A stretch of DNA of 64,000 bases, taken from contig CM073322.1 of the NCBI GenBank assembly GCA_037043015.1, positions 18,549,601-18,613,600 on the forward strand, read 5' to 3'. Both the position numbers and the translations under genes were made by a program. Under the pieces are notes generated by a model. The model saw only the letters and a list, made by a program, of their open reading frames with translations. It was not told the DNA's origin and searched no databases. Shown here in pieces: positions 1-64,000 of this stretch. The stretch comes from Bryum argenteum (taxonomy: Eukaryota; Streptophyta; Bryopsida; Bryales; Bryaceae). Each line of letters starts with the position of its first letter. Position 1 is the first letter of the stretch.

Positions 1-1413
1 ATCCGTGCATTCAAAGACTACAATAAAGTTGGAAACTTGGAATATGAAATTCAATATTTTTCAATAATAGATATGAAGAAATCAGAAAGTTTCCATATCT
101 TTGTAAATTTTTTTTAAGCACTTATAAAAATAAACAAAAAAATTTAGAAGTGACATGACTGTACCACATCACCTAGAATTGTTCAATGTGAAGATGAGGT
201 ACATCGGATCACTGTAAATCTCTGCTACGAGCATTTCTTGGCGGCAAGGGAGGGGGAGGGGTAAAGAGCCACCTAAATTTTCAATGTTGAGACTTAAAAT
301 GCCAAGCAATAGGCTCCCAGAGTAATTTGGGGCTGCAACCCCACTTTTGAATTCAAAATTATCAAGCACGATCGTCAGGGGGTCCAAATCGAAAATTCCA
401 CGGATTTTGAAGAAAAAATCCAAGTGGGTGAGGGGCTTTAAAAACTGCAAGTAGCACCCATTTACGGGTGTCCATGTACATCTTTTTACATGAAATTTAG
501 AAAGTAGGCAAAAAATCTAGAGTGGGAGGTTTGAGAAGATGCATGGATTTAGCATCGTCTACCTTACACGCACATTTGGGTGCGTGAGTGGCATAGAGTG
601 GTTCTAGAGCCATTTGATGGTGGTGTGTGAATGGCAAGGCTCAATCACCTACAGTAGCATAATGACCGTTGACATCCCTTTCACTTTCACGACAGTCGAC
701 TCCATGGAGACCAAGCCCATGCACGCAGACATGCCCATGCCACTCAACACAGTCGACTCTGTCAACACCCATTTTCTTGCATTTTCCTTCCCTTTTCGGC
801 CGCATTTCTGTCAGAGGCATCTTCTTACTTGTTCTTGAATCTCCTGTAGCTCTTTACCACCAGGCACCAGCATCCAAGGGCTGCCAAGAGTGTGCAACAT
901 GCTCTCGATCCGCTCCCCCAGGCCAGAACTTGCTTCTGACAAGTCATTCTCTATTCTCCATGATAATAGTATAGTATTGATAACTAGCAAGAAAAGCTTG
1001 TTTTGATATGGCTGCCGTTGCTGAGCCCACACTGGGTCAATGGGTTAACGAAAACACCCGTTCAATTATTGTGGGCCCTGTGGCAGGAACAGTGGTATTT
1101 TTAACTTTGTGGCAGTAATGAGAGATGATTATCTAGCCATGGCCGTTCACTAAACGCAAGCTCCAACTCTAGCGTTCCAATCTGCTCTGTAAGGTCCGGT
1201 CCTGTGCGTGGATAGTTGAATTTTGTATGTGGATAATTTGGTTCGAGCGCTGTGTAGGTTGCCATCCCGCTCCCGTTGATTGTGTCGCTTGTACACGGAT
1301 TATTGAATTCGTCATGGCGAGCGGTTTAGTTCGAGCGATGTGTAGGTTGCTTGACTGCTGAACCACAGCTGATGAACAGTTGAAATCTGTGTGTAGAGTA
1401 ATCGAGCAGCAGG
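1..1413. other. Spacer upstream of the CASP-like gene
   Basis: I see no supported gene here. Open frames on both strands are short, lack recognisable domains and overlap each other. The last few hundred bases before 1414 are probably promoter and 5' UTR of the CASP-like gene, but no clear TATA box or other defined element could be assigned. Confidence 0.5.
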
Positions 1414-2219
1414 ATGGCGGATACTCCAGTGGTGGTGATTCCGGGCAAGCATGGACATGGGTGGTACGAAGAAGGGCACCGGCACCATGCATATCATAGC
1501 TGCCTCAACTTGATGCTGCGTCTGCTGCAAGTGGGCGCTACAGCCGCAGCCATCATCGTTATGCTGTTAGCTACGGAAACTAGCACAACTGCGTATGGAT
1601 ATTTCAGAGGCCGATGGCGAGACTATCCTGCTTACAGGTAAGAATCTCATATCTACTGATCGATGTCGGTATAGCAACTAGCTTCAAGTGCAACCAGATT
1701 GATCAATTGGTGCGGAATTGGTTCGCAGATGGTTCATCGTCGCCAACAGTGTGGTGTTCGTGTACGCTTGCTTTGCATCCGTGGTGGCGTTTTGCTCTCT
1801 CATCCTTCGCAGAGGACCGCTCAGTTACTCGGGAAGCGCATGGCTAACTTTCGTCGCTGACTTTGTAAGTTGACAGATCTTTCAACAATTGCCTTAGTAG
1901 GTGGTTCAGTAGCTCGTGGAGCCTGGGCTCGTAGCTTTTGAAAGTGTGGCTGACTGAGTTAGTGACTGGGTTATTGTAGGCTGCGGCGTCTGCTTTGATG
2001 TCAGCGGCATCGGCCACTTTGGCGGTAGCTTTGATTGCACGAAACGGGCAAACAAACACCGGTTGGAACACGATTTGCAATTACGTGACTCGTTTCTGCG
2101 ACTACGCGCAAGGTGCCATCATTGCCAGCTTCTGCGGCTTCGGACTCCTGGCTCTGTCCACTCTCTTGGCCGCATCGGCGCTTCACCACCTGGCATTTCG
2201 AAGGCTGTCCCACACTTGA
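1414..2219 (+). CDS. CASP-like (CASPL) four-helix membrane protein
   Basis: Three exons are joined by in-frame GT-AG introns: 1414-1637, 1729-1864 and 1980-2219, giving about 199 residues, the usual CASPL size. Four hydrophobic segments lie at roughly residues 30-53, 77-101, 112-140 and 162-191. The two residues typical of the CASP/MARVEL-like fold are visible: an Arg in TM1 (R36, in LMLRLLQVG) and an Asp in TM3 (D119, in TFVADF). The second extracellular loop carries GWNTICNYVTRFC, the usual W..IC....FC pattern. Family members sit in the plasma membrane; true CASPs scaffold the Casparian strip, while CASPLs in plants without an endodermis have less clear roles. The start is the first ATG of the open exon and gives a short hydrophilic, His-rich cytosolic N-terminus. 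The subfamily is not assigned. Confidence 0.9.
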
Positions 2220-3064
2220 TCCATGCATGCATCGATCGATCCAGTGGCCGGCGTGACTATCATAATTTTCTGTGCAGAGTGTACACATTTCTGTATGTAA
2301 CATGTATGTATGGCTAGCTAGCCAATTGTATGTAGGTGTAAGTAATTCAGCCTGTCCCACACTGTAAGTTTACAGACTTCTGTGTGATCCCAACACCCAA
2401 GAACCGATATCAATAATTGCCGATGACAAATTTTTCCACTTTCTCTACCTTTGTGAGGATTTCTCGACTTTGCAGTCTGTCTCAATCCTCATTGACAGAC
2501 GTCTCCTTGCATGGAGCCTTCCAAACGAGTCCCGATGTTCTGCTTCTACTTCCGATGTCCTTGTGCATGAGACGCTTATTTTTATCAGTTAAAAGTGACT
2601 CGACTGCAATGTGTGAAAGTGACTCAAAGTAAAGTTTTGGGTCATGGACATATAACTCCATACTCTTTCGATTAAAAAACAGGCGGCCATGTAATGAGAG
2701 ATTGCGTATGTGAATTTCTATTCATTTATCGATTAGGGTTCAGAAAATCACGGGACCAGGTGAGTTGCATACATTCAAACATGTGCTGTCTGAAGATTAA
2801 TGTGAAGTGATGATGAAATTAGATAGATGGGTCAGGGCAGGTAAACCCTAAGTGAGGAAGCGTACGTGATGACGAGCAAAGCTGATGCACGTATAGGATC
2901 CGAAAGTAATATTCGATTATGCAGTGACTCAATATGAAGTGCACGTGACTCAATATGACTCAAAACTGATATGAATGCAATGGATTGACGATTTAGCGCA
3001 TGAAGCATGCTTCCCGCTGCAAGGTTAAAGAAGGGCCGGAAGCAGCAGCAGCAGCAGCAGAAAG
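2220..3064. other. Spacer between the CASP-like and Sec14-like genes
   Basis: No gene is supported. A short CAG/AGC trinucleotide run (about 3042-3060) lies immediately before the Sec14-like start and is probably 5' UTR. The frame of that start is closed by a stop just upstream, so if the protein has a longer N-terminus, its first exon would have to lie further upstream in this spacer. Confidence 0.4.
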
Positions 3065-6000
3065 ATGAAGGCTGCGTTCAAAAAACATCGCGAGAAAAGT
3101 TTGAACAAGAGTGCGCCTACTGTCAAACATCAAAGTTCCAAGAAACCTTCTCTGAATGTGGAAGATGTCCGGGAGCTTCAGGAGCAACGCGTTGTCGATG
3201 CCCTTCGTCAAAAACTTGTTGCCGACAATCATTTGCCCGAGCACCTCGATGATTACCACACCCTCCTCCGGTTCGTTTCCAACCCACAAATCTCATGCAT
3301 GCATCAACACCTTTTAGGGTTTCCTGTAAAAGTTACCCTTTCGACTTCAATAACTATGAGGTTTTTGCACATAACCTGTTGAATCAAAGAGGGCATCACG
3401 TGCAATAATAAACTCTAAGCACGAGAGGCGATGGCAGGTTTCTCAAAGCAAGAAAGTATGATATCTCGAAAACGAAACAGATGTGGGAGGGAATGCTTGA
3501 ATGGAGGAAGGACTTCGGAGCCGATACAATTGAGCAGGTTTTGTATCCATTCTGTCTTCCGTAGTAAATCCATTTAGGATGAAAGTTCTACAGAATGATA
3601 TGTTACGTCTGAGAATTGTGTGATGCTTGTGATTCACAGGACTTTGAATTTACGGAGTTGAGTTGTGTGAGAAAGTACTATCCTCAAGGACATCACGGTG
3701 TTGACAAGGAAGGCAGACCTGTATATATAGAACAGATAGGGAAAGTGGACCCTCAGAGGCTGATGGAGTGCACCACACTGGAAAGATATTTGAAGTATCA
3801 TGTCCTCGAGTTTGAGAGATTAATAAACCTCAAGTTTGCCGCTTGTTCACTTGCTATCAAACATCATATTGACTCCGCCACAACTATTATAGATGTTGAT
3901 GGAGTGGTAAGTGCCTTTCAAGATCAATACATGCAATGGTATCGCTCGTCCTGAAATCGAGGTGTAAAGATTGCTGTGATGGTTGACTGCCAGGGTATGA
4001 GAAATTTCAGTAAACAAGCAAGAGAGTTGTTGATCGCTATTCAAAAGATTGACTCAGCGAATTACCCTGAAGTAAGTTTCTATGTTGAATGTAAGACATG
4101 CTTTTGTATTGTAAACCTTTTGATTCTATTACTACTCCTGAATACGAACCACACCTATTGTGGTTGGCAGACGTTGCATCGCATGTTCATCGTCAATGCA
4201 GGTACAGGATTTAGGATGCTGTGGAACACAATCAAGGGATTCCTTGACAATAAGACGGCTTCGAAAATCAATGTAAGTCTTGCCTGCTCCTTGCATAACA
4301 AAAGCAGAATTCCTCATGATCTGCACCTACAAGTGATGTATTATGTAGACTATTTATTGAACTCCAGCTTGGATTTTGTAGGTTATTGGAGGCAATTTTC
4401 AGTCAAAGCTTCTGGATATTATCGAAGCCAGGTAAAACCTCGCTCGCTATAACGTTTCAGAATGTAGAGATATTTACTGATTTTCTATGTCTGTGTATCT
4501 ATTACTGATGTAAGCATGCAAGTTTTGGCCAGTCAACTTCCAGAGTTTTTGGGTGGAACTTGTACCTGTGCTGAGGAAGGTGGATGCTTAATGTCGGACA
4601 AGGGTCCTTGGAAAGATCCAGCGATCGTTCAGGTATGATTCGTGAAGCTCCTGTTTTATCATCCGAAGGTTACCATGAACAGATCCTCATGAAACAGAAT
4701 CTTTCTTACAGGCAGTTAAGGATGGAAAGTTGAAGCTTGCAACCCGAGTTGTGTCCAAGGTAGACGATAGAATAGAGGAATTACCTCCTTCGAATCCCAA
4801 GGTACTCGATTCGATTAGACAGCAATTGCTCATGGTTCCATCATTCTTTTTTGTATGGAAAGCTCCAATATGGAGTGTTGAAAACATACGAGTTGTATGC
4901 TCCTGACATTAATCATTGTAAGCATTTTGGCTTCTCAATTTTGCTCATGATATCATCTCGTACAAATTTGAGCCTGAACGAAGCTTAGATGACACTTTGG
5001 AATGAAGAATATGTGACTATGCAAAGTGAAGCGTTATAATTCTTTTGTGTTCTGATTTTTTTGAGCAGGGAAAAGAGGCAGCTGCTGTGCCGGAAGGTGG
5101 CGTCAGTAGTTCCGCTGCATCAACCCCCGAGCCTGCTCCTGTGCTCGTGAGTTTCGCACATTCCGTTTGAAGTCAGTGCTAGTAATATTTCTTCGAATAA
5201 ATGAATATGATACTCTCTTTTGTAGCAAGTAATAAACTTCTGCGCGACTTATAGTATTGAATAATACACAACCTCAATATTGCATGAAGGCAGGGGGATC
5301 ACGATGATCAAGGGTCAGAACATAGTACATACAACAGTGATGATTCTCACCATGGTAAAATCTCCGTAATTTCGAAATTCATATGACTCATATTAGAGAC
5401 AATAAATATGAGCATTGCAAGAAATCGATGTTAGGTATTTTGTGTATCTACGGTCTTTCAGCAAGTCAGTTTTGACACTTGAGAAAAAATGCACATTGTG
5501 GGACTAGTATAAGCCCACATGGAAACTCACTTTTGTTGAAATGAAAGAGTGTGAATTGCAAGGAGGGGAAGAATACGACTGTATAAACAATCACTGATAG
5601 CAAATATATTCTGAAACTGAGAATGATTGTCTGTTATACTTAAACATGAGACTGAGAATGATTGTCAGCTATCCTTAAATATGAGACTACGAAAGTGTCT
5701 TGTAGCTAAACTTGTAATGAGGAATGAATTGAAATAAATAGGTGCAAAGGAAAGCTTGATGGTTGATAAACTAGGTTTTTACTTGGGTTATTGATTACCC
5801 ATGATCTGTGCCTGGCACTTGCAGCGGAATCAAGTGGTAGTGGCAGTATAGGTGATACAATGTGGTATTATGCAAGTTCAGGAGGATCATTGGTGTTTGG
5901 CGTGGTAACATTCCCTTTGAAACTCATCGGAGACATGATGTCGAGTCTTTTTAGCCTGTTATCAACCCTGTTTTTCCCGTTAAGGCTTCAAAGCGACGCA

Positions 6001-6606
6001 CATGAGCCGCTGCAAAGGAGGTTAACGCGTTTAGAAGAGGAAGTTGGAAGATGGAAGCCATTACAGGACCTCATTCCAAAACAACTCCAAGCCCAACACC
6101 CTACACCAGTTGTAGGTGACCATTCCCAAAAGCTCAGCGTCCTTGAAACAGAGTTGGCTAACACCAGAAAGGTACAACGCACTAATCCTATCATTTTCGC
6201 ATTTGTCTACTTCAGTTGGATGATTATTATCCTTTTCATTCAATTCTCTCTAATGAAAATTCTTGCATGTGTTTACTTCTTCTGTATAATCACTGGGATG
6301 TGCAATAAAAGAGTTCGATCTAGTCGTCTTACTAAAAGTATTGTAATTTGAGGATTGGGCTGTCTACAGTTGCAGCTAGGTTGTTTGCTGATGATAATCA
6401 TTGTTAAAGCGTGCTACAGACGTTGAGATCTGTATTGTCCAAACAAGAAGAGTTGTATGACTTGTTGGAGCGCATGAAGGAGTTTCAATGCGTGGTATAT
6501 ATGACGCCCCTCTTGATTGCTCACATGAGATAGTTTTAAGTGTCGAGTTTCTCAGTATTGCTCTGTGGGCTGTGTATTGCAGCAAACCAAATGTTGGAAT
6601 AGGTAA
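3065..6606 (+). CDS. Sec14-like phosphatidylinositol transfer protein (Sec14-nodulin/SFH type)
   Basis: The model has 13 exons: 3065-3270, 3438-3537, 3640-3906, 3994-4071, 4171-4272, 4382-4431, 4533-4632, 4712-4801, 5069-5146, 5294-5354, 5825-6171, 6420-6494 and 6583-6606. All are in phase and encode about 525 residues. The CRAL-TRIO N-terminal part (about residues 38-100) contains [21 protein letters not shown] and [13 protein letters not shown]. The CRAL-TRIO lipid-binding domain (about 115-290) contains [44 protein letters not shown] and GPWKDP. A hydrophobic stretch follows at about 395-425, then a charged coiled-coil tail ([15 protein letters not shown]) as in plant Sec14-nodulin proteins. 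These proteins bind and present phosphoinositides at membranes during polarised growth. The last intron is less certain: without it the frame reads to a stop at 6531-6533, with it the protein ends CVQTKCWNR. An upstream coding exon is also possible. Confidence 0.9.
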
Positions 6607-7707
6607 CCTGAATGTGAAAGAGCAGCTGCTCCTTTATATCTCTCAAGTTTTCAGAGGTGGTTCTTTGAGTGGCGAATTGTGGCCATTTACTATGAAAATT
6701 CAATTGGCGTGGGTTGAGAGCACATCATGGCTCTGCTTCAATTGATGGTAGTTTCAGAGATGGCGGATATTCTAGCTTTGTGCAGGGATGCTGACAGACC
6801 TCTTCTAACATGTATATACAATTTGTGTATTTCTAAGTTAGGAATCTCTTTAAGATACCGATTTATATTTGAAGCGTAACTGTCGAGTAAGGATCTTGTT
6901 GTCTTGACAAGTCTTACCTTGATCATACTATGCTGGATTGCTCTCAGCACCCTCAAATGTTACTAGAAAGCCCTATCGTCTGTTCACAAGACGTCAGGAG
7001 CAAGATCACTAATGCGTGTTTAGATGGGCAATTTAGATATGAGCATGTCAAGTGTAGTGTACTTCAGCTTCCACAATTCCTTCGTGGGTACTTACAATTC
7101 GGGAGTCTGTCGAAACACAATGGTTTCGCTGTATCGTTTTCAAGCACATCTAAGACATGATACTTGGAATCCGGGAAGTGATTGTATCTCACCTTTATTG
7201 CGTGGCTGTGCCCCTATATTTCAGACAGGAGCAATGAGTCCGAAAGGAAAATGAGAATTCCGCTGGAGAAACCGATCTCTCTTTGGATTGAAATTATACT
7301 ACTTCACTCTTGTGTATTGTTGTGAGCCTCCTTCTCGTACAATTGTACTTCAAATATGAGTAACACTACAAGGTACGTGTCCATGGTGAAGGCATTGGCA
7401 CAGTTTCTCTTGCCCAATTCAAAACTTGAATAATTCCATGCGAAGACTTTAACTCTGAAAATCTTACATAGATTTGAAGACATTTGATGCTTCAAGAAAG
7501 GATTTCTTACATTCTTCATCCTATCACGCCAAGCCCCCAAATTTGTATATGTATACACTAACATTATCAAGATTCCCCAGATTTGAATACATCATGATTA
7601 CACATTTCACCATTCAAGGTGAAATCCATCCAAGAGCGCCACACAAACTGCAGATCAGATTTTCCAGCCATTCATTTAAGCGCAGGACCGACTAACCGAC
7701 ACTGATT
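6607..7707. other. Spacer between the Sec14-like gene and the secreted-protein array
   Basis: AT-rich sequence without a supported gene; the first part is probably 3' UTR of the Sec14-like gene. From about 7620 the sequence becomes similar to the 3' flanks of the two other secreted-protein paralogs: a motif reading GCGCAGGACCGACT here recurs near 12510, and inverted near 11720. This marks the edge of the duplicated unit. Confidence 0.4.
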
Positions 7708-8196
7708 TCAATTAGCACAACAATATAGCGCTTTGTTATCTCCAAACCAGAACAAAATACACACAACTGCAGGGAACTCCATACAGATCCTCATGTCTGT
7801 AGAATGCATTATCCACACTCGGGCAAGACTCATCGGGAGTTTTCTGGTGGCCAGCGGAACCTTGATGCCGTCGGGACTAACCACTTGAGCTGCAATGCTC
7901 TGAAGATCAGAAGCGTTACGATACAGCAGCACAAGATCGCCGTCCGTGACATTGAGCGATATCATCTGCCCCTCCGCAGTCTGGATCTCAATGTCCTGGT
8001 TCGTCTCCGTCAGGTTCACTGTCATCACGTCCACGGTTGTCATTTGGAAGTTGTCATCACCAACTATTACATCCACCACCATGCTCGCTGGGTTCGCGAT
8101 CGTCACTGTGGCCGCTGCGGTGAGGCTTGCAGTAATCGCCAATAGCGCGGCCACGATGAGTCCCAGCAGTGGGACCTTCTTCCCCTCCCTCGCCAT
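7708..8196 (-). CDS. Small predicted secreted protein, paralog 1 (extended C-terminus)
   Basis: A 162-residue frame begins with MAREGKKVPLLGLIVAALLA, a typical signal peptide probably cleaved around residues 26-30. The core (about residues 30-112) is rich in alternating hydrophobic and Thr/Asp residues, suggesting beta structure, and contains three N-glycosylation-type sequons (NLT, NVT, NAS). It is very similar to two paralogs at 11155-11538 (+) and 12716-13096 (-). Unlike them it lacks nine residues after VVS, has one extra Val (TTVDVM), and lacks the normal stop codon. It therefore runs on for roughly 40-45 residues into sequence that aligns with the paralogs' 3' UTR. I do not recognise the family. 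It may be a functional variant or a decaying copy. Confidence 0.6.
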   Translation of the reverse strand: MAREGKKVPLLGLIVAALLAITASLTAAATVTIANPASMVVDVIVGDDNFQMTTVDVMTVNLTETNQDIEIQTAEGQMISLNVTDGDLVLLYRNASDLQSIAAQVVSPDGIKVPLATRKLPMSLARVWIMHSTDMRICMEFPAVVCILFWFGDNKALYCCAN

Positions 8197-11154
8197 GGCC
8201 GCTGGTCGATCAGCTCAACTCCACGCCCTGAGTTGCTTAAATCAATCAGGTTAGACCTTCGAACTGAGATGCTTTGTCGACGAAATGAACCCTTTTATGT
8301 AATGCTCTGATGAGACTTTACAGGAAAGCAACGCTCAGTGGTGATTTTGATCACTGCAAACATGTTATTTGTGCTAGCTCAACATGGAGTTTTTCTTGTG
8401 TCAAATGTATTGCATGTCTCTGACGCTGGTTGCCAATGTCCCAATTGGCTATTATTCTACAAGTCGTGGACGAGAACAGACATGCATGCACCCGGCATGT
8501 CGGAGGGAATATCGCGCCAAATGGTGGATGGTGAATAGCCGTGTGCTTTGGTGTAGCTGCCAATTCCTTCCTCCATGAGTCGTCTTTAAGACGCTTCTGA
8601 GATGGAAGTTTAAAACTTCGTGAACAATACAAAAAGATTTGTTCCTGTCAACAAGATTCCAGATACAACATCCCTTTCACACTGGGATTGATGCATGTAT
8701 GCATGTAGTCGCGGCTCTCATCGATGACACCCTTGCTTCAATGAATGAATCATGGCTGATGGAATGGTGCTCTCGATGGGTTCATTCTTTCGATTGCAAA
8801 TCGACTCAAAGGTTTGCAAGCTTTAAGAAGGTTGAAGGTCGGGAGCTTTTACGCATGATAAGACCACTGAACACGTCAAGACTCCGAAGCCCTCACTGCA
8901 AACCTGGAAGAGAATAAATCCGAACTTGATATGTACGTTTTCTATTGCAGCGTCCACGAGCAGCAACTATTGTAACCTCAAAGGGCCGACAGAAACTGCC
9001 TCGAAAGTAAAACATATGAACGAACATGAGTGGTACACGATTCTTTCGGTGTTTCGCATCGATCAGCCGGTGCATGTTCAGAGGTCCATGGTCGCTACCG
9101 GCCTTATGCTTGCTAACTTACCAACGCTTGGCCGCAGCGATGCAATGCAGCGCTTGCTATCTGCAATGTCAGTGTGCTGGCGCTCAAGCCCTCCATTTCA
9201 TTGTTGCGTCCACTGCTTGAAGATCCGGAGATCAGACTACACCGAGGATTGCAATTCTCATTCCTAGATGGGTTGCGCTTCCTTCCGACTCAAAGGATGA
9301 AATTGATCGTGATCCACTCTGTAGTTCATTCCATCATGGGAGCTGGTCATGGAGCTAAATGCTGTTCGGATTGATGATACATCAGCAACTTTTGCAGCCT
9401 ACATTTCATGATTACATTTAGCTCATTGCATCGTATACGTCATCGATGGGCCTCGGCGTAATTTATTCTGTGTTGGGTTTATTTTGCCACACTCGGTCAG
9501 ATGGAACTGCTCCAGCATTCTAAGTAACCACTCAATGCCGGTAATGACAACGGGAGCAAGCGCGTTGCAACCTGCGCACATGGTCACACGGCGCGCATAC
9601 TCGTCGATGCGCAGCGGTTCTCCTCAAGTTCTTAACCATCTATACCTCTGACGCAAGGAGCCTCCTAATCCACACAGTATTGGTATAGTGCACCTCAGGA
9701 AGTGGGATGATGTGACTTGCAACCTGTAGCTCGTAGAGGGTACATTATGCCGTGCTAGAATAGCAGTTTGGATGGGACTGAGCTGAGTGGAGAATGTAGC
9801 TCAACAGCAATGTGCTGAGTATCTTTACATCACAAAGCAGTCACCTTATGAACTACGTAAGTGGCGTGAGAAAATCTAGATTCTCTGTGTCGGATCTGAA
9901 GTGTAAACAATGTCCAAGAGTGCTCCCGATCGGGTTATTAATGGGGTAACAATTCTGGAGCAGTTGCATCTGTCCGGTCGCAAAATGGACTCAACACAGC
10001 GTACTTATAGCCGAGTTCCATCGATGACGCAAACGATGCATTGACTGAACGTATTCATCAGTTGAAGGCTGCCAAAGTTGCTGATGTATCATAGAACCGA
10101 ACAACATTCAGCTCCATGCCCAGCTCCCACCTTGAAACGAATTACAGAGTGAATCACGTCGATCAGTTTCATCATCTTTGATTTAAAAGAAAGCGCAACC
10201 GGGTGTGGGATGAGACTTAGAGTACTTGATGTAGTCTGGTCTCCAAATCCTTATCAAATAAGCAGTGGGAGCAACAATGAAATGAGGGGCTTGAGTGCCG
10301 CACAGTGACATTGCAGATGGCAAGTGCTGTATTGCGTCGCAGCAGCCAAGCGTTAGTAAGTTAGTAAGCATGACGCTGCCGGTTCAGCCGGGGTAGTGAA
10401 CATCCACCTGTAAGTATGCACCGTCTAAACCCCAGAGAATCGTGTACCACCACATATTCGTTTTGACAGTTCCAGTCGGCTCTTAGACGTTACATTAGTT
10501 GCTGTTCTTGGATGCTGTATTGGAAATCAATCATTCGGCATCGACATATCAAATTCGGATCTACAGCAATGCTTTCACTTCCTAGTTCCCAGTGAGAGGG
10601 CTTCGGAGTCTTGACGTGTTCAGTGGTCCTATCATGGCTCTAAGCTTCCGATCGTCCTTATGAAATCCTCATAAAGCTAGCGATCCTTCGAATTGATTCG
10701 GGGTCGATATGCATGAACCCTTCAAGAGGTCAAAGTAAGCATCATTCCATACTTCATTCATGATTCATCCATGCATCATTCCATACAACTCGACAATTCG
10801 ATAGACAATACCATTGAAATTTCCCCTCCGACATGCCGGGTGCATGTCTGAACCTTTCATCCACGACTTGGAAAACTTTAGCCAACTGGGACATTGTTAA
10901 CCAGCGTCAGAAAAATAGACTCGCACGCAATCGTATGCATTGCCAGCTAATTTTGCCACACGAAAACTCCATGTTAAGCGGGCAGAAATTGCAAGTTTCC
11001 AGTATTCAAAATTACAACTGAACCGTTGCCGTCCTCTAAACTCTCATCGGATCTTACATAAAAAGAGTCCATTTCCCCGACAAAGCATCTCAGTTAGAGG
11101 GTCTAACTTGATTGATCTACGAGGTCGAGATTGTGAGCTGATCGATCAGAGGCC
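8197..11154. repeat. Inverted duplicated 5' flanks of secreted-protein paralogs 1 and 2
   Basis: The upstream sequences of paralogs 1 (reading right from 8196) and 2 (reading left from 11155) are mirror-image copies. The block around 8390-8520 (CCCAATTGGCTATTATTCTA, CACCCGGCATGTC) matches the reverse complement of about 10830-10985. The block 9050-9370 matches the reverse complement of about 10130-10400. Both also match paralog 3's flank (about 13230-13420 and 13850-14170). Open frames in these flanks are repeated only because the DNA is repeated; they carry no recognisable domain. A further shared block (about 9540-9930) recurs in the same orientation at about 11930-12235 and 14390-14770. 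Confidence 0.7.
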
Positions 11155-11538
11155 ATGGCGATAGAGGGAAAGAAGATCATGCTGCTGGGACTCATGGCCG
11201 CAGCGTTAATGGCGATTACTGCAAGCCTCACCGCATCGGCCACAGTGACGATCGCGAACCCTGCGAGCCTGGTGGTGGATGTGCTGGTTGGTGACGACAA
11301 CTTCCAAATGACAACGGACGTGATGACGGTAATCCTGGAGGAGACAAACCAGGACATCGAGATCCAGACTGCGGAGGGGCAGACGATCTCACTCAACGTC
11401 AAGGACGGCGATCTGGTGCTGCTGTATCGTAACGCTTCTGATCCTCAGAGCATTGCAGCCCAAGTGGTTAGTCTGCAGACCGGGTTCTCTACCATGAAAC
11501 CCAACGGCATCAAGGTTCCGCCACCAAGTTCCCGTTGA
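11155..11538 (+). CDS. Small predicted secreted protein, paralog 2
   Basis: This single-exon frame of 127 residues starts at the ATG in CCATGGCGAT. A signal peptide (MAIEGKKIMLLGLMAAALMA, then ITASLTASA) is followed by ATVTIANPASLVVDVLVGDD and a compact core ending GDLVLLYRNASDPQSIAAQVV. The tail reads LQTGFSTMKPNGIKVPPPSSR. It aligns over its whole length with paralogs at 7708-8196 and 12716-13096, with most differences conservative, which suggests recent duplication and selection on the protein. No Cys cluster or known domain is visible. I infer an apoplastic or vacuolar protein of unknown role. An AG-rich GATCGATC-containing stretch just before the ATG is shared with paralog 3 and probably belongs to the 5' UTR. 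Confidence 0.7.
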   Translation: MAIEGKKIMLLGLMAAALMAITASLTASATVTIANPASLVVDVLVGDDNFQMTTDVMTVILEETNQDIEIQTAEGQTISLNVKDGDLVLLYRNASDPQSIAAQVVSLQTGFSTMKPNGIKVPPPSSR

Positions 11539-12363
11539 TACGTGCCTGAATTGAAGACTCATTCAGTCTCTGATTCATAGTATCTATCGAGTAAGGAGAG
11601 TAAAACCTAAGTCGCATAGCTACAGACATGAGGGTCTGTAGGGAGAAGTCTGATGTTGTGTGTATTTTATGAATCGATTCAGATAGATTGTTTCGTTTAT
11701 TGTATTCGGTGTCGGTGAGTCGGTCTTGCGCTCAAATGGACGGTTGGGAAAGTGCATTGCAATTTGAGTGAGGTTTGATAGCCATCTTAAGATCACAGCA
11801 CCCTCACCAACACATATCTGCATGAGCAGAGCGTTTCTCACGCCACAAATCTCTGACGTTCATTGCAATACTCTGCAAGAGCCTTGAGGCGTTGTTGAGT
11901 GAATATTCGATGAAGTTTCTAGAATCGATGCCGGGCATGACAAAGGGAGCAAGCGAAACCTCTTAACAGAAGACTCCTGATCCACTCTGTATTGATACAG
12001 TCGACTCTACGAAGTGGAACCCTGACACTTGCAACACGTAGTTTGTATGAGCTTATGTCATGCTAGAAATCTAAATGGGACTGAGCTGAGTGGAGGACTT
12101 ATCTTGAGAGCAATTTGCTGAGCTCTTCAACATTACTTAGCAGGCACCTTACGAACCACGGAAGTGGTGAGGAATACATAAATTCTCTGTGTCAGATCTG
12201 AAGTTTAAACAATGTCCAAGAGTGCTCACGATCTAGTATTCACTCAACAATGCCTCAAGGCTGTCGCAGAGTATTGCAATGAACGTCTGAGAATTGTGGA
12301 GTGAGAAATGTTCTGCAAATGCTAATGTAGATGTGTGCTGTTGTGGGGATGCTGTGATTTCAG

Positions 12364-12440
12364 GGCTACAACGGGAGCAGAGCGCCATACAATAGTCATG
12401 GAGGGTAAGCTTGACGAGCCAGAGTCCGACGCGATTGTAT
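12364..12440 (+). pseudogene. Degraded fragment of the exon at 14835
   Basis: Sequence beginning CAGGGCTACAACGGGAGCAG resembles the acceptor and start of the exon at 14835 (CAGGGCTACAGCGGGCGCAG). It then jumps, after an internal loss of about 100 nt, to a segment like the exon's GTCCGAGTCCGGGGCGATTG part. The copied frame hits a stop soon after HGG. It looks like a partial copy carried along when the secreted-protein array was duplicated. Confidence 0.55.
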
Positions 12441-12715
12441 TCAGCATTCAAGGATTTTTATGATCAAACCTTACACAAACTGAAATACACTTTTGCAGCA
12501 GTGCATTTGAGCGCAAGACCGACTCACGGACACCGAATCCACTCAACGAAAGCCATTTATTACGATCAATTCATTGAGTACACACAACTGCAAAGTTCTC
12601 CAAACAAATCTCATGTCTGTAGCGATGCAGCTCAGTCTTATTCTCTACGCTTGATAGTTAAGAAGTTTGGTTTTGCGTACTGACTGAATCTTCACTTCGG
12701 ACCAAGTAGTCACGG

Positions 12716-13096
12716 CTAATCGGTAGGTGGTGGCGGATTCTTGATGCCGGGTTTCATGGTAGAGAACCCGGTCTGCAGACTAACCACTTGGGCTGCAATG
12801 CTCTGAGGATCAGAAGCGTTACGATACAGCAGCACCAGATCGCCGTCCTTCACATTGAGTGAGATCGTCTGCCCCTCCGCAGTCTGGATCTCAATGTCCT
12901 GGTTCGCCTCCGTCAGGTTCACTGTCATCACGTCCGTTGTCATTTGGAAGTTGTCGTCACCAACCAGCACATCCACCACCATGCTCGCTGGGTTCGCGAT
13001 CGTCACTGTGGCCGCTGCGGTGAGGCTTGCAGTAATCGCCAGTAGCGCGGCCACCATGAGTGCCAGCAGCAGGACCTTCTTCCCCTCCATCGCCAT
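12716..13096 (-). CDS. Small predicted secreted protein, paralog 3
   Basis: This single-exon frame of 126 residues begins MAMEGKKVLLLALMVAALLA and has the same signal peptide and core as the two neighbours. It ends LQTGFSTMKPGIKNPPPPTD, so its length and tail agree with paralog 2, which supports the approximately 126-residue form as ancestral. Two sequons (NLT, NAS) lie in the predicted mature part. The Pro-rich C-terminus differs most among the three copies. The family is not recognised. Confidence 0.7.
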   Translation of the reverse strand: MAMEGKKVLLLALMVAALLAITASLTAAATVTIANPASMVVDVLVGDDNFQMTTDVMTVNLTEANQDIEIQTAEGQTISLNVKDGDLVLLYRNASDPQSIAAQVVSLQTGFSTMKPGIKNPPPPTD

Positions 13097-14834
13097 GGTC
13101 GCTAATCGATCAGCTCAATACCACGCCCTAAGATCAATCAAATTGAGATGTTCTCTCGAGGGAATCAAGCCTTTTTTATGAGAATTTAATGAACCACAAT
13201 GCTTAAACTGTGATGAAGATCACCGCAAACATGCAATTCGTGCTAGCTACACATGGAGTGTACTTGTACTCATAAATTAGCTGTGGGACTCGATTGCGTG
13301 CGAGTCCATTTTTTTCTAACGCTGGTTCATTGTGCCTATCAAAGTCCCAATTGGCTAAATTTTGCAAGTCGTAGATGAGAGGTTCAGACATGCACCCGGC
13401 ATGTGAGAGGGAAAATTGTTACGCCGAACATGTCAAATCGCAATGCCGTGTAGTTTGGTTCAGCTGCCAATCTCCTCCTGCATGAGTAGACCTCAATTCT
13501 GATAAAACGGAAGTAAGAAAAATGCATCATGAACGATTCAAAAAGAATCAATATATTCAACAAAAATACATATACGATTGGATAATTTGGAACCTACACG
13601 AGGCATGCAAGCTTCACGACGAAGGTCGTGGGGAGCTTCTAGGCACGAGAAGACTTCTGAACACGTCAAGAGTTCGAATTCCTTCCGCTGGGAACCGGGA
13701 AGAGAACGATCAGAGATATGTCGATGCCGAACGTTTCACCGAGTCACAACGACATTGCAGAGTTCATGGTAGATCCACTGATATTATAACGTGAAAGGGC
13801 AGGCTGTAAATGCCACTAAAGAATTAGCATTTACACGAACGTGTGGTTGCATGATGTTTCGCATCGATCAGACGGTGCATACTCACGGTTCGACATTCAC
13901 TACCCCGGCTGAACCGGCCGGCGTCATGCTTACTAACTTACTAACGCTTGGCTGCTGCGATGCAATGCAGCGCTTGCTATCTGCAATGTCACTGTGCGGC
14001 GCTCAAGCCCCTCATTTCATTCTTGCTTCCGCTGCGCAATTGGTAAAGATCCGACTACATCAAGGATTCTAATTCTCAATCCAAACTTGATTGCGCTTTC
14101 TTTTGAATCAAAGAAATATGAAATTGATCGAGATCCACTCTGTAATTCATTTCAAGGTGGGAGCTAGGCATGGAGCTGGCTTGTGAATGTCGTTGCAATC
14201 AATGATCTGCCTCGGAACTTCGACAGTGATCAATTCATGATTTCTTTCAATTCATCGCTTTGTGTGCGTCTTCGATGGGTCGCGGCTTAACGTATGGTAT
14301 GACGAGTTTATTATGCCCTAACCGGAAGTGAGAATGACTATTGCTTCAGAATTCTTACCCTGTTCGATGAAGTTCCATCCTCAGTGCCAGTAATGACAAA
14401 GGGAGCAGGCGATTTGCAACCTGCGCATATGATCATGCAGCGCGCATACTCGTCGTAAGTGGAGATGCGCAGCGGCTCTCCTCAGGTTCTTCACCACCGA
14501 CTCTTTCACCATCACTACCTCCTAACAGGACATTCCTGATCCACTCTGTATTAATGTAGTGGAATTGACGAAGTGGAAAGTTGATACTTGTAACCTGTAG
14601 TTTGTATGAGATTGTGTTGAGCTATGGGACTGAGCTGAGTGGAAAACATAGCTAAAGAGAATATGCTGACTAATTTTTCATTACTAAGCAGGCACCTCAT
14701 CAAGTACGTATGTGGTGAGGAATACTTTTTCTGTAGATTTTGATGAATTTTATGGTAAGATTGTCCAAGAAAGAAGCAGGAGTGCTTGAAACATGAAAAA
14801 CTGAAATGCGTGGGTTGGGATGCTGTGATTCCAG
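13097..14834. repeat. Duplicated 5' flank of paralog 3
   Basis: Flanking DNA shared with paralogs 1 and 2: 13230-13420 matches the 8390-8520 block, 13850-14170 matches 9050-9370, and 14390-14770 matches 9540-9930 and 11930-12235. Short open frames here are by-products of the repeated DNA. The end of this segment leads directly into the exon candidate at 14835. Confidence 0.6.
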
Positions 14835-15694
14835 GGCTACAGCGGGCGCAGAGCACCATACAGTTGTAATGGAGGGCAGGGAGGAGTGGGGGCGAAGCCG
14901 GGCGAGATATGGGAGGTGGTGTCGGCGCTGGCGAATGCGCTGCAGGATGCGCGGAACCAGCTGGTGAATTTGATGACCACTTCCCAGCGAGGTGGTCCGA
15001 GTCCGGGGCGATTGTACGGGGGGCGGGGGACCAGCAACTCATACGCTGAGACAGGTGAAGCATATCAGCAGAGTTCCGGTGTGCGGGGCATGCCGCGTAA
15101 CGTGCATCGCAACCATGCGCACGGCCACGTCGCATTCGGATTGAACTCTGAGTTTCCTGTGCACCCAGGCTCGGGAGCCACCCCTCGTCGTCAACGCGCC
15201 CAGTCGGTCACAAGCGGTGCGCAGCGAGTCAGTCGAGCGCCTCTCGAACCCGTTGCTTCTCCGCGCAGGTGCAATCACCCCCTGCACCAAATGGGCGCAG
15301 CTGCCCGGAGCCTCACCCCGAGACGAGCCCAGGCAAGCCCCCTAGCTCTCAAACAAACTCCCTTTCCAAGCTATAATCCGAGTCCTACTTTCTAAACCGC
15401 ACGGTCCATGATTGCAATTGTGAGCAGGCGTGGCCATCGTCGCGAGTTGCCGATTGCAGAAAGTCGCATGTTGACGATATGAGTCGAAGAGGCAGGGCAT
15501 GTGTGAACATCAGCTCGACGAACAAAAGTCAGCTGGGTGGGGATCCGAAGAATAGCGGAGGTACACGGCGGCATGGGAACTGTCTGGGCTCGCAATTCAT
15601 CTCGCTTCTGAAACAGGAGGCGCACCAGATTCGAGAGCGGCGCCTGGCGGAGGAGTCGTACCGGGATCGACGGCCAAACTGGAGCCGTTGCTAG
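14835..15694 (+). CDS. Unidentified GC-rich gene candidate, two exons, 5' end missing
   Basis: An open GC-rich exon at 14835-15268 (acceptor TTCCAG) can be joined in phase to 15460-15694 (donor CAG/GTGCAA, acceptor GATTGCAG, 191-nt intron), ending at TAG 15692-15694. The product has a short helical segment, IWEVVSALANALQDARNQLV. A Gly/Ser/Arg-rich, probably disordered middle follows, then a basic amphipathic C-terminus (ISLLKQEAHQIRERRLAEES, then DRRPNWSRC). No in-frame ATG lies near the exon start, so an upstream exon is needed; a donor-like ATG/GTAAGA at about 14754 is one option. The base composition differs sharply from the AT-rich surroundings. The partial copy at 12364-12440 shares its acceptor and first codons. 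Function is unknown, and it may be a pseudogene. Confidence 0.35.
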
Positions 15695-16291
15695 ACACGC
15701 ATTGTGTTTACATTCCTTTCAGACACTGACGCCCATGAGCGTGAGATGATCGGCGAATCGCCAAAGATGATCGTGTCCACTGTTCCAGGTAATTTCAGCC
15801 CTGCCGCAATCCAGACTCGAAAAAAAGGATGAAAGCGAGAGGACAAAACCAGTGTTGTTCTTGTACACTATATGAACCATGTTCTTCGTGAGTGGCAACT
15901 GCAAGAGAGCCAATGCATGTGGTCTTCTTGTTTCAACAAGAATGTGAAGATTTTCCCAGAAATTTTTTCGTAGCGTCCATGTATCCAATCTAGTGGTGTT
16001 CATGGGCTTTGGATGCAACATCATCTGAATAAGGACATCTAAATAAATTCTTGATGATCCATGATTTCATAAACCTCACCTTCAACCTACCAAAATTTTG
16101 CTTCTAATTTTCATTGTTGACACTCGAGCGAATTGCTCAGGGTGGCAAGTTTAGGGTGTTCAGCCAGTCACTTCAAGGTGAAATTTGCATATTCAATTTT
16201 TCATTGATTTGCAATTTAAATGCCAGATCGTTACAATATGTGCACAGATGAGTGCTCCTGCAGAATATTGCCGGTCGATTTGGGCATCAGC

Positions 16292-16294
<3 letters not shown>

Positions 16295-16375
<81 letters not shown>
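16295..16375. repeat. (AT)n microsatellite
   Basis: About 81 bases of uninterrupted AT dinucleotide repeat. Frames coding Ile-Tyr runs across it are artefacts of the repeat. Confidence 0.95.
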
Positions 16376-16376
<1 letters not shown>

Positions 16377-16730
16377 CTGGAGTACCAGTTTCTTTTAGGA
16401 AAACTGTTACTTGGATATGCTAATGTTGTAGATATGTTCATTTCATTCTGTAGCAGGTGTTGCTTACTGTTGGTCTATGTTCTATTCCAGACAATGAGCC
16501 TCTCAAAGACTAAAATTCATACTGCTTCGAGTCTAATTGTGAGATTGATGAGGCTCATAAACAAGTGATCAGACTTGTAAGAATATGACAAATGTGTTTT
16601 TTTTTTTAAACTAAAAGATAAGATATGGTTTGGAAAGCTGTGAAAATCAATATTTAAAATGGCTAAAACTTTAACAAAGTGATTCACACAGAAAATCATA
16701 TCAATGATCACATCTCTATCAAACCATCAA

Positions 16731-16989
16731 ATCGGAAAGATCCTTACAAACCCAAATGGGTTTCTAGGGTTTCGCATGGGAAAAAACCGGCCAACATTGA
16801 TTGTTATAGTCTCCCAAATGAAGAAGAATATATTGTTTGAAATAAACATGCATGGGATATGTGAAGTTAATTTTGAGATCTTACGGTTGGATTTTTTAAA
16901 TGATGCGTGGAGTGAACCTTTTTGGTCTTGAAGTAAAACAAGGTTTCTTTTGGTAATTTAGGCAATTCAGCATCAAAGATCTTTTGGTG
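16731..16989. mobile_element. TTAA MITE, family A, degraded copy
   Basis: This 259-bp copy matches the family-A element at 29804-30064 over its length (shared AGATCC near the left end, an internal TACGGTTGGATTTT segment, and AAAGATC near the right end). The right end is followed by TTAA (16990-16993) and the left by TCAA (16727-16730), a one-base change from TTAA. The terminal bases have decayed (GGTG instead of GGGG). Confidence 0.65.
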
Positions 16990-19216
16990 TTAAATGAAAC
17001 GAGCAAGTTTTGTATTGTTGTGTTGCAACCATTTCATCTCTACATAGACTCTCATAGTGTCTGTCTTACTTCCAATTGGTTTCAAAATACTAATTTACCA
17101 ATGACCACATATTTGTCTCTGCTCAAATGTAGGTATCACATCTAAAAATCTAGTGTACAATGTTTTGGTACTCAAGCACAATACTATGGGGTTATGATAT
17201 GTCATCTTCATAACAAAAGCAGAGTATCGTCTACCATATTCAATAGAAGAACCTCAAACCTATTTCGAGGGCAGCGTCAAACCTATTCTTAGATATATGC
17301 CCGGAAGCCATGACACCAATGGTAAGACTACTAACTCCTCTCGAGGTGGACAACTACGCTAGTTCCTACTTACCAACATATTATCCTCCCAAGGGCTTCA
17401 AGCTACCATGCCCACATGATATGCGACATTTATGTGAAGTACATCCATTGCATGTATTTTACGCATCACGAAAAGTTTCATCGAGAGCACCTCCACATTA
17501 TTCATCCGAGTAAATGTTTGCGGTCCGGTCAACACCAGCTGGCACAAGGCATGTGCAACATGCCCCAATACCCACCGTCCGTGCTGGACTCGAGCCGGCC
17601 GGACCATTTCTCCGTAAATAAATGAATATATACAGCGACAAATGGCTCGGTGCGCCTAATCAGTTCAACCGACCAATGTACATGAGCCTACGTCCCGGTT
17701 TCAAACACATCCAATTCTTCCAAATTGTTAATATCGTACTATTGAAAAGGTTTCATATTCATCCATCACATGGGATGAAACCTAAAACATCAATTGAGTA
17801 AATTTCCTCGAAAGATATCTAAAACTAACGCTATCTTACTTCGATCCACATGTTTTATGGGTACTTTTTGGACACAAAGTTCCAACTTTGAATTGCTAAA
17901 GTACCCCCAAAAAAAATTGTCCACTTCTTCAATGTACTCTGCGAGTACATTGAATAATCCAAAACTACATTGAAGAAGGTGGGCATTAGGACGCCCTATT
18001 TTAGAGCAAGTAGTAAAGTCTAGCAAGCTCACTCTTTGGGGAAAATTTTCATTGTTACATAACACTGAGGTTGCATTTAGCAACCACTCAAATATCATTG
18101 TATTTCACCAAATATAGAAATAATTCAAATATCACAAAATTCACCACTCACTATGCATTTGGTAACCAATATTGCAATATCAAATATCACAATATTGAAA
18201 TTTTGCGATATTTTGAAAATATAATCAATATTCACGTTCGATCAAAATGTTTCTCAATGTTCAAAACTCGCTCCAAAACATAGCTATTCTCATTGACTTT
18301 TCCATTTTCATTCTCATATATTTTAAGGGGATTGCCAAGTTGTAGGTCACTTGTTACTTTGAACTTATTGGTTACTAGTGGTTACTTGTTCTTAACCCGT
18401 AGAGGACGGTAGCCTAAAAACTCCCAAAAGACCTCAAAATTGCCCTCTTTTGATGCAAGATGCAACTTATCAATTTTTGACAATTTTTGAAGTACATAAC
18501 CGTAGGGTTTAGGAGTTAACTTGTAGATTTACATGTACACAAAATCTTACATGGAGGTATGTTGAAAATCAAATACAAAGTCCGGTCTTTGACAATAGAA
18601 AAGGCACGTGAAACATTATTAAATTGGGAATCCAAACGCTAAGATTATGCCTCAGACCTCTTCTACATGCTCAAAAAACAAAACTTGAAAAAAAGTAAAA
18701 TCTCAATTTCTTGATGGATTTTCCAAGTTTATGCGTTTATAATGATTTTGGGTCCTAAAACAGTTCCAACTCAAATAGTTCTCGAATATTTCCAACTCAA
18801 ATAGTCCTAAAATAGTTCCAAGTCCACATTGTCGGTCTCTATTTAGTAACTGCAAGGCTAGGTTGACCAAAGTCCAAACGTCCCGTTTTGGGCTTCACTC
18901 TCCTTCACGGGTTAATGAGTCAGTCTCCACAAGTAGCAGAATGCTTCCTTGTCCAGGAGAATGTGATACATACATACCACCAGCCAAGCAGTTATCTAAT
19001 TGCCTTTGTTCTTGATGTATTTCTCAAACGTTTGATACACTGTTCAATTCAAATAAAATAAAATAAAATAATGTCTACAACTCCTTTCGAGATGCAGTGG
19101 CCAATAAATGATGCGTCTCCTGCGAATGTGCGATGATATCAGCTTGTGGTGCGGGCGATGATGAAATGTAATGGCTGCCGTCGTGGTCCTTAGTTTCATG
19201 GTGTGTGTGTGTGCAG

Positions 19217-19343
19217 CACCTGCAGTACTTGCTCGGGTTGACTCCAACATTGACTGACATGGAAACCCCCAAAGGCACCTCGCTACTTATTGCGCAGTCA
19301 CTTGCCACTGTCGCCATGCCGCTCATTTATGAGGAGCATCCTC
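19217..19343 (+). pseudogene. Possible orphan exon or gene fragment
   Basis: A GC-richer block follows a GTGTGTGTGTGCAG acceptor-like sequence and reads HLQYLLGLTPTLTDMETPKG, then TSLLIAQSLATVAMPLIYEE. It has codon-like composition in an otherwise AT-rich spacer. I cannot name the family and no partner exon was found, so a gene fragment captured by a transposon is as likely as a real exon. Confidence 0.2.
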
Positions 19344-21798
19344 TTGTAACAGTGTATATCATACTGAATCTGCATTTTCCAAAACAGAATGTATGTATCT
19401 TGACTTTGCCCGTAATAACCAGTATTTGCGTAAGAATTACAATAAACGGTACTCAATTTCTACATGTTTTATCTGGAACAGTCTGATCCATGACTCATTG
19501 AGGCATCCCTTACACGCACGGCAACGGCACCATGTGGGAAGGCATGGTGGCAAGGGCCACAATGGTTCCCGTTTGTCTCTCTTCGTAGCATGAACTCTCC
19601 CTACTCCATCCCCCGTCTCGGCAAAGAGGCTTCCTTTGAGGGGAGAAATTCTTCTCGCGTTAGCAGAGCGTGACGCCAAGTTCCACGGAGATTCATGGGT
19701 TCTTTTGAGATAGAAAAAGCGAGGAAGGCAAATCACACAATGCCACACCACGGTGGAGGCTCACTACAAACACGCTTGCCATGGGCACATGAGACAAAAA
19801 AAACAACACTCTTTGGCAAGGAGGGCAGTTGTCCAAAGCTCCATGTGCTTCCAATTTACAGGGTGTGAGAATTGTTTACAATAAGGCATGCCCTTAGTAA
19901 AGTTAGAGTTATAACTAACAAATTAGTGACTTCAGAAATATAGGATACACATCACAAAGGAAGAGTTGTTCCTTTAGTTTTACCTTCGTTTGGGTTGCAT
20001 CTGCAACAATTGCCAACTATAGAAGAGAGGGTGGAAATGTTAGGAACGTAACATAAATTGAAGTCACTGTAGTTTGGTTATCTTGTAGGAGAATTTGGTC
20101 TTCGTATACACGACAAGCATAGACCATAGTGGCAATTTACACTCAGACTTGTAACACAATACTTGCACCGTTGGGAGAGGTAATAGTGTGTTCCATCTTC
20201 CATTTCAAGCATATTGATTTGGTTACGCTTTGGTACCTTGGGTTAGCTTACGCCCTCGAGCCTTCAATGGTATCAACACGGTATGCTTTCAAGTGAGGGC
20301 GGAACACTACACTTAGTTAAGCATTTTTGGTAACAATGTTCACCTTGAAATATGGAATAAATGTATTTCTCAAATGATTAGTCCCTATAGATCCTTGTGT
20401 GTTTTTAGAAGCTTGAAACCTCAAAATTGCGATTTTCTACCTCTATACACTTCTGGGGTAAGAACCAATCCGTATCCTTTCTTTTTAACTTCAAAACGTA
20501 AGATCTTGTACTAAGACTATGTTTAATTATTGTTTCAAAAATTGACCCTTGGATATTTACAAATTGGGAGATTATAACATCCAAAAATTTTCCCCTAAGT
20601 TTCTTTGAGATATTGTGAAGATATTTTTTGAGATTTATGGAGGCTATTCTTGTCAAATTTATAAAAATTGTGACTTAGATCACTCTAAAATCTTGCACTA
20701 CAGGGAGCACCTTCTAGAAATATTAGGCAAACATATTACTTTAAACCCCTTCATCTAGGCTACCCAAAATAAATAAATAAACAGATTTTGCATCAAAAGT
20801 GCTTTAAGGGTGAAAGTAACCTAGTCATAACTATCAAAATTCAAGATTCGAAAAAAACTCATTGCAATGATGGCCCAAAGTGAATACTAATCTCAAAAAA
20901 TTCAAAAAAATAGTGTAATGAGTAACGGTTGGTAACTAAAACTAATGTTTGTACAACACAAATCAACAACTTGTGCTAGTTTTTAATTCATGTGTTGATG
21001 CTAGGGGTCAATGAGAAGTGATTTTTTGAAGTGGTAAATATAGAAGTACTTGTGTGAAGAGGCATAGTAATGAGTGAGGAGTGTGATGATTATGAGCATA
21101 CACAGAAGGGGGTACAAGGGCAATACATGAGGATCAAGTATGTGAGATTTGCAAGGACTTCTTTACATGGCATGAATCAATTTCTAAATTACTTTAGCAG
21201 GCATGTGCAATTGTTTAAGCTTTCTCTATCACAGCCATGGATAGACTCCAAAGACATGCCAATAGGCCTTGCATAACTGAATTTGGATTATTTTTTTATT
21301 TTTTTAATTTATTTTTATCTTTTTTAAACAATCAAAGTATTGATCAATTGAGAGAAATGCAAACATGAACTAAAGTAGCAAAGTATTTGGCGAAGTTTTT
21401 TATTTTGTTTTATTATTATTATTATATGAGTAAAAAATGCTTGAAGATTAAAGGTAGAAAGGTCTACTATTTGGCAAGTACATCTACCTTTAATCTACCA
21501 TTCGTCTAGCTAGCAACAATGTGATTATTTAGTAAAATCCTAAAAAGCAAAGATATTCTTTTCACTACACAAGAAACATAGATTAGTGTTAGATTTTTAT
21601 AAGATTTATGATTGTTGTGTAAGGATCCTCATCTTGGCGGATGTAGAGGCTAAAAATATTGACCAAGAGTAAAAACTTACAACATGTGTATATAAAATAG
21701 TGTATCTAACACTAATCTACCTATTTAGTGTAGCAAACTATTTGGCAAGTATATCTCTTGGTTATACTCAAATCCTCAAACTGCAAGCTAGTCCCTTA

Positions 21799-23341
21799 GA
21801 GCATCTCCTAAGGCCACACCACCACGCTAATAAGTGGTGGCATGGTTGTCAAGAAAAACGAGCTCCGACCGACGCTCCCTGTCAACCTCCTTGTGAAGCT
21901 CTCTCGGTCTCGCTAAAGAAGGGCCTTCTGCAGAGAGCACTTCTCCTTCTTATAACAACAAGTGACATAGCGCCTGCCACTTGTAGTGCAGAACTTTCCG
22001 CGATCACTTGAGTCCCCTTGGGATCCAAAAACTTGGCTATAACATCGGTTCGAGTAACTAGTACAACGACGATCGATCATGTTGCCGCACCATGCCTCCT
22101 TCGGAAATTGTAGCCTTTCGGTAAGTTCTGTGAAGTCCAAGAGTGGAGCAGTACGCGCAATTACGCGCAAGAGTGGACTCCTACTTGCCAATGGGGATCG
22201 CTTTCTAATGGTCTCGCCTCGGTCGCTCTCGCTGTCCAATCAGTGTCGCGGCCAATATTGAGAGGATTCATCCGTTTCCAGACCCTACACCCTCCGCGAC
22301 TATGGAAGAGCCACGCAATCCACATTCGATGTGCACAGTTGCCCAATAGCGGAGGAGATGTTCTCATCGCCAAAGTAGCAGTACCCACTTCAATATTACC
22401 CATGACCCAACATGAGTCCCAAGTGATGTTACCGTCTATCCGAGCTATGCTGAGGGTGTAGTAGAATTGGACAATTTGAGGTCATTATTGGCACACCAAT
22501 GCCAAAAACATTAAGTTGCATTAAGTGCCAAAATATTGAAAGAAACACTTGTATTTTGAAAAAAATTTCTCTCAAGAAATGATTCAAACTAGTTTTCTTT
22601 TTCCAAAAAAATCTTACAGTAAAGAGAAATCTAAGGGGCGCTTCACACTATGGCCGTCCAAGTCGAGAGGCCGTGGGATTGAGAGTCCAAACTTTGTTGA
22701 GAGTCGAAAGAAATTTACTGAAAATAGCCAATAAAATATTGTAATTGGAGTCTTTGGCCGAGCATAGTGTGAAGCCTCCAAAGGCCAAGCCCAAAGTCTA
22801 AAGCTTTGGCCATGAACTTCCATGGCCTCTCAACTTGGATGGCCGTAGTGTGAAGCCTCCAAAGGCCAAGCCCAAAGTCCAAACCCATACCACTTTATTC
22901 CTTGTCCAAGGCATCCTTTTGATCTAACGGCCAAGATCTTGTAAGTTTTTGAATTTTTTTATGAATAAAAATGTGACGGCCTCTCGACCATAGTTTGGGT
23001 CTTGCAAACTATGGCCGCGCCACCCCTCCCTCCACCTTTCCGCGGCACTCTATTGCAGCCCCGCTCACGCCAAGTTTTCTATGGTTGCAGGGAGACATTT
23101 TCCACACTCTATTGTATAGTCAACGCCAAATCCGATCACAAATGCAAGGCCCCACCCTCCCCAGCCACGAGGCCATGTTGATTGGCCCGGCCCCGCCACG
23201 TCACCACATCAAGGCTGTTTGGGGGGCTGTGTAGCGAGCTTCCATTGGGGCCAAAACCCTCCATTTCGTCGCACGCTCAGGTATGTCCCTCGCCATTATC
23301 CGTTAGCGCGTCCCAATGGCACGGAACTATTGGGGATGCTC
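21799..23341. mobile_element. PIF/Harbinger-like non-autonomous element (composite)
   Basis: The left end begins GAGCATCTCCTAAGG after TTA (21796-21798). The right end finishes TTGGGGATGCTC before TGA (23342-23344). GAGCATCTCC-type termini with a 3-bp T-A target duplication are common in plant Harbinger-like elements. The inside shows no transposase frame and includes a separate long-TIR MITE at 22635-22860. The two ends match for only about 10 bases, so pairing them is an inference. Confidence 0.35.
22635..22860. mobile_element. MITE with long TIRs (about 40 bp)
   Basis: The left arm starts GGGGCGCTTCACACTATGGC and continues into CGTCCAAGTCGAGAGGCC. The right arm is its imperfect reverse complement, ending TGGCCGTAGTGTGAAGCCTC. 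The arms extend about 40 bases each around a roughly 145-bp AT-rich centre. Further copies of the same terminus occur near 22975-22997 and 23750-23785, so this family is nested or clustered here. No coding capacity. Confidence 0.65.
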
Positions 23342-23383
23342 TGAAGGCTGGAGAGGCCGAAACTATGGTTTCCTGCAATTTAA

Positions 23384-23744
23384 CCCTTAAACGCCCTTGG
23401 GGTCTAAAACGGGCAGCCCAAAATTGGATCACAGCATCTTTTGGACTTGGGCATCATGAATAGTGCACTTTTTGAACTTGGGCATCATGAATGGACCAAT
23501 CAATGATGAGCTTGCAACCTCCTACAAGGTTATGTACCACCCCAACCTACCTACCACAATCCTCTCAAAGCACAAAATCCTTCATAGAAATTGTGATTGA
23601 ATTGTAAGAATTCACTTTTTGAATGCATCATAAGATGGTGACCAGTTTGACATCAAAATATAAGTAAAAAGTTGAGTACGATGAGAACTACGGAGGAGAT
23701 TCTGTTGGAATCAAGCCCCTCGGGCTTGCTTGGGCGTTTAAGGG
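23384..23744. mobile_element. TTAA MITE, family D copy 1 (361 bp)
   Basis: The element is bounded by TTAA at 23380-23383 and 23745-23748, with perfect 13-bp terminal inverted repeats CCCTTAAACGCCC / GGGCGTTTAAGGG. The interior carries a repeated GGGCATCATGAAT motif and a CCCCAACCTACCTACCAC stretch. A second copy of exactly the same length lies in the opposite orientation at 27379-27739. No open frame of note; it must depend on a transposase encoded elsewhere. Confidence 0.9.
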
Positions 23745-24349
23745 TTAAATCGACGGCCCCTCGACCTTCGGCCATATTGTGAAGTGGCCCTAACTATTTC
23801 ATGCGCATCCTGACCTTACAGTATGGGTAACATGAAGAAATTGATGTAACATGGCTAACTGGTAAGTTATCTACCACTAAGCAGTTCTTCATCCTGTTGG
23901 AATGAGCCAAAAACAGAAGAGAGTGGCCGTTTAAGTTATGCTGGGACCCCTTCCTTTTTGGAATACCATACCGAATTTATATGCTCTTTTATTGGCATGT
24001 CATGGAATAAAGGGGTCAGGGGCCCCCCACCATTCACGCCCTTGTACTTTAGCTTAACCTATATAAAGATAGAACCTTGGATGATTATTAATGGACACTG
24101 CGCAGACTCTATCAGAAGTTAGCCGCCATGAGCATTTAATGAGCAGTCTTTAATTTAGCTTTTACTATGCATTGCTGCCCCAGTCTGTAGAAAGGGTTCC
24201 TTTTCAGTGTGCACCAAGAGCCATGACCAAGAAAATTAAAAAATCATTTTCATGGTTGAGCCGTGATCATGATAAAATCAAAATTGGATTTTTTGAGTGG
24301 CTCGGTCACTCTTGTAGAGTAAAGTGGAATTCGACGGGGAGAAGTTTAA

Positions 24350-25683
24350 CCTCTAAACGACCAAGGCCTCTTCTAAGGAGATTTGTGATTTCGGGCAGCC
24401 CAAATGAAGATATTAAAAGTAATGTTTTGGCCCAAGATTTTTGCTGAATGTTCCCTATACCACAAGGTGTGTGTGGGAAAATTTGCAAAGTCAAACTCCA
24501 CCTCTCGAATTTTTAAACGCAAATTTTAGTTTTCAACCTTGGGGCAGGCAGGAAAAAATAAAATAAATAAAAATAAAAAATAAAATAATGACATATATAT
24601 ATAAATATTGTTTTTTATTTTTTGAAAATATTTTCTTGGTTGATTTTGTACTTAGGTTTCCAAGTGACCCAAGTTGAAACTTCTACCAATCCTACAGGGG
24701 CACCCTTCAAATACTACAATAGCTAGATTTGAAGTTTTATCTGATATTACAATTTTTTCTTTCAAAATTTGCCAAAATTTGGGATTTGAGATTTTTAAGA
24801 AGTTCTTTTGTCTTGAGATTCACAAACTCAAGAAGGTATATTTTCGCCAGGCACCACAAGCCTTGGCTTGGTGGTTAGGGCTTAGGCCCCCAATGAGGAG
24901 GTCGTGGGTTCTATTCCCCATGCCGGCATGGTGCTCACCACTATAGTCCACCCAACTATTGTAGGGGGTCCTTGGACCTTGTTGTATGGGTACCTCAAAG
25001 CCCTTTGGGGGGATACTATGTCAAGTATCTTCAAGGCACTAGTAACTAGGCTAGAAACTAGCGTGGTTATAGTGTCCACCCTCGAGAGGGGGAAGTAGTA
25101 TTGTTCCAATTTCCCCTTGTCCGGTGGCCATCGGGATATTAGCATTACGAACGAACACTTCATTCACGCCGGCCCCCTTAGAAAGGGACCAGAGTTTCTA
25201 TCTATCCATCTATCTATATTTTCGCCATTCCATTTTCCCCCTATACCATATACAATAAACGTGGTGCATGCTTTACCAAATCGGTGATTTCTACCTTCTT
25301 CTAGTAAATTAATTGCATGAAGGTTCAAAAAGAAAAATTAGTGTCTAAAATTCTGCATGGGCATGCTCAACTTAGTTATATACATGGAAAAAAATATGAG
25401 CTAAGTGTTTAAGGTAATGAGCATCATGTTTTACTTTGCACAAAGTGAACTATATTTGTTGGAAAAAATACTGCATCAACTTTGAATGTTACGATCTTAC
25501 AAATGGCAAAGATTGAACGGTTGAAATTTCAGCCACTACCTCTAATAGTAGTTCTCTTTAAGATCATACGGTTTAAAGTTTCAAAAAAGTGTAAAAAATA
25601 TTCTCATACTCCAAAGTTTACAGGGTGGTATGAAATTGCAGTTTTAGAGTTTGGAGCTCACAAAAACCATGGTCGTTTAGGGG
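24350..25683. mobile_element. TTAA MITE, family B copy 1, carrying a SINE
   Basis: The left end is CCTCTAAACGACC after TTAA (24346-24349). The right end is GGTCGTTTAGGGG before CTAA (25684-25687, one change from TTAA). Removing the SINE and its extra target copy leaves about 956 bp, the length of the family-B copy at 43159-44109. The uninterrupted relative at 54964-55478 has a single TTAA (55127-55130) exactly where this element sits, which confirms the boundaries. No transposase frame. Confidence 0.85.
24850..25214 (+). mobile_element. tRNA-derived SINE, full-length copy (365 bp)
   Basis: Flanked by perfect 13-bp target duplications TATATTTTCGCCA (24837-24849 and 25215-25227). The head carries an RNA polymerase III A box (TGGCTTGGTGG, 24864-24874) and B box (GGTTCTATTCC, 24907-24917) spaced as in a tRNA. 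The body ends GACCAGAGTTTC, then a TATC-type simple-repeat tail. Such elements are transcribed by polymerase III and moved by a LINE partner; none is seen here. Truncated relatives lie at 28144-28291 and 44163-44301. Confidence 0.9.
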
Positions 25684-26533
25684 CTAAGCTCAATTTTCTA
25701 ATATAAATTCCCATCATTCTCTTTTTTATCCTCCCCTTTCTTCTCCTTTGTTTTTGAATAGTTGAACACTAGCCAATCAATGACTTTGGAGCCTCATGGT
25801 CTTCTTGATTGTAGTTGAGTCGAGGCATTTGGTTCGACTCATCAGCAGACCATGAAAACATTATCTACTATGAAAAATTTAGCATACTTTGAGGACCTCA
25901 AAGTTAGTGGTCATTCTCCTTTTTTCAAGTTAGTGTAAAGCCAAATGGGACGAAGGGCTCTTTGCTCTCCAATCACTAATTTTAGGAGGTTGTGGTCAAT
26001 CTTCATGGTCCATAGTGTAAAGCAACCCTTAATGAATGGCGAATTTCTTATTTTATTTTTGACCAATTAATGAATTTATCAATTGAGAGAAAAAATACAA
26101 ATAACAGCCCAATTTCTAGTACAGAAAATCTACAAGGAACCCCAATTCCGTTAAAATGGCACTATGCCATGTGCCATTTTGTCACACTAGATCTTACATT
26201 TGTGCTCATATAAAATGGTATATTCTGTAATTCTGCTCACAATTTTTTTTGTAATATCACTTCTTTATATACATTGTCACTCATTTTCCCTAATATCACC
26301 TTACAATTTTGTTATATCACATGGTTTTTGAACTACAATTCAGAAAGTTGAGGTGTGCCATTTTACCGGAATAATACCATTTTAACGGAATTGGGGTTAA
26401 GGATGTAAGTAGTGGAAGTAATTTTTGTATATAGGGAAAATTAGTAGAAAGATAGAGTGAGTGGAATCGTCATCTTTGTACTCTTCTACAATGAGTTATG
26501 AATTTGTGAAGTTAATGATATCGGTGTTCCTAA

Positions 26534-26690
26534 GAGTCGGTTTACACTACGATGGAGAAGTCTACCCGTCAACAAGAAATGAAGGAAGTTTTTTGAATGC
26601 GATTGGTTGAAAATGAGACTCTTGAAATGTGATTGGTTGGAAATGTAATGACCGAGCGGAGGCCTTTTTCACTGTAGTGTAAAACTGCTC
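26534..26690. mobile_element. Small Tourist-like MITE (157 bp)
   Basis: Ends GAGTCGGTTTACACTACGAT and TGTAGTGTAAAACTGCTC are imperfect inverted repeats, and TAA is found at both borders (26531-26533 and 26691-26693). A 3-bp TAA duplication and GAG/CTC ends fit PIF/Harbinger-type MITEs. The segment at 56697-56857 is a relative. Confidence 0.6.
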
Positions 26691-26892
26691 TAAAATTCTA
26701 CCCTAAAGTGACACCCTATAATGTGCTGAGTACATTGTAATATCAAATGGTGAAGCTATTATTTACCTTTAAGTGAAGATCACTAGAGCTCCACTTGCTC
26801 CTTTTTAGACCACTCTATCATAACTCTCTCGGTTCAATTTCGCACTTCGTGTCCATATATTTGTATTGACTATTGTAGGAATATCACCTTAA

Positions 26893-28025
26893 CCCCTATA
26901 CATCCCTAGAGTCGAAAAACAACATTTTGGATGAAGGGCAGAAACTTTGAAGAGCCATTACTTCTTCATCCAAACTCCGTTTCTCAGGAAATCACTTGGG
27001 TTAGGTCACAAATCAAGTCTAGTTTATGTGGTAAAAATTGCAAACTCATAGAATAAAGTATGAATAAATGGCATGGATTTTAGTGAAGGCACCTTTTGTT
27101 TTGTGAAAGAGTTGGGAATACATTGTAACGGTGTGAAGATATTTGTAATTGTTGATTACTTTGAAACGAGTTAAAAATGTACTCCTTCTAGAAGTCCCAA
27201 AAAAATTGTTTAGTTGTAATCTTCAGTAGCAAAACAAGGTACTTGAAAGTATCTAATCCCTTAATAAGTTATATGTCAAAAATCAACATATTGGATGTCA
27301 AGTTTAAATTTTGAAGAGCCATAACTTCTTAATATCAACTCTGATTTTGCCAAAATATGTTGAAAAATGACAAATTAACCCTTAAACGTCTAAGGTGACC
27401 CGAGGGGTCCTTTTCCAACAGAATCTTCTCTGTAGCTCTCAATGTGCTCAACTTTTCACTTATATTTTGATGTCAAATTGGTCACCTTCTTCTGATGCAT
27501 TCAAAAAGTGAAATTTCACAATTCAAATCACAATTTGTATGAGTGATTTTGTGCTTTGAAAGGATTGTGGTAGGTAGGTTGGGGTTGTACAATACTTGTA
27601 GGAGGTTGCAAACTCATCATTGATTGGATCATTCATGATGCCCAAGTTCAAAAAATGCACTATTCATGATGCCCAAGTCCAAAAGATGCTGTGATCCAAT
27701 ACTGGGCTGCCCAAATCCGTATATCTAGACGTTTAAGGGTTAAGTCTAGTTTTTGTGGTTAATATAGCACACCTCTTTAAGATGGTATGAGTTTATGGCA
27801 TGAATAATAGTGAAGGCATTATTTGCTTAAGGGTTTTTAGACATGAGGCATGTATTACCATTGTAAATCAATTATGCAAAATTATAGTTAGTTCTTCATG
27901 AAGTTTCTTGCATTTCGTATACGTGATCTTGAGATGAATCCCAACAACTTTCTACGTAAAACGCTTCCGTTCCAGATGATTTTGGCATTGAATTTGTATA
28001 GTGATTTTTCTATAGAGAAAAAAAT
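26893..28025. mobile_element. Family-C TTAA elements, two overlapping remnants
   Basis: A left end CCCCTATACATCCC after TTAA (26889-26892) starts a family-C copy that is cut short near 27240. A second left end (CCCTTAATAAG at 27258) starts another copy, which continues past the nested family-D element at 27379-27739 and fades near 28025. Shared motifs with the intact copy at 62734 include AACTTTGAAGAGCCAT and AAGTCTAGTTT. No coding frame. Confidence 0.6.
27379..27739. mobile_element. TTAA MITE, family D copy 2 (361 bp), nested
   Basis: Bounded by TTAA at 27375-27378 and 27740-27743, with ends CCCTTAAACGTCTA / TAGACGTTTAAGGG (14-bp perfect). It has the same length as copy 1 at 23384-23744 but opposite orientation. 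It sits inside a family-C element: the flanks join as CAAATTAAGTCTAG where intact family-C copies read CAAATCAAGTCTAG. Confidence 0.9.
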
Positions 28026-28046
28026 TAATTTACACATTGTTCTAAG

Positions 28047-28560
28047 TCCCTAAATGTCCTTCGTATTTTAGCCAAAAAGTCATTTATTAAAAAGTGTTAT
28101 AGATGAAAATAAATATAAGCTATCTACATCTCAATCGTACAAAGATAGATAGATAGAAACTCCGGTCCCTTTCCAAGGGGCCGGCGTGAATGAAGTGTCC
28201 GTTCGTAATGCTAATATCCCGATGGCCACCGGACAAGGGGAAATTGAAACAATACTACTTCCCCCTCTCGAGGGTGGACACTATTCAACCATACAAACTA
28301 GTAATATACTTGATGTAGATCATGTGGATCAAAACTTGACTAACGGGACCTCATAAATTACAAGATCATGCGCAAAGCAGGCTACAAAATACCATCATTT
28401 TCACTTTGAAGTGAAATACTACCAACATGAAATTTGCAATCAAAAATCATTAACTAGGAAGTTTTTCATCTATATCTCAAAGAAAATTTTGTAACCAAAA
28501 ATTTCATTAAAAAAATATCTTGGCTCAAATAGATACCTTGCAATGGTGAGTAAATCTACC
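28047..28560. mobile_element. Family-C TTAA element remnant, inverted, with SINE insertion
   Basis: Begins CCCTAAATGTCC and follows the reverse orientation of family C (compare 30408-31371: shared GTGTTATAGATG-like and CATTTTCACTTTGAAGTGAA motifs). It is interrupted by a truncated SINE at 28144-28291 and fades out near 28560. Confidence 0.55.
28144..28291 (-). mobile_element. SINE copy 2, 5'-truncated
   Basis: The reverse complement of the last roughly 145 bases of the SINE at 24850-25214, including GTCCACCCTCGAG, CCCCTTGTCCGGTGGCCATC and the TATC tail. It is flanked by a short TACAAA duplication (28138-28143 and 28292-28297). It lacks the A and B boxes. Confidence 0.75.
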
Positions 28561-28595
28561 TATTTAGTGCTTAAATAGAAACTACCATAGTGTTC

Positions 28596-28700
28596 ACTTC
28601 AAGAGGAGGTAATAATCCCACCATCCCGACATACACCCAAGAATAGGTCAAACGGACACTCCGCTCACGCCGGCCTTAAAATAGCCGGAGTTTCTTCTTC
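28596..28700 (+). mobile_element. Diverged SINE tail
   Basis: Shares the order GAGG.GGTAATAATCC, ACGGACACTCCGCTCACGCC, GGCC and CCGGAGTTTCT with the SINE 3' half, but with many changes. Probably an older subfamily member. Confidence 0.45.
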
Positions 28701-29803
28701 GTACGAAGGCCATATTTAACCCAAATAGACATACACTATTCTATGTCCAAATCTTATCTTCCACGCACCCACCTTGTGGAAACAAAACAAGCATGGCATG
28801 AGCAGAAAGTCATTCTCAATGAAATACCCACAAGAATGGAATTCTGCATGAGGACTGTCATTCCATAAAACAATTGATTGAAGCCTGTGGCACCTTTTGA
28901 ATAATTGAAACTAGCATGTCTTCATCACTTAAGTTACATGTACACCATGCACTTAAAGCAGTCAATTTACCAAAAACCTAAATTGCTTTCTAACTCTACA
29001 TTTCTCAACATGGGCTTCTATCCCACATTTTCAAACTTTTGGGCTCATTTGCAGCCACATAACTTGTGTCGCAAAAAAACAATTCGTACACGAGATGTTG
29101 TACCAACCTGGATTCTTTCCCTCCCCACCACATGTTCGGATCGTACTTTCCGGCACGTCCGCGGAGTATTAAATTTTAATGTAAGGGTGTTACTCCAATG
29201 TCGGATCGTGTTGACATACGATTTCTAGAAGGATTTGGTTACGTGCCTAAAAGTGGAGGTAGATTATTTCACATTACTTAAGGAGAAACCAATGAGAGGA
29301 GAATTCAAGCTTTACTCTTTGGAGAAGATGTCAATGATGTTTCTTCTTATTTAGAAATGGACTAATGTTGAGTGACCATAAGATGAACACGACATGATTT
29401 GAGTCATATATGTAGTATAGTAGAGTTTTTAAACCAACTTAGTTTTATGTAGTCCCTGCATTCGATATCAAGCGCATATTTGCTTTGCATTTTCACTTCT
29501 TTGCATTCAATCTTGCTTAATTTTTGAAATGAGTATTGAACAACTTGTAGATGAAATTTTGTATTCCATTGTTACTTCTACAACAGGCTAGTATATATTG
29601 AGTCGTCTTTGTTTATCTGAAAATCTATGTTTGAGTCTACAAAACTTTGAGAATAATTTTGTGTTTAGATGGTGCTTCAAAATTTTGCTATCAGCATGAC
29701 ACAAACATAGCCATCTTTAGGTAACAATACGTCCCAATTGTATAATATGAAATACTATGTCATGTCTCTTCTAATTTAAAAAAAGTTAGGTGTAAGCTTT
29801 TAA

Positions 29804-30064
29804 CCCCTAAAGATCCAAGAAAGCCGAAATGGCTTTTTGGGGTTTCCGCAGGAAAAAAAAGTCAGCCAACTTTGACCTTTATAATCTCAAAATCGGAAAA
29901 AAATTAACGGTTCAAAATTGACATATGAGTATAGGGTCAAGTTCACTTCAAGATCCTACGGTTGGATCTTCTAATTAATGCTTAGATTGAGTTTTTTCGG
30001 GCCTGAAGTAGAAGAGGGTCCTTTGTGATAATTTAGACAATTTTGTATCAAGGATCTTTAGGGG
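29804..30064. mobile_element. TTAA MITE, family A (261 bp), intact
   Basis: Perfect 13-bp inverted ends CCCCTAAAGATCC / GGATCTTTAGGGG are bounded by TTAA at 29800-29803 and 30065-30068. Related copies are 16731-16989 and, inverted, 50353-50611. Confidence 0.88.
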
Positions 30065-30407
30065 TTAACATGGTGTGAGGGTCATTATTTCTTGCTACTA
30101 GCAAAAAATCATGATATCTACTTCATGATGTGTTGATTTTTAGAATTAAAGCTTTGTATAAAACCTTCCAAGTAATGCAAGGATTGCTTATAAAGTCCCC
30201 AAGATTGTATGATTTGTCTAGCTGATGAAAGTCATAGGTTGTTCTTAATCGCAGAACATCATTTTTTCCCGAGTGTCAATCATGTAGATGGGAGAGACTC
30301 AAATCTTAATGATAAAATCTTGTAATAGAATCATTTTCAATGGTGTTGAATGAATTGGCCGTCATAAAGCGACAAACATTAAGACATCATATCGTATCAT
30401 TACTTAA

Positions 30408-31371
30408 CCCCTTAATGATTTGACTAATTTTTAGCATAAGAACACGTTTTTTTAAAAGTGTCATAAATAGAAATAGAGTCAAGCTACTTAGACCTCAACC
30501 CTACAATCTTTTAGTAAACATATAGCAAATCATGTTGGTCAAATTTTGAGCCATGAGCCTCATAGATTGCGAGATTGTAACATATTTGCACTCAAAAAAA
30601 CTTCACAAAATCTCAATACTATATTTTGAAATGAAAATGCTACCAACAGACTTATTGCAATAAAAAAATCACCAACTACAGAGATGTTTGCCTTCATCTC
30701 AATAACACTTTGAACAGAAAAATACCATTAGAGAAATTTCTTTGAGCAAATTTTGGCCTTGCATGATACTTTGCTTCAGAATCTACAAAAGAAAAAATGC
30801 CCAAAACAAGGCCCATTGCATAAAAATGAATGTCATGACTACCTCACACCTTGGATTAGCTGAAGGTTTCAACTACAAAAACTAAATTTAAATAGGATTT
30901 CCACCTAACAAACAAAATTCAACTCCAACAATGTTGTAATGAGGAATTTTATTTTCAAAAACCATGTTTTCTTTTCAGTTTTTTCACAAAAGAAACATCA
31001 TTGCAAATCTACTATCTAAACTAATCAAGAATCTTTTGACAAAATAGTTGTTGGCTTTCACCTTAAAATCATACTTATGCAAAAACCTTTATGAAAAACC
31101 AAAGTGGATTTCACATAATTAGCTTGTAATTAATGAAAAACATGCCACATGTTTGAAAACCCAAAACAGAGAGTTGCCTTCACTAAATTGCATGCAGTAA
31201 AGCCATACTTTATTGTATGGCTTTGCATATTTTACCACACAAAATGAACTTAATTTGGGACCCAATCCAAGTGACTTCATTCAAACGGATTTCAGATGGA
31301 GAAGTTATGGTTCTTCAAGGTGATGCTTTTCATCCAAAATATCATTTTTCAACATTCAGTCTGTTTAAGGG
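30408..31371. mobile_element. TTAA MITE, family C (964 bp), inverted orientation
   Basis: Bounded by TTAA at 30404-30407 and 31372-31375. Ends CCCCTTAATG and TGTTTAAGGG are partly diverged. The interior aligns in reverse with 62734-63704 and 48953-49915. Reading frames are broken and there is no transposase. Confidence 0.8.
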
Positions 31372-31478
31372 TTAAAAGTCTTTGAAATTTCATCTCTTTT
31401 ACTATTGATTTGAAATAATATCACAATATATATGCTATCAAGAAAATTCAACCAAAGGTTTGTTTGTCTACATCTTAA

Positions 31479-32029
31479 CCTCTAAAACCAAAAAGGGTTA
31501 TTTACAATTTTGGGAGCTTAGATGAAGGTGTTAAAAGCAATAATTTTGCCTCGTTTTTGTATTGGGTGCTCCTTCAACTGCAAAGTGTATGTAGTAAAAT
31601 TTGCAAAGTTATAGTCTAATTTTCTTGTCTTTTAGGACAATCCTTGGGGTGTGAGCCAAACCGAGGCAGCTTAAAAAAGTAAATTTTTGAAATATGTTCA
31701 CAACTGAATCACTACGTAAGTTTTAAAGGGTCATAGGTCAAAAAATTTATCAAGTTTACAAGGGCAACCTCCACAAGTTTCAGAAACAATCTTGGCCATG
31801 CCCAAAATAACTTGGGAGACAAACTTTGAATGTTATGATCTTTGAAATGATAAACATCCAATGGTTAGTTTTTGGAATAGTAACAAAAGATAGTTTTAGG
31901 TCCAAGATCTTATGGTTGGGAGTCCAAAAAATAAAAGAATAACTGCTTCACACCTCCATGAGTGCATAGAAGTAGAAAATCACATTTTTGAGGTTTCAAG
32001 CTATCAAAAAACACCAAGGAGCTTTAGGG
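31479..32029. mobile_element. TTAA MITE, family B (551 bp)
   Basis: Bounded by TTAA at 31475-31478 and 32030-32033; starts CCTCTAAAACC and ends GGAGCTTTAGGG. Shares family-B motifs such as GGTGTTAAAAGCAATA and the terminal GAGGTTTCAAGCT. It is shorter than the roughly 955-bp copies, so it has an internal deletion. Confidence 0.75.
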
Positions 32030-32136
32030 TTAAACGCACCGTAGTACGAATAAATACTATGAAATAACAATAGCCTCCTAATAACGTAACACGCTGTCCG
32101 GTTTTGGGCCCCTTCATTTGAAGGGAGCTCCCGTCC

Positions 32137-32172
32137 CGTAATGCGATCTGCCCTCTAGAGAGAGGGCATTAC
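32137..32172. repeat. GC-rich hairpin
   Basis: CGTAATG and GCCCTCT are followed by AGAGGGC and CATTACG, giving a stem of two paired blocks with a small side bulge. A short GC-rich island in AT-rich DNA, and the first of two neighbouring foldbacks. Confidence 0.55.
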
Positions 32173-32331
32173 GACATAACGCCCTCTCCAATTCTCACCT
32201 TACAAAAAAGAACCCAGGCAACACAAAAAAAAATCATAAAAATTGTATGATGAACATTATATTACATAAGCAACGCAAATACAAAGGAACTTGACAAATA
32301 GCAGCCGAAACCCGGGGAGTGTGTTACGCAG

Positions 32332-32444
32332 CAGGAGCCCCTAGCGGTCGGGTATTCTACCGGGGAAATACCTTCCGCATCGGGCTACCACCCTCCGTGT
32401 CGGGTATCTCTCCCCGCGGAATACCCTTCTGTCGGGGGCTCCTG
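32332..32444. repeat. GC-rich foldback element
   Basis: Outer arms CAGGAGCCCC and GGGGCTCCTG are perfect inverted repeats. Inside, CGGGTATTC and GGAATACCC also pair, so the 113-bp piece can fold into a long imperfect hairpin. The surrounding DNA is strongly AT-rich, which suggests an inserted element; no clear target duplication was seen. Confidence 0.6.
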
Positions 32445-32883
32445 GTATACGAAAAAAGCAACAAATTCCGTGATGGAAGTTGAGTCCGATTGGATTCACC
32501 CCATGGATGAAGAAGAAATAGTTCAGCTCAATGTATTTTTGATGACAATGTATACTTAAGTACATGTTTCATGAAGATATTATTAAAAACCCATCACTTG
32601 GACCAATCCAATCGGAGAACTTAACACTAGAATTTTGAATCTCATGCAAATATACTTGTGTGAAGAAAGTCTTAAAAATAGATAAATAATAATATTATTG
32701 TGTTTATTATACAATTAAAAGTATTACCTTGTAATAATCCAAAAAACCAAGTCCAAAGTTTTACCAAGTTTACAACATTGAACTTCAAAGTTTTACAATT
32801 TATTTACTTTATTTTTATTTTAAAGTTCTTCCAAAAATCTCTTGTAGATAAATAAAAACCCAATTTTTCTTTATCTATGTGGA

Positions 32884-32994
32884 CTAGTAAGGTGCCCCTC
32901 GTCTTGACGGGGAAGCTCTTTATATGGTACTTTTGAAAAAGTATCCTGTGCATACCATTTCCTCAAATAGTACTATGTTTATTATTTTTACATA

Positions 32995-33048
<54 letters not shown>

Positions 33049-33142
33049 TATATAAAATACATAATCCAAAATACATAAAAGAAGGTAGGTAGGTAGGTAG
33101 GTTTGTATGTTGGTAGGTTGGTGAGTTGGTGGGTAGGAAGGA
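32884..33142 (-). mobile_element. Helitron-like short element, copy 1
   Basis: Read on the - strand, it starts TCCTTCCTACCCACC after A and ends with a GC-rich hairpin, a short spacer and CTAG, followed by T. These are Helitron terminal rules (A/TC...CTAG/T). It contains an AT run (about 32997-33041) and a GTAG/GTTG-rich stretch. Too short to encode a helicase. Confidence 0.45.
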
Positions 33143-33165
33143 TCGTCTTACAATATTTTATTATA

Positions 33166-33392
33166 CTAGTAAGGCCCCGTCGTCCCAACGGGAAAAATCT
33201 TTAAATGGTACTTTCAAAAAAGTATCATGTGTCTACCATTTCTCAAACTGTATTATTATTATTATTGTTATTATTATTATACATATTTTTTAACATAATC
33301 CAAAAAAACATAGAATAAGGTAGGTAGGTTGGTAAGTTTGTAGGTTAGTAAGTTGTATGTCGGTATGTTGGTACGTTGGTGGGTAGGAAGGA
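33166..33392 (-). mobile_element. Helitron-like short element, copy 2
   Basis: A direct tandem relative of 32884-33142, 23 bp away, with the same start (TCCTTCCTACCCACC) and end on the - strand. The terminal hairpin is CCCGT...ACGGG, then CCTTACTAG and T. Its interior has ATT repeats in place of the AT run. Confidence 0.45.
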
Positions 33393-35141
33393 TCGCCAAA
33401 TAGTATTATGTTATAGAAGTAGATAGATAGATAGATAGGAGATGATACATATTTTAGTCTATCTAGGTTGAATACATCTAAGTGCCGAAATCATCCCTAG
33501 ACACAGTATTTTTTTACAAAATTTTACTTTAACTTTATTTTATTATTAATCATTTCAAATATGAACAATGTTACAAAATCTTGTGGGTCATAATTGCCAT
33601 ATTTTAAAGTCTACTCCCGTTTCCACAATAATGATCATATATAACATTGTTTGTATATAGTTTTAGTTATATATATATATCGTCTTAGTTCAAATCGTAA
33701 TGGTCATGATTTTGCTCTTACCTATTTTTAAAACTACTCCAATTGATTAATACTATTGCATTTATCTTGATTTATGCTTGAAAATGCACGTTACAAGTGT
33801 AATGATGAAATAAACATTACCAATAATCATAAAATCTGAAAACGATACAATACACGTTACGTTATTTGGCATAGTAGAACAACACATGGTGTTATTGGTC
33901 TGCTTGTTCAATAGTATACTTTGCATGTCCTATGTTACAAATATTGGTACATTTGCACAAAATATGATGTTATTGATGCATCATGCAACAACACGACAAT
34001 GTAAACTACACCTACTAATACATCGCATGAGACACAAGGTACAAAGTCGCGTACATTATCGGTACGTTATTGGAACACACTACATGTTGCACGACTTATT
34101 GCGCTACGACGCTGGGTGATGGTCTGGTTGGGGTACCCAAAAAGGTTGTCCCATGAACAATTGCACTCTATGCTGGTGTGACAAACATATCCATTTTTAA
34201 ACTGTAATACAATAAGACTTCATTAGATGTGGTTTTAGTTGTCTATACTTATAATGTATCAAGAAAAAAAATTAAAAATTTAAAAAAAAATTGAAGTAAT
34301 TTTATTTGATTTTTTAGTTGAAAAAGTAAGTCATGTCCCAATAACCTAAAATCCATAGAATCAAGCAAATGGAATATCAACCATTTTTATTTTAATATGA
34401 TTTTTGAATATGACCTACATCTTCTTGTATAGAATACAAAATAATTTATTTAATAAAAAAAAAAAATTCATTGTGCACTATAATGCCTGCAAATCCCCAA
34501 ATTCAACACTTTTTCCCTCATCTATGAATGGATCCAAAAAAAATAAAAAATCTAAAAGAAAATCTATAGGCATACATACTTTGATTTCAGTGAGGTGCAT
34601 GATATTTTATTTTCTATTTTAGGGTCTTTTTACTTGATTAAAATGACTAAATTAGACAAACTTTGGAGGCTTTCAATAAAAATAACCTAATTAGTGTGTC
34701 CAAAAAGTGATACCCCAAGCTTACCATTGCCCCGCTATTGATACGTTATTGGAACACATGTTACATTGCACGACGTATCAAATTGCTCGACGACTCTATT
34801 GGTATATTATTCGACGTACCGATGCGTTATTAGAACGCACAACGCCACATGACTCTATTCGTACCAGTGTTTTTGTTAATGGCAAGAATAAGCCAAAGGC
34901 AAATTTATTTTACCATGAGGTGAAATTAGACAAAATTTGGACCTCAAAAACAAAACTCAGTCGCCAAATTTTCATCCACTTGAGCATATGTTCATCTACT
35001 TTTAGTACCTCCACCCAAAAGCAAGATGAATAAGCACCAACATAGAATTTGATAAGGTGAGTTCAGTGAAAAACAAAATATTCTACAAGAAAGTCTTATT
35101 GATACGTTGTAGTAGTGGATTATTACAATGCATAATAGCGA
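33393..35141. other. AT-rich spacer leading into the minisatellite
   Basis: No gene is supported. A GATA run sits at about 33421-33438. Scattered, diverged pieces of the minisatellite motif (CGTTATTGG, TACGTTATTGGAACACA) occur at about 34055-34110 and 34735-34860. Confidence 0.45.
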
Positions 35142-35455
35142 ATGACGTTATTGGTTCGCCGTGCACCATATCAATGACGTCATCGGTACGACGTGCGACA
35201 TATCAGTGACTTGTACGCCGTGCGCCATACTAGTGACGTTATCGGTACGACGTGCAACATATAATGACATTATTGGTACGTCGTACGACATATCAGTAAT
35301 GTTATTGGTACGTCGTGCGGCATATCAATGACGTTATTGGTACGTCGTGCTGCATATCAGTGACGTTATTGGGACGTCACGCATCGTACCAATCATTTTA
35401 GTGGTATGTCATGCAACGTACCAATCATTTTAGTGGTATGTCGTGCACAAAGCAA
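35142..35455. repeat. Minisatellite, about ten units of 32 bp
   Basis: About ten tandem units built on TGACGTTATTGGTACGTCGT plus GCGGCATATCAG, with 70-95% identity judged by eye. Units near the right end shift to TCATTTTAGTGGTATGTC. The unit core GGTACGTCGTGC is partly palindromic. Confidence 0.85.
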
Positions 35456-36777
35456 CGTAATGTTGACGTTAATTGCTTACAACACTGCCAATATATACTT
35501 TTGGCATTTTTACTCCATTTAGAAACAAAAGCTTGCCTTTTAAGTTTTTAACTTGAAGAATGTCCATAAATTACTCAAGTTAACATTTTGTCTTTCAATT
35601 TCAAAAGCTACTTACTACATGGCAACTAGAGACACTCTCCTTTGGTCATCCCTACAAAAGTTGGCTCACTAAAGTTGCACGTTCGTTCCTTCCCGGCAAA
35701 AATAAGCACTTGCCGAAAAATTCGAAAACTCGAAAATCCCGTGGATGAAAACGAAGATCCAGAAGCTTCCGTTCAAGTATCGTACATCCAGACGGCCATT
35801 TTCAAATCTGAGAACCGTTCTCATCAGCGAAGGGATGGATGGAAGTCTCGAATTTACAATTCCCGCCCACCCGTTCTGTTCAAAAAATAAAGGGCGGGTA
35901 GCCTGATCACGACGTCCCGGGCAGCTCGGGGTTATGGGAACGAAACAAACTGTGCGGTGCCCTACGAGGAAGGGAGCGAGTACCGAGGTTTGGGGGACGA
36001 AGAAACTAGCTGACGTCGACGAAGAAGACAACGAACAAACAAACGAAACCAAACGAAAACGAAGGAGAGCGGGCCAACCCAGCCATCCAGAGAGCGCTGA
36101 GAGCAAGAGAGCCTGTGCAAGAGACTAGAATTGGGGATGTAGGAGTCGGCGAGCGATGCGGGGCATCGATTGCGCCGCTTCTGCCTTGGATCGCTACCCC
36201 GTCCGTTACTTGATGAGCTTTTCCCGTCCCCCTAAGATGCTACCAGCCATTTTCCCTTCATCCAGGGGTACCAACGGGCGCTTGTTCTCAGATGAGCGAG
36301 CGAGTGCGTCGCTAGCAATTTCCCTATCACCTCTTACTGCGCTCTTCTCTCATTTCAAACCATTCCAACCTTCCCACACCCCGTAGGGTTTTTCTAAGAT
36401 TTTTCCTGCCAGTAATTTCTCTTGAATGCATTTTCTGGATTCTTGAGAGGGGTACGAAGCGAACTATCGCTGCTTTTTCGAGCGGCTTCGGATCTTTGTC
36501 GTTGAGAGCAGAAGGCTGGATTGCTGCGGATCGTAATTGTCTGAGAATGCGAGTTCTGGAAGTGTGAGATTAACGAGAGTCAGCTTTCGTGGTGTGAGAT
36601 TGACGAGAGACAGTCTTCGAGCTTGGTGGATTTTCGAGCGTTTTATTGGCAGAGGAGACGTGGTGATTGGGTTTGCATTGGCTTTTTAGTAGTGTTCCGA
36701 GTGTGCAAGAAAATTGTGTGCTAGAATGACTCTAGTCTGACGCGGTAGTAGCGATTGTTGGAAGCTCGGTAGTGACA
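35456..36777. other. 5' flank of the VIM-like gene
   Basis: AT-rich to about 35650, then distinctly GC-richer up to the start codon. Open frames in 35640-36390 lack domains and overlap antisense frames. This is most simply promoter plus a long 5' UTR. No defined promoter element is claimed. Confidence 0.45.
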
Positions 36778-39700
36778 ATGGCGGACTTGCCGTGTGACGC
36801 GGATGGGATGTGCATGGTGTGCAAGATTGTGCCACCGGACTCTGATGTGCTTTTGTGCGGGAGTTGTGTTAGCCCTTGGCACATGCGATGTCTGAATCCT
36901 CCGATGGAGTCTGTGCCTCTTGGCGACTGGGAGTGTCCAGATTGTTTACCTTCAATCGTTGACGCGAAGCCTCCCGCAGCAGTAGCGCCTCCTGTGCAAA
37001 GCAATTTGACGAGCAAGATTCTTGCTATTCAGGCGGACAAGTCCCTGACAGAGGACGAAAAAGCAAAAAGACGGCAGGAGCTGATGAGCAAAGGCTTGCA
37101 CGACGATGTCGTGAATGCAGACATGACGAAGAGCGCCGCGGACGGAAAGAAACGCAATGCGACTCTGGAAATGATGGACCAGAGTCTGAATTGCATTTTC
37201 TGCATGCAGCTCGCTGAAAGACCTGTGACGGTATGCGCATTCTCTCGATTGCTGAATACATCTTGGTTGTTTTTCTTTCAATCGTTTGTTGTGTACGTGG
37301 GCAGTATGTTATGTTCTTGAATATTTCGTGCGATCGTGGTTGCAGACGCCTTGTGGACACAACTTTTGCTTGAAGTGTTTCCAGAGATGGGTTGGGCAAG
37401 GGAAAAAGTCATGTGGCAAGTGTCGAGCTTCCATACCTCCGAAAATGGCAAGCAATCCTCGCATTAATTCTGCTCTGGTTATGGCGATTCGTATGGCCAG
37501 ATCAGTTGGTAGTAGCACGCCTAGCGGTCCGCCGAAAGTTCATACGTACAGGGACAATGAGAGCAGGCCCGACAAGTGTTTCACGACCAGCCGGGCGGTG
37601 AAGACCGGAAAAGCCAATGCGTGCAGTGGGAAAATATTCGTCACCTCCGCACCTGATCACTTCGGCCCCATCACTGCCGAACAAGACCCTACTCGAGGTC
37701 AAGGGGTTCTGGTTGGAGAGCTCTGGGAGGATCGCATGGAATGCAGGCAGTGGGGTGCGCATCTTCCTCATGTCGCAGGCATTGCTGGACAGTCGGATTA
37801 CGGTTCGCAGTCTGTAGCACTTTCTGGCGGCTACGAAGATGATGAGGATCATGGCGAGTGGTTCCTATATACCGGAAGGTAGGGTTCACATGTAAGAACT
37901 TCTCACGAATGTTGAGGGAATGTGAAGTAGGCACCTCTACAGTCATACATTGTATCCTGTTTCGTACCTTACTATGTTCAATAAATGATTGTAGCGGCGG
38001 GAGGGATTTGAGTGGGAACAAGCGCACCAACAAGGAGCAATCGTTCGACCAGAAGTTTGATAAGATGAACGAGGCATTGCGTGTCAGTTGCAGGCAGGGT
38101 TATCCTGTTCGTGTCGTGAGGTGAGCATCGTGCTTCTACTGTGTTAAGCATTGCACAGTCGAATAGTCATGGTAGTTACCAATCATATCTTAGAACTTAT
38201 GTCTTCCGTGATATTTTTGAACGCAGCAAGACACAACGTTCTGCATTTCATGCTTGTAGTGATTATCACTCACAATATGTGAAGTTGTATGTCCATTTCG
38301 ATCGTTGGATAAGATCAGACTTGCTCGCTGCGTAGGTCACACAAGGAGAAGCGATCGAATTATGCTCCAGAGACTGGTGTGCGGTACGATGGTGTGTACA
38401 GGATCGAGAAATGTTGGCGCAAGAAGGGGATGCAGGCAAGTTGGGTGCTCAGTCGTGGGACACATGCAGTCTGGTTCAGTGTTTACTTGTGCATTATCGG
38501 GAAAATGTGAACTGGAGCATCGTTTTGCAGCTGAGTTGGGTACTTTCTCCCTTGTCAATGTGTGCAGGGTCCTAAGGTATGTCGTTACCTGTTTGTCCGG
38601 TGCGACAACGAGCCCGCTCCTTGGACAAGGTTCTCGCTGAAATCTATTGCATGTTTCTCCGCAGCACCTTTAACGTCTTGTAGCAACCTCAGTGGTTTCC
38701 AAGGTCTTATAGAATCCTTCACACATTTACAAGAATGTAGTATTAGTCAACTTTCGAGTATTTAAGACCCGGTGCTTGATACCTTGTTGATGAACCAATG
38801 TAAAAACAGCACATGAATATCGTGTGAGAAGGTATTATTTGTTGTGATGCATTTGACTTGGTTCTTATGTCCAAAGGAGATGGTTGAATACACGTGCAGT
38901 AGTTCAGATATGGTCAGCCGATTTGACCTCAACTTGAGCCGAAGATGGATTCTATCACAAAGTGCAAGTTCTAACATGCGTGGATCTTTCCTTCAGTGAT
39001 GAGCATGGAGACCGACCAAGACCCCTTCCTGAAGTAGACGAGTTGAAGTCTGCAACTGACATATTTGAAAGAAAGGCGGCTCCTGCCTGGGCCTACCAGG
39101 TATGCTACATACCTCTCCAATGACATCGATGTAAAATAGAATTGAGTTCTTGTCGAATTTAGAATCGTGGCGACGTGCTGCCTGAAATGCCAAAGTACAT
39201 ATGTGATGTCCTGGGAATTCGCTTGATTCAACATAATCTTGCTCAAGCTCTTTTGATCAGCATAGCTTGCTATTTTGAGTCAACTGCAAAGGCAATCGTT
39301 TCTCGTTATAGCCATCATTGAATTGGTTCATCTCCGTGAAGGAGGGAGCAGGATGGGGATGGACCCGGCCGCCTCCGGTTAGCAGAAAGACTTCAGGAGG
39401 TGGCCCGAGTGAGGCAACACAAAAACGGAAACAGCTTAGTGTCCAGGCACGGCTGCTTAAAGGTGGCAACTCCAACCACATTCATGTTTTTTGTCCTCTC
39501 TTGCTGATAAGTAGCTTTTCATCGATATAATTTGCCAGAGTATTGATGTCCCTTGACTTGTTCCTGTACTATTCCTCAAATCATATGCAACCTGTCTATC
39601 AGGTGACTCTGAAACTTCCTGTAGCCCTGCAGCAACAGTAGGGAGAACTTATCCACTAGCTATCTGAGTTGTTCGAAACTCTGAAGTGGGCCTTGTGTAT

Positions 39701-41205
39701 GGTTTTCGTATTGCCTCAATGAGTTCATTATCTGTGCCTTGCAGAATTCGGTTGCAATTCATGCCGGAAAGTTCTGAAGGAACCACTCTCCATGCCATGT
39801 GGTCACAATTTCTGCAAGGGCTGCTTGGACACTTTGTTTGCTGGTCAGGATTCTTCGCGAGAGCGGAAAGGTGTTGCCGGTCGCAGTCTCCGAACTCAGA
39901 AAGTGATCAAGCGCTGTCCCAATTGCAAAGCAGACATAAGTGACTTTCTTATATCCCCTCAGGTACGGTACTTTTCAGATGTTTGCCTTTGTGCCCACAG
40001 TCGTTGTCCTCATTATCGTTCCTCCTGTAACTGCAGTATTCACTTGACAATTTATCACGTTTATTAACGATCCACACGCACATTAACGATCCTTTCCGAG
40101 TGGTTCTCTTATTCTGACCTCTCTGCTATGTTTCAGATCAACAGACAGATGGAAGAGATAATTCAAACACTTCAAGAGAATGCAAAGGACGAGCAGGAAG
40201 CTGAAGAGGACTTCAAGCCAGGTATTTAGAGCTCGCATTTTGCACAGTGACATAAGATGTATCATTAGAAGCATTTAAACAGGTCTGAAGTCTATCGATA
40301 TTCTGTTTTTGGAGGAAATTTTACCATAGTGTAATCTGCAGAAGATGACGATGGAGGAGAGGCGGATCCCGAAGCAGAAACGGAAACCGTCAAAAGCCCC
40401 TCTGATTCTGGGGATACGACCCCTGCAGTTGCTGAAGCTGTATCGAACGGTCTTCCTTCTCCAGAGGCTTCCACAACTGAACCACCTTCAGTTCCTGTAC
40501 ATACCCGAGACATGAACATGCCTGAAAACACTGCGCCACCTAAGCCCGCTGCAGATCCTGCCTTCTTGGAAGTTTGTCAGGCCTTCCCCGACTATTCAGA
40601 AGATCTTCTTCGCAGTATGCTGGTATGTGCTATGCTGGAACGGCAGTAGAGTTACATGTGCTCAAATTTTTAGGCTTGTCATATGCTTGTACAGTATCAG
40701 GAAACTTTGAAGTTAACCAGGATTTTGTCATGAAACGAACGTGCAGGCTGATCAAGAGGGCGATGTCATGGAGTTGAAGTCCCTACTTCTTGCGCTGAAG
40801 AAGCAACAGAAGCAATCGCAATCTCGCGGACGAGGTAGGGCCAAAAATATTTGCCCTTCTGGTAGTGAAGAGGTAGCAGTCAACGGCAATGCTCTCAGTA
40901 GTATGAGTGGGAATACCGAGGCTCCAGCGAATGGGAACGATGAGCAGGCTGAGAATGTAAAGACTCCTGGTAAGGGTCCTATTGTAGATTCCACTGAAGA
41001 GAACGAGAAGATATCAACTCCAGGATCAGGGAAGACCGAAAAATCTCAGAAGAGGCAACGCGAAGACGAAGATCCTAAGTCAAATGGCCGCAAGAGAACT
41101 CGTGCCCCTCTAGTTGAGTTGCCCCCCCGGGTTACCCGAGCTCGGGGATGCAAGGAAACCAAGGTCAACCATGTGGAGTTGAGTTCAGACGATGACTTTC
41201 AATGA
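36778..41205 (+). CDS. VIM/ORTHRUS-type PHD-RING-SRA-RING protein (UHRF1-like E3 ligase)
   Basis: The model has 11 in-phase exons: 36778-37230, 37346-37878, 37995-38120, 38336-38435, 38568-38629, 38997-39099, 39342-39462, 39745-39962, 40137-40221, 40342-40622 and 40747-41205, giving about 846 residues. Domains in order: PHD finger (about 12-57, C-x2-C ... CGSC ... WECPDC), RING1 (139-177, CIFC ... [11 protein letters not shown] ... CGKC), SRA/YDG (about 245-415, [34 protein letters not shown]) and RING2 (503-560, CNSC ... [11 protein letters not shown] ... CPNC). In Arabidopsis, VIM proteins bind hemimethylated CG through the SRA and are needed with MET1 to maintain CG methylation. Here a tail of about 270 residues, acidic and Pro/Ser-rich, follows RING2; it has a basic nuclear-signal-like RKRTR and ends SSDDDF. 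Intron 4 starts GCAAGT, a GC-AG intron. Confidence 0.93.
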
Positions 41206-43154
41206 GGTGCGAATCTGATTTCAGTTTTGCTACAATCTGGTGTAGAGAATCCACACCAGCAATTTGTTGTGTGCTAGATCATGATACTTCCTGCTAGATC
41301 AACCAGCTGGGGGGAGAATTTTGTAATTTTGAGTGGTCTCATTTTTCTAGACATGTGGCCATTGCTTAGGATAAGATAGTTGAGAAGTTTCTCATTCTTG
41401 ATTGATAACAATTTTTAACATTTGGGCTGTAGTCTAGAGCCGTCAAAATCAAATTGTGATGACACACACGGCGATACAGCCACTTTTGTAAAGCTGGCGA
41501 TGTTCGGATACATGATAGCCAGGTCCGGTTTCCTATTTCCCAATTTTGTTTTCTTAAATTTGATTGCTTCACTTTTCATGTCAAATGTGTACACATCACG
41601 ACCGCATTTACGTTCTGTCGGTTCCACATGATCTGAAATAATTTTGACATGATTAGAAGATTTCCCAAACCTGTAGAATATCATCATCATGTTAAATCAG
41701 GGTCACTGTCCTTAAAGTCTGTGACAACGCCATTCAATTCCCTAGTTCCCTATTGAAACGTATGGTTGTCATGTCGGAATATGGAGGGTCGTTGTCACTT
41801 CAATCTGCAATGACTTGGGATACCTTTCATCGAACTGCATTTGTGCTGAAAGATTTGAAGTGCAACGGAGCATTCTGTTTATAGACCCTGCTTGTTTACC
41901 TTGCTACCAATGATTGCTGATCCAGTTCTGTTCATACTCAAATCATAAAGGGTGCCTAACACTAATTTCACTTCCCTGTTAATTCATCTTTTTGAAAGCC
42001 CACTCATTTACAATTCTTGGCGTTTCGGGGCTTATTTCTGGGTATTTAATCCGTTATGGTTTATGTACTCGATAGTATACAGTAATGTAAGTATGATATC
42101 GTAAGAATAGATGTTGAATCACACTGCAGGCTCATTGCTAGTTGGCTCTGAATGGCTCCACACAAGATAGAGGAGCAGCTAGGCCCCAAATGGATTTAAT
42201 TGAGCAAAGTCACTTCCTCCTCACATAGGAAGTTGTTCATGTTGTGGACTAAGCATCCTTAGTCATGTTGTGGACTAAGCATCCTCATCTAAATCAATGA
42301 CAATGTAAATCAAAATCATGGTTGTGTGAGAATGTAGAGAATTGACACATTTCTACAATTGTCCGAAGTAGTTGGTGGTGAGTCTTATGTGAAGTAGAGT
42401 TGTTTGACTGGATGAATTGTCTTCATCATATAACAACACATGGGCGGGATGACAGTAGGGAGAAGTGAAAAATCTTTGTGTGACTAAATAATACCCTCTA
42501 AATGCTTTTCTTACTTTAGCTCGTGACTCCTTGCTTCAAATTTGAATTGAAAAGCCATGTCACTTGATGAATCATTCCTAACCTCCTCAACTTCATTTCT
42601 AAGGTCATGTCAATCCAATGACACTTAAGCTTTACTCTCCTCACCTCACCTTGAGTTTTAAGGTAACGAACCATGGTAATCTAGTGGTGTATTCCTCGTA
42701 CTAAAAGATATGGGGAATTGTAACAAGTCACTTTAAAAGATATGGGGAATTGTAACAAGTCACTTTGTGATTGGCGAAAAGCTAAGTGGCAATCCAAATA
42801 AAATACTCTATGCAAAAATAAACTTAATGGCGCGTGCGCTCTTGTCTTTCCACACCTCAACTGTGACTTGCAAGGCCAGGTCATTGGAGTGGTGCACTAG
42901 ACCACAAGATGCACTCATGATTTCCCTTACATGAATTTGCACTTGTAAAGCTATGTCGAGCTCATGACTCTTTTCACATCACATTGACTTGAGAGGCTAT
43001 GTCAACCAAATTCCAAATACTCAAGTGCAAAAGACAGAAGCAAAGTTGGAGCAGTTCTTTAGAATACATATTAGCAGATATATGCACTAATTGAAGTTTT
43101 TTTTGGTTCTTTTAGAATTAATGCTCAAGAATATACAAGTGAAAAAACGACACC
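41206..43154. other. 3' flank of the VIM-like gene and spacer
   Basis: No further gene is supported. Two short tandem duplications are visible: a 26-bp unit containing GTTGTGGACTAAGCATCC (about 42238-42289) and a 32-bp unit containing GATATGGGGAATTG (42703-42766, two copies). Confidence 0.5.
42703..42766. repeat. Two-copy 32-bp tandem repeat
   Basis: Two identical adjacent 32-bp units, each containing AAAAGATATGGGG and AACAAGTCACTTT. Confidence 0.85.
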
Positions 43155-43158
43155 TTAA

Positions 43159-44109
43159 CCTCCAACTATCCTTGAAGACCAAAACGGTCTTTTGCTATTT
43201 AAGCAACCTAGGTTTTTGGGTCAAAATTAATATTTTTTACTAAGATTTTTATTGTGTGTTTCGTATACTACAAGGAGTGTGTGCAACAAATTGCAAACTC
43301 AAATTCCAGTTTTTGAATCTTCTAGTGCATTTCTCAGGATGCAATCCAAGATGAGTCAATTTGAATTTTATTTTCTTTTAGATTTCTTATTAAAAAAAGA
43401 AAGAATAAAAAAGAAGGTTCATAACCGAGTCACTACTCAAATTCCAAAGTGATCCAAGTCAAAAAGTTTACCAATTCTACATGGTCACCCTCCAAAAGTC
43501 ACATAAACATAATTTTTTATTAATTTTTGATTTATTTCTTTCAAGATTTGTCAAGATGTGAGATTTTGGAATTTTCAAAAAAACATTTTTCTCAAAAGTT
43601 ACAAATCTTTGAAGACACCTAACCACCATTCATAGTTTCAAAATTTAATATTGTCATCCTACAAAATATAGTTTGCCAATTTTGCATATCTTAGGGAAAA
43701 TTTAACCTCCCTCTAGAAAATTATATTAGTTTCTACCTTGAGAACATTGGGAAAATCCTAAGTTATTGCATGTGCAACTTAGTTACCTACATGGCAAAAA
43801 GATATGAGCAAAATGTTTGGGGTGACAATCATCAACTTGCCCTTTGCACCACTCAAAACACACATCCCGTGCAATGCCCCCCCCCCCCCCCAAGAAATTG
43901 CTGCAACTTTGCACGTCATGATCTCACAATAGATGAACATACAACGATCAATTTTTGGGACGATACCTAAAAATAGGGTTAGTTAGAAAAAGTTGGAAGT
44001 TAAAAAAGAAGTTAAGAAAAAAATTGTTACATACTCCCTGGAGTCCATAGAGGTTGAAGATTGTAGTTTTGAGGTTTCAAACTCCCAAAAACACAAGAAA
44101 ATTTAGGGG
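43159..44109. mobile_element. TTAA MITE, family B (951 bp)
   Basis: The left end is CCTCCAACTATCC after TTAA (43155-43158). The right end is AAAATTTAGGGG before TTGA (44110-44113, one change from TTAA). The interior aligns with 24350-25683 without its SINE: shared GGAGTGTGTGCAACAAATTG, CATGGCAAAAAGATATGAGC-like text and a final GAGGTTTCAAACTCCC. A C10+ run lies near 43877. Confidence 0.75.
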
Positions 44110-44162
44110 TTGAACAAGATAAATTTGTAGAGTCTGAAGTGAGACATGAAAATGTAGTTCAC

Positions 44163-44301
44163 GACGTCCACCCTCGAGAGGGGGAAGTAGTATTGTTCTA
44201 ATTTCCCCTTGTCCGGTGGCCATCGGGATATTAGCATTACGAACGGACACTTCATTCACGCCGGCCCCTTAGAAAGGGACCGGAGTTTCTATCTATCTAT
44301 C
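44163..44301 (+). mobile_element. SINE copy 3, 5'-truncated
   Basis: Contains the last 139 bases of the SINE family (GTCCACCCTCGAGAGG to the TATC tail), flanked by perfect 8-bp duplications TAGTTCAC (44155-44162 and 44302-44309). Truncation at the 5' end together with a target duplication fits abortive reverse transcription. Confidence 0.88.
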
Positions 44302-44840
44302 TAGTTCACAACAAGGCTGGCTTAATTTCTAGAATGTAGTACATTGACTTCATATACATGATAATTAAAATCTATAATAAACCTAATTCTCCTGAATCTG
44401 TTTGAGCCAAAAAAATCATTTATCACCTCAGATTTCGGCTCAAACAACATTCTCATGTTTATCACCAACTAGTTTGTGAATATAAATATGCAATTATTCA
44501 TCACTAAAAGGGAATCAGAACATGATACTGGAACCATAAAACCTTCATGACCTAAATCAACGATTCAGAGATTAGTATATCCAACTTTGAGTCTTTATTC
44601 CTATTGAACTATTTTTTGGCATGTCATTAACATTTTTTGAAGTTCAATAGTCAATACTTGGAAAAATTTCTATTTCTAATCTATGTTAATATTGATTAAA
44701 TCTTAAGTGAAAAATATATCAAAGATTCTAAGATGAACTATGGTTTCTCCTAATATTTTTTATTCTCCTTAGTACAAAACATTTCAACACTTATCTTTGT
44801 GCTTGTAAATACTAATACATGTACAAGCCTTTGCTTGTAA

Positions 44841-45381
44841 GAGCATCTCCTATGGTCTCCTCCTAAACGGTCCCGCAACCCTTAGTAGGCAAGGGGGTTG
44901 GTGAGGCCTTGGGAACACCGGGTGCTTTTTGGAGAAATGGACCTATTGCACTATTGGTATGCATGGAGGTATAGTAGCATAAAAGTGCGAGGTGGCACAA
45001 TGTTCTTAAGCACACAGATCCATCTCGTGGTCACCAATTTTGACCACTTGCTACATGGCAAGCATGGTTGTCACATTGGGAAGTATACTATTAATTACAT
45101 TGGACACTTTGGATGACTTTGTATCTTGGCCTTATGATCAGGTCAATCTAAGGGTGATAAATAAAACTTGTCCAATGTGTCCAATGTGATAAATAGTAAC
45201 TTGTCCAATGTGACAACCGTGAGGGAAAAGGGAGTAGAATATGCAGTGAGAACATTTTCCCATGCCAAATGAGTGTAAAATGGCGTGACGAGGAGCAGGA
45301 TGGTAGCCTCTCGATACTTAACGAGAGCGAACGGCCTCGCTTTGGGAGGCCGACTCTTGGCGGGTTGCACATCGCATGCTC
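44841..45381. mobile_element. PIF/Harbinger-like element (541 bp)
   Basis: Starts GAGCATCTCC after TAA (44838-44840) and ends GCATGCTC before TAA (45382-45384). It contains direct repeats of CTTGTCCAATGTG around 45165-45215. The terminal match is short, so the assignment is tentative. Confidence 0.4.
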
Positions 45382-45384
45382 TAA

Positions 45385-48079
45385 TGTATGAAACTCAAAG
45401 CTATCTTGATTCTACAACAATCAACCATCAACAATCTTGACATTGTCCTTGATATTTTGTCATGATGTTGAAATTTGTTCAAAGAATTCCAACATTCTAC
45501 TATAATTGTAGACTCCTTTGTGCGCAAGAATCTGCACATTTCAAGTTAGTATTTCTGGTTCCTGAACAAAAACCACTAAAATGAGAGAATGATTGTGCCA
45601 TCGGGGGAATGCATAGTCAACCATTTGATTCTTCCAAGATGCAAACACAATACTGCATTGTATGGCATGAATAAGGTAGACAATGCTAAATCCGTGCATC
45701 TCCTTAAACCACCCACTCTAAATTCTTGCCTACTTTCTAGATTTCATGTAGAAGAATGTACCTCATGTGCACATGGAGCATGTGAACGGTTTAAGGTAAT
45801 GCGGTACATATCACTTCTGAATTTTTTATTTATTTTTATAAGTGCTTAAAAAATATCACAAGATATAGAAACTTCTTTATTTTTTCATATTTATAATTGA
45901 AAAAATATTGATCCACATATTCTAACTTTCCAATTGTAGTGTAGTCCTTAAATGGACGGATTTAGCATGGTTTACCTTAACACATATTTCGTTATAATGG
46001 TAACATTCACTGATTTTGAGAAATGAGAGTTTAGCTCGAGTCGAGCTAAATGTACCCACAAAGTACATTTGGCTCAACTCAAGCTCAATTGTCATCGATT
46101 TGATAATTTGAATATTCTCATTGTGACGAATTAGGTGTTGAATGCACAACTTGAACATCCTAAGTCAAAATACACATGCCGGATTTCATGAAGCTGGTAT
46201 TTTTTGGTGCAGATTGGCGCACGGTTTATGTATTAACTTCATGCGGCCGTTCGTTCGAACCCGAGAAAGGCAACTCCCACTTATTATACGAAGGTTTGAT
46301 AATGTATTCTTTTACAAAATACTATGACTTTATCACTTATGATTGTGATAATATATAGTTCATTAGAAAGTAGGCATTAAGAGCTCTAAGAATATGTATT
46401 GTGTATATCAAAAATGTTTATCTATAATTTGGTATGACATAAGATGTTTTGTTATGCAGGGGTGTGAGGACAAGAAGGTCATCAAATTTTAAGACATATT
46501 ATAAAATTTATTATAGAAATAATAAAAATAAAATACATAATTAGGGCATAATAAATGCATAATAAGGTTCTTCACATAGAAATAGTTGTATATATGTACA
46601 CTTCAAATGAATCTCTCTGATGTATTTGTGTATCAATACACTTTGTTTAGTTGTTATACATCTAAATCGTACAAAGTTATAATAAAGCATAGTAAGATTC
46701 TAATTATTAGAAGATTTGAATTTTTGTCAAAAGAAGCATACTATACATTATTATAAATGGAATAACAAGTCTAAATTGACTTATTATGCCACACATGCTT
46801 GCCAATAATAAGTAAGTTGCCTCCCTGGGGTTTCGGTACCAGGGTTTGAGATCTTTTTTGACTTTTACTAACGCAATTCCCCCACCCAATTGGTTTTTCA
46901 CACATCTCTTCCGACAATTGCATAATTTTATACTAGGATTAGAAATTTATTTGTAAATTTCATAAGTTTTTAGCCAGTGGTTTCATGAATGCACCGACCA
47001 GTGTGCTAAATCCATCGGCTGATAATAAACTAGCCGTTGGTTGTTCTTGATCAATGTTTGGCACTTCTTGGGTGCAAAACCTCATTTATTTTTTGTGTCC
47101 AAATGTCTCATTTTACCGAAAGTGATAGATGAACCACTTTCTGTTGTTTTCTAGCAAGTGTGGACACAACGACACCCCAATCAGACGTTGACTAACGGAC
47201 GCTGCTCGACCATTCAGCAATTGCAATACAAAAGCTAACTCATGATTGCTAGCTCATGGCAGTTCTCGATCGAGGAAGCCGACTCCGAAGGCTCCTTCGG
47301 AAGCTTTCGGAGTCAGTAGTTATCTCCATTGCTTTCTCCCACTGCTCCATGTACTCGTTTTTTCTTCAATTATTCCGGAAAGAGACTTCCCAGCTCATGG
47401 CATCGCTTAATAATGAGTAGCCAGCAGATTGGATGCACGCTCAAAAGCTGAAAACAACACCATTTGTCTGAAAGCTTGAACCCCTGTTGTCAAGCGCTTT
47501 AGGAATACTTGAAGTGGTGGAATGAGTGGCTTACTACTATTCAATGATTAGTAGAAGGAAGAGATTGAGTTTCCCAGTGTTTTAAACATTTACATGAATA
47601 ACTACAGATTTTAGAAGTGCTCACTAACTTTCTCTAGCAAGAAGTCTCAAAATGAGAGTTTTAAAGTCTTGTGCACTCACGGCCATGTAAATCATTTTCT
47701 TATCACCGATTTTAAACTTCCAACCGTAGGATCCTGTACCTTATTTGCTTTTGAGTTGTTGTTGAAATTTTCAAATGTTGGATCTTCTCCATTTGTGAGA
47801 TTGTAAGGTTTGAAGTTTATGCAAAAGTTTTTTTTTTTTTGGCCATTGCCTGAGACACATAGTGTAGATGGTGCTAAGGGCAAGTTGAAGTTTCTTACCC
47901 CAAACATTTTGGGCATGTTGTTTTTCGTGTAAGTCATCAAGTTGGCTACGCTCATACAAAATTTTAGAGACTTATTGTGCTTTTTTGCCCTTCATGCAGA
48001 TTATTTTCTAGTAGAAGGTCTGAAAACATGGATATAGATAGAACATGCGATTCACTAAATATATCTAGTTCAACCCTAA
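45385..48079. other. AT-rich spacer
   Basis: No supported gene. The stretch 47680-47960 resembles family-B/A MITE interior in reverse orientation (AACTTCCAACCGTAGGATCC, CCAAACATTTTGGGC) but lacks clear ends. An imperfect hairpin is listed separately at 46030-46088. Confidence 0.45.
46030..46088. repeat. Imperfect 26-nt-arm hairpin
   Basis: Arms 46030-46055 and 46063-46088 pair at 22 of 26 positions around a 7-nt loop (CCACAAA). Best-matched core: AAATGTAC / GTACATTT. Confidence 0.65.
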
Positions 48080-48685
48080 CCGCTAAAAGCCAAATGTACT
48101 TTTTGATGTTTTGGGCAGACCATATGAAGGTGTTAAAATCAATATTTTTGCCTAAGGTTTTTTATGAGTGTTCCTTATACTAAGGAGTGTGTGCAACCAA
48201 TTGCGAAGTTGATTTCCAATTTAGAGTTTTTAAATGCAAATTTTAGTTTACGCACTCAAGGTGGGCAGAAAAAAACCCGTTTTTATTTTTAAAACCTTGA
48301 GTTACAAAAACCTTTTTTTCTTCTTTTTGGAAATTTATACATAATTAAATCATTGTGTGAGTTCCAAAGTTAGGGCTCTAAGTCAAATTGTTTACCAATT
48401 CTACAAGGGCAACCCTCAAACTTTACAAGAGCAAGCTGTAGAGCAAGCTTAAAAGTTCGAGTAGAAACTTTTGCACAAACCTTGGATATCACAATCTTGC
48501 AAATGATAAACATTCAACAGTCAATTTCTAGACTAGTGACTAAAAATAGTCTTGTTTATAAAATCTTACCGTAGAAAGTCTTAAAGGAGTTAGAAAATTT
48601 GGTTCACACTCCCGGGAGTACATAGAGGTAGAAAATTGGAGTTTTGAAGTTTCAAGCTCCAAAAACACACAAGGAAATTTAGGGG
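48080..48685. mobile_element. TTAA MITE, family B (606 bp)
   Basis: Starts CCGCTAAAAGCC after CTAA (48076-48079) and ends AAATTTAGGGG before TTAA (48686-48689). Shares GAAGGTGTTAAAATCAATAT, GGAGTGTGTGCAACCAATTG and the terminal GTTTCAAGCTCC with the other family-B copies. Confidence 0.72.
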
Positions 48686-48952
48686 TTAATCAAATATTGA
48701 ACAATGAGTAAGTGGTCTTATGAGTATGTGATTTTTGAGAAGAAAAAAAAATGGAAAATTTCCAAAGTCTTGAATTCTGGCATATTCTGTAAGAAATAAC
48801 TCAGAAATAACTAGAAATTGTAAATATTGTTTTTGTAATATTTGGAGGCTGCATCTGTGAAATTGACAAACTTTTTGACATAGGTCACTTTTCAACTTGA
48901 CTAAAGATTTGGTTAGTAAAAGATTTCTTGAAATAAAAATAAATAAATTTAA

Positions 48953-49915
48953 CCCTTAAACGCCCAAGATGCCAAAAAACGATATTCTAGATGAAAGGCA
49001 AGAACTTTGAAGAGGCATAACTTCTTTATCTCGACTCCGTTTTGGATAAAATCACTTCGGTTGGGTTTCAAATCTAGTCTAGTTTGTGTGGTAATTTTTG
49101 CATAAATGAAGTATAAATAAATGGCGTGCATTTTGGTGAAGGCAACTCTTTTTTTGAGTTTTCAAACATGGGGCATGTTTTACTGTTGGAGGCAATTATG
49201 AGAAATCAAAAATAGTTTTTCATGAATGTTTTTACATAATCATGATCTTAAGATCAAAATTAAACAACTTTGTAGTTGGAAGGTTTTTAATCCACATACT
49301 TTTGGTATTGGATTTTCAATGATGTTTCTACGATGGAAAAATTGAAAAAGTGGATGATTTTTGAGTAACTATATCTCCTTCATCCGCCGTTGGATTTCAA
49401 CTTTGTTTTTTGGAATAGGTTTAGAATAGAGTATAGTTTAAGTGGTAGAAACCTTGACCCAATTGAAGGTGTCTTGAGGATAAGGCAAGAATTTGAGTGC
49501 AAGGCGTGTAGATTTGGACCCTTTTTCCTTCGTAAATATTTAGGCAATCTCATCCTTGCAAGGTCATTATTTGAGTCAATAATTTTTTTGATGAATCCTT
49601 TTTGTAAAATAGTGTTGTTGAGATGAGGCTGAACAACTTTGTAGTTAGTGAATTTTTCATTGCAATATGTTTGTTGATAGCATTTTCACTTCAAAGTGAA
49701 AATGTTGAAATTTTGTGATCTTTTTTGTGTACTAATATGTTAAGATCTTGCAATCCATAAGGCCTCATGACTCCAAATCAGACCCACATGACCTACAACA
49801 AGTATACTACAAGATTGTGCGGTTGAGATCTAGATAGCTTGCCTTCATTTTCATCTATGACTCTTTGCAAAACATTATGTTTCTATGCTCTAGACCCCCT
49901 TTGGGCGTTTAAGGG
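48953..49915. mobile_element. TTAA MITE, family C (963 bp)
   Basis: Perfect 15-bp inverted ends CCCTTAAACGCCCAA / TTGGGCGTTTAAGGG. TTAA is at the left (48949-48952) and TTGA at the right (49916-49919). The interior aligns in the same orientation with 62734-63704. An open frame of 78 codons at 49390 has no transposase features. Confidence 0.87.
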
Positions 49916-50045
49916 TTGAACTTAAATTGCCCTTTGTTCATTCTAGAGTTGAAACCTAAAGTTTTGAGATGAAGGTTCTATACTCGAATTTGTTTACCAC
50001 CTACATTTTGTGGTTAAAGGGGCACCTTGTAAAACATTTAGGCGG

Positions 50046-50089
<44 letters not shown>
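50046..50089. repeat. Poly-A tract (44 nt)
   Basis: Uninterrupted run of 44 A residues. It is immediately followed by TTAACCCTTTAAA and, 60 bp on, TTAGGGG, perhaps a heavily deleted TTAA element. Confidence 0.9.
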
Positions 50090-50093
<4 letters not shown>

Positions 50094-50352
50094 TAACCCT
50101 TTAAATAGACTGCCAGAAATTCCAAGAACCCATTTTGGCTTTTATGGATACTTAGGGGTAAAGGGATACTTTATATGGGAAGTCGAGGTGTACTGTACAC
50201 GGGGCCAATGGAAACAAAAATCCTCTCAACGTGATTGGGCCCCTTTTTGTTGTTAAAGAAAAATCCAATCACATAAGGAGGATTTTTTAATTTCATCGAC
50301 TCCATGTACAAATCAGTTCTCTATGTAAAGCATTCTTAAGGGTAGATATTAA

Positions 50353-50611
50353 CCCCTAAATTTCCTTGTCGCAAAACAATTTAAGTCACAAAATTTGACC
50401 TTCGTCTGGATTAAGCTCAGAAAATCTCAATCTAAGCATTATTTAGAATATTCAACCGTAAGATCTCAAAGCTCGCTTGACATTTTTCTCACGTACCGAA
50501 TTTGAACCGTTCATTCTTCTTCATTTGTGAGATTATAATGGTCAAAGTTGGCTGAGTTTTCTCCTGCGGGAACCTCCAAAACCTGTTTCGGGTTTTAAGG
50601 AAAGTTAGGGG
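50353..50611. mobile_element. TTAA MITE, family A (259 bp), inverted
   Basis: Bounded by TTAA at 50349-50352 and 50612-50615. Ends CCCCTAAATTTCC / GGAAAGTTAGGGG are inverted repeats with one mismatch. The interior is the reverse orientation of 29804-30064 (AATATTCAACCGTAAGATCT, TATAATGGTCAAAGTTGGCT). Confidence 0.85.
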
Positions 50612-50615
50612 TTAA

Positions 50616-52154
50616 CATGTATGGTAATCAAGTTTTTACTTCAATAGATATAGAGAGTGATGTTGAAGGGTAAAATGCCAAAAATGATGTACGATAATAT
50701 TCATGCTTGAGAAATTGATAAAGACAGTATCGATCTCTTCCAAAAGCCAAAATTCTTGAAATTAAAAGTAATCAAATGCATGCAAGAAAAGAAAAATCAT
50801 TATTGATTAGTAAATATGTTCATTGTTACAAGGAATATTTCTTGTTGGTGTCAACCATATTTCATATACACACGTACTTCTACTTATTTCCATGCATATC
50901 CTAAATATGAATACTTCGTAGTACCAAATTAAATTGTCACGTACTTCCAAATTTGCACGCAAGAAGATTCTCGTCACCATGTATAGGTTTGCAAAAAGTC
51001 AAAGTATCAATAATTGAGCTAGTCTAGCAAGTACTGTATGCAAGTAAAGGTATTTAAACAAGTGTTGTACACAAATTGACTCTGGAAGGGTCAAAATATG
51101 GACTCATTCACGTCTCACGCTTGGAAATATTCGTTAGAGTTAGCCTCGATGGAAGGCGAAGGCAACAGTCAGTAATGTGAGGCCCCGAGCGAATGCCACT
51201 TGCCGATGAATGGCGATGAGTTCATGCGCATGAACGCCATAAATGCTGCAAACTACTTCGGCGCAACTTCGGGCGTACATGAACTTGCAAGCCTCGGAGG
51301 TTTTTGAGGTCAACGAGATTAGGGGGGAGCCTTTTTGTGCAAACAAACTGCCAGGATACATGAGATGCCTGATCGCAAACCGAGATCCACACTGCAGATA
51401 CTGTTCACCAAATTGGAGCCAAAAGCTTACACTCAGCTCCCGAAAGTTTAAAGCGAAGGGCAGCAAGGCGAACCGAAAGCGAAACCAACCAAGCAATTGC
51501 GACGGAATATCTGGACCCAATTCGCTTGCTCCTGAGGCTCATTATGAATCCCTGTCGGTTTCGACACCATCGCCTTTTCCCCTAAAGCTTCTCGAAGGTC
51601 CAATCCAAACTCCGAGGAACGTCGTGCATCTCTGCACCTAAAAGTTAGCCTAGCTAGGATACTGCCCATGGGTGCGTTAACTTTACAATCATATCCACAT
51701 TTCTGCTTGATAACAGCTACATTCCTTTTCGGAGTCATTAGCTAGATCTACTGCTTGCAAACATTTCACCCGTAGACAATATATTATCAGTTATACCTGC
51801 AATTTAGGGTTCTTTTAGGGTACTTCTAGCATGATAGAATGACCACTTGTTAACTGAAACCAGCTCAAATTGCTATTCACCTTGAGGGCACACTCAAAAT
51901 CCACTACGTGTCCGCTCTTTTGGCATGCACGGGAACTTCTCGGCAATCTTCTTTGGAAATTGTTTTCGATGTCACAACAAAATCTGCTGCCGAATACGAG
52001 AGGAGAGAACAAGCAACGAGGAACGCATGTGGATGGGAACAATGAAGAACTTGTGATGGAAACTCATGCATTGCAAGTATGGGTGGGGTTGTAAAACTAT
52101 GAAGGGCTCTCCGTTCCAGAAAGCGCACAAAAGAGCCTGGTTTTGGGGCAATGC
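50616..52154. other. Spacer with a GC-richer island
   Basis: AT-rich to about 51100. From 51130 to 52100 the composition is more gene-like, and frames of 96-132 codons overlap on both strands, but none shows a recognisable domain, signal peptide or convincing exon pattern. It may be a gene remnant. Confidence 0.35.
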
Positions 52155-52352
52155 TTTGTGGCAGCTACCAAGGAGGCACCCTAGAATCCATGGGGACCTC
52201 CCAAGGCCGTTTTTGATAATTTTGAATTCAAATTTGAGGTCTGCAACCCCAAGTTACTCTTGGAGGCCTACTCCTTGGCATTTAATGTCTATACATCAAA
52301 AAATTAGGGGGCTCATTACCCCTCCTCCATCCTCCTTGGTAGCTGCTACGAA
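52155..52352. mobile_element. MITE-like element with 22-bp TIRs (198 bp)
   Basis: Arms GCAGCTACCAAGGAGG (52161-52176) and CCTCCTTGGTAGCTGC (52331-52346) are perfect 16-bp inverted repeats. They extend outward to 22 bp with two mismatches (TT.GT.GCAGC). The AT-rich centre has no coding potential. No target duplication was clear. Confidence 0.65.
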
Positions 52353-53518
52353 CGCTTACCCCTGGTTTTGAGTGCCAATACGGAGAGCAGAGTCGCCATG
52401 CCCTTGCAGTTAAGATGCGCTGGTTCTTTCTACCCAATCGAATTACCTCCATGTTGGAACAGAGTGTATGGACTCCGGATGCCCAGCACCACTCCGTAAC
52501 GGCATCTTCCACTGCTCCGTGTGGAGCCAAGTGAGCCCGGGCATCCTCGAGCCCCGTCCGAAGTAAAGTGCAAAAGAAATCAACAATGGATCCCAGACAC
52601 TTATTTTGGTAAAATCTGGTGTTAATCCTTGATTTGGAGCTTCCCACTTTTATCCCTTGCAAAGTTACATCATAAAGTAAGCCCTATTTTTACCTTTTCT
52701 CTGAAACGGTCAATGTGCACAAAGTGCGGTCTAGATCTTAGTGATATCTGAGAGATTCTGTAGCCAACTTATATTTGATGATTGTCGTCTTTCGATGTGA
52801 GTGAGATTCCTTCATGAAGCCTAGTCTGGTCATGAATTGAAGAAGATGATTTACAAGATACCTCCTCCATTCGTCATTGTAGTATATGAAGTGGGTTTGT
52901 TTTAATGAATCTTGTGCAACATTGATGCATGTGAAGATGTATGTCGAAACATGATCCAGAGGTTGTGTGTCAAGCAATCTTGCATACCTTGATGGTAGGT
53001 CACACAATAAAGAAATCATGATAATGAGCAAAGCTGGAGATACATATTGATAAGTGTTGGTTTGAGTCAAGATCAAGGCAAAACAGGAGGAGGGAGAACC
53101 CCAACTATAACATGTGGGAGAAAGTCATGTTGCTTTGAATGCTATTACATATTTAAGGCATACCAATGGCATGTCAAACACTCATAGTATAGGCTTTAGA
53201 TGTGCTTGGAATAAAAATGTTCTATTGTGGAAACACCATAAACCACCCCACCCCCTGTAAATTAATAGATTTGTAAACATACTCTAAAACCTTGCCATGT
53301 TTCCTAGGATTGGAGAATGCTTGTCACTTCTTGATTGGTACACTACTAAATGGAATTTGCCATCAAATTGCAAATGTAGTTGGGGTTAGTGTCAAACAAC
53401 TTTAAAGATTTGTTTGATGCTACTAACTACCTCACTATCTGAATTCTCGTATAAATTTATGTTCTATTAGGAATCGTGAAACCACTTAGCTTCGGTTCAT
53501 CATATACAATCTTCTTCT
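52353..53518. other. Spacer without a recognised gene
   Basis: Antisense frames of 112-126 codons have low-complexity composition and no domains. Nothing else is visible. Confidence 0.4.
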
Positions 53519-53529
53519 TTTTTTTTTTT

Positions 53530-53561
<32 letters not shown>

Positions 53562-53663
53562 TTTTTTTTCCATCCTTTATCTTTTATAAAAAATAAAAAA
53601 ATAAAAAAATAAAAAAATAAAAAAATAAAAAAATAAAAAAATAAAAAAATAAAAAAATAAAAA
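53519..53663. repeat. T-rich tract and (ATAAAAA)n microsatellite
   Basis: A nearly pure T run (53519-53569) is followed by about ten copies of a 7-bp ATAAAAA unit (53587-53663). Poly-Lys and poly-Phe frames across it are artefacts. Confidence 0.93.
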
Positions 53664-54963
53664 TCAACATTCAATATTATTGATTGAGAACACCATAAAT
53701 TCTTCTCATCATCCGCATACAATTTACTTCAATCTTATTAATCTTTATCCCCTTAAAGATTGTCAAATTACATTGATAATTTGACCAATTTGGACTTGCC
53801 CTATATAATAAAGTGGTGTCTGTCATGCACAATCTCCTAAAACTACAAAATTAGTCCCCTAAAAATTAAAATCGACCAATCATGGAGCTCGATGGGGTGC
53901 TTGTGAGTTGTGACCTGCCTAAATGGTAGAAAAGAGTGTTGGCGCGGAAAAGTATCAAAAGTGATTCTCAGAAAAATAATGGGCCAAGAGTGAGCCAGGG
54001 CATTGAGGCGACGGAGGAGTTATGGGCCTAGCCCTCGCAAGATTGAAACTATTCTTCAATCTACACGTTTGTGCCCGCTAGCCATATCACGCACGCAAAC
54101 TTACTAAGGAGGAGGATGGGGAAGATGCTCTAGTAAAAGATTCTCAGTTTTAAGATGCCTTAGAAAGAATGAGTTTTGAATGAAGCGGTGTCGTCGTCTT
54201 CCGACTGCTATTATAAATCGAGATCGTGATCCACAATGCCATGGTGCTAAAGTAGCCTCGGTGTAGTGTGCCACTAGGGTATACTCATACGATGTAAGTG
54301 GACCATGTTTCCATTAGTGCACTATAAGTTCCCTTGTCCAACCGGTTTTATGTGAAACTATCCTGGCAATTGTCTCATTTTCTATTGAGATTAAAAAAAA
54401 TCTGTAATTTTCTTTGGTTTTTAGACGGTGTTTCCTAGAGTCAAACAGCTAATAGGTTATTTCCATAAGCTGATAATAAACTAGCCGTCGATTTTCCCGA
54501 TCATCGCTCAGAGGACGTGGAATGCTAAGGACTGTACTAGTCCTCAGTTCAAGTCCTAATTTTGCACCCTTTTTTTTCAAACTCAACTCTCTGTAAAAAC
54601 GGGAGTATTCTGTAAAGCATGGCTCCAAAGTTCGGCAGTACAGCTTGAATGTGGTGGAGTGGCCATCTTCATTCTCCATTTCTGACCAAATGATCAGTAC
54701 TGTACCTTTGAACCTACACTAATATTCCTATCCATATATATATATATATATATAAACACCTTGCGGAAGTCAATGGGATCCTAAATTGTAGGGTAAATAT
54801 GATATCTTTCACTCCCTGTACGACCAACGATGTTGTGGGAGTGAAGTATGGAGAGTGTATACTTTTGAGTTGTCAAGAAATGTCGCATAATGTTCATGAG
54901 AAAATTAGCTGATCCATAGATGCTCTTCAACCTTGATGAAACTGATCTTCTTGAGAAGTCTAA
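53664..54963. other. Spacer between the simple repeats and family-E copy 2
   Basis: No supported gene. A short AT run lies near 54737-54756. A GATGCTC motif at about 54124 resembles a Harbinger-type end, without a found partner. Confidence 0.4.
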
Positions 54964-55478
54964 AGGTACCTTTACACTGTGGACGAAGCGCCATGACCAT
55001 GAAAAATATGATCATATTCATGGTCATGGCTCTCGGCCAAGAGTCGTGACTATGATAAATCAAAAGTGGAATTTTGAGTGGCTTCGTCACTCTTGTAGTG
55101 TAAAGTGGATTTGGACAAGGACAAGTTTAAGCTCAATTTTCTTATATATATCATCGTCATATCTCTTGTACTCTCCCCTTTTTCCTCCTTTGTTTTTAAA
55201 TGATTGAACACTAGCCAATCAATGAGTTTTGAGCCTCATGGTCTCCTTGATTGCAATTGAGTCAAGGCATTTGCTTCTCCTAAACTATAATCAAGAAGAC
55301 CATGAAAACATTATCCATTGTGGAAAATTCAGCACACTTTGGGGACCACAAAGTTAGTGGTCATTCTTCTTTTTTGAAGATAGTGTAAAGCCAAATGAAA
55401 CCAAGATCACTTTACTCTCCAATCACAAATTTTAAAAGGCAGTGGTCAATCTTCTCAATCCATAGTGGAAAGCAACCT
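54964..55478. mobile_element. TIR element, family E copy 2, uninterrupted (515 bp)
   Basis: Ends AGGTACCTTTACACTGTGG and CCATAGTGGAAAGCAACCT are imperfect inverted repeats. Aligns with 24192-26030 on both sides of that copy's 1.3-kb insertion. The TTAA at 55127-55130 is the unoccupied version of that insertion site. Confidence 0.75.
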
Positions 55479-55703
55479 TGAAGGTACTTTCTCACTTGGC
55501 TTTGCTAATAATGTTCCGAGGAGTGTTGTAAAAATTATCAACAACTAGAGGTCCAATGTGTTTCCCATTTCACAATTGCGGACTTCACATCTACTAAAAA
55601 ACCTTATTTAATTATGATACTTCCATCCAAGAGTTGTTGGATTTCAATGAAAGAACACACTAGTATAAAAGAAACATGAATAAAGCAAACAATGTCAATT
55701 TAA

Positions 55704-56310
55704 CCCCTAAATGGTTTGACTCATTTGTAGTAAAATGAACACATCCTCAAAAGCATTGTCATAGGTGGAGGTAAAAGTGTGTTATCCAAATCTCAACCGT
55801 ACAATCTTGTTGTAGACATATTGAACATCATGTGGGTCAAATTTTGAGTCATGAGGCTTCATAGATTGCGAGATCATAATGTATTAATACTCAAAAATGA
55901 TCACATAATTTCATCATTTTCACTTTAAAGTGAAAATGCTACCATTAGACTTATTGCAATGAAAAAGTCACCAATTAGAATGTTGTTCACCTTCATCTCA
56001 GTAGCATCCTTGAACAAAAAAAAACCATGAGAAAAATTTCTTTGTGCAAATTATGGCCCTGCAATGGTGAAAACTGCCCTAAATTCTACAAAGGAAAAAA
56101 TGTCTAAAACTAGGCTGTTGTCACTGAAATGCATGCCATTAATTCATACTTCATTGTGTGGGTCTGAGATTTTTATGACATGAACTAAACTTGATTTGGG
56201 ACCCAACCCAAGTGATTTCGTCCAAAACGGAGTCCGGATGAAGAAGGTATGGCTCTCCAAAGTTTCTGTCATCCAGAATGTCGATTTTCGACATTCGGCC
56301 CGCTTAAGGG
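55704..56310. mobile_element. TTAA MITE, family C (607 bp), inverted, internally deleted
   Basis: Bounded by TTAA at 55700-55703 and 56311-56314; ends CCCCTAAATGG and CCCGCTTAAGGG. The interior is the reverse of 62734-63704 but lacks about 350 bp. Confidence 0.8.
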
Positions 56311-56696
56311 TTAAAGAAGTTGACAAAATTTCACAAAGAAAGTCAGTGGCTAGGTTCTTTATATATAAGCTTCTAAAGGTACTCCTGCTCAAAATTCCTA
56401 TTATTTTTTTACATATATTTTGTTCTCCTGTAATTATTAGTTTCCAATAAGGCTTTTAAATTTCTCTACAGTCATATACATTTTTGAAAAGAAAGAAAGA
56501 AAGAAAGAAAAACAAATTCCAAGTTACCCAATGACAAGTACACTAGTGCATATGTGATCTTGGTAGAGGGAACGAGTAGACCCAAAGTAACACAAAAGAT
56601 CCAAGGATATAAGCTTGGGTCCTTTGTGCCACTTGTGGCCTACTTGTTCCCTTTATTCAAGCCACACATGGACTATGGACTAGTGGTAGGATTGAG

Positions 56697-56857
56697 AATC
56701 CTTTACACTCTGATAGAGAAGTCCACGAATCTAGAAATTAAGAAGAAAATCTCAAATGTGACTAGTTGAAATTAAGGTTCTTGAATGTGATCGGTTGAAA
56801 ATGAAATTCTCAAGCGACTAGTAGCCTTCTCCACCGTAGTGTAAACCAGCTGTTACC
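56697..56857. mobile_element. Small TIR MITE related to 26534-26690
   Basis: Ends GAATCCTTTACACTCTGATA and CACCGTAGTGTAAACCAGCT are imperfect inverted repeats. The interior shares GTGATCGGTTGAAAATGA-type text with the copy at 26534. Confidence 0.5.
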
Positions 56858-57749
56858 ATTGTGATGATTAGGATGAGTGGATTGACTTCCTATACACTCT
56901 ATTTTTAGACACTCTATTTTATGTCAGCAAGTTAGGACAGTGCACACGATCAATACTGTATGCTGTACGTAAGTGTAAGTACAAATCGGTGGTGGGGGAA
57001 CTGTGGAAGCACTGTTGCGGAAGGAAGGATGGTCGTAGATAGCATGATGAAATAATAAATTATTGAAGTACGCGAGTGCGAGCGACGGAGGTCGGCAAAT
57101 TTGGAGTTACCAAGTACAACAGAAGGGATCCAATCCTTCCCATGTCTGTCTGCGCGGGCCCGGGTGGAGGCAGTGAAATCGGCGGCCCTAGCTCCCGGCC
57201 ATCCTACGGCGCGCACGCCTGGCGCGTCGGCCGCTGCGAAGTCCGGTCCGATTGTCACGTCTCCTACTCGCCTGGCCTGGCCCCGGCCCCTACCACTAGA
57301 CTTCCTGCCTGGGCCCCGCAGGCTGGCATTTTGGCTCTCCGCTCCGCTCCGCTGCACCTTTGCACCCGCACCCGTTGGTCAACCGTTCCTGGAGTTCCCA
57401 GTTTCGCCCATTTCGACCTCCTCGTGCTCCGCATGCTTCCTCTCCCGCAGCATCTGCCACCCCTGCACACGTCCGAATCCCTTTCCAGCCCCCCCAGTTC
57501 CCATTTTGACCTCGGTGCACCCGCAGCACCATCCCAGCTCCTTCTCCCAGCTGGCTAGCTTCATCTGTTTATCTCTCCCTTTTTTTTTTCTTTTTTTTGA
57601 AAATCCATCACCTTTGTCCCTGCTGTCTGGCTCGCCATTACTGCTACCGGCCTCGTGTGTTCCTCTCTCAGAATGGTGCTCACTCGTTTGCAATGGCGAT
57701 GGTGAATGCCTGATTGAATGAAGCGGATTGTGTTGTCCGTAATGTCTGA
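56858..57749. other. 5' flank and GC-rich leader of the IRKI-like gene
   Basis: The first 200 bases are AT-rich. From about 57060 to 57740 the sequence is GC- and CT-rich, with pyrimidine tracts (57576-57598), as in a long 5' UTR or promoter. Frames of up to 206 codons here are Pro/Ala/Ser-rich by composition and overlap antisense frames, so I do not call them genes. Confidence 0.45.
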
Positions 57750-60644
57750 ATGGGACGGACAATGCAGATTTCAAAGCCAGAGAGGGGCTCGGGACGGAAA
57801 CATGTGATTGGCACTTCCATGAGCTCCAAAAAACGAGCTGTAGGCAAGCGCGCTACGCTCTCGCAGGAAGACTACTCGATCTTCTCTCCAGTAAGCATTG
57901 GCACTGGCAGGGAATCACTCTTCTGCGATCTGTAATCTATGTAATCCAATCGGGGCAAGACTGGGAGTTCAGGGTTGTTGTACTAGTTGATTTTGATCGG
58001 ATTTGTCTGTGTTATTGTTTTTGTTGCGGTTTTAGGTTCTGTGTCCGGCTGTCGTCAGTTGGGTGAAGGAGCCGGATTCGGCTGGTCAGAGTGTGGAAGA
58101 CATTGAGCTTCCTTATCCAACCAAGCCCACGACGAAAGGAGTGATGAGCGACAGGAGTCTACCTGACTACCAGGATGCGGTGGCAGACTTCCAAGATTCT
58201 GATTCACCGGCATTGTGGAAGGAGATTCATACTGATATCAGCACGGACCATCCTGAGTTTGAGCAAATGCATCCGTTCCATCCGAACGTTTTTCTAGAGC
58301 GCAGCAAGAACCCGAGTGGTGGCAGTGGCCCTCTCACGCCGGACAACACGTCGCCGGATATTAGTGGGCATTTAGAAATGAGCGTGGACAGCAGCACCAA
58401 TGCATCGGTGCGGGCAGCGATGAAGAACTCGCGTAGCAAGTACGTGGTTTCATCTTCCAGCCCCGACGAATTCTACGCGCGAGAGCGTGCAAGCGTCACG
58501 AGCTCCCCGCAGCACTCCAGCATGTGGAGCTCCCCTCATCACCCTACCCCCTCCAATCCTGCCCCCGCGGGCATCCCAGCGTCAAAGTCCAACTTTGGTT
58601 GGCTCACTCCCACGCGAGCTCTCACCCGGACTTCAGATCCTCGTAGCCCCGAATACTCTAAACCTCCGCTCCCGCACCCGCGCGTGATGTCACCTTCTCA
58701 CATGGCGCCACCAGCCGCAGAGCCCTGGTCGTCACCTCCCAAGAGTAACGTCACTGCTAGTACAATGAAACTGAAGCGACAATCCAAACTACAGCAGCAG
58801 CAGGAGAAGTCGCAGCTGCGCAAGGAGAGTTCGTCCCCTTCGTCCCCTTCAGTTGCTTCCAACACTTCGAACGTTACGGTTGAGAAGCCGGAGAAGCCGC
58901 CAGGGAAGGGCTGGAAGAACTTGTCTCGCTCTATCTCTCCTATCTTTGCAGGCAAGAAATCTGAAACCTTGCGGGAGGTCGCCAGAGAGCAGTCCAATGG
59001 GTCGTTCTTGGGGGGTAGCAATCGACGACCGGTTTCTAATGGGCCTGCGAACAGTGCCCCCGTCGCAAGTTGGAGCAATGGCCCTGCCCTCAGTGCTCCT
59101 GTCGTCGGCTGGAGCCGCGCCGGCAGCGGTGATGGTCCCATTGCCACCCCGGACTCTGATTACTCAGGTACTGCGATCGTTGCTGCCAACTTTCGTAGAG
59201 TTTAGGGTTTGGCATGCAGATGTTTCATTCGCAACTGAGAGTGGACATTGACGTTTCCATCATTTCCAAACTGATTATCATCTTGGCAATAGCACCTCGT
59301 TGCATTTAGCACCAAGTTGTGATTGTCTTAATCATTATTCTAGTTTTTTTCTTGATGAGATAAAGGCTGCGATGTTTTAAGCTTCTGCACGTACTTCACC
59401 TTCTATATTCCACTAAGAATTCTTCCAACATAGCAGCTACCGTGGTTGTAACAGGAGACGTTACCTATCCTCCGGAGCTGAATAGAGCTGGAAGCATCAA
59501 CATGAAGACAAAGTCACAAAGCAGGTTCAGTTTTCTGGGATGGGGGAGGAAAAAGGGTAACAGCTCGAAAGTAAACGAGTTGTTTCAGAATGCGGATCAA
59601 GGCGCCGTGAAAGGCAAGTTGGATTCAAACTCCTTCAAGGTCATGGACTACACCATCAAGACGTTGCAGTTCAAGCTGGAGCAAGCGAAGAAGAACGAGC
59701 TGGCCACAGTGAACGAGTTCAAAGCGTTGCAAATCGCCATGGATGCCACAGAGGGGAAATTCAAGCAGCTGGAGCAACGGTGCCACGACCTGGAAACCGA
59801 ATTGGGTCAGCTCAAAGCAGAACCAAAGGAAGTCGAGCTCGACTACGAGATCGCCAAGCATCGGCGCCAGAAGACAGGCAACGGACTGAGCAAAGCCGGT
59901 CACGGGTTCAGCACGCTGGATGTCACACCGCAGCTATTTCAAAAAGCATTCGAGGAATCGAAGCTCAGCATCAAGAAACTGGCTTCCGCGTTGTGCACCC
60001 ACATTCGGGAGGCCGGCGAATCGGCCACGCAGGTTATCACCTGGCTCCTTGAGCAGCAGAAAGACGTGAGCGACTGGGTGACTAAGATGCCCCGGAACGT
60101 CATCATCCTCTTCTTCGAATCGTTTCTGAACCAAGTCCTGTTCGAGAGCTTCGAGAACGTCACCTTCGAGCCGAACGGGTCGTCGCCGATATGCGACCCC
60201 GACGCGCTCAAATCCGCCTGCTGCAAAGCTTTCCTTGAGCTTCGGAAACAGGAGTGGGCGGCCATCGAGAAGTCGTTGGGGAAACCGGGATCCACGATTG
60301 TGAACGCCACGTTCCACCGCTTCTTCGTGATCCGTATGGAGCTTATTCTGTCGCAGCTGACCAAAGTGGCGGACAAGGAGACCTCGCTGTCGCTGCTGGC
60401 GTGTTTCTTCAACGCCTTCAAGTCTGTGTGGCTCCTGCACCACCTCGCGTTCGCGCACGAGGTTCCCGTCACTATATTTCGCGTTTCCATGGGCGCAGAA
60501 TTCGATCCTCGCTTCATGGAGCAGTTGACCACGACCGAGGAGGACGCCACTCGCTCCAAGATCAGCGTCATGGTCAACCCGGGTTTCATTGTAAATCGAC
60601 ACACAATCAAGTGCCAAGTGTTTTGTAGCAGTAAATACCAATAA
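57750..60644 (+). CDS. IRKI/GIL1-like protein (plant DUF641-type)
   Basis: Three in-phase exons, 57750-57890, 58036-59167 and 59437-60644, encode about 826 residues. The N-terminal half (about 1-425) is Ser/Pro-rich and basic with a short Gln run (KLQQQQEK), and is probably disordered. A coiled coil follows at about 492-556 (MDYTIKTLQFKLEQAKKNEL, KQLEQRCHDLETELGQLKAE). The C-terminal half (about 572-826) is the conserved IRKI/GIL1-type region, with TPQLFQKAFEESKLSIKKLA, NATFHRFFVIRMELIL, HHLAFAHEVPVTIFRV and the terminal VMVNPGFIVNRHTIKCQVFC. Family members in flowering plants interact with receptor kinases (IRKI) or act in gravitropism (GIL1). The first ATG (57750) and a second at 57762 are both possible starts. 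The N-terminal half is longer than I expect for flowering-plant relatives. Confidence 0.88.
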
Positions 60645-62733
60645 CGCCAATTTAGTTTAGTTCGTTGCGGTGCATGACTCTTCAAGTCCTGCCAGCATAC
60701 ATACAGACAGTTACACACATATTGAGGATCGGTAAGCAGGTGGTGATCACTCTGTTCATAATTCTTTTTTGTCTGCGAGCAATATCTTGGAAAGATGATC
60801 TTCTGAGCCATGAGCTGCACGCTAATGCGTGTCTCTCTCTCATCGGGCGGCTGACCTGACACTGTACACAACCCTTTGTAAGCTTGATACCACGGATTAA
60901 TCCAATTCTTTTCTCCTAGACATTGAGCTTACTCTTCTCCCTTGCAATCTCTAAGGCCCATTTGTGATGCTGCATTGCACATTGTGAGCACAATGGTGAG
61001 CCAGACCTCGAATCAAGTCCCATTTGTGATGTTTCAGTGCTCAGTGTGAGCCTCCACCACTCCCCTTGCGCACACCTATAACTTTGATATTGCATGCAAT
61101 GTCACATGCATGAGCATCTGTACTCATGCATGTGACATTGCATGCATGTTAATTGAACATATATGTTCACGAACTACGTGGTCATGCTCAATTACCCTGC
61201 TAGTGAGCTCTTTACAATCATGTGTATTGCATACAAGAATTCTCCTTGTTCAGTGTCAAATTCCTCGAAATTTCCCTACTTAGTCGTCGAATAAAAGTGT
61301 CCAAACCTTCAGAACCCAGAGCCTGCAGAGTTGAGATCTGAGAATCCTGGTTCTATGAGGCTAGCTTCCACACTTGATCAAGTCGGTGCTGTCGAGGTGA
61401 TTGTATTTGCCTCAGTAGCTAGTTCGTGATTCGAGGTGGGCGTAACAAAGCAGGAGGTCAATCTTAGAACAGGGAATCAGTTGCAGGGAATGTGAGTCAG
61501 ATGCCTGGATTATACTGTAAATGAAGCTGTGAGGTGTGCGATCGCTGTTATTATTACTATTTCCGTGTCAGGGAGAATGTTGAAGCCGCCCAATAATGGT
61601 TCGCATCGTCGTTGAGCTAGCGCTCCAAGTTCAAGGTCCAGAATACCTCTGAAAGTTCGGAGTCGATTGCCAGCAAGTTTGGGAGCTTCTAAGATGATCG
61701 TTGATCTGCTCCAAACCGATCATGCCAAAATGTGTTACTTGTCAAAGCAGCAATGAGTTGTACTTGCTGTTATAAATCTGTTAAAAGCGCCTCTGCAGTT
61801 CACCGAACTTGCAAGTGGGACAGAGGATGTATATCCAAATGGATCGAGCCTTAAACCCTGAAGGACAGATAAACGCTCAAATTAGGGCAACTGAACCCTT
61901 GATTTGGGCAGTTGTACTTTGAAGAATTAAAACCTTGATTAATACAGTTAAACCTTCACATCTCATAGGGCGGGTAATTCTTGAAGTGCAAGCATATTTG
62001 GCCTTAACTCATTCGATCTCTCCTTCCTCAGGTACAGTTACGGATTAATTAGAAGGCCTCCACCACTGCTCCCTGGTGTGTGTATTGTTACCATTTTTCT
62101 CAATATTTTCTCATTACCAGTGAACTTACCGGATAGTTACTCAATTTAGATTCAGTGCTCAAAAAATAGTTTCTTTTAACAATCAACGTATTTATCATTC
62201 GAATAATACATCTCAACTATAGCACTGACTTGCCTGGAGAAACACAGAGAAACAGAGTTAGACATTCATGGAGGGGTAGATGAGAGTGTAAGAAGAGAAA
62301 GTTCAGGACTCTAGGGTGAACGCATGCTAGATCCATATAATTTTTTTGCAGATATGTCCGGTACACAACAATAGTTTTTCGTCATTGTGTACACTGAGTA
62401 CACATGCATGACTACCTGCAACCGTCGGATTACAACAATAAAAGCTCCTGAAGTTGAAGAGTTCCGATTGATTGCGTTGGATGATCCAGTCTGAGCGCGT
62501 CGAGAAGTCTGATATTGTGCAAAGTTTGAATTCAATTTGGAGAAGATTCATTGTCACGTACATTGAGTTTGGAAACTAAAGAACAGAATGTCTTGGTGGC
62601 AAGTTCAAGAGAGGGAATGGATCCAATGCACCTTTTCTGCCACGTGACTAGAGAATGAACTTCATCCTTTAAAAAATGCATATGAATTTTTTGCATAGAT
62701 AAACCTATGCTCCTCCACCATGTATAAGTTTAA
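60645..62733. other. Spacer downstream of the IRKI-like gene
   Basis: No supported gene. It contains the perfect palindrome at 61091-61146. The rest is mixed-composition DNA with short frames lacking domains. Confidence 0.45.
61091..61146. repeat. Perfect palindromic hairpin, 24-bp arms
   Basis: Arms 61091-61114 and 61123-61146 are exact reverse complements around the 8-nt loop CATCTGTA. The arms contain the CATGCA (RY-like) hexamer several times: the left arm begins TGCATGCAATGTCAC and the right arm begins CTCATGCATGTGAC. Confidence 0.92.
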
Positions 62734-63704
62734 CCCCTAAACGTCCCCAATGTCGTTTTTCTACATTTTGGATGGAGGGCAGAAACTTTGAAGAGCCATA
62801 ACGCCTTCATCCAAACTCCGTTTTGGATGAAATCACTTGTGTTGGGTTCCAAATCAAGTCTAGTTTGTGTTGTAAAATTTGCAAGCCCATACAATAAAGT
62901 ATGAATTAATGGAATGCACTTTAGTGAAGACAACTCTTGTTTTTGGGTTTCCAAGCATGGGGCATGTATTACCATTGCAAGCCAATTATGTGAAATTTAA
63001 AATAGTTTTTCATGATTTTTTTTTCATGGTCATGATTTTAAGGTGATTCTTAACAACTTTGTAGTAGAAGTTTTTTGATCCAAATGATTTTGCTATTGGA
63101 TTTGCAATGATGTTTTGTCAACAGAAAAAGTGAGAAAATGGATGATATTTGAGGAGCTATATCTCCTTCATTCACCGTTGGATTTCAACTTAATGTTTTG
63201 GGATGTCCTCCAATTAGAGTCTAGTCTAAGTGGTAGAAACCTTAACAAGATCAAAGATGTTTTGAAGATAAGGCATGAAATTGAATGCAAAGGGTCTAGT
63301 TTTGGACTATTTTTCCTTTGTAAATTTTTTGGCAGCTTTTACCATTGCATGGCTTTTATTTGAGCCAAGAAATTTTTTTGATGAATTTTTGTTGGGTAAA
63401 GGACTTATTAAGATGAAGGTGAACATCTTTCTAGTTGGTGACTTTTTCATTGCAATAGGTATATTGGTAGCATTTCCACCTCAAAGTGAAAATGATGAAA
63501 TTTTGCAGTTTGTTTTTAGTATTAATATGTTATGATCTCCCGATCTATAAGGCCTCATGACTCAAATTTTGGTCCACATGATCTTCAATAAGTCTATTAC
63601 AAGTTTGTACGGTTGAGATCTTATTAGCTTTTCTTGATTTTCATCTATGACGATTTTTATGGAGATGTGCTTTTATGCTAAAAATAGGCTGGGACGTTTA
63701 GGGG
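62734..63704. mobile_element. TTAA MITE, family C (971 bp), intact
   Basis: Perfect 14-bp inverted ends CCCCTAAACGTCCC / GGGACGTTTAGGGG are bounded by TTAA at 62730-62733 and 63705-63708. It is the best-preserved family-C copy here. Frames of up to 86 codons lack transposase motifs. Confidence 0.9.
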
Positions 63705-64000
63705 TTAATTTGGATGAATTATGGATGAATTTTAATGACCTTTTATTATCATACATAATTGGTAGGAAGGAATACATGGAACACATATATTTACTCTAAA
63801 AAGGCAAGTGAATAATTTAATAATTATTCTCTGCATTCATTATACGGGCTTATAATGTGGATTTTAATTGTATATAAATTTTGAACAATGCATATTAATG
63901 TGGGGCTATTGTTTGATGTCATTGTCAAATTTTTTTCTAAAATACTTATCATGGCCATCCTTTCTACTAGATAGAATCATAGTGTAGGATTTAAGATGAC
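63705..64000. other. AT-rich end of window
   Basis: After the TTAA duplication the sequence is AT-rich with no recognisable feature. Confidence 0.4.

Follow-up and report, generated by a model that had tools for sequence, protein, structure and literature searches.

TTAA-flanked MITEs with piggyBac-type ends in a moss-like plant genome, and transposase-bearing elements that share those ends

The short elements with CCC ends that recur along the DNA analysed here are proposed to be non-autonomous MITEs of piggyBac-superfamily transposons native to a plant genome, with transposase-encoding elements of about 5.2-5.8 kb lying elsewhere in that genome; we put the probability of this reading at roughly 96%. 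The DNA, here called the window, is a stretch of 64,000 nucleotides (C2:18549601-18613600) from a 258.8-Mb assembly in 25 contigs, and its host is a plant, most likely a moss. A sequence-only reading of the window had proposed piggyBac-type transposition, and the proposal is supported by duplication of TTAA, by matching ends and, for families D and C, by partners that bear a transposase.

Self-comparison of the window sorts the elements into families A, C, D and E, the label E being added in this analysis (Table 1). The sequence-only reading had distinguished four families, A-D, from which A, C and D are recognised again and B merges with C. A separate standing for family B, represented by the element at 30404, is rejected because that element is 71% identical to the family C element at 62730; together with the C elements 62730 and 48949 it makes up one family at 70-78% identity. 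The stretch at 16731 belongs to family A as a diverged copy, at 71% over 262 bp.

Table 1. MITEs and related stretches in the window, arranged by family (the earlier family B is included in C); positions are those of the window.
Family	Element and flanks	Position	Strand	Ends, identity or basis
A	MITE, 261 bp, TTAA each side	29800..30068	+	13-bp perfect TIR CCCCTAAAGATCC
A	Relative, 259 bp, TTAA each side	50349..50615	-	73%
A	Diverged, decayed copy without intact ends or TTAA	16736..16993	+	71%
C	MITE, 971 bp, TTAA each side	62730..63708	+	14-bp perfect TIR CCCCTAAACGTCCC
C	Relative, 963 bp, left flank TTAA, right flank TTGA	48949..49919	+	15-bp perfect TIR
C	Relative (earlier B), 964 bp, TTAA each side	30404..31375	-	71% to 62730; eroded TIR
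C	Relative with internal deletion, 607 bp, TTAA each side	55700..56314	-	Self-comparison
C	Left part of another copy, TTAA at left end	26889..27103	+	83% to 62730
D	MITE, 361 bp, TTAA each side	23380..23748	+	13-bp perfect TIR CCCTTAAACGCCC
D	MITE, 361 bp, TTAA each side	27375..27743	-	89% to 23380; sits within family C-related sequence
E	Element, 551 bp, TTAA each side	31475..32033	+	Ends CCTCTAAA / CCCTAAAG
E	Element, 606 bp, left flank CTAA, right flank TTAA	48076..48689	+	Self-comparison
E	Element whose right end is that of family E, left flank TTAA, right flank TTGA	43155..44113	+	Self-comparison
E	Family E-like, left part only, TTAA at left	24346..24558	+	Self-comparison
E	Decayed relative without intact ends	20383..20690	-	73% to 31721-32029

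Thirteen start positions had been listed as opening with CCC(C)TAAA or CCCTTAAA. This holds exactly for seven (23384, 27379, 29804, 48953, 50353, 55704 and 62734); among the remaining six, 30408 opens with the near match CCCCTTAA, four (24350, 31479, 43159 and 48080) open with CCT or CCG, and 16731 opens with ATCGGAAA. The same listing placed TTAA on one or both sides of the elements, and TTAA does stand to the left of 11 of the 13 and on both sides of eight, those so marked in Table 1; it is absent from the left of 48080 (CTAA) and of 16731 (TCAA), the latter having none on either side. The right end of the element at 24346 was searched for and not found. Since TTAA occupies 0.47% of the positions in the window, the chance of meeting it on both sides of an element is about 2 in 100,000. 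Inverted ends of 13-15 bp, a further feature ascribed to the whole group, are perfect in five of the ten elements measured and imperfect in the other five, which comprise 50349, where 14 of the first 16 bases match, and four strongly eroded elements with 5-10 matches out of 16. The short end consensus TTAACCCYTAAA has 13 matches in the window, against a mean of 0.02 and a maximum of 1 in 100 shuffles.

Copies elsewhere in the genome bear out the TTAA flanks. For families D and A, the best 30 matches each, the window query itself included, were read with their flanks, where the sequence-only reading had proposed aligning at least 50 per family; being the best matches to a window query, these 60 copies over-represent young and intact elements. 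Both flanks are TTAA in 29 of 30 D copies and 27 of 30 A copies, the exceptions (one D, three A) being L011, whose left end is altered, L040 (TTTA/TTAT), L058 (CTGG/CTAG) and L060 (TTAT on both sides). The ten bases outside the flanking TTAA have no common sequence among the 60 copies. CCC is found at 118 of the 120 ends, L011 and L040 lacking it at the left; the copies thus carry the CCY-initial terminal inverted repeats that we take to mark the piggyBac superfamily, and the ends of T. ni piggyBac likewise begin with CCC. Including both TTAAs, the sampled copies measure 369-370 bp (D) and 267-269 bp (A), with identities of 95-100%. Among these best matches the mean pairwise identity is 98.1% for D and 98.9% for A, and 8 and 14 of 435 pairs, respectively, are identical. 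The D and A copies are short, numerous, uniform, bounded by TIRs and devoid of a transposase gene, as MITEs are. The genome search with family C gave 47 matches, 40 of them full or near-full length; these are the window copy at 100% and 39 near-full-length others at 97-98%, the copies outside the window being known as coordinates only. Exact 17-base ends number 1405 for C (704+701), 1746 for A (859+887) and 3298 for D (1666+1632) genome-wide; both strands carry them about equally, and the reversed control patterns gave 0. Matches to the MITE families are spread over contigs C1-C11.

Duplication of the target was examined at empty sites, sought by comparing the joined flanks of 70 elements with all fetched genome stretches and the window. 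Nineteen spanning comparisons from 10 elements were examined, the spanning matches of L034, L045, L053, L054 and L068 being left out. In eight of the 19, from five of the 10 elements, the homologous uninterrupted site has one TTAA. L028 holds a D copy inside a C element, and uninterrupted versions of its site occur in L059 and at 63171-62931 of the window (93%); a single TTAA is likewise present at the empty sites of L067 in L014 (95%), of L048 in L014 (89%) and the window (87%), of L046 in two window stretches (74-78%) and of L015 in one of two window stretches (84%). The remaining 11 comparisons show a tetramer other than TTAA or an alignment that cannot be read. Other homologues of L048, L067 and L015 have a tetramer with one or two bases changed, the weak empty-site matches of 27375 have TCAA where the element has TTAA, and the joined-flank alignments of L043, L057 and 48076 are too diverged to be read. 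The empty sites found are related repeats, as distinct from excised donors, and the occurrence of a single TTAA in such other repeats identifies the tetramer as duplicated target sequence, in keeping with a piggyBac-type TTAA target that is duplicated at insertion. The homologues of L060, the copy flanked by TTAT on both sides, have a single TTAT at 63017-62778 of the window (78%) and TCAT in L054 (77%); the window homologue is what a rare insertion at a tetramer other than TTAA would be expected to give.

The sequence-only reading saw no transposase in the window, and none was seen there in this analysis. It had also suggested that a DDE transposase bounded by the same ends be sought in the genome, and such genes were found in two TTAA-bounded elements, with D and C ends. 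PF13843 (Pfam DDE_Tnp_1_7, the piggyBac DDE domain) was scored at 116 places out of 775 candidates in the genome and is present in none of 14 control genomes. The first element, of 5199 bp (C1:23339974-23345172; L002 and L069), has TTAACCCTTAAACGCCC at both ends, is bounded by TTAA and contains an open frame of 897 residues. Alignment of its ends with the D MITE at 23380 extends over 40 bp (85%) and 34 bp (91%), and with the second D copy, at 27375, over just 14 bp per end. The second element, of 5791 bp (C2:7740885-7746675; L073), is also TTAA-bounded, with an open frame of 1058 residues; its ends align with those of the C MITE at 62730 over 45 bp (80%) and 18 bp (100%). The D MITE at 23380 has matches to the ends of this element too, measuring 25 bp (88%) and 31 bp (84%), which indicates that the ends are similar between families; the pairing of MITEs with partners is non-exclusive. 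A third TTAA-bounded element with a piggyBac transposase gene, of 5286 bp (L008 and L074), has the differing yet similar ends CCCCTCAAGGCCCATG. An apparent second end, TTAACCCCAAATTCC, inside L001, L002 and L005 was rejected as an end, being coding sequence instead, and a stretch of 2.6 kb (L070) did not contain the upstream end of the element in L005.

Five frames of 867 to 1187 residues bear the PF13843 domain; as each is read between two stops, its initial portion may be untranslated. Their long N-terminal part differs between lineages. In the 897-residue frame the domain is found at 1.4e-82. We take the catalytic aspartates of T. ni piggyBac to be D268, D346, D447 and D450. The L002 protein aligns with T. 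ni piggyBac (6x67) at 2e-29, the catalytic positions being occupied by D, and with piggyBat (9c0f) at 7.7e-24, the latter alignment continuing into the Cys-rich C-terminus. The five lineages are 33-40% identical to one another, and all five have the first three aspartates without exception, whereas the fourth is present in four of five (A in L003). A C-terminal Cys/His-rich domain is recognisable by eye in four of the five lineages and is altered in L003.

Whether a working enzyme is still present bears on a serious competing reading, to which we give somewhat less than even odds, namely that piggyBac MITEs were amplified in the past and that the working transposase is gone today. The 23 of 116 scored DDE domains with a stop inside them favour this reading. 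The other 93 of 116 are free of stops, in a set that is biased as the best of 775 candidates, and five domain-bearing frames remain open at the lengths given above; both observations argue against it, as do the near-identity and the identical pairs of the sampled D and A copies, which as best matches are biased towards young elements. For the picture of a moss with several deep, native and possibly still active piggyBac lineages that would have seeded thousands of near-identical MITEs and that would be mostly excluded from the assembly's largest contig, we regard the chances as evenly balanced. Excision without a footprint would then be expected, unlike that of the plant DNA transposons described so far.

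Kolobok and Sola3 also use TTAA, and TTAA duplication by itself is not diagnostic of piggyBac. The MITEs could accordingly be assigned to one of these other TTAA-duplicating superfamilies, with the piggyBac genes as unrelated residents, and family A, for whose ends CCCCTAAAGATCC no full-length partner was identified, is in favour of such an assignment. This reading is nonetheless highly improbable. The TTAA-bounded elements with D and C ends each enclose a piggyBac transposase gene, and a third such gene is enclosed by the TTAA-bounded element with the similar ends described above; the ends shared around the piggyBac genes are the one ground on which we reject a Kolobok or Sola3 origin for D and C. 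Family A has the same end pattern as the transposase-bearing elements, and the C partner has, about 90-122 bp in from its right end, a 34-bp block that family A repeats at the same distance (91%). A paper on Kolobok mentions TTAA (PMC6004289).

On the piggyBac reading, the full-length elements of about 5.2-5.8 kb would encode piggyBac-type DDD transposases, able in principle to recognise the CCCYTAAA ends, to excise the element by way of a TTAA hairpin and to integrate it at a new TTAA, which would thereby be duplicated. In structural work on piggyBac, the enzyme is described as forming hairpins of TTAA at the element ends and as integrating at TTAA, which implies seamless excision (PMC7351741). 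The full-length elements with intact enzyme genes probably move the small elements; their transposases would act on the MITEs in trans, the excision would be seamless, and the burst may well be recent. Against this reading stand the family A ends, for which no full-length partner was identified, the non-exclusive pairing, the four sampled copies that depart from TTAA, the 11 empty-site comparisons with another tetramer or an unreadable alignment and the eroded ends of several window copies, besides the bias of the 60 copies towards young elements.

Bouallegue et al. (2017) is reportedly the main survey of the field. T. ni piggyBac (6x67/6x68) resembles the present elements in its TTAA duplication and in the aspartates at the catalytic positions; it differs in its 594-residue chain, against stop-to-stop frames of 867-1187 residues with a long N-terminal part, and the host here is a plant. 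Its ends have been described as complex, with internal repeats, and those of piggyBat of Myotis lucifugus (9c0f) as simple 15-bp TIRs (PMC8086355), the latter being like the 13-15 bp here. The alignment of the L002 protein that extends into the Cys-rich C-terminus is a further likeness to piggyBat, which differs in its mammalian host and its 578-residue chain. The superfamily is well known from insects and mammals and little described in land plants. Plants are listed among piggyBac hosts in a passage of PMC8086355. Short non-coding angiosperm elements have been filed under piggyBac as MITEs, in a passage that merely names the superfamily (PMC10004981), whereas here partners with transposase frames are found, in a moss-like plant. 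The piggyBac label also occurs in a non-seed plant, the fern Ceratopteris richardii, where a table row gives PiggyBac 1230 entries and 122,417 bp (PMC6890710); that row is an annotation label, whereas the present genome has open frames and thousands of exact ends. From these three reports in plants the kind is already known (PMC8086355, PMC10004981, PMC6890710); the present elements are a well-supported case in an unusual host. What is new is the abundance and youth of the elements and their host. The word piggyBac is absent from a review of 2022 on the transposable elements of land plants, which places plant TIR transposons in six superfamilies (PMC9033089), and the single moss-genome paper with the word among those considered uses it in the sense of piggybacking (PMC10619864). 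In the open-access literature, as judged from titles, abstract starts and passages, no description of native piggyBac elements in a moss was found; subscription papers were outside this scope. A search for a relative in viral contigs gave 44 pattern matches, of which 0 were confirmed.

With abundant young elements and open frames in one plant, natural seamless transposition in plants becomes directly testable, as does the response of plant silencing to such transposition. The usefulness of the moss enzyme as a native tool for genome work can likewise now be tested.

That the assembly or its contigs are non-plant, and that the piggyBac elements, best described from animals and fungi, were brought in by animal or fungal contamination, is scarcely conceivable and is rejected, as the elements occur on all of contigs C1-C11, eight of which (C2-C9) also have chlorophyll a/b-binding-domain matches, and the window itself has GIL1/IRKI_C, PHD, RING and SRA domains, the first presumably plant-specific.

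The placing of the host among mosses draws on an LHCII protein, whose best structure match is the 620-residue LHCI-2 chain of 9vfj (543 bits). It is followed by 8htu (466) and 7xqp (464), which we take to be from Physcomitrium patens, ahead of chains presumably from seed plants, such as 8c29 (446).

C1, the largest contig of the assembly (44.1 Mb), is strongly depleted of the piggyBac elements relative to its 17% share of the genome. Counted by hand from rows of lists assumed to be sorted and complete for this contig, C1 holds 60 of the 3298 family D ends, 85 of the 1746 family A ends and 38 of the 1405 family C ends (exact 17-base terminal sequences, genome-wide), together with 5 of the 116 scored transposases. 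This contig is possibly a sex chromosome, or else heterochromatic.

At locus L034 (C2:2293745-2294480), two adjoining family D copies have a single TTAA in common; one of them apparently used precisely the other's TTAA as its insertion site. Family A copies at three further loci (L040, L058 and L060) are flanked by non-TTAA tetramers; that at L060 carries TTAT at each side, and one homologous empty site has a single TTAT; another homologue reads TCAT.

In the transposase frames of loci L002, L003, L006, L008 and L073, approximately 320-560 residues precede the shared region and align poorly between lineages; in the two of these frames that were searched, this N-terminal part gave no Pfam match. 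Contigs C2 and C5 carry dozens of partial chlorophyll-binding domain matches in clusters (approximately positions 31-161), which resemble expanded ELIP genes.

Other repeats, small frames and a TTAA-bounded stretch in the window
Feature	Position in window	Size	Ends
Small frame in repeat, related to the other two	7708-8214		
Small frame in repeat, related to the other two	11137-11538		
Small frame in repeat, related to the other two	12716-13114		
TTAA-bounded stretch	18392-18915	524 bp	CCCGTAGAGGA / CCCGTGAAGGA
Tandem array	35143-35464	unit about 32 bp	

The TTAA-bounded stretch possibly represents an additional element family. One of the three small frames was searched against Pfam and gave no match; judged by eye, the starts of all three are signal-peptide-like.
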